Part shown: positions 1 to 64,000 of the stretch, one piece after another
How positions within the stretch are numbered: the first letter of the stretch is position 1
How the letters are laid out: each line of letters starts with the position of its first letter
Source of the DNA: Xylanimonas ulmi
GTDB lineage: Bacteria > Actinomycetota > Actinomycetes > Actinomycetales > Cellulomonadaceae
Direction: 5' to 3'
DNA length: 64,000 bases
NCBI RefSeq assembly: GCF_004216535.1
Contig: NZ_SGWX01000001.1
Location: 2,294,001 to 2,358,000 of the forward strand
Translations under genes and position numbers: made by a program
The notes under the pieces: generated by a model
What the model was told of the DNA's origin: nothing
Database searches by the model: none
What the model saw: the letters and a program-made list of their open reading frames with translations, nothing else

Positions 1-2123
1 GAGTTGGGCCGCAGCCCGCCCGCGACCTGGGCCTGCACGCTGTTGTTCGCGACGACCTCGTTGGCCACCTCGTAGGAGGAGACCGGGTTGGTCGGCGAGC
101 CGAACGGACCGTAGCGCTCGGCGATCGCACCGGCGACGCGGCCGATGTGCTCGCGCATGCGGCGCAGCATCTCCTCCTGGCCCTGCGGCGTGTTGGGCAG
201 CTCCTCGCCGTCGTCGCCCGCGAAGAACCAGGCCGGGGTCTGCGAGTGCCACACCAGCACGTGGCCGAAGACGGTCAGGCCGTGCTCCTGCGCGAAGTCG
301 AGCATCTCGACGGCCTCGGGGTGCATGCGGAAGGCGCCCGCCCCGTCGTACCACGCCTCGGGCTTCATGTGGTTCTCGCCCACGAGGTGGTTGAAGTGGT
401 GCAGCAGCAGCTCGGCGTGCTCGCCGTGCAGCTCGCGCGAGTCGACGGCGACGCCGGTCGCGATCCCGGGCAGCGTGGCCTGAAGCGGCAGCAGGTCCCG
501 CTCCCACTCGAGCGGGGCGGGCAGGCCGATGCGGACGTTGTCGACCTCGAAGGCCGTGGTGTCGCCCGTCGCGCCCGCCTGCCACGGCGTCTCGAAGTAG
601 AGGTTCGCCATGGTCGTGAACGCGGGCATCATGAACTCGCCCGCCACGCGGGTCCAGTCGTTGCCGACCGCCATGTTCTGCACCAGGTTGGTGAACGTGC
701 TCGCGCCCGTCTGCGACGACAGCGTGATCTCGCCGCCGCCCGCCGCGTGGTCGACGAACCGGATGTCGGCCTCGAACTCGAAGCGTGTCATCGGCGCCAG
801 CAGGTCGACGACGTCGAGCATCGGGCCGTCGCCCTGGTTGCCACGCCCGGAGATGCGGATCGCGCCCTGCGAGTCGGCGCCCGGCGAGACGTGCTCGAGC
901 ACCGGGCCCACGCCCGAGGCGTCGCGGCCGAACCAGCCCTGCGCACCGTCCTCGAAGTCGAATGCCAGCCCGTCGAACTCCCAGTCCTCGTCGACCGCCG
1001 GGGCCGGCTCGACGCGCCACAGCTCCACGGAGTCGAGGAAGTAGGTGAACGGACCCGTGCCCGCGGCCTGGACCATCATGGCCGGCGTGGCGCCCGCACG
1101 CCAGGTCGTCGAGACCGTGGTCCACACGTCCGCCGCGATGTCCCCGCCCGCGGCGTAGCCGAAGCCCGGCATGGCGCGGAACTCGATGCGGTGGGCGTCG
1201 GCGCGCTCGTCCGTGCGCGCCGTCACGTCCAGGCGGTACAGGGCGCCGGGCTGCGTGAGGCCCTCGCCGAACACCGGGGCGCGCCAGTCGTCGTCGCCGC
1301 GCTCGACCGCCAGGACGTCGCCCTGCCCGTCCGGGCTCGGGATACGGCGCATCGCCACACCACCGAACGCCTCGACGTTCGCCAGGTCGGCGTCGTCGGA
1401 GAAGTCCCAGGTGTGGACGAGCTCGGCCTCGAACTCGTCCTCCGGCTCGGTCGCGGCGCCGACGTAGCGCTCCACGCGCACGCCGTCGGCGAGGAAGGCG
1501 TGCTCCGCGTCGAGGCCGGCGCCGGCGACCAGGCGGACGTGGTCGGCGCCGTCGGCCGGGACCTGCCACTGGCCGCTGACCGTCGCCCAGTCGCCCAGCG
1601 CGACATCCTGGTTGCCGATCCAGTCGAAGCCGGGGCTGCCCACGAAACGGATGTCGAGCGATGACGACGGCCCGTCGAGGTAGGAGACGTCGGCCGTGAG
1701 GCGGTACGTGCCGCCCGGCGTGAACAGGTCGCCGGGCAGTTGCAGGCCGTGCCAGTCGGCGGTGCGGGTCGTCTCCAGGACCAGCCCGGCGCCGCGCGGG
1801 TCGTCGACCACCGCGAGGGCGCCGCCGTCGGCGCCGAAGCCGGTCTCGCCGTCCTCGAAGTCGAGCGCGACGACCGACTCCCAACGGGAGTCCGGCGCCG
1901 GCTGTCCGGCGTCCTCGCCGGTCGCCCACGCCTCGGGCACGCGCCCGTCCTGGTCGCTTCGGCCGACGCCGGCCGGCGTGTGGGCCGAGGCGGCGGCCGC
2001 GGGTCCCGCCGTCGTCAGCAGGCCTCCCGCGAGCAGCACGCCGGCCGTGCCCGCAGCCGTCGCCCGCCGCAAGGTCTTCAGGTGCGCCCGCCGGGAGCCA
2101 CCCGGCCTGAGCAGTCGTCGCAT
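1..2123 (-). CDS. Secreted modular GH10 endo-beta-1,4-xylanase, 3' end cut by the window
   Basis: Hydrolyses internal beta-1,4 bonds of xylan outside the cell. The 707 visible residues begin with a signal peptide (about residues 1-45). It contains SRRAHLK at 10-16, which resembles a Tat motif with His in place of Phe, followed by a hydrophobic stretch and a PAAAA cleavage region. Three related carbohydrate-binding modules of the CBM4/9/22 type follow at about 82-222, 235-372 and 383-535. The GH10 catalytic domain starts near 545: GENHMKPE at 582-589, GHVLVWHSQTPAW at 620-632 and YEVANEV at 684-690, where Glu689 is the expected acid/base residue. The nucleophile Glu and any C-terminal modules lie outside the window. 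The ATG at 2123 is preceded by AAGGGG at 7 nt. Family assignment is secure; exact substrate preference is inferred. Confidence 0.9.
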   Translation of the reverse strand, partial: MRRLLRPGGSRRAHLKTLRRATAAGTAGVLLAGGLLTTAGPAAAASAHTPAGVGRSDQDGRVPEAWATGEDAGQPAPDSRWESVVALDFEDGETGFGADGGALAVVDDPRGAGLVLETTRTADWHGLQLPGDLFTPGGTYRLTADVSYLDGPSSSLDIRFVGSPGFDWIGNQDVALGDWATVSGQWQVPADGADHVRLVAGAGLDAEHAFLADGVRVERYVGAATEPEDEFEAELVHTWDFSDDADLANVEAFGGVAMRRIPSPDGQGDVLAVERGDDDWRAPVFGEGLTQPGALYRLDVTARTDERADAHRIEFRAMPGFGYAAGGDIAADVWTTVSTTWRAGATPAMMVQAAGTGPFTYFLDSVELWRVEPAPAVDEDWEFDGLAFDFEDGAQGWFGRDASGVGPVLEHVSPGADSQGAIRISGRGNQGDGPMLDVVDLLAPMTRFEFEADIRFVDHAAGGGEITLSSQTGASTFTNLVQNMAVGNDWTRVAGEFMMPAFTTMANLYFETPWQAGATGDTTAFEVDNVRIGLPAPLEWERDLLPLQATLPGIATGVAVDSRELHGEHAELLLHHFNHLVGENHMKPEAWYDGAGAFRMHPEAVEMLDFAQEHGLTVFGHVLVWHSQTPAWFFAGDDGEELPNTPQGQEEMLRRMREHIGRVAGAIAERYGPFGSPTNPVSSYEVANEVVANNSVQAQVAGGLRPN

Positions 2124-2172
2124 CAATTCGCCCCTTCGCGATCTTTGAGCCCACTGTCAGGGCCTGGTCGCG

Positions 2173-2212
2173 ACACTAGGGACTAGGCAAAGTTTCGTAA
2201 AAGATTCGAAAC
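2173..2212 (-). promoter_or_regulatory. Xylanase promoter with operator-like palindrome
   Basis: On the minus strand GTTTCG-N9-CGAAAC (2212-2192) lies 13 nt upstream of a -10-like TAGTGT (2178-2173), about 50 bp before the xylanase start. The palindrome would overlap the -35 position, the usual place for a repressor. LacI-family repressors of sugar-polymer genes in actinobacteria bind CG-centred palindromes of this general kind, but no regulator gene is nearby, so the binder is unknown. The local sequence is noticeably more A/T-rich than its surroundings. Confidence 0.5.
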
Positions 2213-2304
2213 GGATCCGGCGCGGTTCCCTCTAGGTGATGGCTCAATTTGACCCTGGCATTGCGAAGCGACGCCCCGCGCCGACGCACGGCGCGCTGCG
2301 CGCC

Positions 2305-5300
2305 CTACCGGTTGACCGCGGCGGCGCTCGCCGCCGCGCCGACCTCCCCGAGCACCACCGCGTCGATCAGTTGACGCGCCCACGCCAGCACCTCGGCGCC
2401 GCGCAACGGGCGGCCGCCGATGCGCGCCGTCGTCGGGAACGGCACGAGGAACGCGCGGATCGCGGGCTTGAGCACCGTGCCCGGGTACAGGCGCTTGAGG
2501 CGCAGCTGCGCCGACTCCGGCAGGTCGACGGGGGCGAACCGCACGAACTTGCCCTGCGCGGTGACGTCGGTGATCCCCGCGCGGCGCACGTGGTTGCGGA
2601 AGTCCGCGACGTCGAACAGGGCGCTCGCGACCTCGGGCAGCGCGCCGTAGCGGTCGACCAGCTCGGCGCGCACCTCCGCGAGCGCCGGCGCGTCGGTCGC
2701 CGCCGCGATCTTCTTGTACGCCTCGAGCCGCAGGCGCTCGGTCGCGATATACGACTCGGGCAGGTGCGCGTCGACGGGCAGCTCAATGGTGACCTCGGGC
2801 TGCTCGGCCTCACCGTCACCGCGGAACGCCGCGACGGCCTCGCCCACCATGCGCACATACAGGTCGAACCCGACGCCCGCGATGTGGCCCGACTGCTCGC
2901 CGCCCAGGAGGTTGCCGGCGCCGCGGATCTCCAGGTCCTTCATGGCGATCTGCATGCCCGCGCCCAGGTCGGTGTGCGCGGCCATGGTGGCCAGGCGGTC
3001 GTGCGCCTGCTCGGTCAGCGGGCGCTCGGGCGGGTAGAGGAAGTAGGCGTACGCGCGCTCGCGCCCGCGACCCACGCGCCCGCGCAACTGGTGCAGCTGC
3101 GACAGGCCCAGCACGTCGGCCCGCTCCAGGATGAGCGTGTTGGCGTTGGAGATGTCCAGGCCGGTCTCGACGATGGTGGTGCACACCAGCACGTCGAGCT
3201 CCTTCTCCCAGAACCCGCGGATGACCTGGTCGAGCTGGTGCTCGCCCATCTTGCCGTGCGCGACGCCGATGCGGGCCTCGGGCACGAGCTCGGACAGGCG
3301 CGCGGCCGTGCGCTCGATCGACTCGACGCGGTTGTGGACGTAGAAGACCTGCCCCTCGCGCAGCAGCTCGCGGCGCAGCGCGGCGGCGATCTGCCGCTCC
3401 TCGTAGGCGCCCACGTAGGTCAGCACCGGGTGGCGCTCCTCGGGCGGCGTGGCGAGCGTCGACATCTCACGGATGCCGGTCACCGCCATCTCCAACGTGC
3501 GTGGGATGGGCGTGGCCGACATGGCCAGCACGTCGACGTTGGTGCGCAGTTGCTTGAGCGTCTCCTTGTGCTCGACGCCGAAGCGCTGCTCCTCGTCGAT
3601 GATCACCAGGCCCAGGTCCTTGAAGTGGACCGCGCCCGTGATGAGGCGGTGCGTGCCGATGACGACGTCGACCGTGCCGTCCTTGAGCCCCTTGATCGTC
3701 TCCTCGGACTCGCGCGAGTTCTGGAAGCGGCTGAGCGCGGCGACCTTGACCGGGAAACCCTGGTATCGCTCGGAGAACGTCTCGAAGTGCTGCTGCACCA
3801 GCAGTGTGGTCGGCACCAGGACGGCGACCTGCTTGCCGTCCTGCACCGCCTTGAAGGCCGCGCGGATCGCGATCTCCGTCTTGCCGTAGCCGACGTCGCC
3901 GCACACCAGGCGGTCCATCGGCGTCGGCTTCTCCATGTCGGCCTTGACCTCGTCGATCGTGGAGAGCTGGTCGGGCGTCTCGACGTAGGCGAACGCGTCC
4001 TCCAGCTCGCGCTGCCACGGGGTGTCGGGGCCGAACGCGTGGCCTTGGGTGGCCATGCGCGCCGAGTACAGGCGGATGAGCTCGCCCGCGATCTGCTTGA
4101 CGTGCTTGCGCGCCTTGGCCTTGGTGTTCTTCCAGTCGGCGCCGCCCATCTTGGACAGGCTCGGCGCCTCGCCGCCCACGTACTTGGTGACCTGGTCGAG
4201 CTGGTCCATGGGCACGTAGAGCCGGTCGCCGGGCTGGCCGCGCTTGCTGGAGGCGTACTCCACCACCAGATACTCGCGCGTGGCGGCGTTGGCGCCCGCG
4301 CCGAGCGTGCGCTGCACCATCTCGACGAAGCGGCCGACGCCGTGCTGCTCGTGCACCACGTAGTCGCCCGCGCGCAGTTGGAGCGGGTCGACGACGTTGC
4401 GCCGACGGCTGGGCAGTTTGCGCATGTCGCGCGTGCCGGTGCCCGCCCGGCCCGTCAGGTCCGACTCGGAGAACACCGCGAGCTTGAGGTCGGGCGCCAC
4501 GAAGCCCTTGCCCACGAGCGCGGGCAGCACCATGACCACGCCCGGGTCGGGCGCGGCGTCCAGCCGGGCGACCAGCCGGGCGGCGGCGTCGGCGGCCATG
4601 AGCTGCTCGGTCATGCGCTTGGCGGGGCCGTGGCCCTCCGTGGTCAGCACGAGCCGCCAGCCCTCGCGCTGCAGGCGGCGCACGTCGTCGAGCGCGCGCT
4701 CGAAGTCGCCGCGGTAGGACTCGACGTCGCGCGCGGCCACGACGTGCGTGGTTTCGACAGGCGTGGTTTCGACAGGCTCAACCACCGCGTGGGGGTCGAG
4801 GCCGAAGGCCGACAGGGTCCACCAGCCCAGGCCGCGGCGCGCGGCGACCTCACGCGCCTGCGCCAGGGTGTAGAAGCTGGCCGCCGACAGGTCGAGGGGC
4901 GCCGCGCCGCCCGCGACCGCGCCGGTCCAGGCGGCGGCCAGGAACTCCTGCGTCGTCGCCACCAGGTCGTGCGCCCGGCGGCGCACCCGCTCGGGCTCGT
5001 CGACCACCAGCAGCGCGTCGTCGGGCACCAGGTCGAGCATCGGGACCATGTCGTCGACCAGGGCCGGGGCGAGCGACTCCATGCCCTCGACGGCGATGCC
5101 CGCGGCGATCCGGTCGAGCATCTCCACCGCGCCGGGCAGGCGCTCGACGAGCGCGGCAGCGCGCTCGCGCACGGCGTCGGTCAACAGGATCTCGCGGCAC
5201 GGCGGCGCCCACAGGCCCTGCTGCGCGATCTCCAGCGAGCGCTGGTCGGCCACCGAGAACCAGCGGATCTCGCTGACCTCGTCGCCCCAGAACTCGATGC

Positions 5301-5901
5301 GCAGCGGGTGGTCCTCGGTGGGCGGGAAGACGTCGAGGATGCCGCCGCGCACCGCGAACTCGCCACGCCGCTCGACCATGTCGACGCGGCTGTAGGCCGC
5401 GGCGACCAGCCGCTCGCCGACGTCGGTCAGGTCGGCCGTGTCGCCGTCGCGCAGCGTGACGGGCTCCAGCTCGCCCAGGCCCGCCACGACGGGCTGCAGC
5501 AGCGCGCGCACCGGCATCAGCAGCACGCGGATCGGGCCCGCCGGCCCCGGCTCGTCGGCCGGGTGGGCCAGGCGGCGCATGACGGCGATGCGCCGCGCGA
5601 CCGTGTCGGAGCGCGGCGACAGGCGCTCATGCGGCAGCGTCTCCCAGCTCGGCAGCACCGCGACGTCGTCGGACCGCTCGTCCGGCAGGTACGCGCGCAC
5701 CGAGGCGGCGAGCTCGTCGGCCTGCCGGCCGGTGGCCGTCACCACCACCAGGGGCCGCCGCTTGGCCGCCTCGACCAGCAGCGGGGCGCGCACGCCCTGC
5801 GGCCCGACGACGTCGACGTACCCGCGCGTGCCCACCTCGCGCAGCGCGGCGGCGGCGCCGGGGTCAGCGAGCAGGGCGGGAACGAGGCCGGTGAGGTTCA
5901 C
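2305..5901 (-). CDS. mfd: Transcription-repair coupling factor Mfd
   Basis: ATP-driven DNA translocase that removes RNA polymerase stalled at lesions and recruits UvrA. The 1198-residue product has the usual length and order: UvrB-like N-terminal part, RNAP-interaction domain (AGDYVVHEQHGVGRF), then the RecG-like motor with Walker A GDVGYGKTE near residue 668, a DEEQ box (VIIDEEQRFG), GTHRL, and motif VI QLRGRVGR, and a C-terminal UvrA-masking domain. The open frame extends upstream to 6108, but the GTG at 5901 is chosen because GGAG sits 5 nt before it and similarity begins there (NLTGLVPALL). A dispersed palindromic repeat is inserted in frame at about residues 372-385 and adds a VEPVETTPVETT-like peptide. 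Confidence 0.96.
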   Translation of the reverse strand: MNLTGLVPALLADPGAAAALREVGTRGYVDVVGPQGVRAPLLVEAAKRRPLVVVTATGRQADELAASVRAYLPDERSDDVAVLPSWETLPHERLSPRSDTVARRIAVMRRLAHPADEPGPAGPIRVLLMPVRALLQPVVAGLGELEPVTLRDGDTADLTDVGERLVAAAYSRVDMVERRGEFAVRGGILDVFPPTEDHPLRIEFWGDEVSEIRWFSVADQRSLEIAQQGLWAPPCREILLTDAVRERAAALVERLPGAVEMLDRIAAGIAVEGMESLAPALVDDMVPMLDLVPDDALLVVDEPERVRRRAHDLVATTQEFLAAAWTGAVAGGAAPLDLSAASFYTLAQAREVAARRGLGWWTLSAFGLDPHAVVEPVETTPVETTHVVAARDVESYRGDFERALDDVRRLQREGWRLVLTTEGHGPAKRMTEQLMAADAAARLVARLDAAPDPGVVMVLPALVGKGFVAPDLKLAVFSESDLTGRAGTGTRDMRKLPSRRRNVVDPLQLRAGDYVVHEQHGVGRFVEMVQRTLGAGANAATREYLVVEYASSKRGQPGDRLYVPMDQLDQVTKYVGGEAPSLSKMGGADWKNTKAKARKHVKQIAGELIRLYSARMATQGHAFGPDTPWQRELEDAFAYVETPDQLSTIDEVKADMEKPTPMDRLVCGDVGYGKTEIAIRAAFKAVQDGKQVAVLVPTTLLVQQHFETFSERYQGFPVKVAALSRFQNSRESEETIKGLKDGTVDVVIGTHRLITGAVHFKDLGLVIIDEEQRFGVEHKETLKQLRTNVDVLAMSATPIPRTLEMAVTGIREMSTLATPPEERHPVLTYVGAYEERQIAAALRRELLREGQVFYVHNRVESIERTAARLSELVPEARIGVAHGKMGEHQLDQVIRGFWEKELDVLVCTTIVETGLDISNANTLILERADVLGLSQLHQLRGRVGRGRERAYAYFLYPPERPLTEQAHDRLATMAAHTDLGAGMQIAMKDLEIRGAGNLLGGEQSGHIAGVGFDLYVRMVGEAVAAFRGDGEAEQPEVTIELPVDAHLPESYIATERLRLEAYKKIAAATDAPALAEVRAELVDRYGALPEVASALFDVADFRNHVRRAGITDVTAQGKFVRFAPVDLPESAQLRLKRLYPGTVLKPAIRAFLVPFPTTARIGGRPLRGAEVLAWARQLIDAVVLGEVGAAASAAAVNR
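4748..4786. repeat. Dispersed GGTTTCGACAGG element inside mfd
   Basis: Contains GTGGTTTCGACAGGC followed directly by a second, longer copy that ends in CTCAACCACC. The same word makes the long inverted repeats at 54473-54540 and 63339-63403. Here it is translated as part of Mfd without breaking the frame, in the region between the UvrB-like and polymerase-binding domains. Confidence 0.85.
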
Positions 5902-5975
5902 GGGGACTCCGGGGGCTGGGCGCACGACGACGGGCCCGGATCTCCCCGTGGCGGGGGGTCCAGGCTTGTCGGACC

Positions 5976-5981
5976 AGGGTA
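5976..5981 (-). promoter_or_regulatory. Candidate mfd -10 box
   Basis: TACCCT on the minus strand, about 75 bp upstream of the mfd GTG start. It fits the TAnnnT -10 pattern seen throughout the window, and the following bases GGTCCG also follow the ABC-F promoter at 53302. No -35 is evident. Confidence 0.35.
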
Positions 5982-6025
5982 CGCCGCAGCCGGTCGGCGC
6001 AGCCTGTTGACGCCGGGCGGCGCAT

Positions 6026-6092
6026 TTCACCCTGATGCCGACCGGTTTCGCCCGCTGTGCCCTGCGGCTCGCGCCGCGTGCGCGACTAGCGT
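6026..6092 (+). promoter_or_regulatory. EPS-locus activator box A and -10
   Basis: TTCACCC (6026-6032) and TTCGCCC (6047-6053) form a direct repeat with 21-bp spacing. Exactly 33 nt later comes the -10 box TAGCGT (6087-6092). It faces the GMC oxidoreductase gene at 6139. No recognisable -35 hexamer lies between, as expected for an activator-dependent promoter. The same layout recurs at 8648, 16646, 18723 and, on the minus strand, at 23821 and 32875. Confidence 0.75.
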
Positions 6093-6138
6093 GGCGATGC
6101 GAGAGCACGACCCCTCCACGCGATCACGGAGCCGAAGA

Positions 6139-7800
6139 GTGACGATCATCGCCGCCGACCAGACACCCCCTGCCGACTGCGATGTGTGCGTCGTCGGCGC
6201 CGGACCCGTGGGCCTGGCGACCGCGATGGCGTCGGCCAAGCTGGGCCGGCGCGTGCTGCTGGTCGACGCCGGAACCCTGACCTCCGGCGGCCAGGACGTG
6301 GACCTGAACGCCGACGGCCTGCCGACGCGGGTCCTCGACGCGGCGCGACACGCGCCGCTGGAGCAGACCACGCGACGCGGGATCGGCGGAACCTCGGCGC
6401 TCTGGGGCGGTCGCTGCGTCCGGTTCGAGCCCATCGACTTCGAGGCCCGCGACTACCTCCCCGACAGCGAGTGGCCCATCGACGTCCACGATGTCGAGAA
6501 GTGGCAGGCGGACGCCGCCGAGTACCTCGACTGCGGCGCCGCGGTGTTCCGCTCCTCGCAGCCGGACTGGGACGGGCTGGACGACTTCGAGATGTCGCAG
6601 TTGGAGCGCTGGGCGCGTCAGCCCAAACTCGCGCCGGGCCTGGGCGCCCGCGTCGTCGAGCACCCCCTCATCCACGTGCTCCTGGCCACGCGCCTGTCCG
6701 ACCTCGACCTGGACGCCGGCGGCTCGGTCACCTCCCTCGTCGTGGAGCGCGCCGGGGTGACGACGCGGCTGACCGCGGGCTCGTACGTGCTCGCCATGGG
6801 AGGCCTGGAGATCACGCGGTTCCTGCTGGGCGTCCAGCAAGACCACCCGGAGGCGTTCGGCGGGATCGACGGACCGCTGGGCCGGTACTACATGGGCCAC
6901 GCCACGGGCTCCATCGCCGACATCATCTTCGACGACCCCAAGCGCGCCGCTGAGATCGACTTCGAGCGCGACACCGACGGCACCTACGTGCGGCGACGGT
7001 TCACGCTGACCGCGCAGGCGCAGCGCCGCCATCAGGTGCTCAACACCAGCTTCTACCTCGACAACCCCCCGTTCTACGAGGAGGAGCACCGCAACCCCAC
7101 GCTCTCGCTCGTCTTCCTGGGCCTGGCCGTCGCTCCGATCGGCCGTCGGCTCATCGCCGAGGGGATCCGGCTGCGCCACATCGGCCCGCCGCCGTACCAC
7201 TACGGCGCGCATCTGCTCAACGTCCTGCGCAGGCCGTGGCGCGCCGCCTTGGACGTGCTCGACGTTCTGCGGGAGCGGTATCTGTCCCGCGTGCGCCGGC
7301 CGGGCTTCATCCTGCGCAACCCGTCCGGCCGCTACGCGATCCACTACCACGCCGAGCAGATCCCGAACCCGGACTCCCGCGTCTTCGTCCAGACGCGGCC
7401 CGACGGCAGCCCGGAGCTGCAGATCGACTTCCGGTACGTCGAGCAGGACATCGACTCGCTGCTGCGCTGCCACGAGCTGCTCGACAAGCAGCTGCGGTCC
7501 GCGGGCATCGGCCGGGTCGAGTACCTCGCGAAGGATCCGGAGGGTGTGCGCGCCTCGGCGTGGGAGCAGGCCACGGACGGGTTCCACAGCATCGGGACCA
7601 CCCGGATGAGCTCTGAGCCGGGCGACGGCGTCGTCGACGGCGAGTGCCGCGTGCACGGCCTGGACAACCTCTACCTCTCGTCCAGCAGCGTGTTCCGCAC
7701 CGCCGGCGAGGCCAACCCGACGTTCCTCGCGGCCTGCCTCGGCGTGCGTCTGGCCCACCATCTCGCGTCGGTGCGCTCACGCCCCAAGGCCGCCGCCTGA
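6139..7800 (+). CDS. GMC-type FAD-dependent oxidoreductase
   Basis: Predicted cytoplasmic flavoenzyme oxidising an alcohol, probably a sugar or lipid-linked sugar given its place at the head of an EPS locus. The 553-residue protein has the N-terminal Rossmann FAD motif (VVGAGPVG, glycines at 20-25), a GGTSALWGGR flavin-contact segment near 80-90, and the C-terminal GMC domain with FHSIGTTRMS and a closing NPTFLAACLG segment. The GTG at 6139 is preferred (GGAG 7 nt upstream); an in-frame ATG at 6097 overlaps the promoter. The next gene starts 10 bp after the stop, so the two are probably co-transcribed from box A. The substrate cannot be read from the sequence. Confidence 0.85.
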   Translation: MTIIAADQTPPADCDVCVVGAGPVGLATAMASAKLGRRVLLVDAGTLTSGGQDVDLNADGLPTRVLDAARHAPLEQTTRRGIGGTSALWGGRCVRFEPIDFEARDYLPDSEWPIDVHDVEKWQADAAEYLDCGAAVFRSSQPDWDGLDDFEMSQLERWARQPKLAPGLGARVVEHPLIHVLLATRLSDLDLDAGGSVTSLVVERAGVTTRLTAGSYVLAMGGLEITRFLLGVQQDHPEAFGGIDGPLGRYYMGHATGSIADIIFDDPKRAAEIDFERDTDGTYVRRRFTLTAQAQRRHQVLNTSFYLDNPPFYEEEHRNPTLSLVFLGLAVAPIGRRLIAEGIRLRHIGPPPYHYGAHLLNVLRRPWRAALDVLDVLRERYLSRVRRPGFILRNPSGRYAIHYHAEQIPNPDSRVFVQTRPDGSPELQIDFRYVEQDIDSLLRCHELLDKQLRSAGIGRVEYLAKDPEGVRASAWEQATDGFHSIGTTRMSSEPGDGVVDGECRVHGLDNLYLSSSSVFRTAGEANPTFLAACLGVRLAHHLASVRSRPKAAA

Positions 7801-7810
7801 CGGCCCGACG

Positions 7811-8644
7811 ATGACAGGGCTGCGACGCCGCGCGTGGTGGACCGCTGCCGCTCTGGGGGTGGTGGTGGCCGGGCTCGCGCTGGCGTGGGCCCTGGTCCCG
7901 CGCGCCGACCGCGGCGACACGTCGGCCCACCCCACGGGCGGCGGCGGCGGCGCGGCGACCTCCTCCGCCAACAGCCCCTCGGCCACCCGAGCCCCGACGT
8001 CCTCGCCGGATCAGCAGGCCCTTGCGTCTGCCGGGCAGCGCGTCGCGGTCATCGGCGACTCGCTCATCGCGCAGAACGACGATGGCAAGGCGCACAGCGC
8101 CGACGCGCTGAGGGCGGCGGGCTGGCCGGTCTCGGGCGACGACGACTACTACTGGTACGGGTGCTCGGGGAAGGGGTTCAACAGCCCGGACCCCTGCCGC
8201 ACGACCACGGTGCAGAACATCCGAGAGGCGCGCGCCCAACTGGGCGCAGAGCCGGATGTCTGGGTCATCGCCCTGGGATCCAACGACAACAACGACGGCG
8301 GCGTGCCCGCCTGGGAGGCCCAGGTGCAGCCGGTCCTGGCCGAACTGGGCCCCGACGCGGTGCTCGTGTGGGTCAACCAGAGCACCCAGTGGCGCACCGG
8401 AGACGCGGTCAACGAGTATCTGGCCACGACGCTCGCCTCGCGTCCGAACACCGTCCACGCCGACTGGTACGACTACACGTTCACGCATGACGCCCACGGC
8501 GCGGTCGTGGAGTGGGACAGCGCGACCGCCATCATCAACGACGACTCCCTGTGGCGCGACGGCTCGCACATGACCGACGCGGGGTACCTCCTGCGCAACG
8601 CCTACATCGCGCAGCAGACCCTCGTCGCGGCCGGCCTCGGGTAG
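7811..8644 (+). CDS. Membrane-anchored SGNH/GDSL hydrolase
   Basis: A 277-residue protein with one N-terminal membrane anchor (about 10-29), a Gly/Ser/Thr/Pro-rich linker (35-68) and an extracytoplasmic SGNH domain. Block I is IGDSL (81-85, nucleophile Ser84), block III is GSNDN, and the closing Asp-His block is DGSHMTDAG. Such enzymes add or remove acetyl or other acyl groups on polysaccharides, so O-acyl tailoring of the EPS is the likely job. Whether it acts as a transferase or an esterase cannot be decided. It follows the GMC oxidoreductase by 10 bp and precedes promoter box B. Confidence 0.8.
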   Translation: MTGLRRRAWWTAAALGVVVAGLALAWALVPRADRGDTSAHPTGGGGGAATSSANSPSATRAPTSSPDQQALASAGQRVAVIGDSLIAQNDDGKAHSADALRAAGWPVSGDDDYYWYGCSGKGFNSPDPCRTTTVQNIREARAQLGAEPDVWVIALGSNDNNDGGVPAWEAQVQPVLAELGPDAVLVWVNQSTQWRTGDAVNEYLATTLASRPNTVHADWYDYTFTHDAHGAVVEWDSATAIINDDSLWRDGSHMTDAGYLLRNAYIAQQTLVAAGLG

Positions 8645-8647
8645 CGA

Positions 8648-8704
8648 TTCACCTGCGGTTCACCCGCACCGGCCCTCCCCGGCCTGCGGACCGCTCGATA
8701 GCGT
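8648..8704 (+). promoter_or_regulatory. EPS-locus activator box B and -10
   Basis: TTCACCT (8648-8654) and TTCACCC (8659-8665) are direct repeats with 11-bp spacing, very like the 11-bp repeat units of Streptomyces PhoP boxes (GTTCACC). The gap to the -10 box TAGCGT (8699-8704) is again exactly 33 nt. It drives the AMP-ligase gene at 8731, whose GTG has GAGGAGG upstream. Confidence 0.75.
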
Positions 8705-8730
8705 GGTCAGCGTCATTCTGAGGAGGGCCT

Positions 8731-10254
8731 GTGTCGACGACGACCGACTATCTGCTCGGCCGCGCCGTCGACGACGCCGTCGCCTTCGTCGACGGGGGCG
8801 CCGAGCACACCTACGGCGAACTGCGCTCAGACGTCAGTGCGTGGGCCGAGAGCCTCGCCGACCTCGCGTTGCCGGTCGGCTCCCCGGTCGCGATCCTCGC
8901 GCCCAACGGGCTGTTCTGGATCGCGGCGTACCTCGCGACCATGTCGCTGGGGCTGGTCTGCGTTCCGATCGCCGCCACGCTGCCCGCCGAGGAGGTCACG
9001 GCCCGCGTGCGGTGGGTCGGCGCGCGCGCCGTGTTCCTCGGCCGCCGGTTCGCGCGGCGATCCGCCGCCTATGTCCCCGACGGCACACCCGTCCTCGCCG
9101 AGGGCGACCTGGCGCCCGACCCCCATCGCCGCCGCCCCTCGCTCCCCCCGCCCGACGTCGACCCCCATGACGACGCCGCCTGGCTCTTCACGTCCGGCAC
9201 CACCGGCCGGCCACGGGCCGTGCGCATCACCCACCGCAACATTCAGGCCAACACCGAGTCGATCCTGACCTACCTCGCGCTGCGCCCCGACGAGCGGACG
9301 CTCAGCGCGCTGCCGTTCACCTACGTCTTCGGCGCCTCGCTGTTGCACACCCACCTGCGCCTCGGCGCGCGGCTGGTCAACCAGCCCACCTTCGCGTTCC
9401 CCGAGTCCGTGGTCACCCGGCTCGATGCCGAACAGTGCACCGGGTTCGCCGGTGTGCCCTCGATGTTCCACCTGCTGCTGCGCAACAGCTCGTTCCGCCA
9501 TCGCCCGCTGCCCGCCCTGCGCACGATCCAGCAGGCCGGCGGGCGGCTGCCGCCCGCTCTGGTGGACGAGTTGGTCCAGGCCCAACCCCACGCGCGCGTC
9601 TTCGTCATGTACGGCCAGACCGAGGCGACCGCGCGCCTGTCCTACCTCCCACCCGAGCAGCTCGCCACGCGTCCCGGCTCCATCGGCCGCGGCATCCCCG
9701 GCGTGCGCCTGCGCGTCGTCGGCGCGGACGGCGAGGACGTCGCACCCGGGCAGATCGGGGAGATCTTCGCCTGCGGGGAGAACATCTCCCCCGGGTACCT
9801 GCGCGACGACGCCGCCACGGCGCTCAAGATGCCGGGCGGCGAGCTGCGGAGCGGGGACCTCGCCACGGTCGACGCCGACGGATACCTGTACGTCGTCGAC
9901 CGCAACGAGGACTTCATCAAGTCGTGGGGCTACCGGATCGCGAGCCAGGAGGTCGAGGCCGCGGCCATGGAGCACCCCGGCCTGGTGCACGCGGCCGCCG
10001 TCGGGGTGCCCGACGACGCCGCCGGCGAGCGGATCGAACTCGTCGTCGTCCCCCGGCCGGGGTTCGACGTCACGGCGTCCGAGGTGCTCGACCTGTGCCG
10101 CGCGCGATTGGCGAGGCACATGGCGCCCTCGGCCGTCCACCTTGTCGAGGCGTTGCCGTTGAGCGCGAACGGCAAGGTGCTCAAGCGCGAGGTGCGCTCG
10201 CTGTGCGCCGACCTCGCAGCCGGTCTGAGCCCTGCGCCGATCCCCGTCCACTGA
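8731..10254 (+). CDS. AMP-forming acyl/aryl ligase (ANL superfamily)
   Basis: Activates a carboxylic acid with ATP and most likely loads it onto CoA or a carrier protein. The 507-residue protein has the P-loop FTSGTTGRPR (153-162, with Arg where Lys is usual), YGQTEA, the hinge region GDLATVDADGYLYVVDRNED, and the C-terminal ANGK lysine near residue 482. No carrier domain is fused, but a stand-alone carrier protein lies at 14758 and a phosphopantetheinyl transferase two genes downstream, which suggests the carrier as acceptor. It starts the operon ligase - SGNH hydrolase - AcpS-like transferase (gaps of 10 and 12 bp). The acid used is unknown; exosortase-associated EPS loci contain a comparable ligase plus carrier pair. 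Confidence 0.87.
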   Translation: MSTTTDYLLGRAVDDAVAFVDGGAEHTYGELRSDVSAWAESLADLALPVGSPVAILAPNGLFWIAAYLATMSLGLVCVPIAATLPAEEVTARVRWVGARAVFLGRRFARRSAAYVPDGTPVLAEGDLAPDPHRRRPSLPPPDVDPHDDAAWLFTSGTTGRPRAVRITHRNIQANTESILTYLALRPDERTLSALPFTYVFGASLLHTHLRLGARLVNQPTFAFPESVVTRLDAEQCTGFAGVPSMFHLLLRNSSFRHRPLPALRTIQQAGGRLPPALVDELVQAQPHARVFVMYGQTEATARLSYLPPEQLATRPGSIGRGIPGVRLRVVGADGEDVAPGQIGEIFACGENISPGYLRDDAATALKMPGGELRSGDLATVDADGYLYVVDRNEDFIKSWGYRIASQEVEAAAMEHPGLVHAAAVGVPDDAAGERIELVVVPRPGFDVTASEVLDLCRARLARHMAPSAVHLVEALPLSANGKVLKREVRSLCADLAAGLSPAPIPVH

Positions 10255-10264
10255 GGAGCCCCGC

Positions 10265-11170
10265 ATGACCGACACCCGCATCCCCACGGCGGCGCCCGCC
10301 CCTCCCCCCACCGGGCGCCCGCACCGCCGCTCGCGCCGTCCGCGCCGTCTCGTGCTGGCGGCGCTGGCCGTCGCCGCCCTCGCCGCGGCGACGGCCGCCC
10401 TCGTCGACAGGAGCCGACCCGTGCCCACCGTCAACCTGTCCGCACCCAGCACGGCCGAGCTCGACGTGGCCGCCCAAAGCCGTGTGGTCTTCGGGCATCA
10501 GTCCGTGGGCGACAACATCCTGGGCGGCGTCGGGGCGCTGTACGCCGCCGCAGGCGTCTCCGAGCCCGAGGTCGTCGACACGCGCGAGCCCGTGCCCGGC
10601 GCCGACGGCTATATCGCCCACACGCACGTCGGGGCCAACGGCGACCCGCTGAGCAAGCTCGCCGACTTCGCCGAGGTCGCAGGCGGCCCGCTCGGCACGC
10701 AGGCCGACGTCCTCCTCCTCAAGCTCTGCTACGCCGACATCACCGCGTCGAGCGACGTCGAGGCGGTCTTCGACGCGTACGTCGCGGCCATGACCGCGAT
10801 CCAGGCGGCGCACCCGGACGCCACGGTGCTCTACACGACCGTCCCGGTGACCGCTGACCGCAGCCTCAAGGCCAAGGTCAAGGCGCTCCTCGGCCGCGAC
10901 GACCAGATGGGTCCGGCCGACAACCTCGCGCGCCAGCGGTACAACGAGCTGATCCGTGAGCGATACCAGGCCACGGGCCGCCTCTTCGACGTCGCCGCAG
11001 CCGAGTCGACCCTCGCCTCGGACCCCGCGTTGCGCGGTGAGGGCGCCGAGCAGTACGCCGTCCTCAACCCGGCCCTCATGTCCGACGCCGGGCACCTCAA
11101 CGCGCACGGCGCCCAGGTCGTCGCCGCCGACCTCATGCGCCTGATCGCCGCCCACACGCCCACCCGCTGA
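10265..11170 (+). CDS. Membrane-anchored SGNH-like hydrolase, second type
   Basis: A 301-residue protein with a basic, Pro-rich cytoplasmic start (1-28), one membrane helix (29-47) and an extracytoplasmic domain. The nucleophile block appears as FGHQSVGDNI (Ser80) instead of GDSL, and the closing catalytic pair as SDAGHLNAHG. It is therefore a divergent SGNH-fold hydrolase, different from the one at 7811. Its position between the AMP ligase and the carrier-protein activator suggests a role in moving or removing an acyl group on the polysaccharide; this is inference from context. Confidence 0.7.
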   Translation: MTDTRIPTAAPAPPPTGRPHRRSRRPRRLVLAALAVAALAAATAALVDRSRPVPTVNLSAPSTAELDVAAQSRVVFGHQSVGDNILGGVGALYAAAGVSEPEVVDTREPVPGADGYIAHTHVGANGDPLSKLADFAEVAGGPLGTQADVLLLKLCYADITASSDVEAVFDAYVAAMTAIQAAHPDATVLYTTVPVTADRSLKAKVKALLGRDDQMGPADNLARQRYNELIRERYQATGRLFDVAAAESTLASDPALRGEGAEQYAVLNPALMSDAGHLNAHGAQVVAADLMRLIAAHTPTR

Positions 11171-11182
11171 CGGGCACGGCGG

Positions 11183-11587
11183 ATGCTGCACGGAGCCGGG
11201 ATCGACGTCGCCGACGTCGCGCGGATCGCGCGGCTCGTCGAGCGGCGCGGACCGGCGTTCACCACCCGCTGGTTCGCCGCGGCGGAGATCGCGCAGTGCG
11301 AGCGGGCGGCCGTCACGACGGCGGCGTTCGCCGGGGTCTACGCCGCCAAGGAGGCCGTGTGGAAGGCGTTGGCGATCCGCGCCTGGCCGGGCCCGGTGCC
11401 CTGGCGTTGGATCTGCGTCACCGAGTCGGCACCGGGCCGCTGGTCCGTGCGGCTGGGCGGGCCGGTCGCCGACGCGGCCCAGGCCGCGGGGGTGGGCGAG
11501 GTGCGGGTCCACATCGCCCAGGGCGGCGCGGTGGCGACGGCCGTCGCCCTCGCCACACGCGCGGTCAGTGGCGCCCCACCTGCGTGA
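11183..11587 (+). CDS. AcpS-type 4'-phosphopantetheinyl transferase
   Basis: Transfers phosphopantetheine from CoA to the Ser of a carrier protein. The 134-residue protein matches the small trimeric AcpS family: GIDVADVARI at 6-15 with metal ligand Asp8, FTTRWFAAAE at 26-35, and AAKEAVWKAL at 54-63 with Glu57. It differs enough from a housekeeping AcpS to suggest dedication to the carrier protein at 14758. It is the last gene of the box-B operon, and its 3' end overlaps the convergent NAD-synthase-like gene by 23 bp. Confidence 0.85.
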   Translation: MLHGAGIDVADVARIARLVERRGPAFTTRWFAAAEIAQCERAAVTTAAFAGVYAAKEAVWKALAIRAWPGPVPWRWICVTESAPGRWSVRLGGPVADAAQAAGVGEVRVHIAQGGAVATAVALATRAVSGAPPA

Positions 11588-12548
11588 CCGCCTCGGCCAG
11601 CACGGGCGGCTCATGCAGGTACGCCGTCGTGCGCCGCTTCTGCTCGATGTCGCGGTAGACCCGCCGCACCTGCTCGACACTCAGGCCCGTCGCCTCGGCC
11701 ACCGCCTCGATGGGCACCTCGTTGTTCAGGCCGTAGAGGCACAGGTCCATGCGCTGGTATGGCAGCGAGAAGTAGAACTCCTCCTGCGACTGCGCGAGCG
11801 AGTACGTGTCGGTCGTGGAGGGGCGGCGCTGGATCTCCTCGGGAACCCCGAGGTGCGCGGCGAGGGCGTACACCTGCGACTTGTACAGGTGGGCGATCGG
11901 CTTGACGTCGGCGGCGCCGTCGCCGAGCTTCACGAAGAACCCCTGGTCGTACTCCAACCGGTTGGGCGTCCCGGTCACGACGTAGTTGAGCCGGTCAGCG
12001 TGGTAGTACTCGAGCATCTTGCGGGTGCGCTGCTTGAAGTTCGTGGCTGCGACGACGCTCAGGTAGGCCTCGGTGGTCAAGCGCCGCGTGATCTGGGCGC
12101 CGTCGGGCGCCTGCGCGACGATGGAGTACAGCCGGAAGGAGTCGGAGTCGACGACGCTCGGCAGCACGATCTTCGACAGCCATCCGGGCCCGTACTGCGG
12201 AATCACCCGGCGGATGGCCTCGTCGCGTCGCTGGTAGCACCCCGCGGCCTCGAGGATCGGGGCGATGTTCTCCACGACGGAGTCGACGCCGAGCGCGTCC
12301 GTGAGCTTGGTCGAGTACGCGAGCGACTCGTCCGAGGACTCCGACTCGGGCAGGTGCAGCCCGAACACGCGGTCGGCGCCCAGGGCGCGCACGGCCAGCG
12401 CGGCGACGAGAGACGAGTCGATCCCGCCGGACACGGCGACGACGGCGCCCTTGCGCCGCGATCGGCTGACGTACTGCCGGATCGAGGCGGAGATGTGCGC
12501 CACCGCGGCCTCGTTGTCGAGGGCGAGGGCGTTGGGCCCGAACTCCAT
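11565..12548 (-). CDS. NAD-synthase-like ATP-dependent amidase/ligase
   Basis: Belongs to the PP-loop NAD synthase family, which adenylates a carboxylate and replaces it with an amide. The 327-residue protein has SGGIDSS at 40-46, GTPNRLEYDQGFF and KLGDGAADVKPIAHLYKSQV, which correspond to the NH3-NAD synthase core. An extra segment after about residue 110 makes it longer than ordinary NadE (about 275 residues). It starts 3 nt after the asparagine synthetase stop, so the two are translationally coupled. This pairing and its place in an EPS locus argue for an amidation in sugar or acyl tailoring, not NAD synthesis, but the substrate is unknown. Confidence 0.75.
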   Translation of the reverse strand: MEFGPNALALDNEAAVAHISASIRQYVSRSRRKGAVVAVSGGIDSSLVAALAVRALGADRVFGLHLPESESSDESLAYSTKLTDALGVDSVVENIAPILEAAGCYQRRDEAIRRVIPQYGPGWLSKIVLPSVVDSDSFRLYSIVAQAPDGAQITRRLTTEAYLSVVAATNFKQRTRKMLEYYHADRLNYVVTGTPNRLEYDQGFFVKLGDGAADVKPIAHLYKSQVYALAAHLGVPEEIQRRPSTTDTYSLAQSQEEFYFSLPYQRMDLCLYGLNNEVPIEAVAEATGLSVEQVRRVYRDIEQKRRTTAYLHEPPVLAEAVTQVGRH

Positions 12549-12551
12549 AGG

Positions 12552-14540
12552 TCACGGCTCCTTGGTGGGGGTCATGCGGTCGAACACCGCCATGGGTGAG
12601 GCAGGCGCGGCGGGCAGATGCCGCCCGCCGTCGATGAAGAGCTGGTGGAGCAGCTGGACGGAGACGACCGCCACGAGCCGCATGTTGTCGGTGTTGCTCA
12701 TCCCTCGCCCGAGGGTCTTGCGGCACTTGGCGAGCAGTCGCTCGACGACGACCGGCTGGAAGACGCCCGCGGCCTTGACCGCCTCAGGCGACAGCGCCTC
12801 CTCCAGCCACGGCGGGGCGCCGTGGGAGAAGAAGCTCGCCGCGTCGGGGGCCCGGTAGGGCTGCTTCGGACGGGCGATGATCTGTGGCGGCACGAGGTCC
12901 GCGAACGCCCGCTTGAGCAGGTGCTTCTCGTCCATCCCCCGAATGAGCTGGTCGGCAGGCAGGGCGCCGGCGAACGCGGCGACGTCGGCGTCGAGGAAGG
13001 GGAACCGCCCCTCGACGGAGTTGGCCATGAGCATCCGGTCGCCCTGCGAGGCCAGGATGTAGCCGGGCAGCAAGGTCGCCATCTCCAGCCACTGGGCGCG
13101 GGACAGCGGGTCCCAGCCCGCCGCCTGGGCCGGCATGCGCGCCAGCACCGCCGCGTCCGCCGCGCCGTCGACGCCGAACCGGGCCTCCGCGGTGAGCATC
13201 GACGTGAGCGCCGACGTGGCGCCCCAGCGCGGGCGGTGCGACATGGCGAGGTCGTTGACGTCGAGGTCCTTCCCGAAGAACCTCGCCGCGAAGGCGGGCG
13301 CGAGCGCGGGTGAGCGCCTCATCCACGGATACAGCTGCTCGACCGCGCGCACGCGGTCGACGGCGTCGGGGTCGCGCGCCCACTGCTCACGCAGCCTCGC
13401 CTCACGGAAGATGTCGTACCCCGCCAGCACCTCGTCCGAGCCCTCGCCGGTGACCACGACCTTGTACCCGGACTCCCGCACGAGCCGTGACAGCAGGAGC
13501 ATCGGCGCGGGGGCGGTGCGCAGCAGGACGTTCTCGGCGTGCCAGACGACGTCGGGGAAGACGTCCGCGATCTCTCGCTCGGTCACGACGACCTCACGGT
13601 GCGTCGTGGCCAGGCGGTCGCTCATCATGCGCTGGTATCGGCCCTCGTCGAACTCGACGTCGGCGAAGCGCAGCGAGAAGGTGTGCAGCTCCGCGTCGGT
13701 GTACGCGGTGATGGCCGCCGCCGTGACCGCCGAGTCGAGCCCGCCTGACAGGTACGCGCCGACGGGGACGTCGCTGCGCTCGAACCGCAGCCGGGTCGCC
13801 CGCACGATCCGCTCACGCAGCTCCTGCGCGTGGGCGCGCACGTCCTGGCGCGACGCCTGGCCGTGCTCGGGGAAGGTCGGCTCCCAGTAGCGGTGCTCGT
13901 GCGCGGCGCCGCCGCGCACGACCAGGTAGGTCCCGGGCGGAACCTGGCGCACGCCGTCGAACACCGTGCGGGGAGCGACGGGTGACCACAGCGTCATCGC
14001 CTGGTCGAGCCCCGTGGGGTCGAACGCGCGCCGCACCTGGGGGTCGGCGAATATCGCCTTGACCTCGGAGGCGAACAGCAGCCGTTCGCCGACCGAGGCG
14101 TAGAACAGCGGACGCACCCCGAAGCGGTCCCGCGACAGCACCAGCTCACCGGTCCGGCGGTCCCAGATCGCCAGCGCCCACTGCCCGTTGAACCGCTCGA
14201 AGCACTCTGTGCCCCACTCCTTCCAGGCCTGGACGATCACCTCGGTGTCCGACCGGGTGCGCAGGCGGCGCCCACGATCGCGCAACTGTGCGGCGAGCTC
14301 GACGTGGTTGAAGATCTCGCCGTTGAACGTGACCCACACCTGTTCGTCCTCGTCGCTCATGGGCTGCGCTCCGCCCTCGACGTCGACGATCGCCAGGCGG
14401 GTGTGCCCGAGTGCGACCTGGTCGTCACGGAACCACCCGCACGCGTCGGGACCCCGGTGGTGCAGCGCCGCCATCATCCGCTGGACGAGCGCGGCGTCAG
14501 GCGCCGCCGACGGCGAGCGGACCCCGCAGATCCCGCACAT
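12552..14540 (-). CDS. asnB: Glutamine-hydrolysing asparagine synthetase family protein
   Basis: Class II glutamine amidotransferase fused to an asparagine-synthetase domain. The start ATG at 14540 is chosen so that the catalytic Cys follows Met directly (MCGICG); an ATG six bases upstream would block it. GGAGG lies 8 nt before. The 662-residue protein shows RLAIVD and FNGEIFNH in the glutaminase half and the PP-loop SGGLDS at 265-270 plus GEGSDE in the synthetase half. EPS loci often carry such paralogs to amidate sugars or acyl groups, so this need not make asparagine. It heads a two-gene operon with the NAD-synthase-like gene, and its promoter shares activator box C with the carrier-protein gene. 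Confidence 0.88.
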   Translation of the reverse strand: MCGICGVRSPSAAPDAALVQRMMAALHHRGPDACGWFRDDQVALGHTRLAIVDVEGGAQPMSDEDEQVWVTFNGEIFNHVELAAQLRDRGRRLRTRSDTEVIVQAWKEWGTECFERFNGQWALAIWDRRTGELVLSRDRFGVRPLFYASVGERLLFASEVKAIFADPQVRRAFDPTGLDQAMTLWSPVAPRTVFDGVRQVPPGTYLVVRGGAAHEHRYWEPTFPEHGQASRQDVRAHAQELRERIVRATRLRFERSDVPVGAYLSGGLDSAVTAAAITAYTDAELHTFSLRFADVEFDEGRYQRMMSDRLATTHREVVVTEREIADVFPDVVWHAENVLLRTAPAPMLLLSRLVRESGYKVVVTGEGSDEVLAGYDIFREARLREQWARDPDAVDRVRAVEQLYPWMRRSPALAPAFAARFFGKDLDVNDLAMSHRPRWGATSALTSMLTAEARFGVDGAADAAVLARMPAQAAGWDPLSRAQWLEMATLLPGYILASQGDRMLMANSVEGRFPFLDADVAAFAGALPADQLIRGMDEKHLLKRAFADLVPPQIIARPKQPYRAPDAASFFSHGAPPWLEEALSPEAVKAAGVFQPVVVERLLAKCRKTLGRGMSNTDNMRLVAVVSVQLLHQLFIDGGRHLPAAPASPMAVFDRMTPTKEP

Positions 14541-14587
14541 CCTCAACTCCTCCTGCGGGTGGCGCCCGCACCGGCTGTCTCTCCCTC

Positions 14588-14593
14588 ACCGTA
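14588..14593 (-). promoter_or_regulatory. asnB -10 box, divergent from box C
   Basis: TACGGT on the minus strand, about 48 bp before the asnB start. The near edge of activator box C (14634) is exactly 40 nt upstream. The PAP2 -10 at 16605 has the same 40-nt distance to box D, which suggests that these boxes work in both directions. Confidence 0.5.
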
Positions 14594-14633
14594 GGGCGCG
14601 GTCCCCGGCGTCCGCGAGGACCCCACGGGCGGG

Positions 14634-14710
14634 TTCACCCCCGCGCCCCAGGGTTTCGCCCACTGAGAAAACCTTTGCCGCCTTGAGTCATCTCATGGCC
14701 CGGATATTCA
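14634..14710 (+). promoter_or_regulatory. EPS-locus activator box C and -10
   Basis: TTCACCC (14634-14640) and TTCGCCC (14655-14661) are 21 bp apart as in boxes A, D and G. At the standard 33-nt distance there is no TAnnnT; the best -10, TATTCA (14705-14710), is 43 nt away, one helical turn further. It faces the carrier-protein gene at 14758. Confidence 0.6.
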
Positions 14711-14757
14711 ATGATGGTGCTGGCAGTGGTGCCGGGGTGGGCGGAGAAGGGGAGACC

Positions 14758-15009
14758 ATGACTGACGTGCGAGACCGGATCGACAAGTTTGTGCTCAATG
14801 AGCTCGTGCTCGGCGATGCCGCGCGCATGCCTGCGCCATCCGACTCTCTCATCGAGACGGGTGTCATCGACTCGACGGGAATTCTCGAGCTCATTGAGTT
14901 CCTGGAGTCGGAGTTCGGCGTTCACGTCGACGACGACGAGACGATCCCCGAGAACCTCGACGGCGTCGACCGGCTCACGGCGTTCGTGACGCGGAAGCTC
15001 GCCGCATGA
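14758..15009 (+). CDS. Stand-alone acyl carrier protein
   Basis: A small acidic carrier of 83 residues. The attachment site is Ser39 in VIDSTGILELIEFLE, with the typical helix-2 pattern after it, although the canonical DSL is DST here. It would be activated by the AcpS-like protein at 11183 and probably loaded by the AMP ligase at 8731. GGGGAG precedes the ATG. The stop overlaps the start of the acetyltransferase gene (ATGA), so the two are translated together. Not a fatty-acid ACP by context: no fab genes are nearby. Confidence 0.88.
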   Translation: MTDVRDRIDKFVLNELVLGDAARMPAPSDSLIETGVIDSTGILELIEFLESEFGVHVDDDETIPENLDGVDRLTAFVTRKLAA

Positions 15010-15632
15010 CCTGCGGCCCAGCGGGGCCGTCGCGTGACTTTCGCGCCGACCTGGCCAAGCACTACGCGACGAAGGGTGGCTCGCCGCGGCCACCGCGCGC
15101 GGTGCGACTACGCCTGCTCCTGACGGACTCCGAACTGCACTGCGTCGCGTGCTATCGGCTCGGCCAATATGCGGCGCAATTGCGCGTGCGACGGCCTGTG
15201 CTCGGCGCCGCGCTTCTCGTGCTGCAAAGGCTGTGGAACCACCGCAACACCCACCGCCACCACACCGAGTTGAGCCACCGCGCGCAGATCGGCCCCGGTC
15301 TGCTGCTCATGCACCGCAACGGCGTGATGATCGGGACCTGCACCCTCGGCAGCAACTGCGTCCTGCACCATAACGTCACCATCGGCCAGCGCGTCGCCGC
15401 CGGGGACCCCTCGGCGCCCCACATCGGCAACGACGTCTGGATCGGCCCCGGAGCCACCATCACCGGAGGGATCACAATCGGGGACGGGGCGACGATCTCG
15501 GCGGGCAGCGTCGTCTCGCGGGACGTGCCCCCTGCCGCGCTGGTGGCGGGCAATCCGGGTCGCGTCATCGCGAAGGGCTACGACAACCGCCCGCTGCTCG
15601 GGTTCTCGGCGGTGGGCGACTCCCTGTCCTGA
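15006..15632 (+). CDS. SAT-type hexapeptide acyltransferase
   Basis: A 208-residue left-handed beta-helix acyltransferase of the serine O-acetyltransferase type. A helical N-terminal part (about 1-85) precedes hexapeptide repeats, with NGVMIG, VLHHNVTIGQ, IGNDVWIGPGATI and the closing GNPGRVI. The pair of His in LLMHRNG and VLHHNV fits the catalytic positions. Coupling to the carrier-protein gene raises the possibility that it uses an acyl-carrier instead of acetyl-CoA. No cysteine synthase gene is adjacent, so a role in EPS precursor modification is more likely than cysteine synthesis. Confidence 0.8.
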   Translation: MTCGPAGPSRDFRADLAKHYATKGGSPRPPRAVRLRLLLTDSELHCVACYRLGQYAAQLRVRRPVLGAALLVLQRLWNHRNTHRHHTELSHRAQIGPGLLLMHRNGVMIGTCTLGSNCVLHHNVTIGQRVAAGDPSAPHIGNDVWIGPGATITGGITIGDGATISAGSVVSRDVPPAALVAGNPGRVIAKGYDNRPLLGFSAVGDSLS

Positions 15633-15657
15633 CGCCCGACCGCCCCGACCGCCCCGG

Positions 15658-16551
15658 TCAGTCGTCCTGACCGGGGTTCGGGCGCGGGCGCGCGTCGGCG
15701 CCGTCGGCCATCGCGTCCACGGCGTCGAGCGCCGTCGCGAGGTCGAGGCTGGCGGCGGCGGCCGCCACCGCCCCCGCCAGCAGCGCCGAGCCCGCCAGCG
15801 CCATCGCCCACTGCGGCGCGTCCGGCCGCGTGACGTCGAGCAGGACGACGCCGCCGACCGCCCACGCCAGCAGCCCCAGCGAGACCAGACCGAGCGCCAC
15901 CGCGAAGGTGTCGACCGGGCGACCGCCTCGGACGACGGCGGCGGCCACGGCGACGCAGGCGGCGACCGTGAGCTGGGCGAGCACGCCCTGGGACACCAGG
16001 TGCCACTGCGCGACGACGACCGACGCGGCCACGCCCGCCGCGACGGCGACCGCGAGCACGGTCGCCCACCGGCGTCGGCGCAGCGCCGTCAGGACGACGG
16101 GCGCCACGGCCACGACCATCGCCGCGTGCCCGCTCAGCACGGGGCGTTGCGGCACCTGGCCGAGCAGGTCGGGGAACGGGATCACCCCGTGCTTGAACGC
16201 CTCGGCGAGCACGAGCCCGGCGCCGCCGGCGCACAGCCCGACCATCGCGGAGCGCCGTCGTCCACCCCGCACGAGGTGGGCGGCGGCCAGCAGCGCGGCC
16301 ACCCCCAGCGCTGGATGCGTCAGCCACTTGACGCCGCCACGCATGACCCGCCACAGCCCGTCGCGGTGGATCAGGTTCGCCGACGCCAGGGAGTCCCAGG
16401 GATGGGCCGCCGGCCCGGCCAGCACGGCGCCCACCACGCTCAGGGCGATGAGCGCCCCGACGAGCACGGCGGCCGGCCCGGCGGCATCGCGCACGTGACG
16501 GCGCGGACGCCCGGCCCGACGGCCACGCACGTCGACTGACTCGCTCACCAC
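15658..16551 (-). CDS. PAP2-superfamily membrane phosphatase, degenerate
   Basis: About 297 residues with several membrane helices. PAP2 motifs can be traced: KHGVIPF then QRPVLSGHAAM (SGH catalytic His), and QWHLVSQ, where the His is kept but the usual following Asp is replaced by Gln. In EPS systems such enzymes recycle undecaprenyl pyrophosphate. The missing Asp and the loose first motif leave activity in doubt. Start is GTG at 16551 or the next GTG at 16548; GGGGAG precedes both. It is transcribed divergently from the WecG-type gene across box D. Confidence 0.7.
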   Translation of the reverse strand: MVSESVDVRGRRAGRPRRHVRDAAGPAAVLVGALIALSVVGAVLAGPAAHPWDSLASANLIHRDGLWRVMRGGVKWLTHPALGVAALLAAAHLVRGGRRRSAMVGLCAGGAGLVLAEAFKHGVIPFPDLLGQVPQRPVLSGHAAMVVAVAPVVLTALRRRRWATVLAVAVAAGVAASVVVAQWHLVSQGVLAQLTVAACVAVAAAVVRGGRPVDTFAVALGLVSLGLLAWAVGGVVLLDVTRPDAPQWAMALAGSALLAGAVAAAAASLDLATALDAVDAMADGADARPRPNPGQDD

Positions 16552-16599
16552 AGCGCTCCCCCTTGTGACGATCGGAGCGCGGTTATGACGCCCGGTCTG

Positions 16600-16605
16600 A
16601 ACCTA
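16600..16605 (-). promoter_or_regulatory. PAP2 -10 box, divergent from box D
   Basis: TAGGTT on the minus strand, about 50 bp upstream of the PAP2 gene. It is exactly 40 nt from the near edge of box D, the same distance as between the asnB -10 and box C. Confidence 0.45.
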
Positions 16606-16645
16606 GTCGCGCGGCGGCGGTCCGACGCGGCCACTCACCGCCACT

Positions 16646-16712
16646 TTCACCCCGGGTTCCGCGGTTTTCGCCCGCTCGTGCGGGTCCATCGGCACACGCC
16701 TCCGCCTAGCGT
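16646..16712 (+). promoter_or_regulatory. EPS-locus activator box D and -10
   Basis: TTCACCC (16646-16652) and TTCGCCC (16667-16673) are 21 bp apart, and the -10 TAGCGT (16707-16712) follows after exactly 33 nt. The geometry is identical to box A. It faces the WecG-type glycosyltransferase gene at 16798. Confidence 0.75.
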
Positions 16713-16797
16713 GACGAGTGCCGCACTGGGGAGGTGACATCGCCCGTCCCCGCGCGGGTCGATCGCACACGGCTGGCACGATCTGGAGGTACCAACC

Positions 16798-17652
16798 ATG
16801 ACGCTGAGCAACCCAGTCCTCGCGAGCGCGGCGCCGCCGCTGCCGCGCCGCATCCGACTCGGCGGCGTCCCGGTCGACCTCCACCACCAGGACGACGCGC
16901 TCTCCCTCATCCGCGGGCACACGGTCGCCGAGGCCGGCCGCCCGCTGGGCGTCGTCTCGGTCAACCTCGATCACCTGCACCACTTCGGTCAGGGAGGCGC
17001 CCTCAACGGCGCCTTCGGCATCCGCGAGGGCAGCCGGGCCGAGGTCGCGTGGCTGCACCTGATCGACGGGGCGCCCGTCGCCGCCGAGGCGCGGCGGCTG
17101 ACCGCACGGACCTGGCCCCGGTTGGCGGGCTCCGACCTGATCCACCCGCTGCTGCGCAACGCCGAGGCTGACGGGGTCAGTGTCGGCTTCCTGGGCGGCA
17201 GCCCGCAGACGCACCGAGACCTTCCCGCGGCCCTCGCCGCGCAGCACCCCCGCCTGCGTCTGGCCGGGCTCTGGAGCCCCTCGCGCGAGGACCTGCTCGA
17301 CGACGACAAGTCCCGCGACCTCGCCGAGTCGATCGCGGCCGCGGGCGTGGACATCCTGGTCGTCTGCCTCGGCAAGCCACGCCAAGAGCTGTGGATCGAC
17401 CGCTACGGCGCGGCGAGCAAGGCGCGCGTCCTGCTCGCCTTCGGCGCCGTGGCCGACTTCCTGGCCGGTCGGGTCAACCGCTGCCCGCAGTGGGTGGCGT
17501 CGCACGGCCTCGAATGGGCCTGGCGGCTGGCCATCGAGCCCAAGCGCCTCGCCAAGCGGTACCTCGTGCAGGGCCCCGGCGCGTACCGGATGCTGCACGA
17601 CGAGCGCGGCCGCGACATCACCGCGCCGTCCCGGGTCATCCAGGCCCACTGA
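16798..17652 (+). CDS. WecG/TagA/CpsF-family glycosyltransferase
   Basis: A 284-residue GT26-family enzyme that adds a sugar to an undecaprenyl-pyrophosphate-linked monosaccharide at the cytoplasmic face of the membrane. Family features are VNLDHLHHF near 60, a LIDGAPV segment near 97-103, GFLGGSP, CLGKPRQELW near 189-198, FGAVADFLAG and the C-terminal membrane-contact region SHGLEWAWRLAIEPKR. GGAGG lies 8 nt before the ATG. It is a single-gene unit from box D, closed by the strong hairpin at 17668. The enzyme needs a priming transferase, which is not in this window. Confidence 0.88.
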   Translation: MTLSNPVLASAAPPLPRRIRLGGVPVDLHHQDDALSLIRGHTVAEAGRPLGVVSVNLDHLHHFGQGGALNGAFGIREGSRAEVAWLHLIDGAPVAAEARRLTARTWPRLAGSDLIHPLLRNAEADGVSVGFLGGSPQTHRDLPAALAAQHPRLRLAGLWSPSREDLLDDDKSRDLAESIAAAGVDILVVCLGKPRQELWIDRYGAASKARVLLAFGAVADFLAGRVNRCPQWVASHGLEWAWRLAIEPKRLAKRYLVQGPGAYRMLHDERGRDITAPSRVIQAH

Positions 17653-17667
17653 CAGGCCCACTGCACA

Positions 17668-17702
17668 AGCGCTCCGCGCCGGCGCCGCCGGCTCGGAGCG
17701 CT
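17668..17702. terminator. Bidirectional hairpin terminator
   Basis: Perfect 9-bp outer stem AGCGCTCCG / CGGAGCGCT (17668-17676 and 17694-17702) with a nested 5-bp stem GCCGG / CCGGC. It lies just after the WecG-type stop and 90 bp beyond the end of the convergent GT2 gene. There is no U tract, as is common in high-GC actinobacteria. Confidence 0.65.
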
Positions 17703-17710
17703 CACTTCGT

Positions 17711-17764
17711 GGCCCGCAGGCATGGGGTGGCCCGCAGGCATGGGGTGCCCCGCAGGCATGGGCT
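17711..17764. repeat. 18-bp tandem repeat, three copies
   Basis: Three direct copies of GGCCCGCAGGCATGGGGT (17711-17728, 17729-17746 and 17747-17764, the last with two changes) between convergent genes. No coding role is supported. Confidence 0.85.
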
Positions 17765-17791
17765 CTCAGGCGCGCAGGTGGGGCGACCGCG

Positions 17792-18661
17792 TCATCGCCG
17801 GGCGACCGCGTCGCGGCTGGTCTGGTCCCGGTTCCACGACTGCGACACGCCTCGGGCGCGCAGACGCGCGGCCCGGTAGCGCGGAATGACGTTGGCCGCG
17901 AGGTAGACGAACGCGGCCCCCCACAACGCCGGCCTGACCGCGACTCGGCCGACCAGCGCCCAGGTGCTGCGCGCACCGCCCTCGCGGTCCAGCTCGGGGA
18001 AGCGGTCGGAGAACTCGCGGTTGCCGGCCACGATCCGCGTCTGGCGGCGCAGGAACGAGCGGAAGGTCAGCGGCGCGCGCATGGTGAAGACGTGGTCCTC
18101 GGCGACGATCCGCTCGTCCGGGTCGAACACACGCTGCGCGTACAGGTCGTCCGCGATGAGGTTGGGGAACAGACCCCACCGGGCGCGTCCCGCAGCGGAG
18201 ACGATGTAGAGCCCCGAGCCGATCATCTCGCGGCGGCGGTAGTCGCTCAGAGCCCACACCCGGTAGTACAGGCGCACGGGCAGGCTCGCCCCGGCGGTGT
18301 CGATGTCGAGCCTCGGGGCTCCGGCGTAGGGAACGCCCTCCTCCCCGAGCCGGTCGGCGACCGCGCAGATGGCCTCCGCGGTGATCGCGATGTCGGCGTC
18401 GAGGTACGCGCGTGGGAACGCGGTGGCCGCTGCGTCGCCCGCATTGAGCGCGGCGACCTTAGAGGGGGTGGCGATGTCGACGACCGTGACGCGCGGCGAC
18501 GCCGCGGCGGCCACGCGCGCGGTGTCGTCCGCGCAGCCGTTGGCCACGACGACGATCTCCAACCGCTCCTGGATGTCCGACGCCACGAGCGCGCGGAGAA
18601 ACTGGCCGATCACAGCGGCCTCGTCATGCGCGGGGATCACCACGCTCACTCGCTTTGACAT
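17792..18661 (-). CDS. GT2 family glycosyltransferase
   Basis: A 289-residue GT-A fold enzyme. The N-terminus SVVIPAHDEAAVIG and VVVANGCADD are the nucleotide-sugar binding segments, YLDADIAIT (DAD) is the metal-binding DxD, and AEDHVFTMR lies at the acceptor/base position. One hydrophobic stretch near the C-terminus (WGAAFVYLAANVI) probably anchors it to the membrane. The start ATG at 18661 lies 7 nt after the -10 box, so the mRNA is probably leaderless. It forms a one-gene unit in the EPS locus. Donor and acceptor are unknown. Confidence 0.85.
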   Translation of the reverse strand: MSKRVSVVIPAHDEAAVIGQFLRALVASDIQERLEIVVVANGCADDTARVAAAASPRVTVVDIATPSKVAALNAGDAAATAFPRAYLDADIAITAEAICAVADRLGEEGVPYAGAPRLDIDTAGASLPVRLYYRVWALSDYRRREMIGSGLYIVSAAGRARWGLFPNLIADDLYAQRVFDPDERIVAEDHVFTMRAPLTFRSFLRRQTRIVAGNREFSDRFPELDREGGARSTWALVGRVAVRPALWGAAFVYLAANVIPRYRAARLRARGVSQSWNRDQTSRDAVARR

Positions 18662-18668
18662 CGCTCGA

Positions 18669-18674
18669 AGGCTA
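18669..18674 (-). promoter_or_regulatory. Leaderless promoter of the GT2 gene
   Basis: TAGCCT on the minus strand ends 7 nt before the ATG at 18661, so transcription should begin at or next to the start codon. Box E is 48 nt upstream in the opposite orientation, which does not match the spacing seen elsewhere. Confidence 0.55.
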
Positions 18675-18722
18675 CCTTCGGCGCCGTGCGTTAGGAACGG
18701 CGCCCGGGCTCCCGGGGCGACG

Positions 18723-18788
18723 TTCACCCGCGGACCGTCGATTTCACCCCGAACGCCCTCAAGCCGGGCCAAGGCGATGAACTAGCGT
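18723..18788 (+). promoter_or_regulatory. EPS-locus activator box E and -10, pointing antisense
   Basis: TTCACCC (18723-18729) and TTCACCC (18743-18749) are 20 bp apart, and TAGCGT (18783-18788) follows after exactly 33 nt. It points rightward, yet the next gene (18829-19539) is on the opposite strand; the first sense gene is at 19581. Transcription from here would run antisense through the Wzz-like gene. Confidence 0.65.
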
Positions 18789-18828
18789 GGCAGACGACCC
18801 CAGGGGAGGGACGGTGCACATGTCCGGG

Positions 18829-19539
18829 CTAATCGGTCACTGCGCCATTCGAGGCCGTGACAAGGCGCTGCGGGTCCGGCTCCACCAAGACGGGGACGCT
18901 CATGCGCCGGCGGCCCAGCCGCCGGTCGATGATGACGGCGCCCGCGACCGTGACGGACAGACCCAGCAGACCGGTCATCAGCACCGCGCGGGCGAGCCCG
19001 CCGGTGTCGGAGCCGACGTAGGAGACGGGGACGTGATCGAGCACCGGCTGAACGGTCATCTGCGCCGCCGGCGCGATGCCCTGCTCGCCCTGGAGCCGAG
19101 CGGCGTCGTCCTGCAGCTCCCCGACGATCGCCACGTACCGCTCCTCGACGGCGACGGGGTCCGCGCCGACGACCTCGACCAGCAACCGCGGCATGGAGAA
19201 CGAGTTGACCCACTGGTTGCCGCCCTTGAGCATCAGCACCGAGTCGCCGTCCCGCACGCCCGCGCCCCACAACGTCGCCTCGGAGCTGCCCAGCCGGATC
19301 GGCTCGCCGCCGTTGTACTCCCGCTCCAGCATCACGGCGAACGTGATCAGGCCGGACTCGAACTCGTAGTCGGGAAGGTCGTCGACGTGCGCGCCGGGCG
19401 CCAGGACCCGCACCTCGCCACGCAGCCAGTACAACGGCTGCGGACGAGAGACCTGCCAGCACGCCGCGGCGGTCAGCACCAGGCCGACGAGCACCACGAT
19501 CCAGCGCACACGCGAGGTTCGGAGATCACCCATCGCCAT
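18829..19539 (-). CDS. Wzz-like two-helix membrane protein
   Basis: A 236-residue protein with one membrane helix near each end (about 12-30 and 185-207) and an extracytoplasmic middle, the topology of chain-length determinant (Wzz) proteins. The sequence motifs are weak, so the family is inferred from topology and locus. The start ATG at 19539 is chosen because AAGGAGA lies 11 nt upstream and the first helix follows. It is divergent from the rhamnosyltransferase-like gene with only 41 bp between the starts. It could work with the second Wzz-like protein at 20494 to set polymer length. Confidence 0.6.
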   Translation of the reverse strand: MAMGDLRTSRVRWIVVLVGLVLTAAACWQVSRPQPLYWLRGEVRVLAPGAHVDDLPDYEFESGLITFAVMLEREYNGGEPIRLGSSEATLWGAGVRDGDSVLMLKGGNQWVNSFSMPRLLVEVVGADPVAVEERYVAIVGELQDDAARLQGEQGIAPAAQMTVQPVLDHVPVSYVGSDTGGLARAVLMTGLLGLSVTVAGAVIIDRRLGRRRMSVPVLVEPDPQRLVTASNGAVTD

Positions 19540-19580
19540 CGTCGCCCGATCTCCTTCCCCAAGGCCTGCGGAGGTCTTCA

Positions 19581-20507
19581 GTGAGCCAGTCACTCGGCCA
19601 CGTCATTGTCACACGGTTTAACCTGCCGTCCCCGGGAGCTGAGTCATTCATCCGGGCGAAAGAGGGATGGCTGCGCAATCGCGTCGAACTCTTCGAGACC
19701 TATTGCCTGCCCAGCATGAGGGCGCAGACAGACCGTGACTTCACCTGGATCGTCTACATCGACCCCGCCAGCCCGCCGTGGTTCATGGAGTGGGTCGAGC
19801 GCACCGCGCCGGGGGCGTTCACCGCGCTGCGCCGCGAGGCCGTCGGACCGGCCGAGATGGTCGCGGACATCGCCGCGGTGCTGGGCTCGCCCCCAGACCA
19901 CCTGCTGACCACGAACCTCGACAACGACGACGCCGTCGCCGTCGACTTCGTCGCACGGCTGCGCGCCGCCGGCGCGTCCCAGACCGGGCGCGCCGCGCTC
20001 TACCTCGAGAACGGCCTGATCCTCCAGGGCGCCCAACTGTTCGCCCGGCGCGACCGCTCCAACGCGTTCTGCTCGGTCGTCGAGCCCTGGCAGGGCGCGA
20101 TGACCTGCTGGGCCGACTGGCACAACCGGCTGGATGTGCACATGCCCGCCGTCCGCGTCAGCGGGGCGCCGGGTTGGCTTCAGGTGGTGCACAGGACCAA
20201 CGTGAGCAACCGGGTGCGTGGCCGCCTGGTCAGCCCGCGACCGTATGGCCGGCTGTTCGTCGTCGCGATCGACGACCTTCCCGAGCCCACCACGGGCGAC
20301 CGGCTGACGGATCGGCTGATCCGCGCGCCCCGTCGAGTGCTGCGCGACGCCTCCCGCCGCGTGGTCAAGCTCCTCGTGCTGTGGATCGGCGGCCCCGACT
20401 CGGTGATCCGGCTGACAGACGCCCGCGCGACCGTCACTCAGGCGGTGCGCAGACGCCTGTCCGTCTTCGCCCCTGTGGAAAGGAGGCTCCCCCGTGCAGA
20501 TCGCTGA
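19581..20507 (+). CDS. Putative rhamnosyltransferase family protein
   Basis: A 308-residue protein resembling the putative rhamnosyl transferase family (PF11316-like). It has HVIVTRFNLP at the start, FETYCLPSMRAQTDRDFTWIVYID (first 20 residues diagnostic), and TNLDNDDAV with an Asp-rich metal/nucleotide motif. The GTG at 19581 has GGAGG 6 nt upstream. It overlaps the following wzz-like gene by 14 bp and begins the operon GT - wzz - wzy. The only fitting sense promoter found upstream is box E, about 800 bp away. Sugar specificity is not certain. Confidence 0.78.
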   Translation: MSQSLGHVIVTRFNLPSPGAESFIRAKEGWLRNRVELFETYCLPSMRAQTDRDFTWIVYIDPASPPWFMEWVERTAPGAFTALRREAVGPAEMVADIAAVLGSPPDHLLTTNLDNDDAVAVDFVARLRAAGASQTGRAALYLENGLILQGAQLFARRDRSNAFCSVVEPWQGAMTCWADWHNRLDVHMPAVRVSGAPGWLQVVHRTNVSNRVRGRLVSPRPYGRLFVVAIDDLPEPTTGDRLTDRLIRAPRRVLRDASRRVVKLLVLWIGGPDSVIRLTDARATVTQAVRRRLSVFAPVERRLPRADR

Positions 20508-21312
20508 CGTGCTCAAGAGCCTGACGCGGCGGTGGTACCTGACCGTCCTGACGCTCGCACTCACCCTCGGCGGCGCCTACGCCGTCTTCGTCACGGTGCC
20601 GCCCACGTACCAGCAGACGGCCAGCATCGTTCTGGTGCCCGGCCCCGCCAGCGTGGCCGAGGGCGCGAACCCGCTGCTCTACCTCGGTGGACTGACCTAC
20701 CAGCGTGACCTGCTGCTGCGCTCGCTGGGGTCAGGGTCCGTGCGCGGCCCCCTCCTGCAGGAGCACGACGGCGCCGACTTCTCCGTGGACCCGGACTACG
20801 CGACGCAGAGCCCGGTCGTGCTGATCACCGCGGTCGGGCCGACGCCCGGAGAGACGACGGCGATGCTCAACGCCGTCCAGGCTGCGGCCCAGGTGCAGCT
20901 CGACCGGGTCCAGGAGCAGGTGAACGCGCCTCAGGACACGCTCTCGGGCATCGTCCAGGTCGGCGAGGACACCTCGCCGTCCACGGTGAACAGCGATCGG
21001 CTGAAGCTCACCGGGCTCACCGGGGCCGTCCTGGGCGTCGTCGGCGTGCTGCTCACGATCTTCATCGACGTCCGCCTGGTGGCGCGGCGGCGCAAGGCCG
21101 CGGAGAACCGGCGGTCGCGTCACGGCGTCGAGCTCGACGACCCCGTCGAGCCCGACCCTGTCGATCCCGACATCGCCGACCACGCGCTGCTGCCGCCCTC
21201 CGCGGGCGACTCGCTCGCGTCCGCGTCCGCGGACCTCACAACCTCCCCTGGCATCGTGGTGACCGCGCACGGCCGCACCCGGCGCGTGCGCCACACCCTC
21301 GACCGGACATGA
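20494..21312 (+). CDS. Wzz-type chain-length determinant protein
   Basis: A 272-residue polysaccharide co-polymerase-like protein. An N-terminal helix (about 14-34) is followed by an extracytoplasmic domain with the typical opening TYQQTASIVLVPGP, and a second helix lies at about 174-194. The acidic cytoplasmic tail has no Walker motifs, so this is the adaptor half of a Wzc-type system; no tyrosine kinase gene is in the window. GTG start with AAGGAGG upstream. The stop overlaps the wzy start by 4 bp (ATGA). Confidence 0.82.
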   Translation: MQIADVLKSLTRRWYLTVLTLALTLGGAYAVFVTVPPTYQQTASIVLVPGPASVAEGANPLLYLGGLTYQRDLLLRSLGSGSVRGPLLQEHDGADFSVDPDYATQSPVVLITAVGPTPGETTAMLNAVQAAAQVQLDRVQEQVNAPQDTLSGIVQVGEDTSPSTVNSDRLKLTGLTGAVLGVVGVLLTIFIDVRLVARRRKAAENRRSRHGVELDDPVEPDPVDPDIADHALLPPSAGDSLASASADLTTSPGIVVTAHGRTRRVRHTLDRT

Positions 21313-22640
21313 CCTCCGCCACCCCGACGCTCGTCGGCGCGGTCCAGCCCCAGCGGCGGCGCGGCTTTGACGCCGTGAGCATGCTGACCATCTACATGGT
21401 GGTGCTCTACGGCATCCCGTCTGGCACGGCGATCGCGGCGCTCGGCTCGCTGGGGCGGGTGTGCCACTTCGTCGGCATCGCCTGCCTGCTGTGGTGGTTC
21501 GCCGAGCTCATCCGCCGTCAGGCCTCGCCCTTCCGCCAAGTCCAGCCGATCCGGATCGCGCTGGCGGTCTTCGCGGTCGCAGCCGTCGTCAGCTACATCG
21601 GCGGCGCCGCGCGCGGACTGCCCATCGCGGAGCGCAGCCCCAGCGAGACCTCGCTCATCCGCCTGGCCAGCCTGATCGGGCCGGCCCTGCTGGCGATCGA
21701 CGGCATCCACACCCGCGAGCGCCTCATCGTGCTGATCAAGCGGGTCGTGATCGCGGGCGCGGCGATGGCGACGCTGGGCATCGCCCAGTTCGTCACGGGT
21801 CGGCAGCTGCTGGGCGGGCTCACGCTGCCCGGGTTCACGTCGCTCGCCCTCGGGGTGTCCGAGCGCGGTGGGTTCGCGCGCGCGGCGGGGACTGCGATGC
21901 AGGCCCTGGAGTACTCGACCGTCCTGGCGGCGGCGCTCCCGCTGGCCGTCAACGCCAGCATCTTCCTCTACCGCCCAGGGACGCTGCGACGCTGGTATCC
22001 GGCGTTGGTGCTCGCCCTCGCGTCGTTGCTCTCGGTGTCACGGTCGGCGCTCATCTGCTCGGCGGTCGGCGTGCTGATCCTCCTGCCGACGTGGCCGCGG
22101 CGGGTCCGCGCCCGCGCCGTGTGGGTGGGGGTCGTCATGCTGGGCGCCGTCTATGTGGCGGTGCCCGGGATGATCGGCACGATCCGCGGCCTGTTCACCA
22201 CGTCTGACGGGAGCGCCGACTCCCGCACCGGGGCGTGGGACGCGGCGTTCGACATCGCGAAGAACCACCTGGTCTTCGGCCGCGGCTTCGGCTCCTTCCA
22301 GCCCCTCTACCAGATCTTCGACGACGAGTACCTGACCCTGCTCGTCGAGGTCGGGATCGTCGGCACGGTCGCGTTCCTCGGCATGATCGTCACGGCGATG
22401 GTCGTGGCGCGCCGCTGCGCCGCGCGGGCGGGCGACGACGTCGTCCTGGCCACGCAGTCGCAGGCGATGCTCGCCTCGATGGCGGCGATGGGCCTGATCA
22501 TGGCGTTCTTCGACGGGCTGGCGTTCCCGATCGCGGCGGGCACGCTGTTCCTGGTCATCGGGTGTGTGGGCGCGGCGTGGAACCTCACCGGGCAGAGCGG
22601 GCAGCGCCCCGCCCCCGCGCTCGGCGACGCCGGCGCGTGA
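21309..22640 (+). CDS. Wzy-like O-antigen polymerase/ligase
   Basis: A 443-residue integral membrane protein with about ten to twelve helices and a large loop carrying SDGSADSRTGAWDAAFDIAKN and FGRGFGSFQP (longest run cited is split), the pattern of the Wzy_C / O-antigen ligase family. It would join lipid-linked repeat units on the outer face of the membrane. Coupled to wzz through an ATGA overlap. Its last 56 bp overlap the end of the convergent GT4 gene, an unusually long 3' overlap, but both frames look genuine. Confidence 0.82.
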   Translation: MTSATPTLVGAVQPQRRRGFDAVSMLTIYMVVLYGIPSGTAIAALGSLGRVCHFVGIACLLWWFAELIRRQASPFRQVQPIRIALAVFAVAAVVSYIGGAARGLPIAERSPSETSLIRLASLIGPALLAIDGIHTRERLIVLIKRVVIAGAAMATLGIAQFVTGRQLLGGLTLPGFTSLALGVSERGGFARAAGTAMQALEYSTVLAAALPLAVNASIFLYRPGTLRRWYPALVLALASLLSVSRSALICSAVGVLILLPTWPRRVRARAVWVGVVMLGAVYVAVPGMIGTIRGLFTTSDGSADSRTGAWDAAFDIAKNHLVFGRGFGSFQPLYQIFDDEYLTLLVEVGIVGTVAFLGMIVTAMVVARRCAARAGDDVVLATQSQAMLASMAAMGLIMAFFDGLAFPIAAGTLFLVIGCVGAAWNLTGQSGQRPAPALGDAGA

Positions 22641-23739
22641 GCCGGGCCGCGTCGCTCAGCACGGCGGTGACGCCGTCGGCGAAGACCCGGTGGTCGAAGG
22701 ACTCGGTCACCAGGGCGCGACCCGCGGCCCCCATGGCCTCGGCCCGCGCCGGGTCGTTCCACAGCGCGACGATGGCCTCCCGCAGCGCCTGGACGTCACC
22801 GACGGGCGTCCACTGCCCGTGCGTGCCGCCCACGAACGCGTCGCGTTGGCCCGCCACCTGGGAGACGACGACGGGCTTGCCCATCGACCACGCCTCGTCC
22901 ATGCACGTGATCCCGTTGTCGCTGTCGGTGTGCCGCAGGGGCACCACGACGACGCGGGCGCGGGCGTACAGCGCGCGCAGGCTCACCTTGTCCATCGGTC
23001 CGAGGGTGACGTTCGGCGGCAGCGCGTCGCGCTGGCCGCTGACGTCGTCACGCCACCACTCGCGGCTGGACGTGTCGAGGCTGCCGGCGATGTGGCACGG
23101 GATGTCGAGACCGTCCATGGCGCGCACCAAGGTCGCGTAGTCACGCATCTCTCCGCCCGCGGCGCAGACCGTCGCCGGCTCATGCGGCAGATCGTCGCGA
23201 TCGCTCCAGAACTCGGTGTCGACGGTCCAGGGCAGGTCGACCAGCTTCTCGGCGGGTACGCCGAGCCGTTCGACGGCGAACTCGCGCTGCGTGACGGGCG
23301 GCAGGATGATCGAGGTCAGGTGCGTGTGCACCCGCCGCAGCAGCGCTGCCTTCTTGGCCTCCGAGACCCGGGTGAACAGGGCGACGACGGGCAGCCTGCG
23401 GAAGGTGAGCTTGAGGGCCGCGGCGAGCACGAGCGCCACGTCGGCCACCGACCAGCAGAACACCACGTCATACCGGTGCCCCACGCGGTAGGCCTCGGCG
23501 ACCTGGACCGCCCACATCGGCAGCGGCCGGTAGAGCGCGCGCAGCCAGCGCGGCGGGTTGGTCGCCAGCCGCTGGTCGAGGAAGGTGAGGTCGGCCGAGA
23601 CCTCGTTGATCCACGCCCTCGGCTCGACGCCGGCGTCGCGGTAGCGCGGCAACTCCTCCGGGTATGGCGGAAAGAACACTGTCGAGGGGATGACCAACAC
23701 GCGCAGGCCCCCCGCAGGCCGGTCTTGCCCAGTGCCCAT
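22585..23739 (-). CDS. GT4-like glycosyltransferase
   Basis: A 384-residue GT-B fold enzyme. The C-terminal donor half shows CAAGGEMRDYATLV, HIAGSLD, RVVVVPLRHTDSDNGITCMDEAWSMGKPVV (key residues: the Asp/Asn-Gly segment followed by Glu-Ala and GKPVV), the sugar-nucleotide site of GT4 enzymes. GGGGAGG precedes the ATG at 23739. It is transcribed alone from box F. It adds one sugar of the EPS repeat unit; which one is unknown. Confidence 0.85.
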   Translation of the reverse strand: MGTGQDRPAGGLRVLVIPSTVFFPPYPEELPRYRDAGVEPRAWINEVSADLTFLDQRLATNPPRWLRALYRPLPMWAVQVAEAYRVGHRYDVVFCWSVADVALVLAAALKLTFRRLPVVALFTRVSEAKKAALLRRVHTHLTSIILPPVTQREFAVERLGVPAEKLVDLPWTVDTEFWSDRDDLPHEPATVCAAGGEMRDYATLVRAMDGLDIPCHIAGSLDTSSREWWRDDVSGQRDALPPNVTLGPMDKVSLRALYARARVVVVPLRHTDSDNGITCMDEAWSMGKPVVVSQVAGQRDAFVGGTHGQWTPVGDVQALREAIVALWNDPARAEAMGAAGRALVTESFDHRVFADGVTAVLSDAARLTRRRRRARGRGAARSAR

Positions 23740-23765
23740 CGTGGTATCCCTCCCCTTTGCGCGTC

Positions 23766-23821
23766 ACCCTAGACGGGCCGGCGCCAACGGAGCGCGCCAG
23801 GCGGGGTGAACTGCGGGTGAT
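23766..23821 (-). promoter_or_regulatory. EPS-locus activator box F and -10
   Basis: On the minus strand ATCACCC (23821-23815) and TTCACCC (23810-23804) are 11 bp apart, and TAGGGT (23771-23766) follows after 32 nt. It drives the GT4 gene at 23739. Spacing resembles box B. Confidence 0.65.
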
Positions 23822-23859
23822 CTGCGCAGACGCACGCCGACGCGCCCGCACCGGGCCAT

Positions 23860-23865
23860 TAGTGT
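23860..23865 (+). promoter_or_regulatory. -10 box for the acyltransferase-GT2 operon
   Basis: TAGTGT on the plus strand, 63 bp before the ATG at 23929. The near edge of box F (in opposite orientation) is 38 nt upstream, similar to the 40 nt seen at asnB and PAP2, so F may serve both directions. Confidence 0.45.
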
Positions 23866-23928
23866 CGACCTGTACGAGGGCGCCCCGCACGAGGGGCGGG
23901 GGATCGCCGCGGGCGGACAGGAGACACG

Positions 23929-24465
23929 ATGGGACTGCGCCACGGGGCCCGCGCGGGGCTCTTACGGGTCGTGCGGCCGTCGACGTGGCGCCAGTGGGCG
24001 CGCGTCGCCAACTTCTTGGGCTACGACGGCGCCGAGCTGCGCGAGGCGAGCGTCGGCGCGGGCGCCCGGATCTCGCCGACGGTCTCGGTCCGCAACGGCC
24101 GGCGCGTCAGCGTCGGGGCCGGCGCCCAGATCGGCGCGTCGTGCTCGCTGTGGGCGGGCGACTCGACCGGCCGCATCGTGATCGGCGACCATGCCCTGTT
24201 CGCACCCGACGTGTTCGTCACGGCCTCGAACTATGACTTCGACGCCGTCCCCGGTCCCGTCATGGCGGCGCCCAAGCGTGAGGCGGACGTGACGATCGGC
24301 GCGAACACGTGGCTCGGCGCGCGGGTGGTCGTCCTTCCCGGAGTGTCCATCGGGGACGGCTCCGTGGTCGCCGCAGGCTCCGTCGTCACGAAGGACCTGC
24401 CGCCCGGCGTCCTGGCCGCGGGCGTGCCCGCGCGCGTGATCCGCAAGCGAGGAGAGCAGCGGTGA
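23929..24465 (+). CDS. Hexapeptide-repeat sugar O-acetyltransferase
   Basis: A 178-residue left-handed beta-helix acyltransferase of the WbbJ/maltose-acetyltransferase type. Hexapeptide repeats run from about residue 40 to 160 (VSVGAGAQIGASC, IVIGDHALFAPDV, VTIGANTWLGARVVVLPG) and end with GVPARVIRKRG. It probably acetylates a sugar of the repeat unit in the cytoplasm. GGAGA precedes the ATG. The stop overlaps the GTG of the next gene by 4 bp. Confidence 0.85.
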   Translation: MGLRHGARAGLLRVVRPSTWRQWARVANFLGYDGAELREASVGAGARISPTVSVRNGRRVSVGAGAQIGASCSLWAGDSTGRIVIGDHALFAPDVFVTASNYDFDAVPGPVMAAPKREADVTIGANTWLGARVVVLPGVSIGDGSVVAAGSVVTKDLPPGVLAAGVPARVIRKRGEQR

Positions 24466-25400
24466 GCGCTCCCGAGCTCGCGATCGTGCTCGTCACCTAC
24501 AACAGCGCCGACTGGATCGGCCGGTGCCTGCGCGCGCTTCCCGCCGCGCTCGACGGTCGCTGCGCCCAGGTGGTGGTCGTCGACAACGCGTCCGCGGACG
24601 CGACCGCCGACGTCGTCGAGCGTGACCACCCGCAGACCGTGCTGATCCGCAACGCGCACAACGCCGGCTTTGCGGCCGCCGTCAACGCCGGCGCCCGCGC
24701 CGTCGCCTCCGACTGGGTTCTGCTCCTCAACCCGGACACCGAGGCGAGGCCGGGCTCGCTGCGCAATCTGGTGGACTTCGCCGAACGCAACCCCGGCCAC
24801 GGCCTGTACGGCGGGCGCACCCTGCGTCCGGACGGCTCGCTCGAGCCCACCTCGTGCGCGGGGCTGCCGAGTCTGTGGAGCACCGCGTGCTTCGCGCTCG
24901 GCCTGTCGACGGCGTTCCGCGGCTCGTCGGTCTTCGACCCCGAGTCCCTGGGGCGGTGGCAGCGTGACACGGTCCGCGAGGTGGGGTCGGTGACCGGATG
25001 CCTGCTGCTCGTCGATCGGGCGACGTGGGACCGGCTCGGCGGCCTCGATGAGCGCTACTTCGTCTACGGCGAGGACGTCGACCTGTCCGCCCGCGCGCGC
25101 CGACTCGGGCTGCGTCCCGTCATCACGCCGGACGCCGAGGTGGTGCATGGGGTGGGAGAGTCCTCCCCCGGCTCGGAGGGCTCGATGCTGCTCGCGCTGG
25201 CGGGCAAGGTGACCTACTCGCGCACCCACTTCCCGCCCGTCGCCGCGGCGCTGGCCGTCGGACTGCTGCGCCTCGGCGTCGGGCTGCGCGCCGCGGGCGC
25301 CCGCCTGACCGGCAAGGGCCAGGGCTGGCGGGTTGGCTGGCGCGAGCGCGCGCGCTGGTGGAACGGGTTCCCCGCCCGCCCGCAGCACGCCGCGGGCTGA
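24462..25400 (+). CDS. GT2 family glycosyltransferase (rhamnosyltransferase-like)
   Basis: A 312-residue GT-A enzyme. IVLVTYNSADWI and VVVDNASADAT form the nucleotide-binding half, NAGFAAAVNAG and LLLNPDTE carry the metal-binding residues, and GACLLV-like SVTGCLLLVDR plus YGEDVDLSARAR hold the acceptor/base Asp. This pattern is that of WbbL/RfbN-type rhamnosyltransferases. GTG start at 24462, coupled to the acetyltransferase gene (GTGA) with GGAGAG upstream. Confidence 0.87.
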   Translation: MSAPELAIVLVTYNSADWIGRCLRALPAALDGRCAQVVVVDNASADATADVVERDHPQTVLIRNAHNAGFAAAVNAGARAVASDWVLLLNPDTEARPGSLRNLVDFAERNPGHGLYGGRTLRPDGSLEPTSCAGLPSLWSTACFALGLSTAFRGSSVFDPESLGRWQRDTVREVGSVTGCLLLVDRATWDRLGGLDERYFVYGEDVDLSARARRLGLRPVITPDAEVVHGVGESSPGSEGSMLLALAGKVTYSRTHFPPVAAALAVGLLRLGVGLRAAGARLTGKGQGWRVGWRERARWWNGFPARPQHAAG

Positions 25401-25477
25401 GGCCGCGCGCCCCCCGACGGGCGGCCTCGGCGGCTCGGCTCGCGCTGGCCGCGCGCCGCAGCGGGTTGCCGCGGGCG

Positions 25478-27100
25478 TCAGACGGTCACGGTGGTCTGCT
25501 CGGCCGGAGTCGAGTCCCCATCAGCCGAGTCCTCGCCGCCCGCGCCCCGGCGCGAGCGCCGTCGCAGGAGGCCCCACGCGCTCGCCGCGAGGCGGCTGAG
25601 CTCGTCCCACGTGGGACGGACGGCCAGGCGGAGCGCTCCGGCGAACGCGACGACGACGACGACCCCGATGACGGCCAACGCCGCGACGCGCGGCAGCCCC
25701 GCGACTAGCAGGCTCACCCCGTAGCCGAACCCCGCGGCGACCGCTATGGGCGCCAGCGTCCGCAGCAGCGGGGTCGCGACGGCGAACCACGGCGCGTGCA
25801 GCAGACGCCCGACCAGGATCCAGCGGGCGACCGCGCCCGTCGTCGCCGCGGCGAGGGCGCCCAGCGCATAGGCGATCAGCCCGTGGGGGGCGAGGGCCAT
25901 GGCCGCCAGGACCGTGATGATCTGAAGGCCGGTGAAGTAGGCGAACCACGTGCCCGGCCGCCCGACGCTGATGAACAGCGCAGAGTCGATCCCGGTCATG
26001 GCCACGGCGAGACCCGCGACGGCGAGCACCTGGGCGGGTCCGGCGCTCGGTCCCCACTGCCCGCCGAAGAGCAGTGGAATCAGTTGCGGGGCGCCGACCG
26101 CCACGAAGACGAGCACGACGCCGACGATCGCGGTCGAGACCGACACCGCGCGCAGGTACCCGGCCAGCAGCCTGTCGGCGGCGCCCCGGATCCGCGAGAA
26201 CATCACCGTCGTCACCGGGCCCAGCGCCGTCGTCGTCATCTCCTGCGAGAGCGTGATCAGGCGCTGCGCGATGTTCACGTACCCGAGCCCCGCCGGGCCG
26301 AGGGCTCCGGCGATGACGGCGTTGACCGCCCACAGGCCGGCCGGCTCGGCGATGTGGGCTCCGATCACCTTCACGCCGAACCGGGTCATGTGCTTGAACT
26401 CCGCGAGGGAGAACGTCAGCTGCGGGCGGAACCGCGACACGACCCAGGCCAGCACGAGCTGGATGAGCTGGACGCTGAGCGCCTGCCACACCAGAGCCCA
26501 GGCGCCGAAGCCCGCCAACGCCATCGCGACCGCGATCACCTGGCCGATCAGACCGGCGACGAACGACATCATGGCGAGCGCGCGGAAGCGCAGGGTGCGG
26601 CGCAGGATCGCGACCGGCACGGCCCCGAGGATGACCAGCAGCGCCATCGGCGCGATCGCCGCGCTGACCGGCACCACGTCAGGCGAGTCGACCACGACCC
26701 CGACGAGGGGCGCTGCGGCGAGCAGCAGCAGCGTGACCACGATCCCTGCGCCGGCCGAGTACCAAAAGACCGTGGAGTAGGTCCGCTTGGTCGGCTTGTC
26801 GGCCTGCAGGATGTACGTCGACAGACCCATGTCGGCGAGCGGCTGCAGCATCGGCGGCAGGGCGGTCGCGATGGCGACGAGGCCGAAGTCCGCCGGTGTG
26901 AGCAGCCGTGCGAGCAGCGCGATCGTCGCGAAGCCCGTCAGCCGGATGGCCCACGTCTGCAGGGTCGTCCACGCCACACCGGTCGCGGCCGCCCTGGCGA
27001 GCCCCCCGGGTGGCGGTTCTGCGGCTCGCTGGGCGACGCCGCCCATGGCCGGGCCTGATTGGTCCGGCCCTGGTTCCCGCTCGCCCCTGTCCGGCTTCAT
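25478..27100 (-). CDS. Wzx-like lipid-linked oligosaccharide flippase
   Basis: A 540-residue membrane protein of the MOP (polysaccharide transporter) superfamily with about fourteen helices. The opening ARLLTPADFGLVAIATALP and the GLSTYILQADKP segment are typical for Wzx/lipopolysaccharide exporters. It would flip undecaprenyl-linked repeat units outward for Wzy. The C-terminal tail is basic then acidic and extends beyond the membrane core. It has its own promoter (box H) although it follows the GT4 gene by only 76 bp. It converges on the GT2 gene at 25400 with 77 bp of GC-rich spacer. Confidence 0.88.
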   Translation of the reverse strand: MKPDRGEREPGPDQSGPAMGGVAQRAAEPPPGGLARAAATGVAWTTLQTWAIRLTGFATIALLARLLTPADFGLVAIATALPPMLQPLADMGLSTYILQADKPTKRTYSTVFWYSAGAGIVVTLLLLAAAPLVGVVVDSPDVVPVSAAIAPMALLVILGAVPVAILRRTLRFRALAMMSFVAGLIGQVIAVAMALAGFGAWALVWQALSVQLIQLVLAWVVSRFRPQLTFSLAEFKHMTRFGVKVIGAHIAEPAGLWAVNAVIAGALGPAGLGYVNIAQRLITLSQEMTTTALGPVTTVMFSRIRGAADRLLAGYLRAVSVSTAIVGVVLVFVAVGAPQLIPLLFGGQWGPSAGPAQVLAVAGLAVAMTGIDSALFISVGRPGTWFAYFTGLQIITVLAAMALAPHGLIAYALGALAAATTGAVARWILVGRLLHAPWFAVATPLLRTLAPIAVAAGFGYGVSLLVAGLPRVAALAVIGVVVVVAFAGALRLAVRPTWDELSRLAASAWGLLRRRSRRGAGGEDSADGDSTPAEQTTVTV

Positions 27101-27132
27101 CCATCAATCCCGTTCTCGTCACCAGCGGACTC

Positions 27133-27211
27133 AGGCTACGGCGCGCCGCGGCTCGCCAGGCTGGCACGGGTCATCCTCACCCGGGTGAACCGGCCGACCA
27201 CTCGGGGCGAC
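27133..27211 (-). promoter_or_regulatory. EPS-locus activator box H and -10 (weaker)
   Basis: On the minus strand GTCGCCC (27211-27205) and TTCACCC (27189-27183) are 22 bp apart; TAGCCT (27138-27133) follows after 44 nt, one 11-bp unit more than in box A. TTCACCC here is also part of a 12-bp palindrome TCACCCGGGTGA. It faces the flippase gene and overlaps the end of the upstream GT4 gene. Confidence 0.45.
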
Positions 27212-28553
27212 GCTCGCCCCCTCGTGCCGCCGCCTGCCTGAGCAGTTCGGCGTGCCGCGAGACCATGTCGGCCTCCGCGAACGGGTGCGGCGCCCCGCTC
27301 ACCGTCGCAAGCCCAAGCCCCGCGGCGGTGAGCAGACCCCGCGCGAAGGCCTCCCGGTTCGCCTGGTGGCGTCGCACCCGCTGGCGGGCCATCGCGGCCG
27401 GGGAGGTTCCCGGCGCGGCCACCGGGACGACGACGCCCCGACCGCCCGTCGAGGCCACCAGCTCACGCGCGAACCCGACGTCCGAGATGACGACGGGCAG
27501 TCCGAGCGCCACGGCCTCCACGGCCGCGATCGGCCCGCCCTCGGCGAACGAGTCGAGCGCGAAGACGTCGCCCGCCGACAGGACGGGACTCGGGTCGCAG
27601 TCGCCCAGCAGGCTCACGCGGTCGCCCCGCGCGTGTGCCCGCCGCAGCATGTCGGCGCGCCGGTACTCGAGCCAGCTGTCGGGGGCTCCCGCGACGACGA
27701 GCCGCAGCCGCGGCTCGCGTTCGGCCGCGCGCAGAAAGGCGTCGACGAGTCCTGCGGGGTTCTTCTGGTCGCTGTATCGCTGCAGCGCGACGACGAGGAT
27801 GTCGTCCGCCCGCACGTCGACGCCCGCGGCGCTGCCCACCACACGCCGCGCCTGGTTTCGGTCCACGCGGGCCAGGCCGTTCTGCGCGACTCCGTTGACG
27901 ACGACGTGGATGGGCGTGGCGCCGAGCTGGGCCGCGAAGTACCGCTGGACGGACCCGCTCACCGCGACACAGAACGGGGCCTGAGCGGCGAGGTGGCGCA
28001 GGCTCGCCCACGTCTTGCCGTCCAGGTAGGACTCCATCGCGTGGAAGACCGGCGCCACCGGGGCTGCGCAGCCATCGACCGCCTCGATCAGCGCTCGCTC
28101 CGCCCGGTGCAGCTGGATGACGTCGGGCCGTGTGGCGGACAGATGCTCAGCCAGGCGCTCGGGGCCGACCTCGGCGACCGTCACGCCCGCGCGCTCCAAC
28201 TCCTGCGCGACTCGTCCCCCGACCGTGCAGATCACCTCGACGTCGACCCCGTGCGCTGGCAGGCCGCGGGCGAGGGCCGAGACCACCATCTCGACACCGC
28301 CGTTGTCCAGCGCTCCGGCGATCAGCGCGCACCGCAGGTCAGCGCGCGTCGTCAGGCGCGCACGGGCCGCGTGCGCCGACGTCGTCCTCTCCCCCGCGGG
28401 TCGGGGAACGACGGCGACCGCCTCCCGGGGGGCCAGCAGGGTGAGCATCTGTCGCCAGCGACCGAAGCGAAGATGGGGCGGGACTGCGTCGGTCACCGCG
28501 GTCAGCCCTCGGGCCGCGAGGTACGCGGCCCGGGCCAGGAGCCGGGGAGTCAT
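27177..28553 (-). CDS. GT4 family glycosyltransferase
   Basis: A 458-residue GT-B enzyme. DNGGVEMVVSALARGLPAHG is the acceptor-side glycine loop, and the donor side shows VALQRYSDQKNPAGLVDAF, LLGDCDPSPVLSAGDVF and SFAEGGPIAAVEAVALGLPV (EGGP...E is the GT4 EX7E-type site). The start ATG overlaps the stop of the PIG-L gene (ATGA), so it is the third gene of the operon acyltransferase - PIG-L - GT4 driven from box G. Confidence 0.85.
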   Translation of the reverse strand: MTPRLLARAAYLAARGLTAVTDAVPPHLRFGRWRQMLTLLAPREAVAVVPRPAGERTTSAHAARARLTTRADLRCALIAGALDNGGVEMVVSALARGLPAHGVDVEVICTVGGRVAQELERAGVTVAEVGPERLAEHLSATRPDVIQLHRAERALIEAVDGCAAPVAPVFHAMESYLDGKTWASLRHLAAQAPFCVAVSGSVQRYFAAQLGATPIHVVVNGVAQNGLARVDRNQARRVVGSAAGVDVRADDILVVALQRYSDQKNPAGLVDAFLRAAEREPRLRLVVAGAPDSWLEYRRADMLRRAHARGDRVSLLGDCDPSPVLSAGDVFALDSFAEGGPIAAVEAVALGLPVVISDVGFARELVASTGGRGVVVPVAAPGTSPAAMARQRVRRHQANREAFARGLLTAAGLGLATVSGAPHPFAEADMVSRHAELLRQAAARGGERRPEWSAGSPG

Positions 28554-31500
28554 CCCGCTCCGTCAGGGTCGCCGAGGAAGACCTGCATCTCCGACAGGCC
28601 CACATTCTGCGTCCCACCACTGACCGACGACACCGTCAACCGGATCGAACTCGTCGCCCGCTGCGGGAACGTCACCACCGTCGCCGCCCCCGCGTTGTCC
28701 AACGCCGGCACCGCCACCGTCGAACCATCAGAGAACGTCAACACACCACCCGTCACCTGATCCACACCATTCGGCCGGTCATACAGGTAGACCCGATCCA
28801 CCACCTGCGGCGCATCCCACGCCAACTCCAACCACGCCCCCACGCCCTGCCACCACGACGACCACTCCACCGACGAGTCCCCGGGATACCCACCCAGCAC
28901 ACCATCGACAGCCTTGACCGCCTCCTGCCCCGGCGCGACCGACGACGCCGACACCCGCGCACCCACAGCCACATTCACACCCACCCCAGGCGTCACCGGA
29001 TCCACCGACGGATCCGGGTCCGGAGTCGGATCCGGCGTCGGATCCGGCGTCGGATCCGGCGTCGGAGTCGGATCCGGGGTCGGGTCCGGAGTCGGCGTCG
29101 GAGTCGGCGTCGGGTCCGGCGTCGGGGTGGGATCCGGCGTCGGGGTCGGTTCCGGCGAGGCGTCAGGGTCGCCGAGGAAGACCTGCATCTCGGACAGGCC
29201 CACGTTCTGCGTCCCACCACTGACCGACGACACCGTCAACCGAATCGAACTCGTCGCCCGCTGCGGGAACGTCACCACCGTCGCCGCCCCCGCGTTGTCC
29301 AACGCCGGCACCGCCACCGTCGAACCGTCCGAGAACGTCAACACACCACCCGTCACCTGATCCACACCATTCGGCCGGTCAAACAGGTACACCCGATCCA
29401 CCACCTGCGGCGCGTCCCACGCCAACTCCAACCACGCCCCCACGCCCTGCCACCACGACGACCACTCCACCGACGAGTCCCCGGGATACCCACCCAGCAC
29501 ACCATCGACAGCCTTGACCGCCTCCTGCCCCGGCGCGACCGACGACGCCGACACCCGCGCACCCAAAGCCACATTCACACCCACCCCAGGCGTCACCGGA
29601 TCCACCGACGGATCCGGGTCCGGAGTCGGATCCGGCGTCGGATCCGGCGTCGGATCCGGCGTCGGAGTCGGATCCGGGGTCGGGTCCGGGGTCGGCGTCG
29701 GAGTCGGCGTCGGAGTCGGCGTCGGGTCCGGCGTCGGGGTGGGATCCGGCGTCGGGGTCGGTTCCGGCGAGGCGTCAGGGTCGCCGAGGAAGACCTGCAT
29801 CTCGGACAGGCCCACGTTCTGCGTCCCACCACTGACCGACGACACCGTCAACCGAATCGAACTCGTCGCCCGCTGCGGGAACGTCACCACCGTCGCCGCC
29901 CCCGCGTTGTCCAACGCCGGCACCGCCACCGTCGAACCGTCCGAGAACGTCAACACACCACCCGTCACCTGATCCACACCATTCGGCCGGTCAAACAGGT
30001 ACACCCGATCCACCACCTGCGGCGCATCCCACGCCAACTCCAACCACGCCCCCACGCCCTGCCACCACGACGACCACTCCACCGACGAGTCCCCGGGATA
30101 CCCACCCAGCACACCATCGACAGCCTTGACCGCCTCCTGCCCCGGCGCGACCGACGACGCCGACACCCGCGCACCCAAAGCCACATTCACACCCACCCCA
30201 GGCGTCACCGGATCCACCGACGGATCCGGGTCCGGAGTCGGGGTCGGATCCGGCGTCGGGTCCGGAGTCGGATCCGGGGTCGGCGTCGGATCCGGGGTCG
30301 GCGTCGGAGTCGGCGTCGGCGTCGGAGTCGGCGTCGGGTCCGAACCGCCGCTGGGGTCGCCGTCGTAGACCTCGATCTCCGACAGGCCGACGGCTGAGGT
30401 CCAGGAGGAGACGCCGGTGACGGCGAACCGGATCGAGGTCGTCTCCCGCCGCGGGAACGTCACCACCGTGGCCGCCCCCGCGTTGTCCAGCTCAGGCACC
30501 GGCACCGTCGAACCGTCCGAGAACGTCAACACACCACTGGTCACCTGATCGAGGCCGTTGGGCCGGTCATACAGGTAGACCCGGTCGACCGCCTGCGGCG
30601 CGTCCCACGCCAACTCCAGCCACGCCTCGGCGCCCTGCCACCACGAGGACCACTCGGCCGATGAGTTCCCGGGATACCCGTCCCGCACACCGTCGACAGC
30701 CTTGACGGCCTCCTGGTCTGTCAGCTCCGACGAGGCCATCACGGCGGCGGCGCGCGCGAGGTTCGGCCCTGAGTACGGCGCCGGCCCCGGGACAGGGGTC
30801 AGCGACCGGGCGAGGGGCGCGGTGTACTGCCGCTCGTTCCACTTGGCGAGGGGGCTGTCGGGCTCGGGGCAGGCCGCCGCGCCGCACAGCGCCGGGTCGT
30901 GGCGCGCGTAGGCGAGCAAGGCGGCGGTCTTGTGGGTGAGCAGGTCGCCGGAGACGTTCGGGGACTCGCTGGCGGCGCCATATCCGCGGTAGGCGGTCAC
31001 CTGCCCCTCGAAGCCGGTCAGCGCCTCGAGCGCGAACCAGCCGGCCGCGCGGTGGTCAGAGTGGTCGCCGCCGACGCCGCGCACGTCCTGGACCCGCGCG
31101 GTCTGGGGCGCGGTGTCGGCCGCGATGGCCGCGAGCGTCGCGACCAGGCCCGCACGCGTGTAGGGCTGGCCGCCGTCGAGCGGCTGAAGCGAGCCCACGC
31201 GACCGTCCCACAACTGCGCCATGGACACGCCGCCGGTGTTGGGGAACCCCGCGCCGGTCTGATCCCCGTCGGGGAGCCGCAGGTAGGCGATGCGCACGCG
31301 CCCGTCACCGGGGCTGGTCGCGACGCGCACGTCGTGACCAGCGAATGACGTCGTGGTGATCGGCCAGGCGGCGTCGTCCGGAATCCCGAGCATGGTCGCG
31401 TACGCCGCCTCGGGGCCGCGCTCTCGCTCCTGCCAGTACGCGGTGCCCGAGCCCGCGTCACCCGCGGTCAGGAAGACCGTCGTCAGGCAGGCGCCCGCTT

Positions 31501-31720
31501 CGACGTCCCGCAGCAGGTCGGGGTTCATGAACAGCAGATCGTCGTCCTGGTGCGCCGCGATCGTCAGCGTCCGAAGCGCGCACCCGTCCGCGGGCGCGGC
31601 GGACGCGCCCGCCGCACTCCCCAGGGCCGCGGCGCCCGCGAGCGTAAGGGCGGCCAGGGACGCCGCGAGGGAGCGAGGACGTGACCACCGCCGGGGGCGG
31701 TCGAGAGACGGGGTGTTCAC
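28550..31720 (-). CDS. Secreted PIG-L deacetylase with four discoidin-like modules
   Basis: A 1056-residue exported protein. A signal peptide (about 1-39) is followed by a PIG-L/LmbE zinc deacetylase domain with AAHQDDDLLFMN near 55-66 and GDHSDHR near 218-224, the metal-binding sets. Four discoidin (F5/8 type C)-like modules of about 140 residues follow (EAVKAVDG, WSSWWQG, LDNAGAATVVTFP), separated by Thr-Pro/Asp-Pro linkers. The three C-terminal modules are almost identical. It probably removes N-acetyl groups from amino sugars of the EPS or cell wall while the modules hold the polymer. The GTG at 31720 is used because GGAG lies 5 nt before and the signal peptide starts there; the frame is open further upstream. 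Confidence 0.85.
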   Translation of the reverse strand: MNTPSLDRPRRWSRPRSLAASLAALTLAGAAALGSAAGASAAPADGCALRTLTIAAHQDDDLLFMNPDLLRDVEAGACLTTVFLTAGDAGSGTAYWQERERGPEAAYATMLGIPDDAAWPITTTSFAGHDVRVATSPGDGRVRIAYLRLPDGDQTGAGFPNTGGVSMAQLWDGRVGSLQPLDGGQPYTRAGLVATLAAIAADTAPQTARVQDVRGVGGDHSDHRAAGWFALEALTGFEGQVTAYRGYGAASESPNVSGDLLTHKTAALLAYARHDPALCGAAACPEPDSPLAKWNERQYTAPLARSLTPVPGPAPYSGPNLARAAAVMASSELTDQEAVKAVDGVRDGYPGNSSAEWSSWWQGAEAWLELAWDAPQAVDRVYLYDRPNGLDQVTSGVLTFSDGSTVPVPELDNAGAATVVTFPRRETTSIRFAVTGVSSWTSAVGLSEIEVYDGDPSGGSDPTPTPTPTPTPTPTPDPTPTPDPTPDPTPDPTPTPDPDPSVDPVTPGVGVNVALGARVSASSVAPGQEAVKAVDGVLGGYPGDSSVEWSSWWQGVGAWLELAWDAPQVVDRVYLFDRPNGVDQVTGGVLTFSDGSTVAVPALDNAGAATVVTFPQRATSSIRLTVSSVSGGTQNVGLSEMQVFLGDPDASPEPTPTPDPTPTPDPTPTPTPTPTPTPDPTPDPTPTPDPTPDPTPDPTPDPDPSVDPVTPGVGVNVALGARVSASSVAPGQEAVKAVDGVLGGYPGDSSVEWSSWWQGVGAWLELAWDAPQVVDRVYLFDRPNGVDQVTGGVLTFSDGSTVAVPALDNAGAATVVTFPQRATSSIRLTVSSVSGGTQNVGLSEMQVFLGDPDASPEPTPTPDPTPTPDPTPTPTPTPDPTPDPTPTPDPTPDPTPDPTPDPDPSVDPVTPGVGVNVAVGARVSASSVAPGQEAVKAVDGVLGGYPGDSSVEWSSWWQGVGAWLELAWDAPQVVDRVYLYDRPNGVDQVTGGVLTFSDGSTVAVPALDNAGAATVVTFPQRATSSIRLTVSSVSGGTQNVGLSEMQVFLGDPDGAG
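28561..30350. repeat. Three near-identical 600-612 bp module repeats
   Basis: Copies begin at 28561, 29161 and 29773. Each holds one discoidin-like module and a Thr-Pro linker, and they differ by only scattered single bases. The 12-bp length difference lies in the linker, itself built of short GTCGGA/GTCGGC-type repeats. The fourth module (about 30350-30790) is clearly diverged. Confidence 0.9.
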
Positions 31721-31755
31721 TGGAGCTCCGAACTTTGCTGGGGAGTCGGGCGCCG

Positions 31756-32802
31756 TCAGGTGGCGCCCACGGCCGCGAACCGCAGGGACGCGGAGTCCAT
31801 GCGTGTCTTGAGCCGAAGGAATGGCATTTCGACGTACCGGTACGAGAACGCCGGTACGACGAGACTGAGGACGAGGATGATCGGCAGGAGTGGCAGCCGT
31901 GAGGGGACGACCGCCGACACGATCGCCGCGAGCACAGGGTTCCAGAGGTAGATGCCGTAGGAGCGACGTCCGATCCAGGTCAGGGGGCGGCGAGACAGGA
32001 GCGCCGCGAGCCAACTCTCACCGTGGGATGCGACGGCGGCGATGATGACGGCGGCGGCGACGCCGACCGCCAGGTCATCGCCGACGTACGCGACGGGCAG
32101 GACAATCTCGGCCACCACGAACCCTGCCGCGAGCACTGCGTGCCACGGACGGACCTTGACATGCCCCTCGGCCACCTGGACGGCCAGCGCGCACCCGATC
32201 AGCAGACCGGCCGCGCGCGTGTCGGGCGCGTAGTAGAGCCGCTCGGTCGACCATCCGGACCACAGTCGCTCCACGATCCAGTACACCGCCGCGATCACCG
32301 CGAGTCCCGTGACGATCGAGGCCATGCGGCGTCGGAAGACCTTGGCGATGGCGAGCAGCAGCAGTGGCCAGAACAGGTAGAAGTACTCCTCGACCGAGAG
32401 CGTCCACGTCTGCGCGAACGACCCCAAGGGCTCTCCCGACGCGGCGATCGGCGAGGCGGTGTAGGTGATCGCTCCGAGGGCGCCGAGCAGCGAGTCCGCG
32501 CGGTGCGCGACCCCGGGCAGGACGGCGAGGACCGCCCCACCGATCACCACCACGACCACGAGGGCCGGGAACAGCCGCAGCGCGCGCCGAGCGAAGAACC
32601 TCTTGAAGTCGATGCGCCCGCTGCGCTCGAGCTCGCGCAACAGGATTCCGGTGATGAGGTAGCCACTCAGGACGAAGAACACCGAGACGCCGAACTTGCC
32701 CCCGGGCATCCACGTCTCACGGCTGTGATAGCCGATCACGGCGAGCACCGCCAACGCGCGCAGACCGTCCAGCGCGCCGACGTGCGTCGATCTCTGAGTC
32801 AC
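31756..32802 (-). CDS. Acyltransferase-3 family membrane protein
   Basis: A 348-residue integral membrane O-acyltransferase (OafA/YrhL type) with about ten helices. The N-terminus DGLRALAVLAVIGYHS carries the family His, and FFVLSGYLITGILL, RRALRLFPAL and TWTLSVEEYFYLFWP are characteristic. It would acylate the polysaccharide using a cytoplasmic acyl donor. The GTG at 32802 lies 7 nt after the box-G -10, so the mRNA is probably leaderless. It leads the operon with the PIG-L deacetylase (35 bp downstream). Confidence 0.9.
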   Translation of the reverse strand: MTQRSTHVGALDGLRALAVLAVIGYHSRETWMPGGKFGVSVFFVLSGYLITGILLRELERSGRIDFKRFFARRALRLFPALVVVVVIGGAVLAVLPGVAHRADSLLGALGAITYTASPIAASGEPLGSFAQTWTLSVEEYFYLFWPLLLLAIAKVFRRRMASIVTGLAVIAAVYWIVERLWSGWSTERLYYAPDTRAAGLLIGCALAVQVAEGHVKVRPWHAVLAAGFVVAEIVLPVAYVGDDLAVGVAAAVIIAAVASHGESWLAALLSRRPLTWIGRRSYGIYLWNPVLAAIVSAVVPSRLPLLPIILVLSLVVPAFSYRYVEMPFLRLKTRMDSASLRFAAVGAT

Positions 32803-32808
32803 ACCATG

Positions 32809-32875
32809 AGGCTACGATTCGCGCAATGTGACCTGAGGATCCGGAACGGGTGAACGACTTGCGTCCCGGGGTGAA
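32809..32875 (-). promoter_or_regulatory. EPS-locus activator box G and -10
   Basis: On the minus strand TTCACCC (32875-32869) and TTCACCC (32854-32848) are 21 bp apart; the -10 TAGCCT (32814-32809) follows after exactly 33 nt. The acyltransferase start codon begins 7 nt after the -10. Confidence 0.75.
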
Positions 32876-32889
32876 TTCCTGGGGGAGGC

Positions 32890-34116
32890 TCAGTCGGGCG
32901 CGCCGACGACGGTGCCCACTTCCTCGGTCAGGATGCGGGCGACGGCGCCCTCGGCCTCATGCCACGACCTTCCCGTCACGCTCCCCGCGGCGGCGATCGC
33001 CCGGTCGGCGCGATGCGCCGCGGTCACGACCTCGCTGAGCGCGTTCGCCAGCGCCCCGGGCGTCGCCTGCGCCCAGACGACGTGCGGGTTGTCCAGCACG
33101 ATCCGGGCGTACCGATCCTCGTTGACCACGGGGATGACGCCCGCCGCCAGCATCTCCTCGGGGACGAGCGAGACGTTGGTGAACGACAGGGTGAGCCCTG
33201 CGACGACACCGTTGTACAGGGTGTTGAGGTCGCTCGGCCGCACGCTGCCGTGGTTGACGACAGGGAACGGCAGGCCGGAGATGACGTCACCGTAGACGTG
33301 GATCGGGACGTCTGGGTGTCGGGCGTTGAAGAGCTCGAGGGCGCGGACCGCGTGCCGGTAGCCGCGGCGATCGCTGCCACGGCGCGCGTACCACACGACG
33401 CCGTCGCGCGGGCGGCCCGTGGGCTCCAGGCGATACGTCTGCGCGTCCAGCCCGAAGGGGACCAGATCACTGTCGACGCCGAGCTCGTCACGCAGCACCT
33501 CGTGGACCATTCGGCCCAGGGCGAGGTTGCGGAAGCCGAACCGGTAGGAGTCCTCGGCGAAGGCGTACTCGCTGCCGCGCGGGTAGAAGAACGGCTCGTA
33601 GTCCTGGATGAAGTAGAGGCGTCGACCCTCCACGGCCCGGGTGGCGATCACATGCGCCGACGCCCAGTTGGACGCGACGACGGCGTCAAAGCCAGAGATC
33701 TCCTCGGGCACCGGCTTGATCTGCGCTGGCAGCCAGGGCCAGTGGCGCCGGATGACGGCGGCGTGGCGGTCCATGTCGCCGCCGTGGAGGTCGTAGAGCA
33801 GCACCGTCACGTCACATCCTGCGCGGGCGGCCGCTGCGGCCATGCGGAACAGTGTGGTGTGCCCCCCGGAGCCCGCGCTGGGCGGCTGGACCACCCAGGC
33901 GACCTGGGGGCGAGCCCCCGCCGCGCGGCGCGGCATCGCTGTGGGCCGGATGCTCACGGAGTCAGCGAGGTCCCGCTCCAGCGCAGGGAACAGGATCGAG
34001 GCGGCGTCGACTCGGTGGAACAGGCGAACCGCCGCATACCGAATGAGGTACTGCGGCGTTCGGCCTCGGAGCCGGGCCACCCATCGTCCTGGTCCCCGTT
34101 TGGCCATGGTGCTCAC
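32890..34116 (-). CDS. WsaF-like glycosyltransferase
   Basis: A 408-residue GT-B enzyme resembling the rhamnosyltransferase WsaF. The acceptor half has WVVQPPSAGSGGHTTLFRM and VVASNWASAHV; YFIQDYEPFFYPRGSEYAFA is characteristic for WsaF relatives; the donor half has VWYARRGSDRRGYRHAVRAL, LSFTNVSLVPEEMLAAGVIP. The frame is open to 34203, but the GTG at 34116 is preferred because it lies after the -10 at 34161; an ATG at 34107 is the alternative. It is a single-gene unit in the EPS locus and the last EPS gene on this side. Confidence 0.82.
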   Translation of the reverse strand: MSTMAKRGPGRWVARLRGRTPQYLIRYAAVRLFHRVDAASILFPALERDLADSVSIRPTAMPRRAAGARPQVAWVVQPPSAGSGGHTTLFRMAAAAARAGCDVTVLLYDLHGGDMDRHAAVIRRHWPWLPAQIKPVPEEISGFDAVVASNWASAHVIATRAVEGRRLYFIQDYEPFFYPRGSEYAFAEDSYRFGFRNLALGRMVHEVLRDELGVDSDLVPFGLDAQTYRLEPTGRPRDGVVWYARRGSDRRGYRHAVRALELFNARHPDVPIHVYGDVISGLPFPVVNHGSVRPSDLNTLYNGVVAGLTLSFTNVSLVPEEMLAAGVIPVVNEDRYARIVLDNPHVVWAQATPGALANALSEVVTAAHRADRAIAAAGSVTGRSWHEAEGAVARILTEEVGTVVGAPD

Positions 34117-34155
34117 AACCCACCCGCTTCGGTCCGGCCGTCCACGAACGCGCTC

Positions 34156-34211
34156 ATCGTAGCGACTCGCGACCGGCTCACCGCCGCTGATCAGGCAGGT
34201 CACCGGGTGAT
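34156..34211 (-). promoter_or_regulatory. EPS-locus activator half-box J and -10 (weak)
   Basis: On the minus strand ATCACCC (34211-34205) stands 43 nt before TACGAT (34161-34156). A clear second repeat is not visible. The 43-nt gap matches boxes C and H. It faces the WsaF-like gene. Confidence 0.35.
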
Positions 34212-34261
34212 CTGCTCCAGTGCGTTGGCGTGCATCCCCTGGCCGAGGCGATGGGAGGACG

Positions 34262-34822
34262 CTAGACGGCGACGCCGAAGTCCCGTGTCGCCGCCAGGCC
34301 CGTGAACGCGATGAGCCCGACGATCACCACCAGCAGGAAGAACAACCCGATCACCCCGAGCACGACCCCGCCGATCGCCAGGCCGCGGCCGTTCTGTCCG
34401 CTGGTCTTGAGCCGGCTCAGGCTCATCAGGCCGAGCACGAGCGCGACGATGCTGGCCACGAAGGGCACGACCGTCAGGCCGAGGACACCGCACACCAGCG
34501 ACGAGACCGCGAGCCCGTCCGTGCCGGGGCCGGCCGCGTAGCCGTAGGCGGGCTGCGGGTACTGCGCGGGGGTCGCGTAGCCGTACTGCGCGGCGCCGTA
34601 GGGCTGCTGTCCTGCCTGGTTCGCGGCGTACGGATCCGGCCCGGAGGAGCCTTGCCCGTAGCCGCCGTAGGGGTGTGCGCCGTACGCACCCGCCCCGTAG
34701 GCGCCCGCCGCGGCGGGATCGCCCGGCGCCGGGGACCCCGACGCTCCCACTGTGGGCTCGGGCGCGGGCGCCTGCCCATACGGCTGCTCGGGGCGCGGTG
34801 CGTACGGGTCAGTCTCGCTCAT
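34262..34822 (-). CDS. DUF4190-type membrane protein with Tyr/Gly/Pro-rich N-terminus
   Basis: A 186-residue protein. Residues 1-105 are disordered and rich in Tyr, Gly, Pro, Ala and Gln (repeated YG/GAY/QPYG units). Two membrane helices follow (about 112-135 and 150-175) separated by SRLKTSGQNGRGLAIGG, the DUF4190 signature. The function of the family is unknown. The ATG at 34822 is exactly 7 nt after a -10, so the mRNA should be leaderless. It lies just outside the EPS genes and lacks the activator box. Confidence 0.8.
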   Translation of the reverse strand: MSETDPYAPRPEQPYGQAPAPEPTVGASGSPAPGDPAAAGAYGAGAYGAHPYGGYGQGSSGPDPYAANQAGQQPYGAAQYGYATPAQYPQPAYGYAAGPGTDGLAVSSLVCGVLGLTVVPFVASIVALVLGLMSLSRLKTSGQNGRGLAIGGVVLGVIGLFFLLVVIVGLIAFTGLAATRDFGVAV

Positions 34823-34829
34823 GGGTCGG

Positions 34830-34835
34830 ATGCTA
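34830..34835 (-). promoter_or_regulatory. Leaderless promoter of the DUF4190 gene
   Basis: TAGCAT on the minus strand, then 7 nt, then ATG at 34822. It overlaps the stop region of pth. Confidence 0.6.
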
Positions 34836-35441
34836 CCGGTCGGCCTTGGTGTGGTACCGCCCTTGTGCCACAAGAAGACCGTCAGTGATCACCAGCTCGA
34901 CGGCGTCGGCCGCGTCGTCCACCAGGATCGGCAGGTCCTTGCGCTCGGTGGCCGAGAAGTCCTTGAGCACGTAGTCGGCGGTGTCCATGCGTCCCGGCGG
35001 GCGCCCCACCCCGACGCGCACGCGCACGTAGTCCCTGGTGCCGAGTGCTTTGGAGATGTCGCGCAGGCCGTTGTGGCCGCCCTCGCCGCCGCCGATCTTG
35101 AGCTTGAGGGTGTCGAACGGGATGTCCACCTCGTCGTGGACCACCAGCACGTGGTCGGGCTCGACGCCGTAGTACTTCGCGAGGGTCGCGACCGGGCCGC
35201 CCGAGACGTTCATGTACGTCGACGGCTTGGCCAGCACGACGCGCGGTCCAGGCCGCCCCCCGGGCAGCGTGCCGAGCCGCCCCTCGCCGACGACGGCCTG
35301 GGCGCGGGTGTGCCGCGAGTAGCGCGTCCCGACACGCTCGGCCAGCAGGTCGAGCACCATCTGGCCCACGTTGTGCCGGTTGCCCGCGTACTGCGGCCCG
35401 GGGTTGCCGAGCCCGACGACGAGCCAGGGGTTGTCGGTCAC
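34833..35441 (-). CDS. pth: Peptidyl-tRNA hydrolase
   Basis: Releases tRNA from prematurely dropped peptidyl-tRNA, essential for tRNA recycling. The 202-residue protein has the expected [21 protein letters not shown] start (catalytic His at NRHN near 22), [19 protein letters not shown] (Asp near 98) and [16 protein letters not shown] start with GGAGG just upstream. It follows rplY with a strong hairpin between them, a gene order common in actinobacteria. Confidence 0.95.
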
Positions 35442-35495
35442 TTCGCCTCCAGGACCGGGATCACCGACGGGCGTCGGCGCGTGGATGGGGGAACG

Positions 35496-35537
35496 CGCGA
35501 GGGCGCCCGGGACCGAACGGTACCGGGCGCCCTCGCG
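35496..35537 (-). terminator. Strong hairpin between rplY and pth
   Basis: A perfect 15-bp inverted repeat (35496-35510 and 35523-35537) with a 12-nt loop, containing CGAGGGCGCCCGG on one arm. It lies 22 bp after the rplY stop and 55 bp before pth. No U tract follows. It probably ends or attenuates rplY transcription. Confidence 0.7.
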
Positions 35538-35558
35538 TCAGCTCGTCGGAGCGTCAGC

Positions 35559-36149
35559 TCACTCGGCGGCGGCCTCGCCCTCGGCGGCCTCGCCCTCGTC
35601 CTCGGCGCGCTCGCCCTGCGGCTCGGCGACGGCGACGACAATGTGCTCGGCGTCGGTCAGCAGCGAGACGCCGGTGGGCAGCGTGACGTCGCCGGCCGTG
35701 ACGACCGTGCCGGCCGCCATGCCCTCGATCGAGACCTCGATCGACTGGGGCAGGTGCGTGGCCTCGGCCTCCAGCGACAGGGTCTGGGCCTCGACGAGGT
35801 GGATCGCGCCGGGGGCCGGCTCACCCACGACGACGACGGGGACCTCGACGGCGATCTTCTCGCCGGCCTTCACCACGAGCAGGTCGATGTGCTCGACGAT
35901 GTTGCGGACCGGGTCGCGCTGCACGTCCTTGGCGACGGCGAGCTGGGCCTTGCCGTCGAGCTCGATCGAGAACAGGGCGTTCGACTGGCGCAGCGACAGC
36001 GTCGTCTCGTGACCCGGGAGGGTCACGTGAACCGGGGCCGCGCCGTGGCCGTAGAGGACCGCGGGGATCTTGTCCTCGCGGCGGATGCGGCGGGCGGCGC
36101 CCTTGCCGAACTCGGTGCGGGCCTCGGCGACGAGCTTGATCTCAGCCAT
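35559..36149 (-). CDS. rplY: 50S ribosomal protein L25/general stress protein Ctc
   Basis: Binds 5S rRNA in the large ribosomal subunit. The 196-residue protein is the long CTC form: an N-terminal L25 domain (MAEIKLVAEARTEFGKGAAR, then IPAVLYGHG) to about 92 and a C-terminal TL5-like beta domain, ending in an acidic tail rich in Glu and Ala. The ATG at 36149 has GGAG 8 nt upstream. A leader of some 200 nt precedes it (candidate -10 TACAGT at 36379). Confidence 0.95.
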   Translation of the reverse strand: MAEIKLVAEARTEFGKGAARRIRREDKIPAVLYGHGAAPVHVTLPGHETTLSLRQSNALFSIELDGKAQLAVAKDVQRDPVRNIVEHIDLLVVKAGEKIAVEVPVVVVGEPAPGAIHLVEAQTLSLEAEATHLPQSIEVSIEGMAAGTVVTAGDVTLPTGVSLLTDAEHIVVAVAEPQGERAEDEGEAAEGEAAAE

Positions 36150-36535
36150 GGGGACTACTCCTGACGATTCGCTGGTGGTGCCGCTGGGGGCGCCAGCGGA
36201 AGTTCTGTACGTGTGGGCGGCTGCGTCGGCGCGAGATCCGTGAGGGACGCGCGCGGGGCACGGCGGCGCTGGTGCGCAGCACCGTGCTGGACCGCCCAGT
36301 CGATCACGGACACTCACGGTGCGTCGCGGTCTCCCGCGGCCCGCCGAGCGTCCCTCGCCGAGGCAACCTGCTTACTGTACCCGCCGAGCGGCGTTGCGGG
36401 AAACCGCGGTGCGCGCCATGACGCCCCTGCGGCACGCCCGCACTTCACCCGGCTCCGGCTGGCGACCGGCGACCAGGGTGCGACGCTGACCCTGGGGCGC
36501 GCGAGCATCCTCCGCGCGCGGGCTGGAGGTCGGAC
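36150..36535. other. Intergenic region between rplY and a divergent gene
   Basis: Holds a candidate rplY -10 (TACAGT on the minus strand, 36379-36374) that overlaps TACTGT (36373-36378) on the plus strand, so it may be a bidirectional promoter centre. A CCGCTGG / CCAGCGG hairpin (36181-36199) lies in the rplY leader. A lone TTCACCC (36444-36450) has neither a partner nor a -10 at the right distance. Before the plus-strand gene there is GGAGG. Confidence 0.4.
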
Positions 36536-39232
36536 ATGCGCGACCGGATCCAGGCGGTGGGCGCGGCCGTCGTCGTGAGCCTCATCGTCGCGGGAGCGAG
36601 CCTCGCGCTCGCCGTCGCCACGGCCCTGGCTCCCGGCGCCGCCGCGGCGCCCGACCCCCGGTGCGCCGTCGCGGCCGCCGCGACGGCCGACGCACGTCCG
36701 ACCCGGGCGCTCGACTACCTCGACGCCCGCGCACCCCGCCTCGCGGCGCCGACGCCACCCGCGGCCTGCCTTGCCGAACGGGACGCCGCGCTCTCGGCCA
36801 TCGACCGCGCCGCCGACCTCGCGGACTCCGCCTACGTCTGGCAGCCGGGCGGCGTGGCCCCCTACTCCGGCGCCGACGAGTCGTGGGACGAGTCGCTCGA
36901 CCGGGCGACACAGGCTCTCGCCCTGGACGCCGACGCCGTCTCGGCGCTCGCGGGCCGCTCGGCCGCGGACCTGCGGACGCAGGCGCTGGCCCATCTGCCG
37001 GTGCACGCCGCGGCCGACTCCGCCCACGGGTGGTGGCAGACGCTCGCCGACGGCGCACGGCCGCTCGGCGCCCCTGCGCTCGCCTTCGTCTGCGCGCTCG
37101 CGGCTGTGCTGCTGGCGGCCCGGCTCCTCGCCCCCGTGACGCTTCACTGGCCGGTGCTGCGTGAGCCGGAGCGCCTCGCCGTCGGCGCCGCGGGTGTGGT
37201 CGCTGCGATCGCCGGAACCCTCGTGCTGGGCCTCGGCGTCACGATGGCCACCTCCGGCGTGCGCGCGCCGGACTCCTGGACGGGGCCGACCCAGGCGCTG
37301 CGGTGGGCGCTGTGCGCGACCGGGGTGACGGCCGCCGCCGTCGCGGTGACCAACGCCGTACGACGGCGCACGCCGCACTCCCTCAACCGGAGGCGGCGCA
37401 CCCCCGCATGGTCGGCCAGCGCGGGAGCCCTCGGGCTCGTCGTGGCCGGGCTCACCATCGCCCGGGCGCCGGCGCTGTGGCTCGGGCTGACCGCGTGCGC
37501 GCTCGCGGTGCTGCTCGTGGCGACGCTGCTGGCCACACGGCTGCGGCTCGTGGTCGAGGTCCGCCGCGACGGTGACGGCGAGCGGCCAGACGGCGACCCC
37601 GCCACCGGCGCCACCCGACTGGTGGCCCTGCTGGGCGACCTGGCGGGCCGCCCCTCGGCCGGAACACATGTGCCGCGCGGCGCCGACGTCGACCGGCTCG
37701 GCGGCGCGGCGCTCGCCGAACTGCCGGCCAACGTGGCCCTCAAGGCGGTCGCGACTGCCGCCCAGTGGCTGTCCGGCACGGCGCCGTGGCAAGTCCGCGT
37801 CGAGGAGGGCGGCGACGGGGCGCTGTCCGTCGTCGTGACGCGCAACGGGCGCACGGCGACGAGCGCGACCTACGAACGTTCCGCGCTGGTCGGCTTCGGC
37901 ATCGCGCAGCACCTGGCCGACCAGGCGGACCTGATGCGCGCGGCCGCCGCGACCGTGGTCACGACGCTCGCCGAGCACCACACCGGGTTCGAGGGGCTGT
38001 GCGGCGCGAGCGACGCGCGCTCGCTCGCTCGCTACTACATCGCCACGACCGATCTGAGCGGGGACGCCGACGCGCGCAGGACTCTCCTGGCCCACGCGAC
38101 CGAGGCCGATCCCGAGAACTGGCTCGCGCAGGTGGCGCTCGGCAACGCCGTCGGCGAGCGCGCCGCGCAGGCCCGGGAGCTGGAGGCGTACCTGGCGTGG
38201 ATCGACCAGGTGCTCGACCAGCTCGCCCTCCGGTCCTCGGCGCCGCTGCGGCCCAGGAGCGCGGCGACGGCGGGCGGCCGGGCGCCGCGCGGGTTCGAGG
38301 GGCTGCGGCTGCGGCTGCTCTACAACCGGGCGGCGACCGCGATCAACCTGGCGTTCGCCCGTGGGACCGACGGCACCGTCATCGACCAGTCCGTCGTGGC
38401 GAGCGTGGTCACGCTCTGGCAGGCGCTGGCCCAGCAGGCCCGTCGCCACGGCGCCGGGCGGCGCCGCAACGCGCACCTGGTCGCCGAGCTCGCGGACGCC
38501 TCGCTCGGCATGGTCCTGCGGGCGCGGCACGCGCTCGCCTCCGTCCCGGCCGGGACGGACCAGGCGGCCACGCTCACCAGCCTCACCCAGTCGTGGGCCG
38601 CGGTCACCGGGCGCGACACCCTGCCCACCGACGACGAGCCGGCGCGCACGCCGACGGGCGCCTACAACCTGGCGTGCTGGGCCGCGACGACCCCGGGAGT
38701 GGACATCGCGGTCGCGGTGCGCCACCTGCGGCAGTCCTTCGCGCTCGCGGACAACCGGGACTGGCTGGAGCAGGATCCGGTGATGGCGGCGGTCGTCAGG
38801 TCCGGCGCATTTCGGCAGGTCCTGGCCGTCCCACCGCTCCCCGACGTCCTGGCCATGGCGCCGCTGGCGGACCACGCGGGGCGACTGCGGGCGCTGGGGC
38901 TGGAGTCCGCCGAGCGCATCGCGCGCCTGGCCTGGCAGGACCTGGTCGGCTACCTCGCCGTGACACCGCTCGAAGCCAAGGTCATGGTCGAGGCGGCCCG
39001 CCTGGCGACCACGCTGCCGGACTCACCGGCCCGCTACGACCTCGCGCTCACGCTGCTGCGTGTGGGCCACCACGGCCGCCCCGACGCCGCGAGCGGCGAG
39101 ACGGTCGCGCGGCTCACCGCGACGGTCCGGCGGCTGGACCTGACGGCCGAGCAGGCACAGGCGACCCTCGACGGCCTCAGGTCCGCCGGGTGGCCGGTCA
39201 GCGGTCCTCCGGCTCGCGGCGCAGCGGCGTGA
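36536..39232 (+). CDS. Large membrane protein of unknown function
   Basis: An 898-residue protein I do not recognise. It has an N-terminal membrane helix or uncleaved signal (10-32), an extracytoplasmic Ala-rich helical segment (about 40-175), then five further helices (about 180-200, 214-236, 254-274, 294-310, 314-334). From about 340 onward it is a large soluble part, mostly helical, with one LVVVTRNG-like beta segment near 430 and a YNLACWAATTPG motif near 705 that looks TPR-like. GGAGG lies 6 nt before the ATG. Its 3' end overlaps the convergent GT2-GtrA gene by 35 bp. A scaffold or surface-assembly role is possible but unsupported. Confidence 0.7.
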   Translation: MRDRIQAVGAAVVVSLIVAGASLALAVATALAPGAAAAPDPRCAVAAAATADARPTRALDYLDARAPRLAAPTPPAACLAERDAALSAIDRAADLADSAYVWQPGGVAPYSGADESWDESLDRATQALALDADAVSALAGRSAADLRTQALAHLPVHAAADSAHGWWQTLADGARPLGAPALAFVCALAAVLLAARLLAPVTLHWPVLREPERLAVGAAGVVAAIAGTLVLGLGVTMATSGVRAPDSWTGPTQALRWALCATGVTAAAVAVTNAVRRRTPHSLNRRRRTPAWSASAGALGLVVAGLTIARAPALWLGLTACALAVLLVATLLATRLRLVVEVRRDGDGERPDGDPATGATRLVALLGDLAGRPSAGTHVPRGADVDRLGGAALAELPANVALKAVATAAQWLSGTAPWQVRVEEGGDGALSVVVTRNGRTATSATYERSALVGFGIAQHLADQADLMRAAAATVVTTLAEHHTGFEGLCGASDARSLARYYIATTDLSGDADARRTLLAHATEADPENWLAQVALGNAVGERAAQARELEAYLAWIDQVLDQLALRSSAPLRPRSAATAGGRAPRGFEGLRLRLLYNRAATAINLAFARGTDGTVIDQSVVASVVTLWQALAQQARRHGAGRRRNAHLVAELADASLGMVLRARHALASVPAGTDQAATLTSLTQSWAAVTGRDTLPTDDEPARTPTGAYNLACWAATTPGVDIAVAVRHLRQSFALADNRDWLEQDPVMAAVVRSGAFRQVLAVPPLPDVLAMAPLADHAGRLRALGLESAERIARLAWQDLVGYLAVTPLEAKVMVEAARLATTLPDSPARYDLALTLLRVGHHGRPDAASGETVARLTATVRRLDLTAEQAQATLDGLRSAGWPVSGPPARGAAA

Positions 39233-40343
39233 GCGAGGGCATCGCGTCGAACGCGGGCGCGGGCGCCGTGCGGGCCGGGCGGTAGACGACCTGGGCGTGG
39301 AACACGAAGCGGACCACGAACGCGAGCAGGATGAGCGCCGCCTGGACCAGTTCGGGGTGTGGCGCCGCCTGCTCGACGATCCACCACAGCAGCAGGGTTC
39401 GCACCAGCGCCTCGGTGCCGTTGAAGGCGAAGGACTGCGTGAAGCGCCGCCAGACGCTGCCGCCCTCGTGCCGCAGGTCGCCGAAGACGAACCGCTCTTG
39501 GAGCAAGAAGTTGGTCACGATCGTGACCACGTTCGAGACGATCACGGCGGGCAGGTAGTGCAGGCCCGCGGCCTGCAATCCGGCCAGGATCGCGAGGTTG
39601 AGCACGGCGCCCAGCGCGCCGATCACCGCGAACGGCGACAGGCGCCCGAAGCGCAGCGCCCACAGCTGCTGCACGTAGCGCAGCCCGTTGGACAGCGACG
39701 CTTTGGACCGCCCCGCGAACCGCTCGCCGAACACGAACGGCTCCTCGACGACGTCGAGCCGGGTGCGCGCGAGGATCTCCAGCAGGATCTTGAACCCGCG
39801 CGGGCGTAGCTCGGCGGTGTCGATCCGGTCCGTGCGCACGGCGAAGAAGCCGGTCATGGGGTCGGTCACGTTGCGCAGCCGCACGGGGAACATCGAGCGG
39901 GCGAGCAGCCCGGAGGCCCGCGACACGAGCCGCCGTCCGGGGCCGTCGAGCCCGCCGGCGTCCCCTGACCCGGTGTACCGCGAGGCGACGACGACGTCGG
40001 CGCCGTCGGCCCGCCCGCGCTCCAGCAGCGCCGGCACCAACTCGGGCGGGTGCTGCAGGTCGCCGTCCATGACCACGGCCCACTCGGCCCCAGCCTCCTG
40101 CGCGGCGCGCAGCCCCTCGACCACCGCGCCGCTGAGTCCGCCGACGGGGACCTCGCGGTGGATCAGCCGCACGGGCAGCGCCGCGTCGGCGGCGACCTGG
40201 GCGATCACGGCGGGGGTGTCGTCATCCGAGTCGTCGACGAAGACGACGTCGGCGCCATCGCGCAGCACCTGGCCGAGCCGGCGCACCAGCTCGGCGACGT
40301 TGGGCCCCTCGTTGTATGTGGGGACCACCACGGTGACGGACAC
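39198..40343 (-). CDS. Polyprenol-phosphate glycosyltransferase fused to GtrA domain
   Basis: A 381-residue protein. Residues 1-235 are a dolichol-phosphate-mannose-synthase-like GT2 domain (VVPTYNEGPNVAEL, VVFVDDSDDDT, VMDGDLQHPPE with DxD-type metal site, RNVTDPMTGFFAVR). Residues 240-360 form a GtrA-like domain with four helices (FAVIGALGAVLNL, TNFLLQERFVF), thought to move the polyprenol-linked sugar across the membrane. GTG at 40343 with GGAGGG upstream; the longer open frame is not supported. It probably supplies a polyprenol-sugar for extracellular glycosylation. Confidence 0.88.
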   Translation of the reverse strand: MSVTVVVPTYNEGPNVAELVRRLGQVLRDGADVVFVDDSDDDTPAVIAQVAADAALPVRLIHREVPVGGLSGAVVEGLRAAQEAGAEWAVVMDGDLQHPPELVPALLERGRADGADVVVASRYTGSGDAGGLDGPGRRLVSRASGLLARSMFPVRLRNVTDPMTGFFAVRTDRIDTAELRPRGFKILLEILARTRLDVVEEPFVFGERFAGRSKASLSNGLRYVQQLWALRFGRLSPFAVIGALGAVLNLAILAGLQAAGLHYLPAVIVSNVVTIVTNFLLQERFVFGDLRHEGGSVWRRFTQSFAFNGTEALVRTLLLWWIVEQAAPHPELVQAALILLAFVVRFVFHAQVVYRPARTAPAPAFDAMPSLTPLRREPEDR

Positions 40344-40455
40344 GGACCCTCCCTCGGGCTCGGCCCACGTTCTCTCAGCGCGCGCCCGCGGGTCAAGCCA
40401 GGCGCTCCGCGCCCTGACGGCTCGGTCGCGCCCGGCCATCGCGGGCGCGGCCGGA

Positions 40456-41439
40456 TCAGGAGTTGCCGTCGAACAGGCTCGTGACCGACCCGTCGTCGAA
40501 CACCTCGCGGATCGCGCGCGCCAGCAGCGGCGCGATCGACAGCACGGTGAGCTCGGCGAAGCGCTTGGCCGGCTCGATGGGCAGCGTGTCGGTGATGACC
40601 ACCTCGGCCGCGCCGCACTCGTGCAGGCGCTGGGCGGCGGGGGCCGACAGCACGCCGTGCGTCGCGGCGACGACCACGGACTTGGCGCCCGCGTCGAGGA
40701 TCACCTTGACGGCCTCGGCGATCGTGCCGCCGGTGTCGATGAGGTCGTCGACCAGCACGCACTCCATGCCCTCGACCTCGCCGACCACGCGGTTGGCGTG
40801 CGACTTGTTGGGCTGGGTCACGTCCCGCGTCTTGTGCACGAACGCCAGCGGCGCCCCGCCCAGCTTGGCGGCCCACTGCTCGGCGACGCGGATGCGGCCG
40901 GCGTCGGGCGAGACGACCGCGACGTTGTCCAGGTCGACGCGCGTGCGCACGTAGTCGGTCAGCACGGGCATGGCCCACAGGTGGTCGACGGGGCCGTCGA
41001 AGAAGCCCTGGATCTGCGGGGTGTGCAGGTCGACGCTCATGATGCGGTCGGCGCCGGCGGTCTTGAGCAGGTCGGCGACCAGGCGCGCCGAGATCGGCTC
41101 ACGGCCGCGCGACTTCTTGTCCTGGCGCGCGTAGGCGAAGAACGGCGCCACGACCGTGATGCGGTGGGCCGAGGCGCGCTTGGCGGCGTCGACCATGAGC
41201 AGCTGCTCCATGAGCCACTGGTTGACCGGCGCGGTGTGGGACTGGATGAGGAAGATGTCGGTGCCACGGATCGACTCGCCGAACCGGACGTAGGTCTCGC
41301 TGTTGGCGAAGTCGTAGGCCGAGACCGGCAGGAGCGCGATGTCGAGCTCTGTGGCGACCGCGTCGGCGAGCTCGGTGTGCGCGCGGCCCGTGGCCAGCAC
41401 GAGCTCGCGATCGGCCGTGCCGTGGATCGACTTGTTCAT
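40456..41439 (-). CDS. prs: Ribose-phosphate pyrophosphokinase
   Basis: Makes PRPP from ribose 5-phosphate and ATP for nucleotide, His and Trp synthesis. The 327-residue protein has SETYVRFGESIRGTDIF, the flexible loop FFAYARQDKKSRGREPISA, SVDLHTPQIQGFFD and the PRPP-binding VLVDDLIDTGGT. The stop of glmU overlaps its ATG by one base, the conserved actinobacterial glmU-prs pair. Confidence 0.96.
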   Translation of the reverse strand: MNKSIHGTADRELVLATGRAHTELADAVATELDIALLPVSAYDFANSETYVRFGESIRGTDIFLIQSHTAPVNQWLMEQLLMVDAAKRASAHRITVVAPFFAYARQDKKSRGREPISARLVADLLKTAGADRIMSVDLHTPQIQGFFDGPVDHLWAMPVLTDYVRTRVDLDNVAVVSPDAGRIRVAEQWAAKLGGAPLAFVHKTRDVTQPNKSHANRVVGEVEGMECVLVDDLIDTGGTIAEAVKVILDAGAKSVVVAATHGVLSAPAAQRLHECGAAEVVITDTLPIEPAKRFAELTVLSIAPLLARAIREVFDDGSVTSLFDGNS

Positions 41440-42971
41440 CAGCGGTTTCCCTCGCTCGGCTCGGCGTGGCTGGTGCGGGCATTCTCGTGCGCGTCGGGCG
41501 TCGGCGCAGCCGGGCTGGCGGCGGCTGCCGCCTGGGCGGAGGCCGTGCCGGGCCGCTTGCGCTCGACCCAGCCCTCGATGTTGCGCTGCTGCGCGCGGCC
41601 GACGCCCAGGGCGCCCGCCGGCACGTCGCGCGTGATGACCGAGCCCGCCGCGGTGTACGCGCCGTCGCCCACCGTGACGGGGGCCACGAACATGTTGTCG
41701 GCGCCGGTGCGGGCGTGCGAGCCGATGACGGTGCGGTGCTTGTTGACACCGTCGTAGTTGACGGTGACCGAGGCGGCGCCCACGTTGGTGTGCTCCCCGA
41801 TCGTGGCGTCACCGAGGTAGGTCAGGTGCGGCACCTTCGATCCGGCGCCGATCTGGGAGTTCTTGACCTCGACGAACGTGCCGATCTTGCCCTTGACGCC
41901 CAGCTCGGCGCCCGGGCGCAGGAACGCGAACGGGCCCACGCTGGCGCCCGCGCCGATGACCGCCAAGGACCCGTGGGTGCGCACGACGCTCGCGCCCTGC
42001 CCCACCTCGACGTCGGTCAGCGTGGTGTCGGGGCCGATGGTGGCGCCCTGCTCGACGCGCGTGGCGCCGTGGAGCTGGGTGCCCGGCAGGAGCGTGACGT
42101 CGGGCGCCAGCTCGACGTCGACGTCGACCCAGGTGCTGCCCGGGTCGACGACGGTGACGCCGTCGAGCATCCAGCGCTCCAGGGTGCGGCGGTTGAGCTC
42201 GGCGCCGAGCACTGACAGCGCGAGGCGGTCGTTGGCGCCCTCGACCGTGATCGGGTCGTCGGCGATGACGGCGCGCACCGTGCGGCCGTGGGCGCGCGCG
42301 AAGGCGACGACGTCGGTCAGGTAGCGCTCGCCCTGAGCGTTGTCGCTGGTGAGCGACGCCAGGCCGCGGCGCAGCACGTCGGCGTCGAAGACGAAGATGG
42401 AGGCGTTGATCTCGCGCACCTCGCGCTGGGCCTCGGTCGCGTCCTTGTGCTCGACGATGGCCACCACGTCGCCCGTGCCGTCCTCGCGCACGATGCGCCC
42501 GTAGCCCGTCGCGTCGTCGACCACCGTGGTCAGGACCGTGACCGCGTTCCCGTCGGCGTGGTGGGTCGCGACGAGCTGGCCCAGCGTGGCCCCGTCGAGC
42601 AGCGGCACGTCGGACGCCATGACGATGACCGAGCCGGTCAGGCCGCCCTCACCGACGACGGCGTCGAGCGCCTCGAGCCCGACCTGCGCCGCCCGGCCGG
42701 TGCCGGGCACCTCGTCCTGGTCGACGACGACGGCGGCGGGGTCGACCCGCAGCGCCTCGGCCTCGACCAGGTCGCGCTCGTGGCGCACCACGACGGCGAG
42801 GTGGGTGGGCGCGAGCTCACGGCCCGCGGCGATCGCGTGACCGAGCAGGGAGCGCCCGCCGACGGCGTGCAGCACCTTCGGCAGCGCCGACTTCATGCGA
42901 GTGCCCTGGCCTGCCGCCAGGATGACGACGGCCGTGGGTGAGGCCGGGGTTGCGGGGGTTTCGGTCGACAC
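41439..42971 (-). CDS. glmU: Bifunctional GlmU: uridylyltransferase and glucosamine-1-P acetyltransferase
   Basis: Makes UDP-GlcNAc for peptidoglycan and surface polysaccharides. The 510-residue protein has the pyrophosphorylase domain (VVILAAGQGTRMKSALPKVLH near 14-34, first 20 diagnostic; EVPGTGRAAQ) and a left-handed beta-helix acetyltransferase domain (LRPGAELGVKGKIG, VNYDGVNKHRTVIG, NMFVAPVTVGDG). An Ala/Pro-rich tail of about 40 residues ends it. The GTG at 42971 is chosen; the frame upstream runs into the tRNA gene. It lies 54 bp after tRNA-Gln. Confidence 0.96.
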   Translation of the reverse strand: MSTETPATPASPTAVVILAAGQGTRMKSALPKVLHAVGGRSLLGHAIAAGRELAPTHLAVVVRHERDLVEAEALRVDPAAVVVDQDEVPGTGRAAQVGLEALDAVVGEGGLTGSVIVMASDVPLLDGATLGQLVATHHADGNAVTVLTTVVDDATGYGRIVREDGTGDVVAIVEHKDATEAQREVREINASIFVFDADVLRRGLASLTSDNAQGERYLTDVVAFARAHGRTVRAVIADDPITVEGANDRLALSVLGAELNRRTLERWMLDGVTVVDPGSTWVDVDVELAPDVTLLPGTQLHGATRVEQGATIGPDTTLTDVEVGQGASVVRTHGSLAVIGAGASVGPFAFLRPGAELGVKGKIGTFVEVKNSQIGAGSKVPHLTYLGDATIGEHTNVGAASVTVNYDGVNKHRTVIGSHARTGADNMFVAPVTVGDGAYTAAGSVITRDVPAGALGVGRAQQRNIEGWVERKRPGTASAQAAAAASPAAPTPDAHENARTSHAEPSEGNR

Positions 42972-43025
42972 CGGGGACCTTCCTGCTCGGACCTGCTCGA
43001 GCCGCGGGGGCACTCGAGGCACGGG

Positions 43026-43097
43026 CTCCGCCCCCAGGACTCGAACCTGGACCAAGGGCACCAAAAACCCCTGTGCTGCCGATTACACCAAGGCGGA
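43026..43097 (-). tRNA. tRNA-Gln (anticodon UUG)
   Basis: On the minus strand a 72-nt cloverleaf: acceptor TCCGCCT / GGGCGGA, D-stem GTGT / GCAC, anticodon stem GGGGT / GCCCT with loop TTTTGGT (anticodon TTG), T-stem CCAGG / CCTGG with loop TTCGAGT, discriminator G. The CCA end is not encoded. Confidence 0.95.
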
Positions 43098-43292
43098 TCG
43101 GACGCGGCCCAACCTCAGGGGCGCCGCACAGCGGGCGCCCGTGCGGTCACGGTCGCACGTCCCGGGCAAGTCTGCCAGGTCGCCGGGGGTGGGTCGCACG
43201 CGGGTGCGCGTGACGTCTGGCCGGACGCCACGCGCAGGGTCCCGACAGGCCGAGGCGACGTCACCGCCTGGCGCGCGCCGCGACCGGGCACA

Positions 43293-43967
43293 ATGGCCCC
43301 CATGCCCACCGAGCCCCGCGACTCCCGCCGAGCGACCAGGTCGCCGCGCGCCCGCATGACGGCCAGCGAGCGCCGCGAGCAGCTGCTGGCCGTCGGTCGC
43401 GGCCTGTTCGCCGAGAAGGGCTTCGAGGGCGCCAGCGTCGAGGAGATCGCCTCGCGCGCCGAGGTGTCCAAACCCGTGGTCTACGAGCACTTCGGGGGCA
43501 AGGAGGGCCTGTACGCCGTCGTCGTCGACCGCGAGGTGCAGGCGCTGACCGGTGCGCTCATCGGCTCGCTCACCGAGAGCGCGCACCCCAAGGTGCTCGT
43601 CGAGCGCGCCTCGCTCGCCCTGCTCGACTACATCGAGGCGCACGAGGACGGGTTCCGCATCCTCGTGCGCGACTCGCCCGTCGCGCAGGCGACCGGGACG
43701 TTCTCCTCGCTCATCGGCGACGTCGCCACCCAGGTCGAGCACCTGCTCGTCGCCCAGTTCAAGGCCAACGGCCTGGAGGCGCGCACCGCGCCCCTGTACG
43801 CGCAGATGCTGGTGGGGATGATCGCCCTGACGGGGCAGTACTGGCTCGACGCGCGCTCCCCCGCCAAGGCGCAGGTCGCCGCGCACCTGGTCAACCTGGC
43901 CTGGAACGGGCTCAAGGGCATGGAGAAGAAGCCCGAGCTCACCAAACCGCGGGCCGCGCGGGCCTGA
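43293..43967 (+). CDS. TetR-family transcriptional regulator
   Basis: A 224-residue regulator with the N-terminal helix-turn-helix VEEIASRAEVSKPVVYEHFG (about 49-68) preceded by RREQLLAVGRGLFAEKGFEG. The C-terminal ligand domain is typical in length for the family. It starts 15 bp before an ABC exporter operon in the same direction, which it may control. Start is ATG at 43293 or, giving a leaderless arrangement, ATG at 43302. Confidence 0.88.
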   Translation: MAPMPTEPRDSRRATRSPRARMTASERREQLLAVGRGLFAEKGFEGASVEEIASRAEVSKPVVYEHFGGKEGLYAVVVDREVQALTGALIGSLTESAHPKVLVERASLALLDYIEAHEDGFRILVRDSPVAQATGTFSSLIGDVATQVEHLLVAQFKANGLEARTAPLYAQMLVGMIALTGQYWLDARSPAKAQVAAHLVNLAWNGLKGMEKKPELTKPRAARA

Positions 43968-43981
43968 GGCAGGATCGTCTC

Positions 43982-44881
43982 GTGACCTCCCTCGACATCG
44001 AGAGCCTCAGCAAGTCCTACGCCGGCCGGGTCGCGCTCGACGGAGCGACCTTCACCGTCGCGGCGGGCGAGATCTTCGGCTTCGTCGGCTCCAACGGCGC
44101 CGGCAAGACGACGGCGATGCGCATCGTGCTGGGCGTGCTGTCCGCGGACGCGGGGCAGGTGCGCTGGGGCGGACGCCCGATCACGCTCGACGACCGCCGC
44201 CGCATCGGGTACATGCCCGAGGAGCGCGGCCTGTACCCGCGTATGCGTGTGCGCGACCAGCTCGAATACCTCGCCCGCCTGCACGGGCTCACGGCCCCGG
44301 CCGCAAAAGCCTCGGCGCAGCGGTGGGCCGAGACGCTCGGGGTCGCCGAGCGGCTGGGCGACGAGGTCCAGAAGCTCTCGCTCGGCAACCAGCAGCGCGT
44401 CCAGCTCGCCGCCGCGCTGGTGCACGACCCCGACCTGCTGGTGCTCGACGAGCCGTTCTCGGGCCTCGACCCCGTCGCCGTCGACGTCATGAGCGGCGTG
44501 CTGCGCGAGCGGGCCGACGCCGGGGTGCCGGTCATCTTCTCCTCCCACCAGCTCGACCTGGTCGAGCGGCTGTGCGACCGCGTGGGCATCATCAAGACGG
44601 GCCGCATGGTCGCCACCGGCTCGATCGACGAGCTGCGCACCACCGACCGGCCGCGCTGGGTGGTCGACGGGCCGCCCGACGCCCTGTGGGTGGCGCAGGC
44701 GCCCGGCGCCCGTGTGCTGGCGCGCGACGGCGCGCGCACCGTCGTCGAGACGCCCGCAGGTGACGGCCAGGAGGTGCTGCGCGCGGCGCTCGCGGCCGGG
44801 CCCGTGCGCGAGTTCGCCCCGGCCCGACCGTCGCTGACCGACCTGTTCCGCCACGTCGTCGCGTCCGAGGAGGCCGCCTGA
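43982..44881 (+). CDS. ABC transporter ATP-binding protein
   Basis: A 299-residue ATPase with Walker A GSNGAGKTT (about 39-47), signature LSLGNQQRVQLA (LSxGxxQ type), Walker B LLVLDEPFSGLDP and switch His SSHQLDL. The C-terminal 80 residues form the extension seen in multidrug and Na+ (NatA) exporters. GTG start, 15 bp after the TetR gene; its stop overlaps the permease start. Confidence 0.92.
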   Translation: MTSLDIESLSKSYAGRVALDGATFTVAAGEIFGFVGSNGAGKTTAMRIVLGVLSADAGQVRWGGRPITLDDRRRIGYMPEERGLYPRMRVRDQLEYLARLHGLTAPAAKASAQRWAETLGVAERLGDEVQKLSLGNQQRVQLAAALVHDPDLLVLDEPFSGLDPVAVDVMSGVLRERADAGVPVIFSSHQLDLVERLCDRVGIIKTGRMVATGSIDELRTTDRPRWVVDGPPDALWVAQAPGARVLARDGARTVVETPAGDGQEVLRAALAAGPVREFAPARPSLTDLFRHVVASEEAA

Positions 44882-46125
44882 TGACCGCTCCCTCGCCGCT
44901 CGCCGCCGGCGCGGACCCCCGCGGGCTCAGCCCGGTCGTCGGCCTGAGCCCCGCGCGCGCCACGTGGCTCATCGCCCAACGCGAGGTGAGCACGCGCATG
45001 CGGCAGCGCTCGTACCTGATCACGACGGCGCTGCTGGTCGTCGCGGTCGTCGCGGGCATTCTGGTCGCGCACGCGACCGCAGGCGGCGGCTCGACCGTCG
45101 CGGTCGGCGCGACCGACCAGACCACCGCGACCGCCGTCGAGCAGGCGCTCGACGCGGCGGGCCTCGACGCGACGGTCACGACCGTCACCGACCGCGCCGC
45201 AGGTGAGCGGCAGGTGCGCGACGGCGACCTGGACGCGCTGATCGTGCCGGCCGACGGCGGCTCGCTGACCACGGTCGTCGACCGGGAGCTCAACGCGCGG
45301 CTCGCGCCCGTGCTCGACGGGCTCGCCCGCCAACAGGCCCTGACCGCCCAGATCACTGCGCTGGGCGGCGACCCGACGACGGTCGCGGCCGCCGTCGGGC
45401 AGGCCGGCGTCCAGGTGGACGCGCTCGACCCACCGGTCGAGCGCGACCTGACGCAGGTCATCGCGGGCTACCTGGTCGGCATCGTCATGTTCATGGCGCT
45501 CATGATGTGCTCGCAGCTCGTCGCACAGGGCGTCGTCGAGGAGAAGACCTCGCGCGTCGTCGAGCTGCTGCTGGCCACGGTGCGCCCGTCACACCTCATG
45601 GCGGGCAAGGTCGCGGGCATCGGGCTGGTCGGCCTGATCCAGGTCGCCGTCACGGTGGGCGCCGCCGCGATCGCAAGCTCGGCGACCGGGCTGCTCGACA
45701 CCTCGGGGCTGCGCGTCGGACCGACCCTGGTGTGGGCGCTCGTGTGGTTCCTGGTCGGGTTCGTGACCTACGCGTTCGTGCTCGCCGCGTTGGCCGCGCT
45801 CGTCTCGCGGCAGGAGGAGGTGAGCTCGGTCATCACGCCCGTGACCATGCTCATGCTGCTGCCCTACATCTACGGCATCAGCGTGCTGCCGTGGGACCCC
45901 GCGAACGCGCTGGCCCGGACCCTGTCGTTCATCCCACTGCTGTCGCCGTTCCTCATGCCCATGCGCCTCGCACTCGGCACGGCGCCGCTGTGGGAGCCGT
46001 TCGTCGCGCTCGCGCTCGCCCTGGCGGTGGTGCCGCTGCTCATCTGGCTCTCGGGCCGGATCTACGCCAACGCGGTGCTGCGCACGGGCGCGCGCGTGCG
46101 GCTCAAGGACGCGCTGCGCGCCTGA
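44881..46125 (+). CDS. ABC-2 type transporter permease (NatB-like)
   Basis: A 414-residue membrane protein with one helix near residues 46-63, an extracytoplasmic domain (about 65-185), then about six helices. RQRSYLITTALL at the first helix and GVVEEKTSRVVELLLATVRPSHLMAGK are typical of the NatB/ABC2_membrane_3 family. It pairs with the ATPase through a TGATG overlap and probably exports a small compound or ion. Confidence 0.9.
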   Translation: MTAPSPLAAGADPRGLSPVVGLSPARATWLIAQREVSTRMRQRSYLITTALLVVAVVAGILVAHATAGGGSTVAVGATDQTTATAVEQALDAAGLDATVTTVTDRAAGERQVRDGDLDALIVPADGGSLTTVVDRELNARLAPVLDGLARQQALTAQITALGGDPTTVAAAVGQAGVQVDALDPPVERDLTQVIAGYLVGIVMFMALMMCSQLVAQGVVEEKTSRVVELLLATVRPSHLMAGKVAGIGLVGLIQVAVTVGAAAIASSATGLLDTSGLRVGPTLVWALVWFLVGFVTYAFVLAALAALVSRQEEVSSVITPVTMLMLLPYIYGISVLPWDPANALARTLSFIPLLSPFLMPMRLALGTAPLWEPFVALALALAVVPLLIWLSGRIYANAVLRTGARVRLKDALRA

Positions 46126-46143
46126 GCCCGTGATCGATCGGCC

Positions 46144-46179
46144 TCAAGAGTCTTGATGTCGAGAGATCGGCGTTAGGCT
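46144..46179 (+). promoter_or_regulatory. MarR promoter with perfect 6-1-6 palindrome
   Basis: TCAAGA-G-TCTTGA (46144-46156) lies 17 nt upstream of TAGGCT (46174-46179), and the ATG of the MarR gene follows 6 nt later, so the transcript is probably leaderless. The palindrome overlaps the -35 region and is a good candidate for autoregulation by MarR. Confidence 0.6.
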
Positions 46180-46185
46180 CACGCC

Positions 46186-46731
46186 ATGGAGGCTGCCGCA
46201 CCCGGCGCCGGGCCCGACGAAGCCCCGGCCCGACCGCTCGACGAGGTCGACCGCATCGTCGCCGACTGGCGGCGCGAGCGACCCGACCTCGCCGTCGAGC
46301 CGCTGGAGGTGTTCTCGCGCGTCACGCGCTTGGCGCGCCACCTCGACCGCGCGCGCCGCGTCGCCTTCACGGCCCACGACCTGGACACCTGGGAGTTCGA
46401 CGTCCTGTCGGCGCTGCGGCGCGCGGGCGACCCCTACGAGCTGTCGCCCGGCGCGCTGGTGACCGCGACCCTGGTCACCAGCGGCACCATGACCAACCGC
46501 ATCGACCGGCTGGAGGGACGCGGCCTGGTCGAGCGGCACCGCTCCCCCGACGACCGGCGCGGCGTCGTCGTGCGCCTGACTCCCGGGGGGCGGGCGCGCG
46601 TCGACGCCGCGCTGACCGACCTGCTCACGCACGAGGCGGGGATGCTCGCGGCGGTCTCGGCCGACCACCGCGCCGACCTCGCGGACCTGCTGCGTGAGGC
46701 GATCGCCCCGTTCGACACCCACCCGGGCTGA
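46186..46731 (+). CDS. MarR-family transcriptional regulator
   Basis: A 181-residue winged-helix regulator. The DNA-binding part has LSPGALVTATLVTSGTMTNR (recognition helix) and LVERHRSPDDRRGVVVRLTP (wing with the DxR motif). It belongs to the group with a long N-terminal extension. The MFS transporter gene starts 40 bp downstream, so regulator and pump form a likely unit. Confidence 0.9.
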   Translation: MEAAAPGAGPDEAPARPLDEVDRIVADWRRERPDLAVEPLEVFSRVTRLARHLDRARRVAFTAHDLDTWEFDVLSALRRAGDPYELSPGALVTATLVTSGTMTNRIDRLEGRGLVERHRSPDDRRGVVVRLTPGGRARVDAALTDLLTHEAGMLAAVSADHRADLADLLREAIAPFDTHPG

Positions 46732-46759
46732 CCTGACCGCCCCGCCGCGCGCTGGCGGG

Positions 46760-46765
46760 TACCGT
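46760..46765 (+). promoter_or_regulatory. Leaderless promoter of the MFS gene
   Basis: TACCGT followed by 6 nt and the GTG at 46772. Confidence 0.5.
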
Positions 46766-46771
46766 GGGCCG

Positions 46772-47974
46772 GTGCCCGCCAGGAGAACGATTGCAGCGCG
46801 CCGCGCGGCTCCCGGCGGCGCGTTCCTGCTGGTGGCGCTGCTGCTCGTCGCCCTCAACCTGCGCGCCCCGCTGACGTCGCTGCCGCCCGTCGTCGCCCAG
46901 GTCTCCGGCGCCCTGTCGCTCACGCCCGCCCAGGCGGGCGTGCTCACGAGCGTGCCTGTGCTGTGCTTCGCCCTGCTGACGCCGCCGGCCGCCGCGCTCG
47001 TGGCCCGGGCAGGCGCCGAGCGCGCCGTCCTGCTCGCCGTCGTCGGGGTGCTGGCGGGGCAGGCGGTGCGCTCGGCGGGCTCCCTGCCCGCGGCGCTCGC
47101 GGGCACGGCCGTGCTGGGCGCCGGCATCACGATCGGCAACGTCGCGGTGCCCGTGGTGATCGCGCGCGACTTCCGCTCGCGCACCGCCGCCGTCACGGGC
47201 GCGTACTCGGCCGCGATGAACCTCGGCTCGGCGCTGACGACCACGGCGACCGTCCCGCTCGCGGCCCTCTGGGGCTGGCAGTGGGCGCTGGCCGGGTGGG
47301 GCGTGCTCGCCGTCGCCGCGCTCGCGGTGTGGGCCCGCGCGACGATGGCGCAGGCGGGCGCGACCGACGCGCCGGCGCCGATCACGGCGTCCCCGCCCGG
47401 CGGTGAGTCGGCACGGCTCGGGCGGCCCATGGCCGTGCTCGTGGTGCTGCTGTGCGTCGCCTTCGCGGGCCAGGCGTCCTCCTACTACGCCGTGACGGCG
47501 TGGCTGCCGGAGATCCTGCACGCGCGGCTCGGGTTGGGCGACGGCGCCGCGGGTGGCCTCGCGGCGCCCTTCCAGCTCTGCGCGGTCGCGGGCTCGCTGG
47601 GCGTGCCGCTCGCGCTCTCGCGCCGCGTGCCGCTGCGGGCGGTGTCGCTGGTGATGACGGCGGCCTGGCTCGTGCTGCCGGCCGGGATGCTGCTGGCGCC
47701 GGGCGCGGCCCTGGCGTGGATCGCGCTGGCGGGCGCCGCGCAGGGCGGCAACTTCACGGTGATCTTCACGCTCATCGCGCAGCGGGCGCCGAGCGTCGCA
47801 GCGGCGCGGCGCGCGTCAGCCGTGGTGCAGACGGTCGGGTACGCGTGCGCGTCGCTGGCCCCGACGGCGCTCGGCGCCGCGCACACCGCCACGGGCGGCT
47901 GGACCGTGCCGCTCGTCGGCGTCCTGGCGACGCTCGGCGTCATGGGCGCCGCGATGGCGGTCGCGACACGCTGA
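46772..47974 (+). CDS. MFS transporter, cyanate/nitroimidazole (CynX) type
   Basis: A 400-residue twelve-helix permease. LLLVALNLRAPLTSLPPVV at the first helix is the CynX/NimT family signature, and the middle loop lies near residue 200. The GTG at 46772 is chosen since it directly follows a -10 box; the longer frame overlaps the MarR gene. Likely an efflux or anion/drug transporter controlled by the upstream MarR. Substrate unknown. Confidence 0.87.
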   Translation: MPARRTIAARRAAPGGAFLLVALLLVALNLRAPLTSLPPVVAQVSGALSLTPAQAGVLTSVPVLCFALLTPPAAALVARAGAERAVLLAVVGVLAGQAVRSAGSLPAALAGTAVLGAGITIGNVAVPVVIARDFRSRTAAVTGAYSAAMNLGSALTTTATVPLAALWGWQWALAGWGVLAVAALAVWARATMAQAGATDAPAPITASPPGGESARLGRPMAVLVVLLCVAFAGQASSYYAVTAWLPEILHARLGLGDGAAGGLAAPFQLCAVAGSLGVPLALSRRVPLRAVSLVMTAAWLVLPAGMLLAPGAALAWIALAGAAQGGNFTVIFTLIAQRAPSVAAARRASAVVQTVGYACASLAPTALGAAHTATGGWTVPLVGVLATLGVMGAAMAVATR

Positions 47975-47983
47975 CGCCCGCGA

Positions 47984-48568
47984 TCACCTCAGGCGCGTCA
48001 GCAGCGCGTCCACGTAGGCGTGGTATCTCTCGACGCGCTCGCCGTGCGGGTGCATGAGGTTCACGATCACGGCGCCGATGACGACCGTCATGTACTCGTC
48101 GACCACGACGTCGTAGGGCGGGTCGGCCGTGATGTCGCCGACCGCGCGGGCGGACTGCAGCCGCTCGACGCACGATCCCCGCCAAAAGTCGAGGAACCGC
48201 CCGTACACCTGCGCGACCTCCGCGTTCGTCATCGCGTACTCCCACAGCGCGAGGAGCACACGTCCCGTCGCGACCTGCTGCGCGGTCGCCGGCAGCGGCA
48301 CGTGCAGGAAGCGGTGGAGCGGGTCGACCTCGTCCGGCGAGTCGGGCGCGCGCATGGCCGCGGTCATCTCGCCGATGATCGACTCGAACGTCGCGACGAC
48401 GATGGCCTCCTTGCTCGCGAAGTAGTGCTTGAGGGCGCCATTCGCGAAGCCGGCCTCGGCCGCGATCGACCGCATGGTCGCGGCGTGGAACCCGCCGCGG
48501 AGGATGAGCCGCCGCGCGACCGCGACGATCTCCCGTCGGCGCTCGTCATGGTCGATGATCTTGGGCAT
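47984..48568 (-). CDS. TetR-family transcriptional regulator
   Basis: A 194-residue regulator with the helix-turn-helix TMRSIAAEAGFANGALKHYF at about 31-50 and a C-terminal ligand domain of the BetI-like group (RVLLALWEYAMTNAEVAQVY). ATG at 48568 with GGGAG upstream. The upstream perfect inverted repeat at 48593-48614 is a likely operator. It lies downstream of an aldo/keto reductase gene in the same direction. Confidence 0.88.
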   Translation of the reverse strand: MPKIIDHDERRREIVAVARRLILRGGFHAATMRSIAAEAGFANGALKHYFASKEAIVVATFESIIGEMTAAMRAPDSPDEVDPLHRFLHVPLPATAQQVATGRVLLALWEYAMTNAEVAQVYGRFLDFWRGSCVERLQSARAVGDITADPPYDVVVDEYMTVVIGAVIVNLMHPHGERVERYHAYVDALLTRLR

Positions 48569-48592
48569 CCGCGGACTCCCTCCGCTCCCGAC

Positions 48593-48614
48593 ACGGCACG
48601 CCGACCCGTGCCGT
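48593..48614. promoter_or_regulatory. Candidate TetR operator
   Basis: ACGGCACG-N6-CGTGCCGT, a perfect 8-bp-arm inverted repeat, 25 bp upstream of the TetR gene start. Position and form fit an autoregulatory operator. Confidence 0.5.
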
Positions 48615-48722
48615 CGGCGGCCGTGGCCACCGTACTCGCACGTCGGCGCCCTGAGCCGCGCGCGTCGCAAGATGTGACACCGCCGCCGACGTGCGGGTCG
48701 CGACCCGGGGGCGGCGTCCCGG

Positions 48723-49682
48723 TCATGAGCCCGGGGGCCCGCCGACGTCGTCGTCCAACGCGAGGCCGTCGAGGGCGTCGCGCACCCACGGGCCGTGATC
48801 GGCGGCGAGCCGGATCGCCGCGAGGTTGGCCTCGACGTGGGCGAGCCGCGAGGCCGCGAACAGCACGTTGCGGGTCGGGGCGTAGGCGAGGGCGAAGGCG
48901 ATCGCGAGTTGCGCGGGGGTCACATCGGCCTGGCGGGCGTGCGCCTCCAGGACGGCGCGCACCTCGGCGATCCGCCGGTCCGCCCGACCCGCGGCGCCGA
49001 CCCGCCGCCGCGGGAGGCCGCCGGCGAGCACACCGCCCTCCAGGGCGCCGACGGCCTGCAGCCCGAGCGTGCCCGCGCGGAAGAGGTCGGCGTACGGCTC
49101 CCCTTCGGCGACCGCGCGGCGCATGACGCCGTAGGCGAGCCGGACGAAGGTCGGCGGCGTCAGTCCGTCGAGCGCGGCGACGTCGAGCGCAGCGAGCGTG
49201 TCGGCGGCGGGCCACCCGAACACGCCCCACGAGCCGACGAGTCCGGCGTCCACCAGCGCCGCGACGCCGGTCACCACCGCGCGCACGTCGGGCGGCTCGT
49301 CGTAGTCGTCGAGCACGACGGCGTCGAACCGCTCCAGGCCGACGCGTTCGAGGCTCACCTCGACCTGCTCGCGCAGGCTGCGGCGCGGCCAGTCGCGCAG
49401 CCGGGCGCCCCCGCACACCACGACGTCGTCGCGGTCGATCCCGGCCGCCCACAGCGCGGCCCCGAAGATGATGTCGCCCGACGAGTGCCGCGCATGCCGT
49501 CCCGCGTCGCAGCACGCGACGTCGAAGAGCCCTGCGCCGGACTCGACCGCGCGGAAGACCACGGCGACCCGCTCGTCCTGAGGCAGCCGGTCCCAGCTGG
49601 AGCACGTCCCGAGCCCGAGCGGCGGCACCATCGGCCCGCCCGGTCCCAGCGGCCTGCGAGTGCGAGTCGGATGTCCACGCAT
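48723..49682 (-). CDS. Aldo/keto reductase family protein lacking catalytic residues
   Basis: A 319-residue (beta/alpha)8 protein of the aldo/keto reductase superfamily, D-threo-aldose dehydrogenase-like. VPPLGLGTCSSW, then AVESGAGLFDVACC, FGAALW and SLERVGLERFDAVVLDDYDEP follow the family order. The Asp of the tetrad is present (LFDVA), but the Tyr four to five residues later, the Lys after strand 3 (VVVCGGARL) and the His (VVLDDYDEP in place of LHxPD) appear to be lost. It may therefore bind but not reduce. GGAGG lies 5 nt before the ATG. Confidence 0.75.
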   Translation of the reverse strand: MRGHPTRTRRPLGPGGPMVPPLGLGTCSSWDRLPQDERVAVVFRAVESGAGLFDVACCDAGRHARHSSGDIIFGAALWAAGIDRDDVVVCGGARLRDWPRRSLREQVEVSLERVGLERFDAVVLDDYDEPPDVRAVVTGVAALVDAGLVGSWGVFGWPAADTLAALDVAALDGLTPPTFVRLAYGVMRRAVAEGEPYADLFRAGTLGLQAVGALEGGVLAGGLPRRRVGAAGRADRRIAEVRAVLEAHARQADVTPAQLAIAFALAYAPTRNVLFAASRLAHVEANLAAIRLAADHGPWVRDALDGLALDDDVGGPPGS

Positions 49683-49698
49683 CGACGCCTCCGGGACG

Positions 49699-49724
49699 GT
49701 TTTTCTACGTTTGTTTAATATAAC
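49699..49724 (-). promoter_or_regulatory. AT-rich promoter of the aldo/keto reductase gene
   Basis: A stretch of A/T-rich sequence, striking in this genome, holds TATATT on the minus strand and an imperfect palindrome GTTTAATATAAC (49713-49724). It lies 17-42 bp upstream of the gene. The palindrome could be an operator for the TetR protein encoded downstream. Confidence 0.4.
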
Positions 49725-49766
49725 GGCCGAGGGACGCGCTGTCGCGGTGGCGCACGACCCCGGCGC

Positions 49767-51434
49767 TCAGCCCAGCGCGACCAGGTGCGAATCGTCGGTG
49801 GAGTACAGCCTCTCGCCGACGACGAACGCCGCCGCGCCACGCAGCGTCGTCGTCCACTGCGGCTTCCCGTTCGTCACGTCGTATGCCGCCCACACCCGCT
49901 CGGCGTCCAGCACGCCACCGCCGTCGCCCGTCCGCGTCACGACGACGAGGCGATCACCGTCGGTGAGGACCGACTCGACGACGAGCCCCGCCCCCTGCCC
50001 ATCCGCGAGCGGCCGCGTCCATCGCGTCGCGCCCGTCGCCGCGTCGAGGCCCACCATGGCGTCGGCGGTCTGAAGCACGACGACGCCGTGGACCTGCGCA
50101 AGCACCCCCAGCGACTCGCGCGGCGCCGTCCACGCCACGGACCCGTCCGCCGCGCGATACGCGACGAGCGACCGAGGCGACCCGGCGAACAGGAGGCTCG
50201 GCGCCGCCGCGTCGGCGACCCACGCGTCACCCGGACGGCCCCGCACCCGCCCGAGCAGGGCGCCGTAGTCCGAGAACACGTCCCACGGGCCGTCGTCGGC
50301 GGCGGCGGACTCGGTCTGCGCCACCGCGTAGCGACCGCCCGTCAGCGGTTGCACGGGCGGCCACAGCGCGCTGTCCGCCGCAAAGGGAGAGCGTGTGGCC
50401 AGGACCTCGCCGGTGCGCAGGTCGAGGGCCACGTCGAGGCTGCACGTCTGGGCCCAGACCCGGTCGCCTCCCGTGCTGAGGGAGGCGCCACCCGCCAGGT
50501 GCGCGCGCCCCTGCTCGTCGGTCGAGACGCACGACCCGTTGGTGATCTCGCTCCCGGCGGCCAAGCGCTCCCCCGGCTCCGTCCGCTCCCACAGCACCGT
50601 GCCGGTGGCCGCGTCCTCGCGCCAGATGCGCAGGTCGGGCATGGTGACGGCCTCGGCGAGCGTCCATGGCCCGTCGCCCACGTCGGCGTGGTCGCTCAGC
50701 GGTGAGACGTCGCTCGGCGCAGCGCCCGGCGTCAACGTCGCAGCGTCCACGGGGGCCGTGGCGAAGTGGACGCGGCTCGCATCCGGCCCAGGGATCGTGA
50801 CGACGAACCCGTCGCTCGGCTCTGGGGCCCGCTGCGTGAGGATCTCGCCGCCCGGGCCCACCACGACGACGCCCGACGACCCCTCGCACACCACGCGGTC
50901 GACCGCGTCGTACGTCAGCGCGACCGCCGACGACGCCCGGACGGCGCTGTCACATCCCCACACCGTGGGCAGATGCGTCCTCCAGCGCACCGCGCCGTCG
51001 CGCGGGCGCACGCCCAGCAGCGTGATCCCGCCCTCCGCCGCGTCCCGCGCCGAGGCCTCGGACACCACCAGCAGACCGTCCATGAGCGCCACCGGGACCG
51101 GGTTGCCCAACGGAAGGCTCCAGCGCTCGCGGGGCGCGCGGCTCAGGTCGGCGACGGCGCCGGGCGCCCCCGCGAGACCGGCGGTCCGCTCCGACGCGGG
51201 CAGGTCGGCCGCGAGCATCCCCGCGACCACGGCCACCGCCGCCGTCGCCACCGCGACGCGCACCGCACGCGGGCGCCGCCGCGAGGGACGGGGTTCGATG
51301 AGGTGGGAGGCGATGCGGTCGCGCAACCTGGGCGCCGATCCGGCGGGCGCCAGGTGGTCGGCGAGGCTCCCATCGACCTCGTCGTCGGGTATGAGGTCGA
51401 ACGCGACGGTTTGCGGGGTGCGTCTGCGAGCCAC
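49767..51434 (-). CDS. PQQ-like beta-propeller protein, single membrane anchor
   Basis: A 555-residue protein with a short cytoplasmic part (1-57, including a cluster of Arg), one membrane helix (about 58-76) and an extracytoplasmic part of repeated beta-propeller blades. Blades show GAVRWRTHLP, GTVLWERTEPG, GSVAWTAPRES, GATRWTRPLADG and GKPQWTTTLRG, the PQQ/Trp-docking type. Function unknown; such proteins often act as binding scaffolds at the cell surface. GTG start is exactly 7 nt after TAGCGT, so leaderless. It lacks the EPS activator box. Confidence 0.82.
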   Translation of the reverse strand: MARRRTPQTVAFDLIPDDEVDGSLADHLAPAGSAPRLRDRIASHLIEPRPSRRRPRAVRVAVATAAVAVVAGMLAADLPASERTAGLAGAPGAVADLSRAPRERWSLPLGNPVPVALMDGLLVVSEASARDAAEGGITLLGVRPRDGAVRWRTHLPTVWGCDSAVRASSAVALTYDAVDRVVCEGSSGVVVVGPGGEILTQRAPEPSDGFVVTIPGPDASRVHFATAPVDAATLTPGAAPSDVSPLSDHADVGDGPWTLAEAVTMPDLRIWREDAATGTVLWERTEPGERLAAGSEITNGSCVSTDEQGRAHLAGGASLSTGGDRVWAQTCSLDVALDLRTGEVLATRSPFAADSALWPPVQPLTGGRYAVAQTESAAADDGPWDVFSDYGALLGRVRGRPGDAWVADAAAPSLLFAGSPRSLVAYRAADGSVAWTAPRESLGVLAQVHGVVVLQTADAMVGLDAATGATRWTRPLADGQGAGLVVESVLTDGDRLVVVTRTGDGGGVLDAERVWAAYDVTNGKPQWTTTLRGAAAFVVGERLYSTDDSHLVALG

Positions 51435-51441
51435 GACCCGG

Positions 51442-51447
51442 ACGCTA
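51442..51447 (-). promoter_or_regulatory. Leaderless promoter of the beta-propeller gene
   Basis: TAGCGT on the minus strand, then 7 nt (CCGGGTC), then GTG at 51434. Confidence 0.6.
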
Positions 51448-51466
51448 GCCCATCGGGCGAGAGGCT

Positions 51467-53290
51467 TTAGCCGATCAGGTCGGACAGCTCCAGCCAGCGC
51501 TCCTCAAGTTCGGCGGTCTCACCCTCGACGGCGCGCAGTTGGTCCGCCAGCCTCTGCAGGCCCTCGTAGTCGCCTTGCTCGTGCTCGGCCATGCGTTGAT
51601 GCAGTGTGCTCACCTCGGTGTGCAGCTTGTCGAGACGACGTTCGATCGACGCGACCTCCTTCTGCGCGGTGCGTCGATCGGAGCCGGAGAGCCCGGAGGC
51701 GCCCGCGCCGGTCGGGGTGACCGGAGTGCCGGTCGGGGTGACCGGAGTGCCGGTCGGGGTGACCGGAGTGCCGGTGCGCGGTGACGGCTGCTCGCGTCTG
51801 AGCCGCAGGTACTCCTCCACCCCTCCGGGCAGGTGTCGCAGGCGCCCGTCGACGATCGCGTACTGCTGGTCGGTGACCCGTTCCAGCAGGTAGCGGTCAT
51901 GGGAGACGACGATCAGCGTCCCCGGCCACGAGTCCAGCAGGTCCTCCATCGCGGCCAGCATGTCCGCGTCCACGTCGTTCGTCGGCTCATCGAGAGCGAT
52001 GAGATTCGGTTCGCTCAACAGCAGGAGCAGGAGCTGCAGGCGCCGCTTCTGGCCTCCCGACAACTCCCCGACACGGGCGGAGAGGTGTTCGCGGGCGAAC
52101 CCGAGACGCTCCAGCAACTGCGCCGGCGTCAGGTCCTTGCCGTCGACCATGAACGTCGTCTTGGTGCGCGCCAGGACCTCGCGCACCCGGTCGGCGCGGA
52201 TGTCCGCGAGCTGGGAGAACTGCTGGTCCAGCATTCCGAGCCGTACCGTCTTGCCGCGTTTGACCCGGCCCGAGGCGGGTTGCACCGTTCCGGCGATCAG
52301 GCCCAGCAGCGTGGACTTGCCGCTGCCGTTCGCCCCGAGAATCCCGGTCCGCTCGCCCGGAGCGATCCGCCAGGTCACCTCCCGCAGCACCTCGCGATCC
52401 CCATAGCGCACGCTCGCGTCCTCCAGGTCGATCACGTCTTTGCCCAGACGTGCGACCGCGAGCCGCTGCAGCTCGATGGGGTTGCGCACCGGCGGCACGT
52501 CTTCAATGAGCTGGTTGGCGGCGTCGATGCGGAACTTCGGCTTGGACGTGCGGGCGGGGGCTCCGCGGCGCAGCCACGCCAGCTCCTTGCGCATGAGGTT
52601 CTGCCGCTTGGCCTCGGTCGCGGCGTTCATCCGATCCCGCTCGACGCGCTGGAGCACGTAGGCCGCGTAGCCGCCCTCGAAGGGCTCCACGGTCCCGCTG
52701 TGCACCTCCCAGGTCTCGGTGCAGACCTCGTCGAGGAACCAGCGGTCGTGCGTCACGACCAGCAGGGCGCCGGAGTCCTTCGCCCAACGGCTCTTGACAT
52801 GCTCGGCGAGCCAGGCGATGCCCTCGACGTCGAGATGGTTCGTCGGCTCGTCCAGAGCGATCACGTCCCACTCGCCCACCAGCAGCACGGCGAGCGCCAC
52901 CCGGCGCCGCTGCCCGCCACTGAGCGCGCCGATCTGCGCGTCCCACGGCAGATCCGCGACGAGCCCACCGATCACGTCGCGCACCTTGGCGTCGCCGGCC
53001 CACTCGTGCTCGGGCCGATCGCCGACGATCGAGTGCCCGACGGTGGCCTCCGGGTCGAGGTCGTCGCCCTGAGACAGCATCCCGAACCGCACGCCGCCGC
53101 GCCGGGTCACGCGACCGGCCTGCGGCTCGATCAGACCGCCCAGCATGCCCATCAGGCTCGACTTGCCGTCACCGTTGCGACCGACGATCCCGATCCGGTC
53201 GCCCTCTTCGACTCCGACCGTCACAGCGTCGAACACGACCCGCGTCGGGTACTCCAGGTGTAGGGCCTCAGCCCCGAGCAGATGTGCCAC
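51467..53290 (-). CDS. ABC-F family ATPase
   Basis: A soluble tandem ATPase of 607 residues acting on the ribosome or in antibiotic tolerance. Domain 1 has Walker A GRNGDGKSS, signature LSGGQRRRVALA and Walker B VIALDEPTNHLD; domain 2 has GANGSGKST, LSGGQKRRLQLL and LIALDEPTNDVD. The linker between them carries the basic helix pair typical of the group (Uup/EttA-like). The C-terminus has a coiled coil after a Thr-Pro-Gly-rich spacer with three TGTPVTP repeats. GTG at 53290 follows a -10 after 6 nt; the longer frame is not supported. Confidence 0.93.
   Translation of the reverse strand: MAHLLGAEALHLEYPTRVVFDAVTVGVEEGDRIGIVGRNGDGKSSLMGMLGGLIEPQAGRVTRRGGVRFGMLSQGDDLDPEATVGHSIVGDRPEHEWAGDAKVRDVIGGLVADLPWDAQIGALSGGQRRRVALAVLLVGEWDVIALDEPTNHLDVEGIAWLAEHVKSRWAKDSGALLVVTHDRWFLDEVCTETWEVHSGTVEPFEGGYAAYVLQRVERDRMNAATEAKRQNLMRKELAWLRRGAPARTSKPKFRIDAANQLIEDVPPVRNPIELQRLAVARLGKDVIDLEDASVRYGDREVLREVTWRIAPGERTGILGANGSGKSTLLGLIAGTVQPASGRVKRGKTVRLGMLDQQFSQLADIRADRVREVLARTKTTFMVDGKDLTPAQLLERLGFAREHLSARVGELSGGQKRRLQLLLLLLSEPNLIALDEPTNDVDADMLAAMEDLLDSWPGTLIVVSHDRYLLERVTDQQYAIVDGRLRHLPGGVEEYLRLRREQPSPRTGTPVTPTGTPVTPTGTPVTPTGAGASGLSGSDRRTAQKEVASIERRLDKLHTEVSTLHQRMAEHEQGDYEGLQRLADQLRAVEGETAELEERWLELSDLIG
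51711..51773. repeat. 21-bp tandem repeat in the ABC-F linker
   Basis: Three perfect copies of a 21-bp unit beginning GGTCGGGGTGACCGGAGTGC, encoding TGTPVTP three times just before the C-terminal coiled coil. The frame is kept whatever the copy number. Confidence 0.9.
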
Positions 53291-53296
53291 CGGACC

Positions 53297-53302
53297 AGGG
53301 TA
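53297..53302 (-). promoter_or_regulatory. Leaderless promoter of the ABC-F gene
   Basis: TACCCT on the minus strand, then 6 nt (GGTCCG), then GTG at 53290. Confidence 0.55.
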
Positions 53303-53421
53303 CGGACCCGTGCGGCGAGCCGGGTGCGCGGGACGGCGCCGGCGAGGGCGCCGCGCCCCCACGGTCGCTACGCTCACCGGTGGCGCCCGCCCGCGGGCGA
53401 GACCGCGACGGAAGGACGCCC

Positions 53422-54429
53422 ATGGCCCAGTTCGACCTGCCGCTCGACGAGCTCGAGCAGTACTCCCCCGAGATCGCCTGCCCCGACGGCCTCGTGGAGT
53501 TCTGGACGACGACGGTCACGCAGGCGCGCGCCCAGGGCGGCGCGCCCGTCGTGCAGCGGGTCGATACCGGGCTCGCCGCGGTGGTGGTCGACGACGTGAC
53601 CTTCCCCGGGTTCGGGGGGCACCCCATCAAGGCGTGGCTCGTGCGCCCCGCACACCACGACGCCGACGCGCACGGCCCGCTGCCCGCCGTCGTCGAGCTG
53701 CTCGGGTACGGCGGCGGGCGCGGGCTGCCGCACGAGCACCTGCGGTGGGCGGCCGCCGGCGTCGCGCACCTGGTCATGGACACGCGCGGGCAGGGCGCGC
53801 ACTGGGGCTCGGGTGGGCAGACGCCCGACCCGGTGGGCCGCGGCGCCGGTGTGGCCGGGTTCCTGACCTCCGGGATCGAGGACCCGCACGACCACTACTA
53901 CCGCCGCTTCTACACCGACGGCGTGCGGGCCGTCGACGCCGTGCGGCAGGTCCCGGGGATCGACCCCGCGCGCGTCGCGGTCACCGGCGTGAGCCAGGGC
54001 GGGGGCGGGACGATCGCCGTCGCGGCGCTGCTGTCCCTGGTCGGCGACGCCGTCGCGGCCGCCATGCCCGACGTGCCGTTCCTGTCGCACTTCCGCCGTG
54101 CGGTGCGCCTCGTGGACTCACGCCCCTACGGCGAGATCACGCAATACCTGTCGGTGCGCCGCGACCCCGCCATCGAGGCCGCCGTGTGGCGCACGCTGTC
54201 CTACCTCGACGTCGCGGGGCTCGCGCGGCACGCCACCAGCCCGGCGCTGTTCTCGGTCGGGCTCATGGACGTCACCTGCCCGCCGTCGACGGTGTTCGCC
54301 GCCTACCACGCGTGGGCGGGCGACAAGCGGATCGACGTGTACCCCTACAACGACCATGAGGGCGGCCAGGCGTACCGCTTCGCCCCGCAGCTCGCCTGGC
54401 TCCACGAGCACGCCCCCGCCGGTGGCTGA
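53422..54429 (+). CDS. Acetylxylan esterase (AXE1/CE7 family)
   Basis: A 335-residue alpha/beta hydrolase that removes acetyl groups from xylan oligosaccharides and similar esters. CE7 hallmarks: MDTRGQGAHWG (RGQ motif), GVSQGGGG with nucleophile Ser near 193, GLMDVTCPP with Asp, and YNDHEGG with His. There is no signal peptide, so it acts on imported oligosaccharides. The ATG at 53422 has GGAAGG upstream. It complements the secreted xylanase at the left edge. Confidence 0.92.
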   Translation: MAQFDLPLDELEQYSPEIACPDGLVEFWTTTVTQARAQGGAPVVQRVDTGLAAVVVDDVTFPGFGGHPIKAWLVRPAHHDADAHGPLPAVVELLGYGGGRGLPHEHLRWAAAGVAHLVMDTRGQGAHWGSGGQTPDPVGRGAGVAGFLTSGIEDPHDHYYRRFYTDGVRAVDAVRQVPGIDPARVAVTGVSQGGGGTIAVAALLSLVGDAVAAAMPDVPFLSHFRRAVRLVDSRPYGEITQYLSVRRDPAIEAAVWRTLSYLDVAGLARHATSPALFSVGLMDVTCPPSTVFAAYHAWAGDKRIDVYPYNDHEGGQAYRFAPQLAWLHEHAPAGG

Positions 54430-54438
54430 GCCCACCCC

Positions 54439-54540
54439 GGTGGTCGAGCCCGCACCGGTGGTTGAGCCCGCACCGGTGGTTGAGCCTGTCGAAACCACCC
54501 CACGGCCGCTCATGGTGGTTTCGACAGGCTCAACCACCGG
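54439..54540. terminator. Dispersed-repeat hairpin between axe and ispE
   Basis: A perfect 27-bp inverted repeat (54473-54499 and 54514-54540) with a 14-nt loop, whose arms contain GGTTTCGACAGGCTCAACC. It is preceded by short tandem copies of GGTGGTTGAGCCCGCACC. Lying between convergent genes, it probably ends transcription in both directions. Confidence 0.85.
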
Positions 54541-54548
54541 GATGTCGC

Positions 54549-55508
54549 TCAGGTGAGCTGACGCGCTCCGCCCGCGGGCCCCGTCGTCGTCCACACGGCG
54601 TCGGCCGCGCCCTCCGCCGTCCAGGTCGCCGCGATCGCCAGCGCGTGCTGCCGCGAACGGGCCAGCGCGGCGACGGTCGGACCGGACCCGGAGACGATGG
54701 CGCCCAGCGCCCCCGTCTCGCGTGCGATGTCGAGCGTGCGCCCGAGCTCGGGGCGCAGCGACAGCGCGGCCTCCTGCAGGTCGTTGTGCAGCGCCGCGCC
54801 GAGGGCCGTCGGGTCGCCCGCGCGCAGCGCCTGCATGAGCGCGGTGTCGTCGTCGAGCCCGACGGGCGCCGCCCCGCCCTGGGTGAGCTCGTCGAACCGG
54901 GCGTACACCGCGGGCGTCGACAGTCCGCGCTCGGAGGCGCCGAACACCCAGTGGAACTCACCGCGCGTCATCGCGGGCGTGAGCAGGTGCCCGCGCCCCG
55001 TCCCGACGGCGGTGTGCCCGAGCACGCAGAACGGCACGTCGGAGCCCAGCCGCGCCGCGAGGTCGAGCAGATCGGAGCGCGGCACACCCGTCTCCCACAG
55101 CGCATCGCACGCCACGAGCGCGGCGGCCGCGTCGGCCGACCCTCCGGCCATGCCCCCGGCGACCGGCACGCCCTTGCGCACGTGCAGCGCGACGTCGGCC
55201 TCGACGCCGGTGTGCTCGGCGAGCAGCCGGGCCGCACGCCAGGCGAGGTTGGTCTCGTCGGTCGGCACGAGCACCGCCTGCGGCCCGTCGACCGTCAGCG
55301 AGAGTCCGCTGCCCGGCCTGGCCTGGGTCGCGGTGACCTCCTCGTACAGCGCGACCGCCTGGAACACACTCACCAGCGGGTGGTAGCCGTCGTCCTGCAC
55401 GGGCCCGACGCGCAGCGACAGGTTGACCTTCCCGGGCGCGCGCACCCGCGCCGTGGGAGGCGGCGCGGCCGTCAGCCGCACGGGAGGCGACATCCTGGGG
55501 CGACTCAC
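54549..55508 (-). CDS. ispE: 4-diphosphocytidyl-2-C-methyl-D-erythritol kinase
   Basis: GHMP kinase of the non-mevalonate isoprenoid pathway. The 319-residue protein has [13 protein letters not shown] at the start (Lys of the family), the ATP loop [18 protein letters not shown], and [10 protein letters not shown] plus [10 protein letters not shown] toward the end. The GTG at 55508 overlaps the ksgA stop (GTGA); an ATG at 55493 is the alternative. Gene order ksgA-ispE is usual in actinobacteria. Confidence 0.93.
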
Positions 55509-56440
55509 GCGTCCACCGTGCCAGGCGGCGGCACGCGCCGCACACCGTCGTGCGCAGGCTGCGACACGCCGCCGCGCTGCGCGGGCCGCCCGGCCCACTG
55601 CTCCGCGACGCGCGCGAACTGCGCGACGTCGAGCGTCTCACCGCGCGCCCCCGGGTCGACGTCGGCCGCGCGCAGCGCCTCCTCGGCCGCGGCGCCCGAC
55701 CCGAACAGACCCGACAGCGCCGCACGCAGGGTCTTGCGCCGCTGCGCGAACGCGGCGTCGACGACGGCGAAGACCTGCGCGCGCGTCGCAGTGGTCGGGG
55801 GCGGGTCGCGCCGTTCGAGCGCCACGAGCGCCGAGTCGACATTGGGCGCGGGCCAAAAGACGTTGCGGCTCACGGTCAGTGAGCGCCAGGCCCGCGCGTA
55901 CCAGGCCGCCTTGACCGACGGCACCCCGTAGATCTTCGAGCCCGGGGCGGCCGCGATGCGGTCGGCGACCTCGGCCTGGACCATGACCAGGACGGTCTCC
56001 AGCGAGTCGAAGCGCTCGAGCATCGTCAGCAGGACGGGCACGGCGACGTTGTACGGCAGGTTGGCCACGAGCGCCGTGGGTGGCTGGCCCGGCAGCGACG
56101 TGACGTCGAGCGCGTCGGCGAGCACCACCTCGAAGTCGGCGCCGGGCAGGTGGGCCTGGACCGTCGCGGCGATCTGTCCGGCCAGCACGGGGTCGATCTC
56201 GACCGCCACGACCGAGGCGCCCGCCTCCAGCAGCCCCAGGGTCAGCGACCCGAGGCCCGGCCCGACCTCGACGACACGCTGCCCCGGCCGCACGCCCGCG
56301 GCGCGGACGATCTTGCGGACCGTGCCGGCGTCGTGCACGAAGTTCTGCCCGAGCGTCTTGGTGGGCCGAACGCCCAGACGCCCTGCCAGCTCGCGGATCT
56401 CCGCGGGGCCGAGCAGAGCGCCTGAGGGTGGGGTTGTCAT
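55505..56440 (-). CDS. ksgA: 16S rRNA dimethyladenosine transferase
   Basis: Dimethylates two adenosines near the 3' end of 16S rRNA. The 311-residue protein has [26 protein letters not shown] (SAM-binding), VAVEIDP and [11 protein letters not shown] (the NLPY catalytic motif). The C-terminal tail of about 25 residues is Pro/Gly-rich. Coupled to ispE. Confidence 0.95.
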
Positions 56441-56490
56441 GCGGTGAGCCTACCGAGTGGGGGTCTCGACGGGCTCGACCGCGGCAGGGG

Positions 56491-57810
56491 TCAGTACCAG
56501 CCCGTGGACTGCGAGTGGCCCCACGCGGCGCACGGCGTGCCGTAGCGGCCCGCGATGTAGTTCAGGCCCCAGGTGATCTGCGTGGCCGGGTTGGTCTGCC
56601 AGTCGGCGGCGACCGAGCCCATCTTGGAGCCGGGCAGCGCCTGCGGGATGCCGTAGGCGCCCGAGGAGCGGTTCTGCGCGCTGGGGTTCCAGCCGGACTC
56701 CTTCTGGAAGAGCGAGTCGAGGCACTGCCACTGGTCGCCCGACCAGCCGCGCGCGGCCGCGAGCTCCTGGCCGATGGCGCGCGGCGATCCCGACATGACC
56801 GGCCCCGCGGCCGCCCCCGACGCCGTCGGGGTCACGACGGGCGCCTTCGGGCGCTCCTTCGTGCCCTGCGCGACGATCTTGGTCACCGGGGCGGTCGTGA
56901 CCTCATCGGACACGACGGTACGCGAGGTCTCGACGCCGTCGACGGTCACGACCGTCTCGACGACGGTCCGCACGCCGTCCTGACCGGTCTGGGTGACCTT
57001 CGACTCGCCCTGGTAGAGGTTCGCGTCGTCCTGGGTCTGCGTCTCGAAGGGCACCGCGTGCTGCGTGGTGACGTCCTGGCGCACGACGCGCTGGACGACG
57101 ACGGCGACGGTGGCGCCCTGGGCGCGCGCCTGCTTCAGGTCGTCCTCGGACAGGCTCGCGACGTCGACCACGCGCACCGTGTCGAGGTCGCCGAGCGTGA
57201 CGTGCGCGGCGGCGAGCGCCGCGTCGACGCCGCTGCGGCCGTCAGGCACGACGGTGGCTGCGCCGTCGGCGACGACCGCGACCGGACCCTTCGCGTCGAG
57301 GCGCAGCGCGAGGCTCGCGCGCTCACCCGAGCGCGAGGCGACGAGGGCGACGTCCCCACCGCGAGCCGCGAGCGCGGCGAGCGCCTCGTCGGCGTCGAGG
57401 GCGGTGACCCAGGTGGTGGACTCCTTGCCGTCGGCCTGCACGGTGACCTCGCGGGCGTAGCGCACGACGACGTCGGCGCCGTCGGCGAGCGGCTTGTCGG
57501 CTGCGGGGGTGACCAGGTCGCGGGCGCCGAGGCGCACGCCCTGTGCGTCGAGCAGGCTCTGCACGGAGCCTGCGAACGTGGAGATTGTGGTGAGGTGGCC
57601 GTCGACGTCGAGCGTGACGCTCTTGTGGGCGTCGGCGAGGGCGACGGCGCCGCCGCTGACGGCGAGCGCGGCGGCCATGAGGCCCGCGATGAGGGGCAGC
57701 CGGCGGCGGCGACGCCGGGCGGCGGTGCTGGGTGAGGCGGAGGTGGCGGACGGCGTGGCGGTGACGGTCGGCTCGGTGGCGACGATCGCCTCGGGTGCTG
57801 CGTTGTTCAC
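56491..57810 (-). CDS. G5/DUF348 cell-wall hydrolase with SLT-type lysozyme domain (first copy)
   Basis: A 439-residue protein with one N-terminal membrane or signal segment (about 38-58), repeated DUF348 domains (KSVTLDVDGHLTTIST and others, about 60-240), a G5 domain (VVRQDVTTQHAVPFETQTQ to about 330) and a C-terminal lysozyme-like domain with QCLDSLFQKESGWNPSAQN, SSGAYGIPQALPGSKM and GLNYIAGRYGTPCAAW. This is the transglycosylase-like type, not the Rpf type of the next genes. It cleaves peptidoglycan during growth. The GTG at 57810 is uncertain since no clear Shine-Dalgarno precedes it. Confidence 0.85.
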   Translation of the reverse strand: MNNAAPEAIVATEPTVTATPSATSASPSTAARRRRRRLPLIAGLMAAALAVSGGAVALADAHKSVTLDVDGHLTTISTFAGSVQSLLDAQGVRLGARDLVTPAADKPLADGADVVVRYAREVTVQADGKESTTWVTALDADEALAALAARGGDVALVASRSGERASLALRLDAKGPVAVVADGAATVVPDGRSGVDAALAAAHVTLGDLDTVRVVDVASLSEDDLKQARAQGATVAVVVQRVVRQDVTTQHAVPFETQTQDDANLYQGESKVTQTGQDGVRTVVETVVTVDGVETSRTVVSDEVTTAPVTKIVAQGTKERPKAPVVTPTASGAAAGPVMSGSPRAIGQELAAARGWSGDQWQCLDSLFQKESGWNPSAQNRSSGAYGIPQALPGSKMGSVAADWQTNPATQITWGLNYIAGRYGTPCAAWGHSQSTGWY

Positions 57811-58149
57811 TGGGGTCCAGACGTCGTGCTCTCCGGGCACGGGGGGCCGAGCGACGGGCCCGGTGTGGGCCTCCGCGCCGCGCGCCGTGTGGGCGCGCGC
57901 GGACCCCGGGGTGGGGGCCACAGTGCGGACTCGACCGGCCGATCCGGCGGTCGCGACCCGGGATCCGGGTCGGTCGGCACGCCTCCGGGAGCGAGGTGCT
58001 CAAGGCTCCGGGAGTGGATCCCCAGCGGGGGCTGATGCATGCGCGACACTCGAAAGTAACCGAGTCGTTATCAAACTCCAAATCTCGGAGCCTGAACGTG
58101 GCGAACGCCACGCGACGCCCGGAGGCTCAATGAGCGACGGGAAGGCGCG
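57811..58149 (-). promoter_or_regulatory. Long GC-rich leader of the first G5 hydrolase gene
   Basis: About 340 bp without a gene. On the minus strand TTGATA (near 58074) is followed 17 nt later by GAGTGT. The same stretch, read on the plus strand, holds GTAAC-N6-GTTATC (58056-58072). Some 240 nt of GC-rich sequence with CTCCCGGAG repeats follow before the start codon. Actinobacterial rpf/G5 genes often have long structured leaders, including c-di-AMP riboswitches, but the conserved ydaO core cannot be shown by eye here. Confidence 0.35.
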
Positions 58150-59463
58150 TCACAGGAGCCCGAGCTTGCGCGAGCAGGCGGGCCACTGACCCCAGCCCGA
58201 GCGGGCCTGCAGGGCCTGAGCGCGCTGCGTCTGCTCCTCGGCGGAGGCCTGCGAGGGCAGCCCCGAGCCGCCGACCGACTGCCATGTCGAGACGGTGAAC
58301 TGGTAGAGGCCGTAGTAGAGCCCGTTCGAGGAGACGGCGTCGACGCGGCCACCCGACTCGCACTGGGCGAGCGCGGCCCACACGTCACCCGCGGGGGCGG
58401 CGGGGGCGGGGGCCGGCGCTGATCCCGCAGCGCTCGATCCGCCCGAGCTCGTCGCCGGGGCGGGGGCAGGGGCGGTCGGCTGCTTGACGGGCCGCTCCTT
58501 GGTCCCCACGGCGACCACCTCGTCGACGGGCGCCGCGTCGCTCTCGGAGACGACCATGCGCTCGGTCACCTCGCCGTCAACCGTCGTGACCCGCTCGACG
58601 CGCGTGTGCGCGCCGTCCACACCCGCCTGCACCACCTTCGGGGCGAGGTCGGCGTACCGCTTCGGGTCCTGCTGCTCGACGCGCTGGAACGCGATCGCCG
58701 ACGTCTCGGTGACGTCCTTGGTCTCGACGCGCTGGACCCACACCGCGACCCCGGCGCCCGAGGCTCCGACCACGCCCGCGTCCACGACGCTCACGAGGTC
58801 GTCGTCGTCCACGCTCACCCCGGCGCGCTCCAGCACACCGGCCACGCCGCCACCGGAGTCACGCACGGTCTGGGTCTGCCCGTCGGCGACGACGGCGACG
58901 GGGCCGCCGTCGGCGTCGAGCCGCAGTGGCAGCGCGAGGCGATCGCCCGAGCGCGAGGCGACCAGGCGCACGTCGTCGCCGCGCGCGGCCAGCCGCCGCA
59001 GCGCGTCGTCGGCGTCGAGCGCCGCGACCCATGCGGTGGTCTTCGCGCCGTCGGCGTCGATGGTCAACTCGTGGCCGTAGCGCACGACGACGTCGCCGCC
59101 GTCCCGCAGCCGGGCGCCGACCCCCGGCGTGACGGCGTCGCGCTCACCCACACGCACGCCCTGGGCGCGCAGCAGGCTGTCGACCGACCCGGCGAACGTG
59201 GTCACGCGCGTGACCTGACCGTCGACGTCGAGTGTGACCGTCTTGTGGGCCTGGGCGACGACGGCGCCGCCCGCGACGAGGATCGCGGCGGCCGCGACGC
59301 CCGCGACGAGGGTTCGGCGGCGGCGGGGTCGGGGGGTGTTCTCGGGCTCCTGCGTGAGGGGCACGATCACGCCCGTGGCGCTGGTCGAGGGGTCGCTCGG
59401 CGTGAAGGTCACACGGTTCCTCGCGGTCGTGCCGCCCGGCGTCAGCCGGACGGACTCGGGCAC
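58150..59463 (-). CDS. Resuscitation-promoting factor, G5/DUF348 type (second gene)
   Basis: A 437-residue secreted or anchored protein: one hydrophobic segment (about 52-70), DUF348 repeats (KTVTLDVDGQVTRVTT and later copies), a G5 domain (VETKDVTETSAIAFQRVEQQ), a Pro/Ala-rich spacer and the C-terminal Rpf domain VWAALAQCESGGRVDAVSSN, where the Glu of CESG is catalytic. Rpf enzymes cut peptidoglycan and help dormant cells resume growth. GTG start at 59463; the last residues are CSRKLGLL. Confidence 0.93.
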   Translation of the reverse strand: MPESVRLTPGGTTARNRVTFTPSDPSTSATGVIVPLTQEPENTPRPRRRRTLVAGVAAAAILVAGGAVVAQAHKTVTLDVDGQVTRVTTFAGSVDSLLRAQGVRVGERDAVTPGVGARLRDGGDVVVRYGHELTIDADGAKTTAWVAALDADDALRRLAARGDDVRLVASRSGDRLALPLRLDADGGPVAVVADGQTQTVRDSGGGVAGVLERAGVSVDDDDLVSVVDAGVVGASGAGVAVWVQRVETKDVTETSAIAFQRVEQQDPKRYADLAPKVVQAGVDGAHTRVERVTTVDGEVTERMVVSESDAAPVDEVVAVGTKERPVKQPTAPAPAPATSSGGSSAAGSAPAPAPAAPAGDVWAALAQCESGGRVDAVSSNGLYYGLYQFTVSTWQSVGGSGLPSQASAEEQTQRAQALQARSGWGQWPACSRKLGLL

Positions 59464-59475
59464 GGCATCCTGGCG

Positions 59476-59481
59476 ACCGTA
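59476..59481 (-). promoter_or_regulatory. Candidate -10 box of the second G5 hydrolase gene
   Basis: TACGGT on the minus strand, 12 nt before the GTG at 59463; transcription would begin about 5 nt before the start codon. Confidence 0.4.
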
Positions 59482-59607
59482 ACCGCACCGTGACCTGACG
59501 CCAAGTCCAACGGTGTCATTATCGACCGATTTGTCCCCGCATGTCCCGTATCTGACCCCGCCTGCGCGCCCGCAGTCCGGGGCCGACGGACCGTCCGGCG
59601 CGCCGGA

Positions 59608-60924
59608 TCAGCGCAGACCGAGGCGGCGCGAGCAGGCGGGCCACTGGCCCCAGCCCGAACGCGCCTGGAGGGCCACCGCGCGGGCGCGCTGCTCCTCGGG
59701 CGAGGCCTGCGACGGCAGCCCCGTGCCGCCCACCGACTGCCACGTCGCCACCGAGAACTGATAGAGGCCGTGGAACCGCCCACCGGGTGAGACGGCGTTC
59801 GGGCGTCCGCCCGACTCGCACTGAGCGAGCGCGGCCCACACGCTGTCCGGGATCGACCCACCCGAGGCCGCGACCGGCGCCGGGGCGGGCGCGGGGCGCT
59901 CCCGCGTGCCGATCGCCACGACCTCGTCGACGGGCTCACGCGTGCGGCCCTGCGAGACGACCACCTCGTCGACGACCTCGCCGTCGATGGTCGTCACGCG
60001 CGTCACGCGCGTGTCCTCGCCCGGCACACCGGCGCGGGTCACACGCGGGCCGAGGTCGGCGAAGCGGTTCGCGTCGCGCTGCTCGACGCGGCCGAACGGC
60101 ACGGCGGTGGCGTGCGTGACCTCCTCGGTCGCCACGCGCCGCACGATCACGGCGACGCGCGCGTCGCCCGCATCCGCCACCTCGGCCTTGCCCGGGTCGG
60201 CGACCTGCACCAGGTCGTCGTCGTCGACCTCGACGTCGGCCGCGGCCAGCAGACCGTCGATGCCGGCGCCCTCGTAGCGCACCAGGCGCGTGTGGCCGTC
60301 GGCGACGAGCGCGACCTGCCCGCCCCCCGCGTCCAGGCGCAGCGGCACCTGCGTGCGGCCGCCCGAGCGAGAGGCCACCAGCCGCACGTCGCCGCCGCGG
60401 TTCGCGAGCCGTTCGAGCGCGTCCCCCGCGTCGAGCGCGGCGACCCACACGTCGGTCGGCTCGCCGTCGACGTCGAGCGTGACCAGCCGCCCGACCCGCA
60501 CGACGACCTCGGCGCCATCGCGCAGGCGAGCGTCGCGGGCGGGCGCCACGGTGTCGCGGGCGTCGAGCTCGACCCCCTCGCCGCGCAGCAGCCCGTCGAC
60601 CGAGCCGGCGAAGGTCGTCACGGTGGTGACCTCCCCGTCGACGTCGAGCGTGACGGTCTTGTGCGCGTGGGCGACGACGAACCCACCCGCGACGAGCGCG
60701 ACGGCGGTCGAGCCGGCGGCGATCGCGGCGCCACGACGGCGACGACGGCGGCGCACGCGCGCGATGGCGCGCGTCGGCGGCCGCGAGTCGGCCTGCGGCG
60801 CGGCTGGGGCGTCGGTGGCCGGGGCGTCGGTGGCGGACGCGGCTGCCACAGCCGGCGCCGTCACGGTGATCTCGGCGGTGTCGGCGACGGGCTCGGTGGC
60901 GGGATGGTCGGGGTTCGCGGTCAC
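59608..60924 (-). CDS. Resuscitation-promoting factor, G5/DUF348 type (third gene)
   Basis: A 438-residue paralog of the preceding gene with the same order: Ala/Pro-rich cytoplasmic start, Arg-rich stretch, hydrophobic segment (about 65-85), DUF348 repeats (KTVTLDVDGEVTTVTT), G5 domain (VATEEVTHATAVPFGRVEQR) and Rpf domain VWAALAQCESGGRPNAVSPG. The terminal 75 residues are nearly the same as in the second gene, showing a tandem duplication. GTG start with AGGA upstream. Confidence 0.93.
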   Translation of the reverse strand: MTANPDHPATEPVADTAEITVTAPAVAAASATDAPATDAPAAPQADSRPPTRAIARVRRRRRRRGAAIAAGSTAVALVAGGFVVAHAHKTVTLDVDGEVTTVTTFAGSVDGLLRGEGVELDARDTVAPARDARLRDGAEVVVRVGRLVTLDVDGEPTDVWVAALDAGDALERLANRGGDVRLVASRSGGRTQVPLRLDAGGGQVALVADGHTRLVRYEGAGIDGLLAAADVEVDDDDLVQVADPGKAEVADAGDARVAVIVRRVATEEVTHATAVPFGRVEQRDANRFADLGPRVTRAGVPGEDTRVTRVTTIDGEVVDEVVVSQGRTREPVDEVVAIGTRERPAPAPAPVAASGGSIPDSVWAALAQCESGGRPNAVSPGGRFHGLYQFSVATWQSVGGTGLPSQASPEEQRARAVALQARSGWGQWPACSRRLGLR

Positions 60925-61075
60925 GCGGATCCTGACGTCGGCGCCCCGTTCGGGCGGGGCGCGGCGGGCACGGGCGGCGTCGACCGTAGGCGCCTGGCGG
61001 CGAAGCCCCCAACAGGTGCGGGGCGCGGCGACCGGTCGCGCGGCGCGTTTCGACCCTCCCGACGCACCCGACGAC

Positions 61076-62338
61076 TCAGTACCAGCCGGACTCCAGCGAG
61101 TGCGACCACGCGCCGCACGGCGTCCCGTACCGCCCGGCGATGTAGCCCAGACCCCACGTGATCTGCGTGGCCGCGTTGGTGCGCCAGTCGTCGCCCACCG
61201 AGGCCATCTTCGAGCCGGGCAGCGCCTGCGGGATGCCGTAGGCCCCCGACGAGCGGTTCTGCGCGTCGACGCGCCAGCCCGACTCCTTGGTCCACAGCTT
61301 GTCGAGGCACGCGAACTGGTCGTCGCCCCACCCGCGCTCGGCGGCCAGCGCCTGCGCCGTCGCCTTGGCCGACCCGGGGCTCACCACGACCTTCGCCGGG
61401 TCCATGGTCCCGACGACGACGACCTCCGCGCGCGGCTCGCGGGTGACCGTGCGCGACAGGACCGTGCGCTCGACCTCGGCGCCGTCGAGCGAGCGCGTGG
61501 CGTAGGTCGTCACGACCTCACCCGCGCGACCCGCCTGGCGCACGTGCCGGTAGCCCTGCGGCAGCGCGGGCTCCTCGACGGTCTGGGTCTCGAACGGCAG
61601 CACCTCGGTCACGGTGTCGGCGCCGGTCGACCCGCGGGCGACCAGCACGACCATCCCGTCGGCGGCGGCGGCGCCCAGGGGCACCGACGTCGCGTCATCC
61701 TCGCCCAGTGTGATGCCGGCGTCGGCGAGCACATCGCGCACCGTGGCCTGCGTGGTGCGGATCGGCAGCACCGACCCGTCGACGGCCACGTTGACGGTCT
61801 TCATCGTCGACACGCGCACGGGCTCGCGGCCGAGCGGCTGCGAGCGCGACGCCGTCGCGACCGCGCCGTCCCCGCGCGCCCCGAGGGCCGAGATGAGGTC
61901 GCCGACCGTCAGCGCGGTGGTGGTGAAGGTGCTCGCGCGACCGTCGACCTCCAGGGTCACCTGGCGCGACGAGCGCACCACGATCGTGCTGCCGTTGGTC
62001 ACGGGCGAGTACGAGGCGGGCGTGACCTCGTCGCCGCGGCGCACGCTCACGCCTTGGAACCGCAGCACGTCACCGACGGTGCGGCCGTACGCGGACACCC
62101 GGCGGACCTCGCCGTCGTTGTCGATCGTGACCGTCTTGTGCGCGGCGCCCAGCCCCCAGACCGAGGCCGCGAGCGCGACGACCACGAGCGCGTGCAGCGC
62201 GCGGCGGGCGCGGGCGCCGGGCCGGTCCGCGCGGCGCACGCCGGGCGGCGCCGCACGGCGCGCGCCGGCCCGGGGGGCGCCGGCGGAGGGGACGACGGCG
62301 GGCCCGCTGTGCTTCGCTCGCGTCCTGGCCCCGTCCAC
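61076..62338 (-). CDS. G5/DUF348 cell-wall hydrolase with SLT-type lysozyme domain (fourth gene)
   Basis: A 420-residue paralog of the gene at 56491: Arg/Ala-rich start, one hydrophobic segment (about 47-64), DUF348 repeats (KTVTIDNDGEVRRVSA), G5 domain (VTEVLPFETQTVEEPALPQG) and the lysozyme-like domain CLDKLWTKESGWRVDAQN with SSGAYGIPQALPGSKM. The GTG at 62338 stands 7 nt after TACGGT, so it is probably leaderless. It follows tatD by 18 bp. Confidence 0.87.
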   Translation of the reverse strand: MDGARTRAKHSGPAVVPSAGAPRAGARRAAPPGVRRADRPGARARRALHALVVVALAASVWGLGAAHKTVTIDNDGEVRRVSAYGRTVGDVLRFQGVSVRRGDEVTPASYSPVTNGSTIVVRSSRQVTLEVDGRASTFTTTALTVGDLISALGARGDGAVATASRSQPLGREPVRVSTMKTVNVAVDGSVLPIRTTQATVRDVLADAGITLGEDDATSVPLGAAAADGMVVLVARGSTGADTVTEVLPFETQTVEEPALPQGYRHVRQAGRAGEVVTTYATRSLDGAEVERTVLSRTVTREPRAEVVVVGTMDPAKVVVSPGSAKATAQALAAERGWGDDQFACLDKLWTKESGWRVDAQNRSSGAYGIPQALPGSKMASVGDDWRTNAATQITWGLGYIAGRYGTPCGAWSHSLESGWY

Positions 62339-62345
62339 GGGCCTG

Positions 62346-62351
62346 ACCGTA
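62346..62351 (-). promoter_or_regulatory. Leaderless promoter of the fourth G5 gene
   Basis: TACGGT on the minus strand, then 7 nt (CAGGCCC), then GTG at 62338. It lies between the tatD stop and this gene. Confidence 0.5.
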
Positions 62352-62356
62352 TCGGG

Positions 62357-63304
62357 TCAGGCGGCGGCGCTCCAAGGCCCGTATACCGCCTGGGAGTTGG
62401 CTCCGATCGCCGCGCACACCTCGTCCAGCGGACGTCCCAGCACGTCAGCCATGAGCCGCACGGTGTGCGCGACCGCATACGGCGCGTTGGGCTGCCCACG
62501 GAAGGGGTGCGGTGTGAGGTACGGCGCATCCGTCTCCGACAGCAGCAGGTCGAGCGGTGTCGCACGCAGCGCCTCGCGCAGGGGCTCGTTCGCCTTGTAG
62601 GTCACGGGGCCCGCGAAGCTCAGGTACCACCCGTGCTCGGCGCACAGCCGCGCGAGCTCGACGTCGCCCGAGAAGCAGTGGAACACCGTGCGCTCGGGGG
62701 CGCCGTCCGCCAGCAGCACCTCGACGACCTGCGCATGCGCGTCGCGGTCGTGGATCTGCAGGGCCAGGTCGAGCTCCTTGGCCACGGCGATGTGGGCGCG
62801 GAAGGCCTCGCGCTGCGCGAGTGCGCCCCGCGGCCCGGTGCGGAACAGGTCGAGCCCCGTCTCGCCGATCGCGCGCACCCGCGGGTTGGCGCGCGCGAGG
62901 TCGGCGATCTCGGCGATGGCGTCCGCGAGCGGGACGTGGTGGTGGGCCTGGCGCTGGTAGGTCTGCCCGTCGGGGCCGACGTCGTGCGCGTCGGCGTGCA
63001 GCACGGCCTCGTTGGGGTGGATGGCGATGGCGCCGAGCAGCGCGCCCAGCGTGTGGGCCGGCAGGCCCGTCTCACCGCGCAGCAGCGTGTCGGTCCACCG
63101 GGCCGAGGGCAGGTCACAGCCCACCTGGACGATGCGGTCGACACCCGCCGCCGCGGCGCGCGCGACGTGCTGCGCGACGGTCGGCGCCGCGACGTCGTCG
63201 GGCAGCACGCCCGCGATCGACTCCAGATGGGTGTGGTTGTCGGCCACCGGGACGGGAAGGGGTTCGGGGTCGGCGGGGAACCCCCGCTCACGCCTGCGCG
63301 CCAT
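62357..63304 (-). CDS. tatD: TatD-family metal-dependent DNase
   Basis: A 315-residue TIM-barrel hydrolase. Metal ligands are visible in DNHTHLES (HxH), AIGETGLDLF (Glu), LQIHDRDAH (His), VFHCFSG (His) and LSETDAPYL (Asp). The N-terminus is basic. ATG at 63304 with GAGGAGG upstream. The order metG-tatD-rpf-ksgA is a known actinobacterial neighbourhood. Confidence 0.94.
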   Translation of the reverse strand: MARRRERGFPADPEPLPVPVADNHTHLESIAGVLPDDVAAPTVAQHVARAAAAGVDRIVQVGCDLPSARWTDTLLRGETGLPAHTLGALLGAIAIHPNEAVLHADAHDVGPDGQTYQRQAHHHVPLADAIAEIADLARANPRVRAIGETGLDLFRTGPRGALAQREAFRAHIAVAKELDLALQIHDRDAHAQVVEVLLADGAPERTVFHCFSGDVELARLCAEHGWYLSFAGPVTYKANEPLREALRATPLDLLLSETDAPYLTPHPFRGQPNAPYAVAHTVRLMADVLGRPLDEVCAAIGANSQAVYGPWSAAA

Positions 63305-63338
63305 GCGCCCTCCTCAGGTCGGTGGTTGAGACCAGGCC

Positions 63339-63403
63339 GGTGGTCGAGCCTGTCGAAACCACCCACGGACCACGCGGCGGTGGTTTCGACAGGCTCAACC
63401 ACC
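63339..63403. terminator. Dispersed-repeat hairpin between metG and tatD
   Basis: A 25-bp inverted repeat (63339-63363 and 63379-63403) of the same family as at 54473, with one G-T position, arms containing GGTTTCGACAGGCTCAACC. It lies between two genes on the same strand. Confidence 0.8.
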
Positions 63404-63416
63404 CGGGGTGGTGGGG

Positions 63417-64000
63417 TCAGCCCTCTTCAAGGCGCGGGAACAGCGGCGCGCCCTTGGTGATCGTCGTGCCCGCGGGCAGCATGCCGAACGACGCCGCCGA
63501 GGCCACCGGCTGCGCCTCGAGCGCGCCGAGCGCCGCCGGCCCGCCCAGCGCGTCCCACAGCGCCGACGCCGCCTGGGGGGTCACCGGGTGCAGCAGCACG
63601 GCGAGCGCCCGCAACGCCTCGGTGGCGGTGACCAGCGACGTCGCCAGGCGGCCGCCGTCGACCCCGTGCCCCTCGGCGTCGGTCTCCCCCGGCTCCTTGG
63701 CGACCTTCCACGGCTGCGTCTCGGTGATGTACTGGTTCGCGGCGTCGACCAGCGTCCACACGGCGGCGAGCGCGTCGTGGATCGCGAGGCGGTCGATCGC
63801 GGCCTCGGCGTCGGCGACGGCTTTGGCCGCGACCGCCTCCAGGCCCGTCTCCAGCTCGGTCGCGGCGCCCGCGGTGGGCAGCGACCCGCCGAAGTACTTC
63901 CCGACCATGGCCGCGACGCGCGAGGCGAGGTTGCCGAACCCGTTGGCCAGCTCGCCGTTGTAGCGCGCGACCATGTCCTCCCAGGAGAACGAGCCGTCGC
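63417..64000 (-). CDS. metG: Methionyl-tRNA synthetase, C-terminal part
   Basis: Charges initiator and elongator tRNA with Met. Only the last 194 residues are in the window, running off the right edge. GSFSWEDMVARYNGELANGF and NLASRVAAMVGKYFGG begin the anticodon-binding helical domain, and QYITETQPWKVAK is the conserved NxxxxxxxPW segment. No C-terminal dimerisation domain is present, as in most actinobacterial MetG. Confidence 0.95.
   Translation of the reverse strand, partial: DGSFSWEDMVARYNGELANGFGNLASRVAAMVGKYFGGSLPTAGAATELETGLEAVAAKAVADAEAAIDRLAIHDALAAVWTLVDAANQYITETQPWKVAKEPGETDAEGHGVDGGRLATSLVTATEALRALAVLLHPVTPQAASALWDALGGPAALGALEAQPVASAASFGMLPAGTTITKGAPLFPRLEEG

Follow-up and report, generated by a model that had tools for sequence, protein, structure and literature searches.

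The EPS genes in a 64,000-nucleotide stretch of the Xylanimonas ulmi genome (the window) raise the question of whether their transcription units share one kind of promoter and, if so, which protein reads it. A preliminary description of this DNA had pointed to direct repeats of TTCACCC or TTCGCCC at a fixed distance from a TAnnnT -10 box. In this study, we found that this promoter architecture is real and reaches beyond the window. It likely represents one activator-dependent promoter class that extends across the GTDB family and has many surface-polysaccharide and cell-envelope targets; this judgement concerns the class and its activator, not the LuxR-type protein considered below.

Both strands of the window were scanned with at most two mismatches per word pair and TAnnnT at a gap of 31-35 or 42-45 nt. 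Exactly seven sites were obtained, all within 6.0-32.9 kb. The rescan reproduced the gap of 33 nt at 6053/6087, 8665/8699, 16673/16707, 18749/18783 and, on the minus strand, 32848/32814, as well as the gap of 32 nt at 23804/23771 (minus strand). The repeat spacings reported before were also correct, with six sites in the 20-22 bp range and two of 11 bp; each 11-bp pair is counted with one mismatch, as is the pair at 27211/27189, where one word reads GTCGCCC.

On the plus strand, a TTCACCC/TTCGCCC pair (21 bp) with gap 33 and TAGCGT precedes both the GMC oxidoreductase gene at 6139 (site 6026..6092) and the WecG/TagA glycosyltransferase gene at 16798 (16646..16712); these gene assignments and those below are by Pfam unless stated otherwise. 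The WecG-like promoters of two further genomes (G001 and G002) keep the word pair, the gap of 33 and TAGCGT. The same gap and -10 follow a TTCACCT/TTCACCC pair (11 bp) at 8648..8704, before the AMP-binding ligase gene at 8731, and a TTCACCC/TTCACCC pair (20 bp) at 18723..18788, which faces the minus-strand gene 18829-19509/19593 from its 3' side. On the minus strand, an ATCACCC/TTCACCC pair (11 bp, gap 32, TAGGGT) at 23766..23821 precedes the glycosyltransferase gene 22585-23739, and a TTCACCC/TTCACCC pair (21 bp, gap 33, TAGCCT) at 32809..32875 precedes the acyltransferase gene 31756-32802. The -10 of the latter begins 12 nt upstream of the acyltransferase GTG, so this transcript is perhaps leaderless.

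The longer gaps of 43-44 nt claimed for three sites were confirmed at minus-strand 27183/27138 and proved weaker at the other two. At 27133..27211 (minus strand), a GTCGCCC/TTCACCC pair (22 bp) with gap 44 and TAGCCT precedes the flippase gene 25478-27100, and the proximal word runs on into the palindrome TCACCCGGGTGA. At 14634..14710 (plus strand), the TTCACCC/TTCGCCC pair (21 bp) is perfect at 14661, but the supposed -10 at 14705 reads TATTCA (gap 43) and not TAnnnT; TTCAAT at gap 45 is a second, equally doubtful choice. This pair precedes a small gene at 14758 that we read as an acyl carrier protein (ACP), with no Pfam match. It is kept before the orthologous ACP-like gene of Xylanimicrobium pachnodae, and the shared TTCAAT lies at 34 nt there and at 45 nt in the window. 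At 34156..34211 (minus strand), the gap of 44 held with TACGAT, and the site ATCACCCGGTGACC before the WsaF-like gene 32890-34080 is weak, with 34205 marking a single imperfect word, ATCACCC. The statement that almost every EPS unit has a site was too strong: by our gene grouping, 8 of 14 units have one, two of them weak (ACP-like and WsaF-like). No site was found before 11565-14546(-), 15658-16551(-), 17792-18649(-), 18829-19593(-), 19581-22640(+) and 23929-25400(+).

We then compared the window with chance expectation. In six window sites, TAnnnT follows at 32-33 nt after two TTCRCCC-like words whose spacing is 20-21 or 11 bp, and a first-order Markov simulation (40 runs, gaps 32-34) gave 0.025 composite sites per 64 kb. 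Seven other gap ranges in the actual window gave no composite site. In the whole X. ulmi genome, five of the seven exact pairs fall inside the EPS cluster. A relaxed genome search (at most two mismatches) returned 259 matches, and the reversed pattern 81; reading 26 additional loci from it yielded one new site. The genome thus has at least one matching promoter outside the EPS cluster.

The same spacing was found in the GTDB family. The sites were read from 30 loci and 95 stretches picked from the search output, among the matches listed. Stretches resembling Sua5/YciO-type or genus g8 coding pairs were left out by eye, and Sua5/YciO-type coding pairs and one g8 coding pair were dropped by pattern before counting; the coding loci L137, L139 and L157 remain inside the resulting 102 distinct word pairs. 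Among the matches listed, nAnnnT stands at gap 33 in 37 of these 102 pairs and at gap 34 in 11, against a mean of 2.3 per offset elsewhere (p about 3e-34). The 20-21 bp spacing of these 48 class sites was imposed by the search design. The remaining 54 pairs among the matches listed, some of them coding, have no nAnnnT at either gap. After similar sites had been merged by single-linkage clustering, the counts among the matches listed were 22 of 71 at gap 33 and 7 of 71 at gap 34, with a mean of 1.6 elsewhere and 7 at the highest other offset (p about 2e-19 for offset 33). The words and their distance to the -10 are conserved over many genera: outside the X. ulmi genus, 16 (gap 33) and 7 (gap 34) of 62 clusters retain them among the matches listed. 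A genome contig scan gave at least 80 loci; the eight of them that were scanned for a composite with exact words (L024-L030 and L035) contained none, and L024 alone entered the later comparisons. In genus g7, 7 of 35 pairs have TAnnnT at 32-34, although nAnnnT is most frequent there at offset 40 (9). Outside the family, nAnnnT stands at 33 or 34 in 6 of 25 pairs, none of them TAnnnT. Since the difference between family sites outside the X. ulmi genus (41/92) and pairs outside the family (6/25) is not significant among the matches listed (Fisher p = 0.07), restriction of the class to the family is only suggestive. Chance or composition, by which such words and TAnnnT boxes would be expected in a 73% G+C genome, could draw on the shortness of the words and on reversed-word controls imperfectly fair to coding sequence, but its probability is negligible against the excess of window sites over the simulation and the sharp single-offset peak in other genera.

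As described before, the promoters have no clear -35; TTGACA-like hexamers, counted from four of six matching positions upwards, occur in 7 of 48 family sites (15%), compared with 7% in shuffles. The fixed distance and the shared words point to a common activator. We propose that it would bind a direct pair of TTCRCCC words spaced by two helical turns (20-21 bp) or sometimes by one turn (11 bp), with the proximal word ending 33-34 nt upstream of the -10. The earlier picture, in which an activator sits near -49 and -70 relative to the predicted start, is well supported by the spacing peak, the simulation and the poor -35, with positions deduced from the spacing. From there, the activator may recruit RNA polymerase in a class I-like manner, and the few 44-nt gaps would preserve helical phase.

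These actinobacteria are known for degrading cellulose and xylan. To see which genes the class serves, 20 of 51 extracted proteins were scanned against Pfam, and 18 had a match. About nine of the 18 have surface-polysaccharide or envelope functions, namely a GDP-mannose dehydratase, a glycosyltransferase, an OafA-type acyltransferase, two nucleotidyltransferases, PAP2, NlpC/P60, an LPXTG protein and a beta-propeller. The targets in relatives further include cell-wall, surface-protein and other genes. If true, this would give these bacteria a surface regulon whose promoter rule is exact enough to predict targets, together with a candidate regulator. No description of the class was found in the open-access literature, as judged by search listings.

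The preliminary description had guessed at PhoP, and we examined whether PhoP or another phosphate-type OmpR regulator reads the words as PHO boxes, switching the EPS genes under phosphate limitation. The likeness is real: the half-site is nearly the S. coelicolor PHO core, GTTCACC (PMC4415409), GTTCACC words lie inside the pstS boxes of the genus, and two window sites have 11-bp spacing. However, pstS-family loci of the genus show 11-bp PHO-type boxes at gap 29-30 in 14 of 20 cases. Family pairs with 10-12 bp spacing likewise peak at gap 30 (7), followed by 29 (2), with one at 34 and none at 33 (29 read, several orthologous). The class has 20-21 bp spacing and gap 33-34, and an offset of 3-4 nt is no helical turn; among the matches listed, 8 of its 48 sites carry TTCGCCC as the proximal word. 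The window words resemble the 7-nt PHO core; six of the eight window pairs are spaced 20-22 bp rather than 11, and the window gaps are 32-33 and 44 nt rather than 29-30. The PhoP guess was thus not supported; this explanation is improbable, and the known phosphate regulator is unlikely to be the activator, although the 11-bp sites at 8648-8665 and 23821-23804 could still bind PhoP.

The best candidate for the activator, which we put forward tentatively, is an 80-residue stand-alone LuxR/GerE-type protein encoded outside the window (C1:3298825-3299064 of the X. ulmi genome); the luxR homologue in question stands beside gcvH. It matches the Pfam GerE domain PF00196 with 47.2 bits (cut-off 23.5), and its nearest solved chains include VpsT, ChrA, GerE, DosR and NarL. 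It is present in 139 of 150 family genomes; a comparison within the order found it in every one of 15 family members, and 183 others yielded a single weak match. A TTCRCCC-type word stands upstream of its gene in 25 of 42 loci, and locus L186 in addition has two. These upstream regions hold 29 words in 10.5 kb against none for reversed-word controls, and the remainder holds 8 in 124 kb. One of these promoters (G007) carries TTCACCC-GC-GGGTGAA.

Several observations speak against the candidate. The word is missing upstream in 17 of 42 luxR loci, including 7 of 7 in genus g21, where promoter-class sites do occur, and several g8 species have lost it and retain the adjoining CGCGTCATGA. Where present at luxR, the word is mostly inverted. 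The g21 and g8 upstream regions slightly lowered the standing of the candidate. The protein is absent from four genus g5 genomes, which have no word pair; 56 of 150 family genomes are likewise pairless among the matches listed. Composite matches also occur in two genomes that lack a close LuxR: G134 has TACTGT at gap 33, where the real -10 may instead be the TAGAGT that stands at 23 and is followed by a leaderless start, and the match in G009 (L015) lies in apparent A+T-rich coding sequence.

We give even chances to the reading in which the class is genuine and a different activator that binds direct repeats (a non-PhoP OmpR-like response regulator or a SARP-, MalT- or AraC-type protein) reads it, with the small LuxR only a target or unrelated. 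The sites are true direct repeats, and a search next to the half-sites showed no inverted 7-2-7 partner. The word before luxR, missing as it is in many loci, is equally explained by control from above. Moreover, X. pachnodae has a NarL-type response regulator gene (L021) downstream of a full site, and none of the ten remaining genomes of the genus has a close orthologue of it; regulator genes can therefore be mere targets. This NarL-type protein was itself rejected as the shared regulator, X. ulmi having no close orthologue (best match 32%). However, no further widely conserved regulator gene with an upstream word was found among the loci examined. Returning to the LuxR candidate, it is possible rather than probable that a sensor-less, single-domain protein of 80 residues acts as family-wide master class I activator of surface-polysaccharide and envelope genes, reading direct TTCRCCC words two turns apart, distinct from the PHO regulon.

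The candidate shares the GerE domain with GerE, NarL, DosR and VpsT, and GerE (the 74-residue chain 1fse) is likewise short. In contrast to that family, it has no sensor or receiver domain, and its putative sites are direct words two turns apart without the inverted 7-2-7 partner. Class I activator promoters, such as those with CRP sites near -61.5, resemble the window promoters in that the site is centred near -60, its spacing from the core promoter is constant, a clear -35 is missing, and a few sites lie farther away by one turn (33 and 44), the phasing being read from few 44-nt sites; the site there is a palindrome, whereas here it is two short asymmetric direct words. The Streptomyces-type PHO box, or PhoP operator, is also a direct repeat of a nearly identical 7-nt core upstream of the -10 (PMC4415409). 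Unlike PHO-type boxes, with 11-nt repeats and gap 29-30 in the genus, the sites described here mostly have 20-21 bp and gap 33-34, have either A or G as the fourth letter of the proximal word, and in the window serve envelope rather than phosphate genes. Two promoter classes with a near-identical seven-letter word are separated by repeat spacing (11 versus 20-21) and -10 distance (29-30 versus 33-34).

The window spans C1:2294001-2358000 of a 3.97 Mb, single-contig genome, and its EPS cluster encodes glycosyltransferases, a flippase, Wzy- and Wzz-like proteins, an acyltransferase and an AMP-ligase module (Pfam; genes were called from codon use). The cluster is flanked on one side by an mfd-like gene (2305-5901, minus strand) and on the other by genes for a DUF4190 protein, peptidyl-tRNA hydrolase and L25, in that order (34262-36149, minus strand). 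No transcriptional regulator was found among the 29 window proteins scanned with Pfam. The preliminary description had proposed that one promoter architecture, direct TTCRCCC words at set distances from a -10 box, serves almost every EPS unit, and its words and distances were verified base by base. A scan of the window's two strands allowed up to two mismatches per TTCRCCC pair; the words had to be 10-12 or 20-22 bp apart, with TAnnnT following at a gap (proximal word to -10 box) of 31-35 or 42-45 nt. Exactly seven sites were found, every one inside the EPS cluster and six of them with a gap of 32-33 nt. Forty runs of Markov-simulated sequence with matched dinucleotide composition gave a chance expectation of 0.025 such sites per 64 kb, and no site was found in the real window when seven different gap ranges were used. 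The pair at 14634-14661 is perfect and its -10 box is doubtful, and the 34205 site has just one imperfect word. The proposed coverage was too strong: 8 of 14 units, in our grouping of the called genes, have a site, and two of these are weak.

A full site at 18723-18788, with TAGCGT and the Shine-Dalgarno-like GGGGAGGG, has its pair (18723-18749) aimed at the 3' end of a conserved gene on the minus strand (18829-19593), whose relative in genome G002 stands at 44%. The site might give rise to an antisense RNA, serve a small ORF, or belong to a rhamnosyltransferase operon (at 19581) with a long leader.

Seven exact pairs with 11-15 nt between the words occur in the whole genome, five of them inside the EPS cluster. 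One of the two outside is coding (YciO/Sua5-like, by our reading of the translation), and the other lacks a suitably placed TAnnnT. When mismatches were allowed, at least one further full site (C1:2712352) was found ahead of a gene (26 of 259 relaxed matches newly read). Therefore, the class is concentrated in the EPS cluster yet not confined there.

The promoter class is real and conserved. The exact pair is present in nine of the 11 genus genomes, some pairs being coding, and four relatives (G001-G004) each have one to five composite sites with at most two mismatches in the 27-57 kb per genome around such sites. In G001 and G002, WecG-like promoters retain the pair together with its 33-nt gap and TAGCGT. 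In Xylanimicrobium pachnodae (G003), the pair is kept at the promoter of an acyl-carrier-like gene, and a response-regulator gene adjoining an acetyltransferase-like gene has the pair, 33 nt and TACCGT. Its AMP-ligase promoter has the palindrome ATCACCCGGGTGA instead of the pair, 44 nt from TAGCGT, and resembles the window site at 27183. Across the family, TTCACCCN13-14TTCRCCC was present in 94 of 150 genomes, and the reversed pattern gave seven matches in total. Among 102 distinct pairs, nAnnnT started at offset 33 in 37 and at 34 in 11, other offsets averaging 2.3; TAnnnT followed 20 of these pairs at 33, two at 34 and one at 32. When similar sites were clustered to avoid counting orthologues, nAnnnT stood at 33 in 22 and at 34 in seven of 71 clusters (mean elsewhere 1.6; top other offset, seven), and in 16 and seven of the 62 clusters outside the genus. 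The seven final pairs read had nAnnnT once at 33 and once at 34. Outside the family, 25 pairs had nAnnnT at 33 in three, at 34 in three and TAnnnT in none; the contrast with 92 family sites outside the genus was not significant (p = 0.07).

Palindromic TCACCC(GG)GTGA variants with a gap of 44 nt (33 plus one helical turn) were seen near 9880 of an X. pachnodae locus (L024) and at 27189-27133 and 34211-34156 of the window.

In the large genomes of genus g7, TAnnnT stood at 32-34 in seven of 35 pairs, five at 34; six of the 35 were also counted among the 102. The highest nAnnnT count was at offset 40 (nine), where several pairs have a second conserved element in common. Nine g7 loci (L323, L327, L389, L392, L397, L399, L402, L405 and L409) have pairs followed by a second conserved element, GGCGTAAAAACGCC...GGCGGGAATGTGTCATTTCC with variants, and TAnnnT was found at 33-34 in none of the nine. 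These pairs may represent a different type of promoter or operator.

The proteins encoded downstream were extracted at 51 sites; 20 of them were scanned, and 18 had a Pfam match. About nine of the 18 have roles in surface polysaccharides or the envelope (GDP-mannose dehydratase, Glycos_transf_2, Acyl_transf_3, two cytidylyltransferase-type enzymes, PAP2, NlpC/P60, an LPXTG protein and a beta-propeller). The remaining nine are matrixin, asparagine-synthase-like, ABC transporter, TPR, MEDS-HATPase, GAF-SpoIIE, DUF6308, DUF4041/T5orf172 and response-regulator proteins. At two loci of genus g9 (L135, L144), several TTCACCC words stand upstream of a gene whose translation, judged by eye, looks TPR-GGDEF-like; this hints that the regulon may be linked to c-di-GMP.

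A PhoP-type regulator had been guessed for this class. In S. coelicolor, the PHO core is GTTCACC and the repeat is defined as 11 nt, according to PMC4415409. The pst promoters of the genus served as an internal control, at 20 loci matching the pstS family (L220-L239), some below the family cut-off. In 14 of them, two GTTCACC-like units 11 bp apart precede TAnnnT at a gap of 29 (five) or 30 nt (nine), with an overlapping box at 41 in one. This constant gap is usable as a PhoP-regulon rule. Among 29 family pairs with a spacing of 10-12 bp, several of them orthologous, the gap peaked at 30 (seven), with two at 29, one at 34 and none at 33. Neither set supports the PhoP guess. Two promoter classes with nearly one word thus stand side by side, set apart by their spacing and by a 3-4 nt shift of the gap that does not equal a helical turn, and the present class probably lies outside the PHO regulon. 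The two 11-bp sites of the window (gap 32-33) may be mixed forms. Three loci (L374, L376, L378) have 12-bp-spaced pairs with no -10 box at 30 or 33 and a common GGxCATGCTGA-like stretch downstream.

A small LuxR-type protein, matching GerE in Pfam, is our tentative best candidate for the regulator. Its nearest solved chains include VpsT, ChrA, GerE, DosR and NarL. Five g9 pairs precede, in antisense orientation, a small gene whose sole domain is LuxR-type and which adjoins gcvH in our reading. The search for orthologues used the protein and made no reference to the word. They were single-copy in six genus genomes, absent at the same threshold from five smaller assemblies, and present in 139 of 150 family genomes; order-wide, 15 of 15 family members had one, with one weak match among 183 others. 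The word stood upstream of luxR in 25 of 42 loci, which are not independent because close relatives are included (29 words in 10.5 kb, the reversed word zero, the remaining sequence eight in 124 kb), and one further locus, overlooked in this count, had two words. Four g5 genomes have neither luxR nor pairs, yet 56 of 150 family genomes lack any pair. Several points count against LuxR. The word is missing upstream in 17 of the 42 loci, including all seven of g21, and in several g8 species it is lost while the neighbouring CGCGTCATGA is kept. At luxR it is mostly inverted, no inverted partner was found at the half-sites, and G134 and G009 have a composite match without a close LuxR homologue, both cases being doubtful. 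Because of these points, LuxR is named the best candidate and not the regulator.

In g1 and g9 loci, reading by eye placed the small luxR gene beside gcvH. Among the luxR loci (L136, L138, L140, L142, L145; L170-L212), many had CGCGTCATGA or close forms upstream of luxR, including loci that have lost the word.

In 48 class sites, no clear -35 was found (at least four TTGACA matches at the right distance in 15% versus 7% in shuffles), and the base directly after the proximal word was G in 30. The lack of a clear -35 together with the fixed distance suggests activation, since a repressor would need no fixed distance. If transcription starts seven nt after the -10 box, words ending 33-34 nt ahead of it would place binding at about -49 and -70. 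Words 20-21 bp apart would lie on one helix face, which the few 44-nt variants would keep. Such geometry is that of a class I activator.
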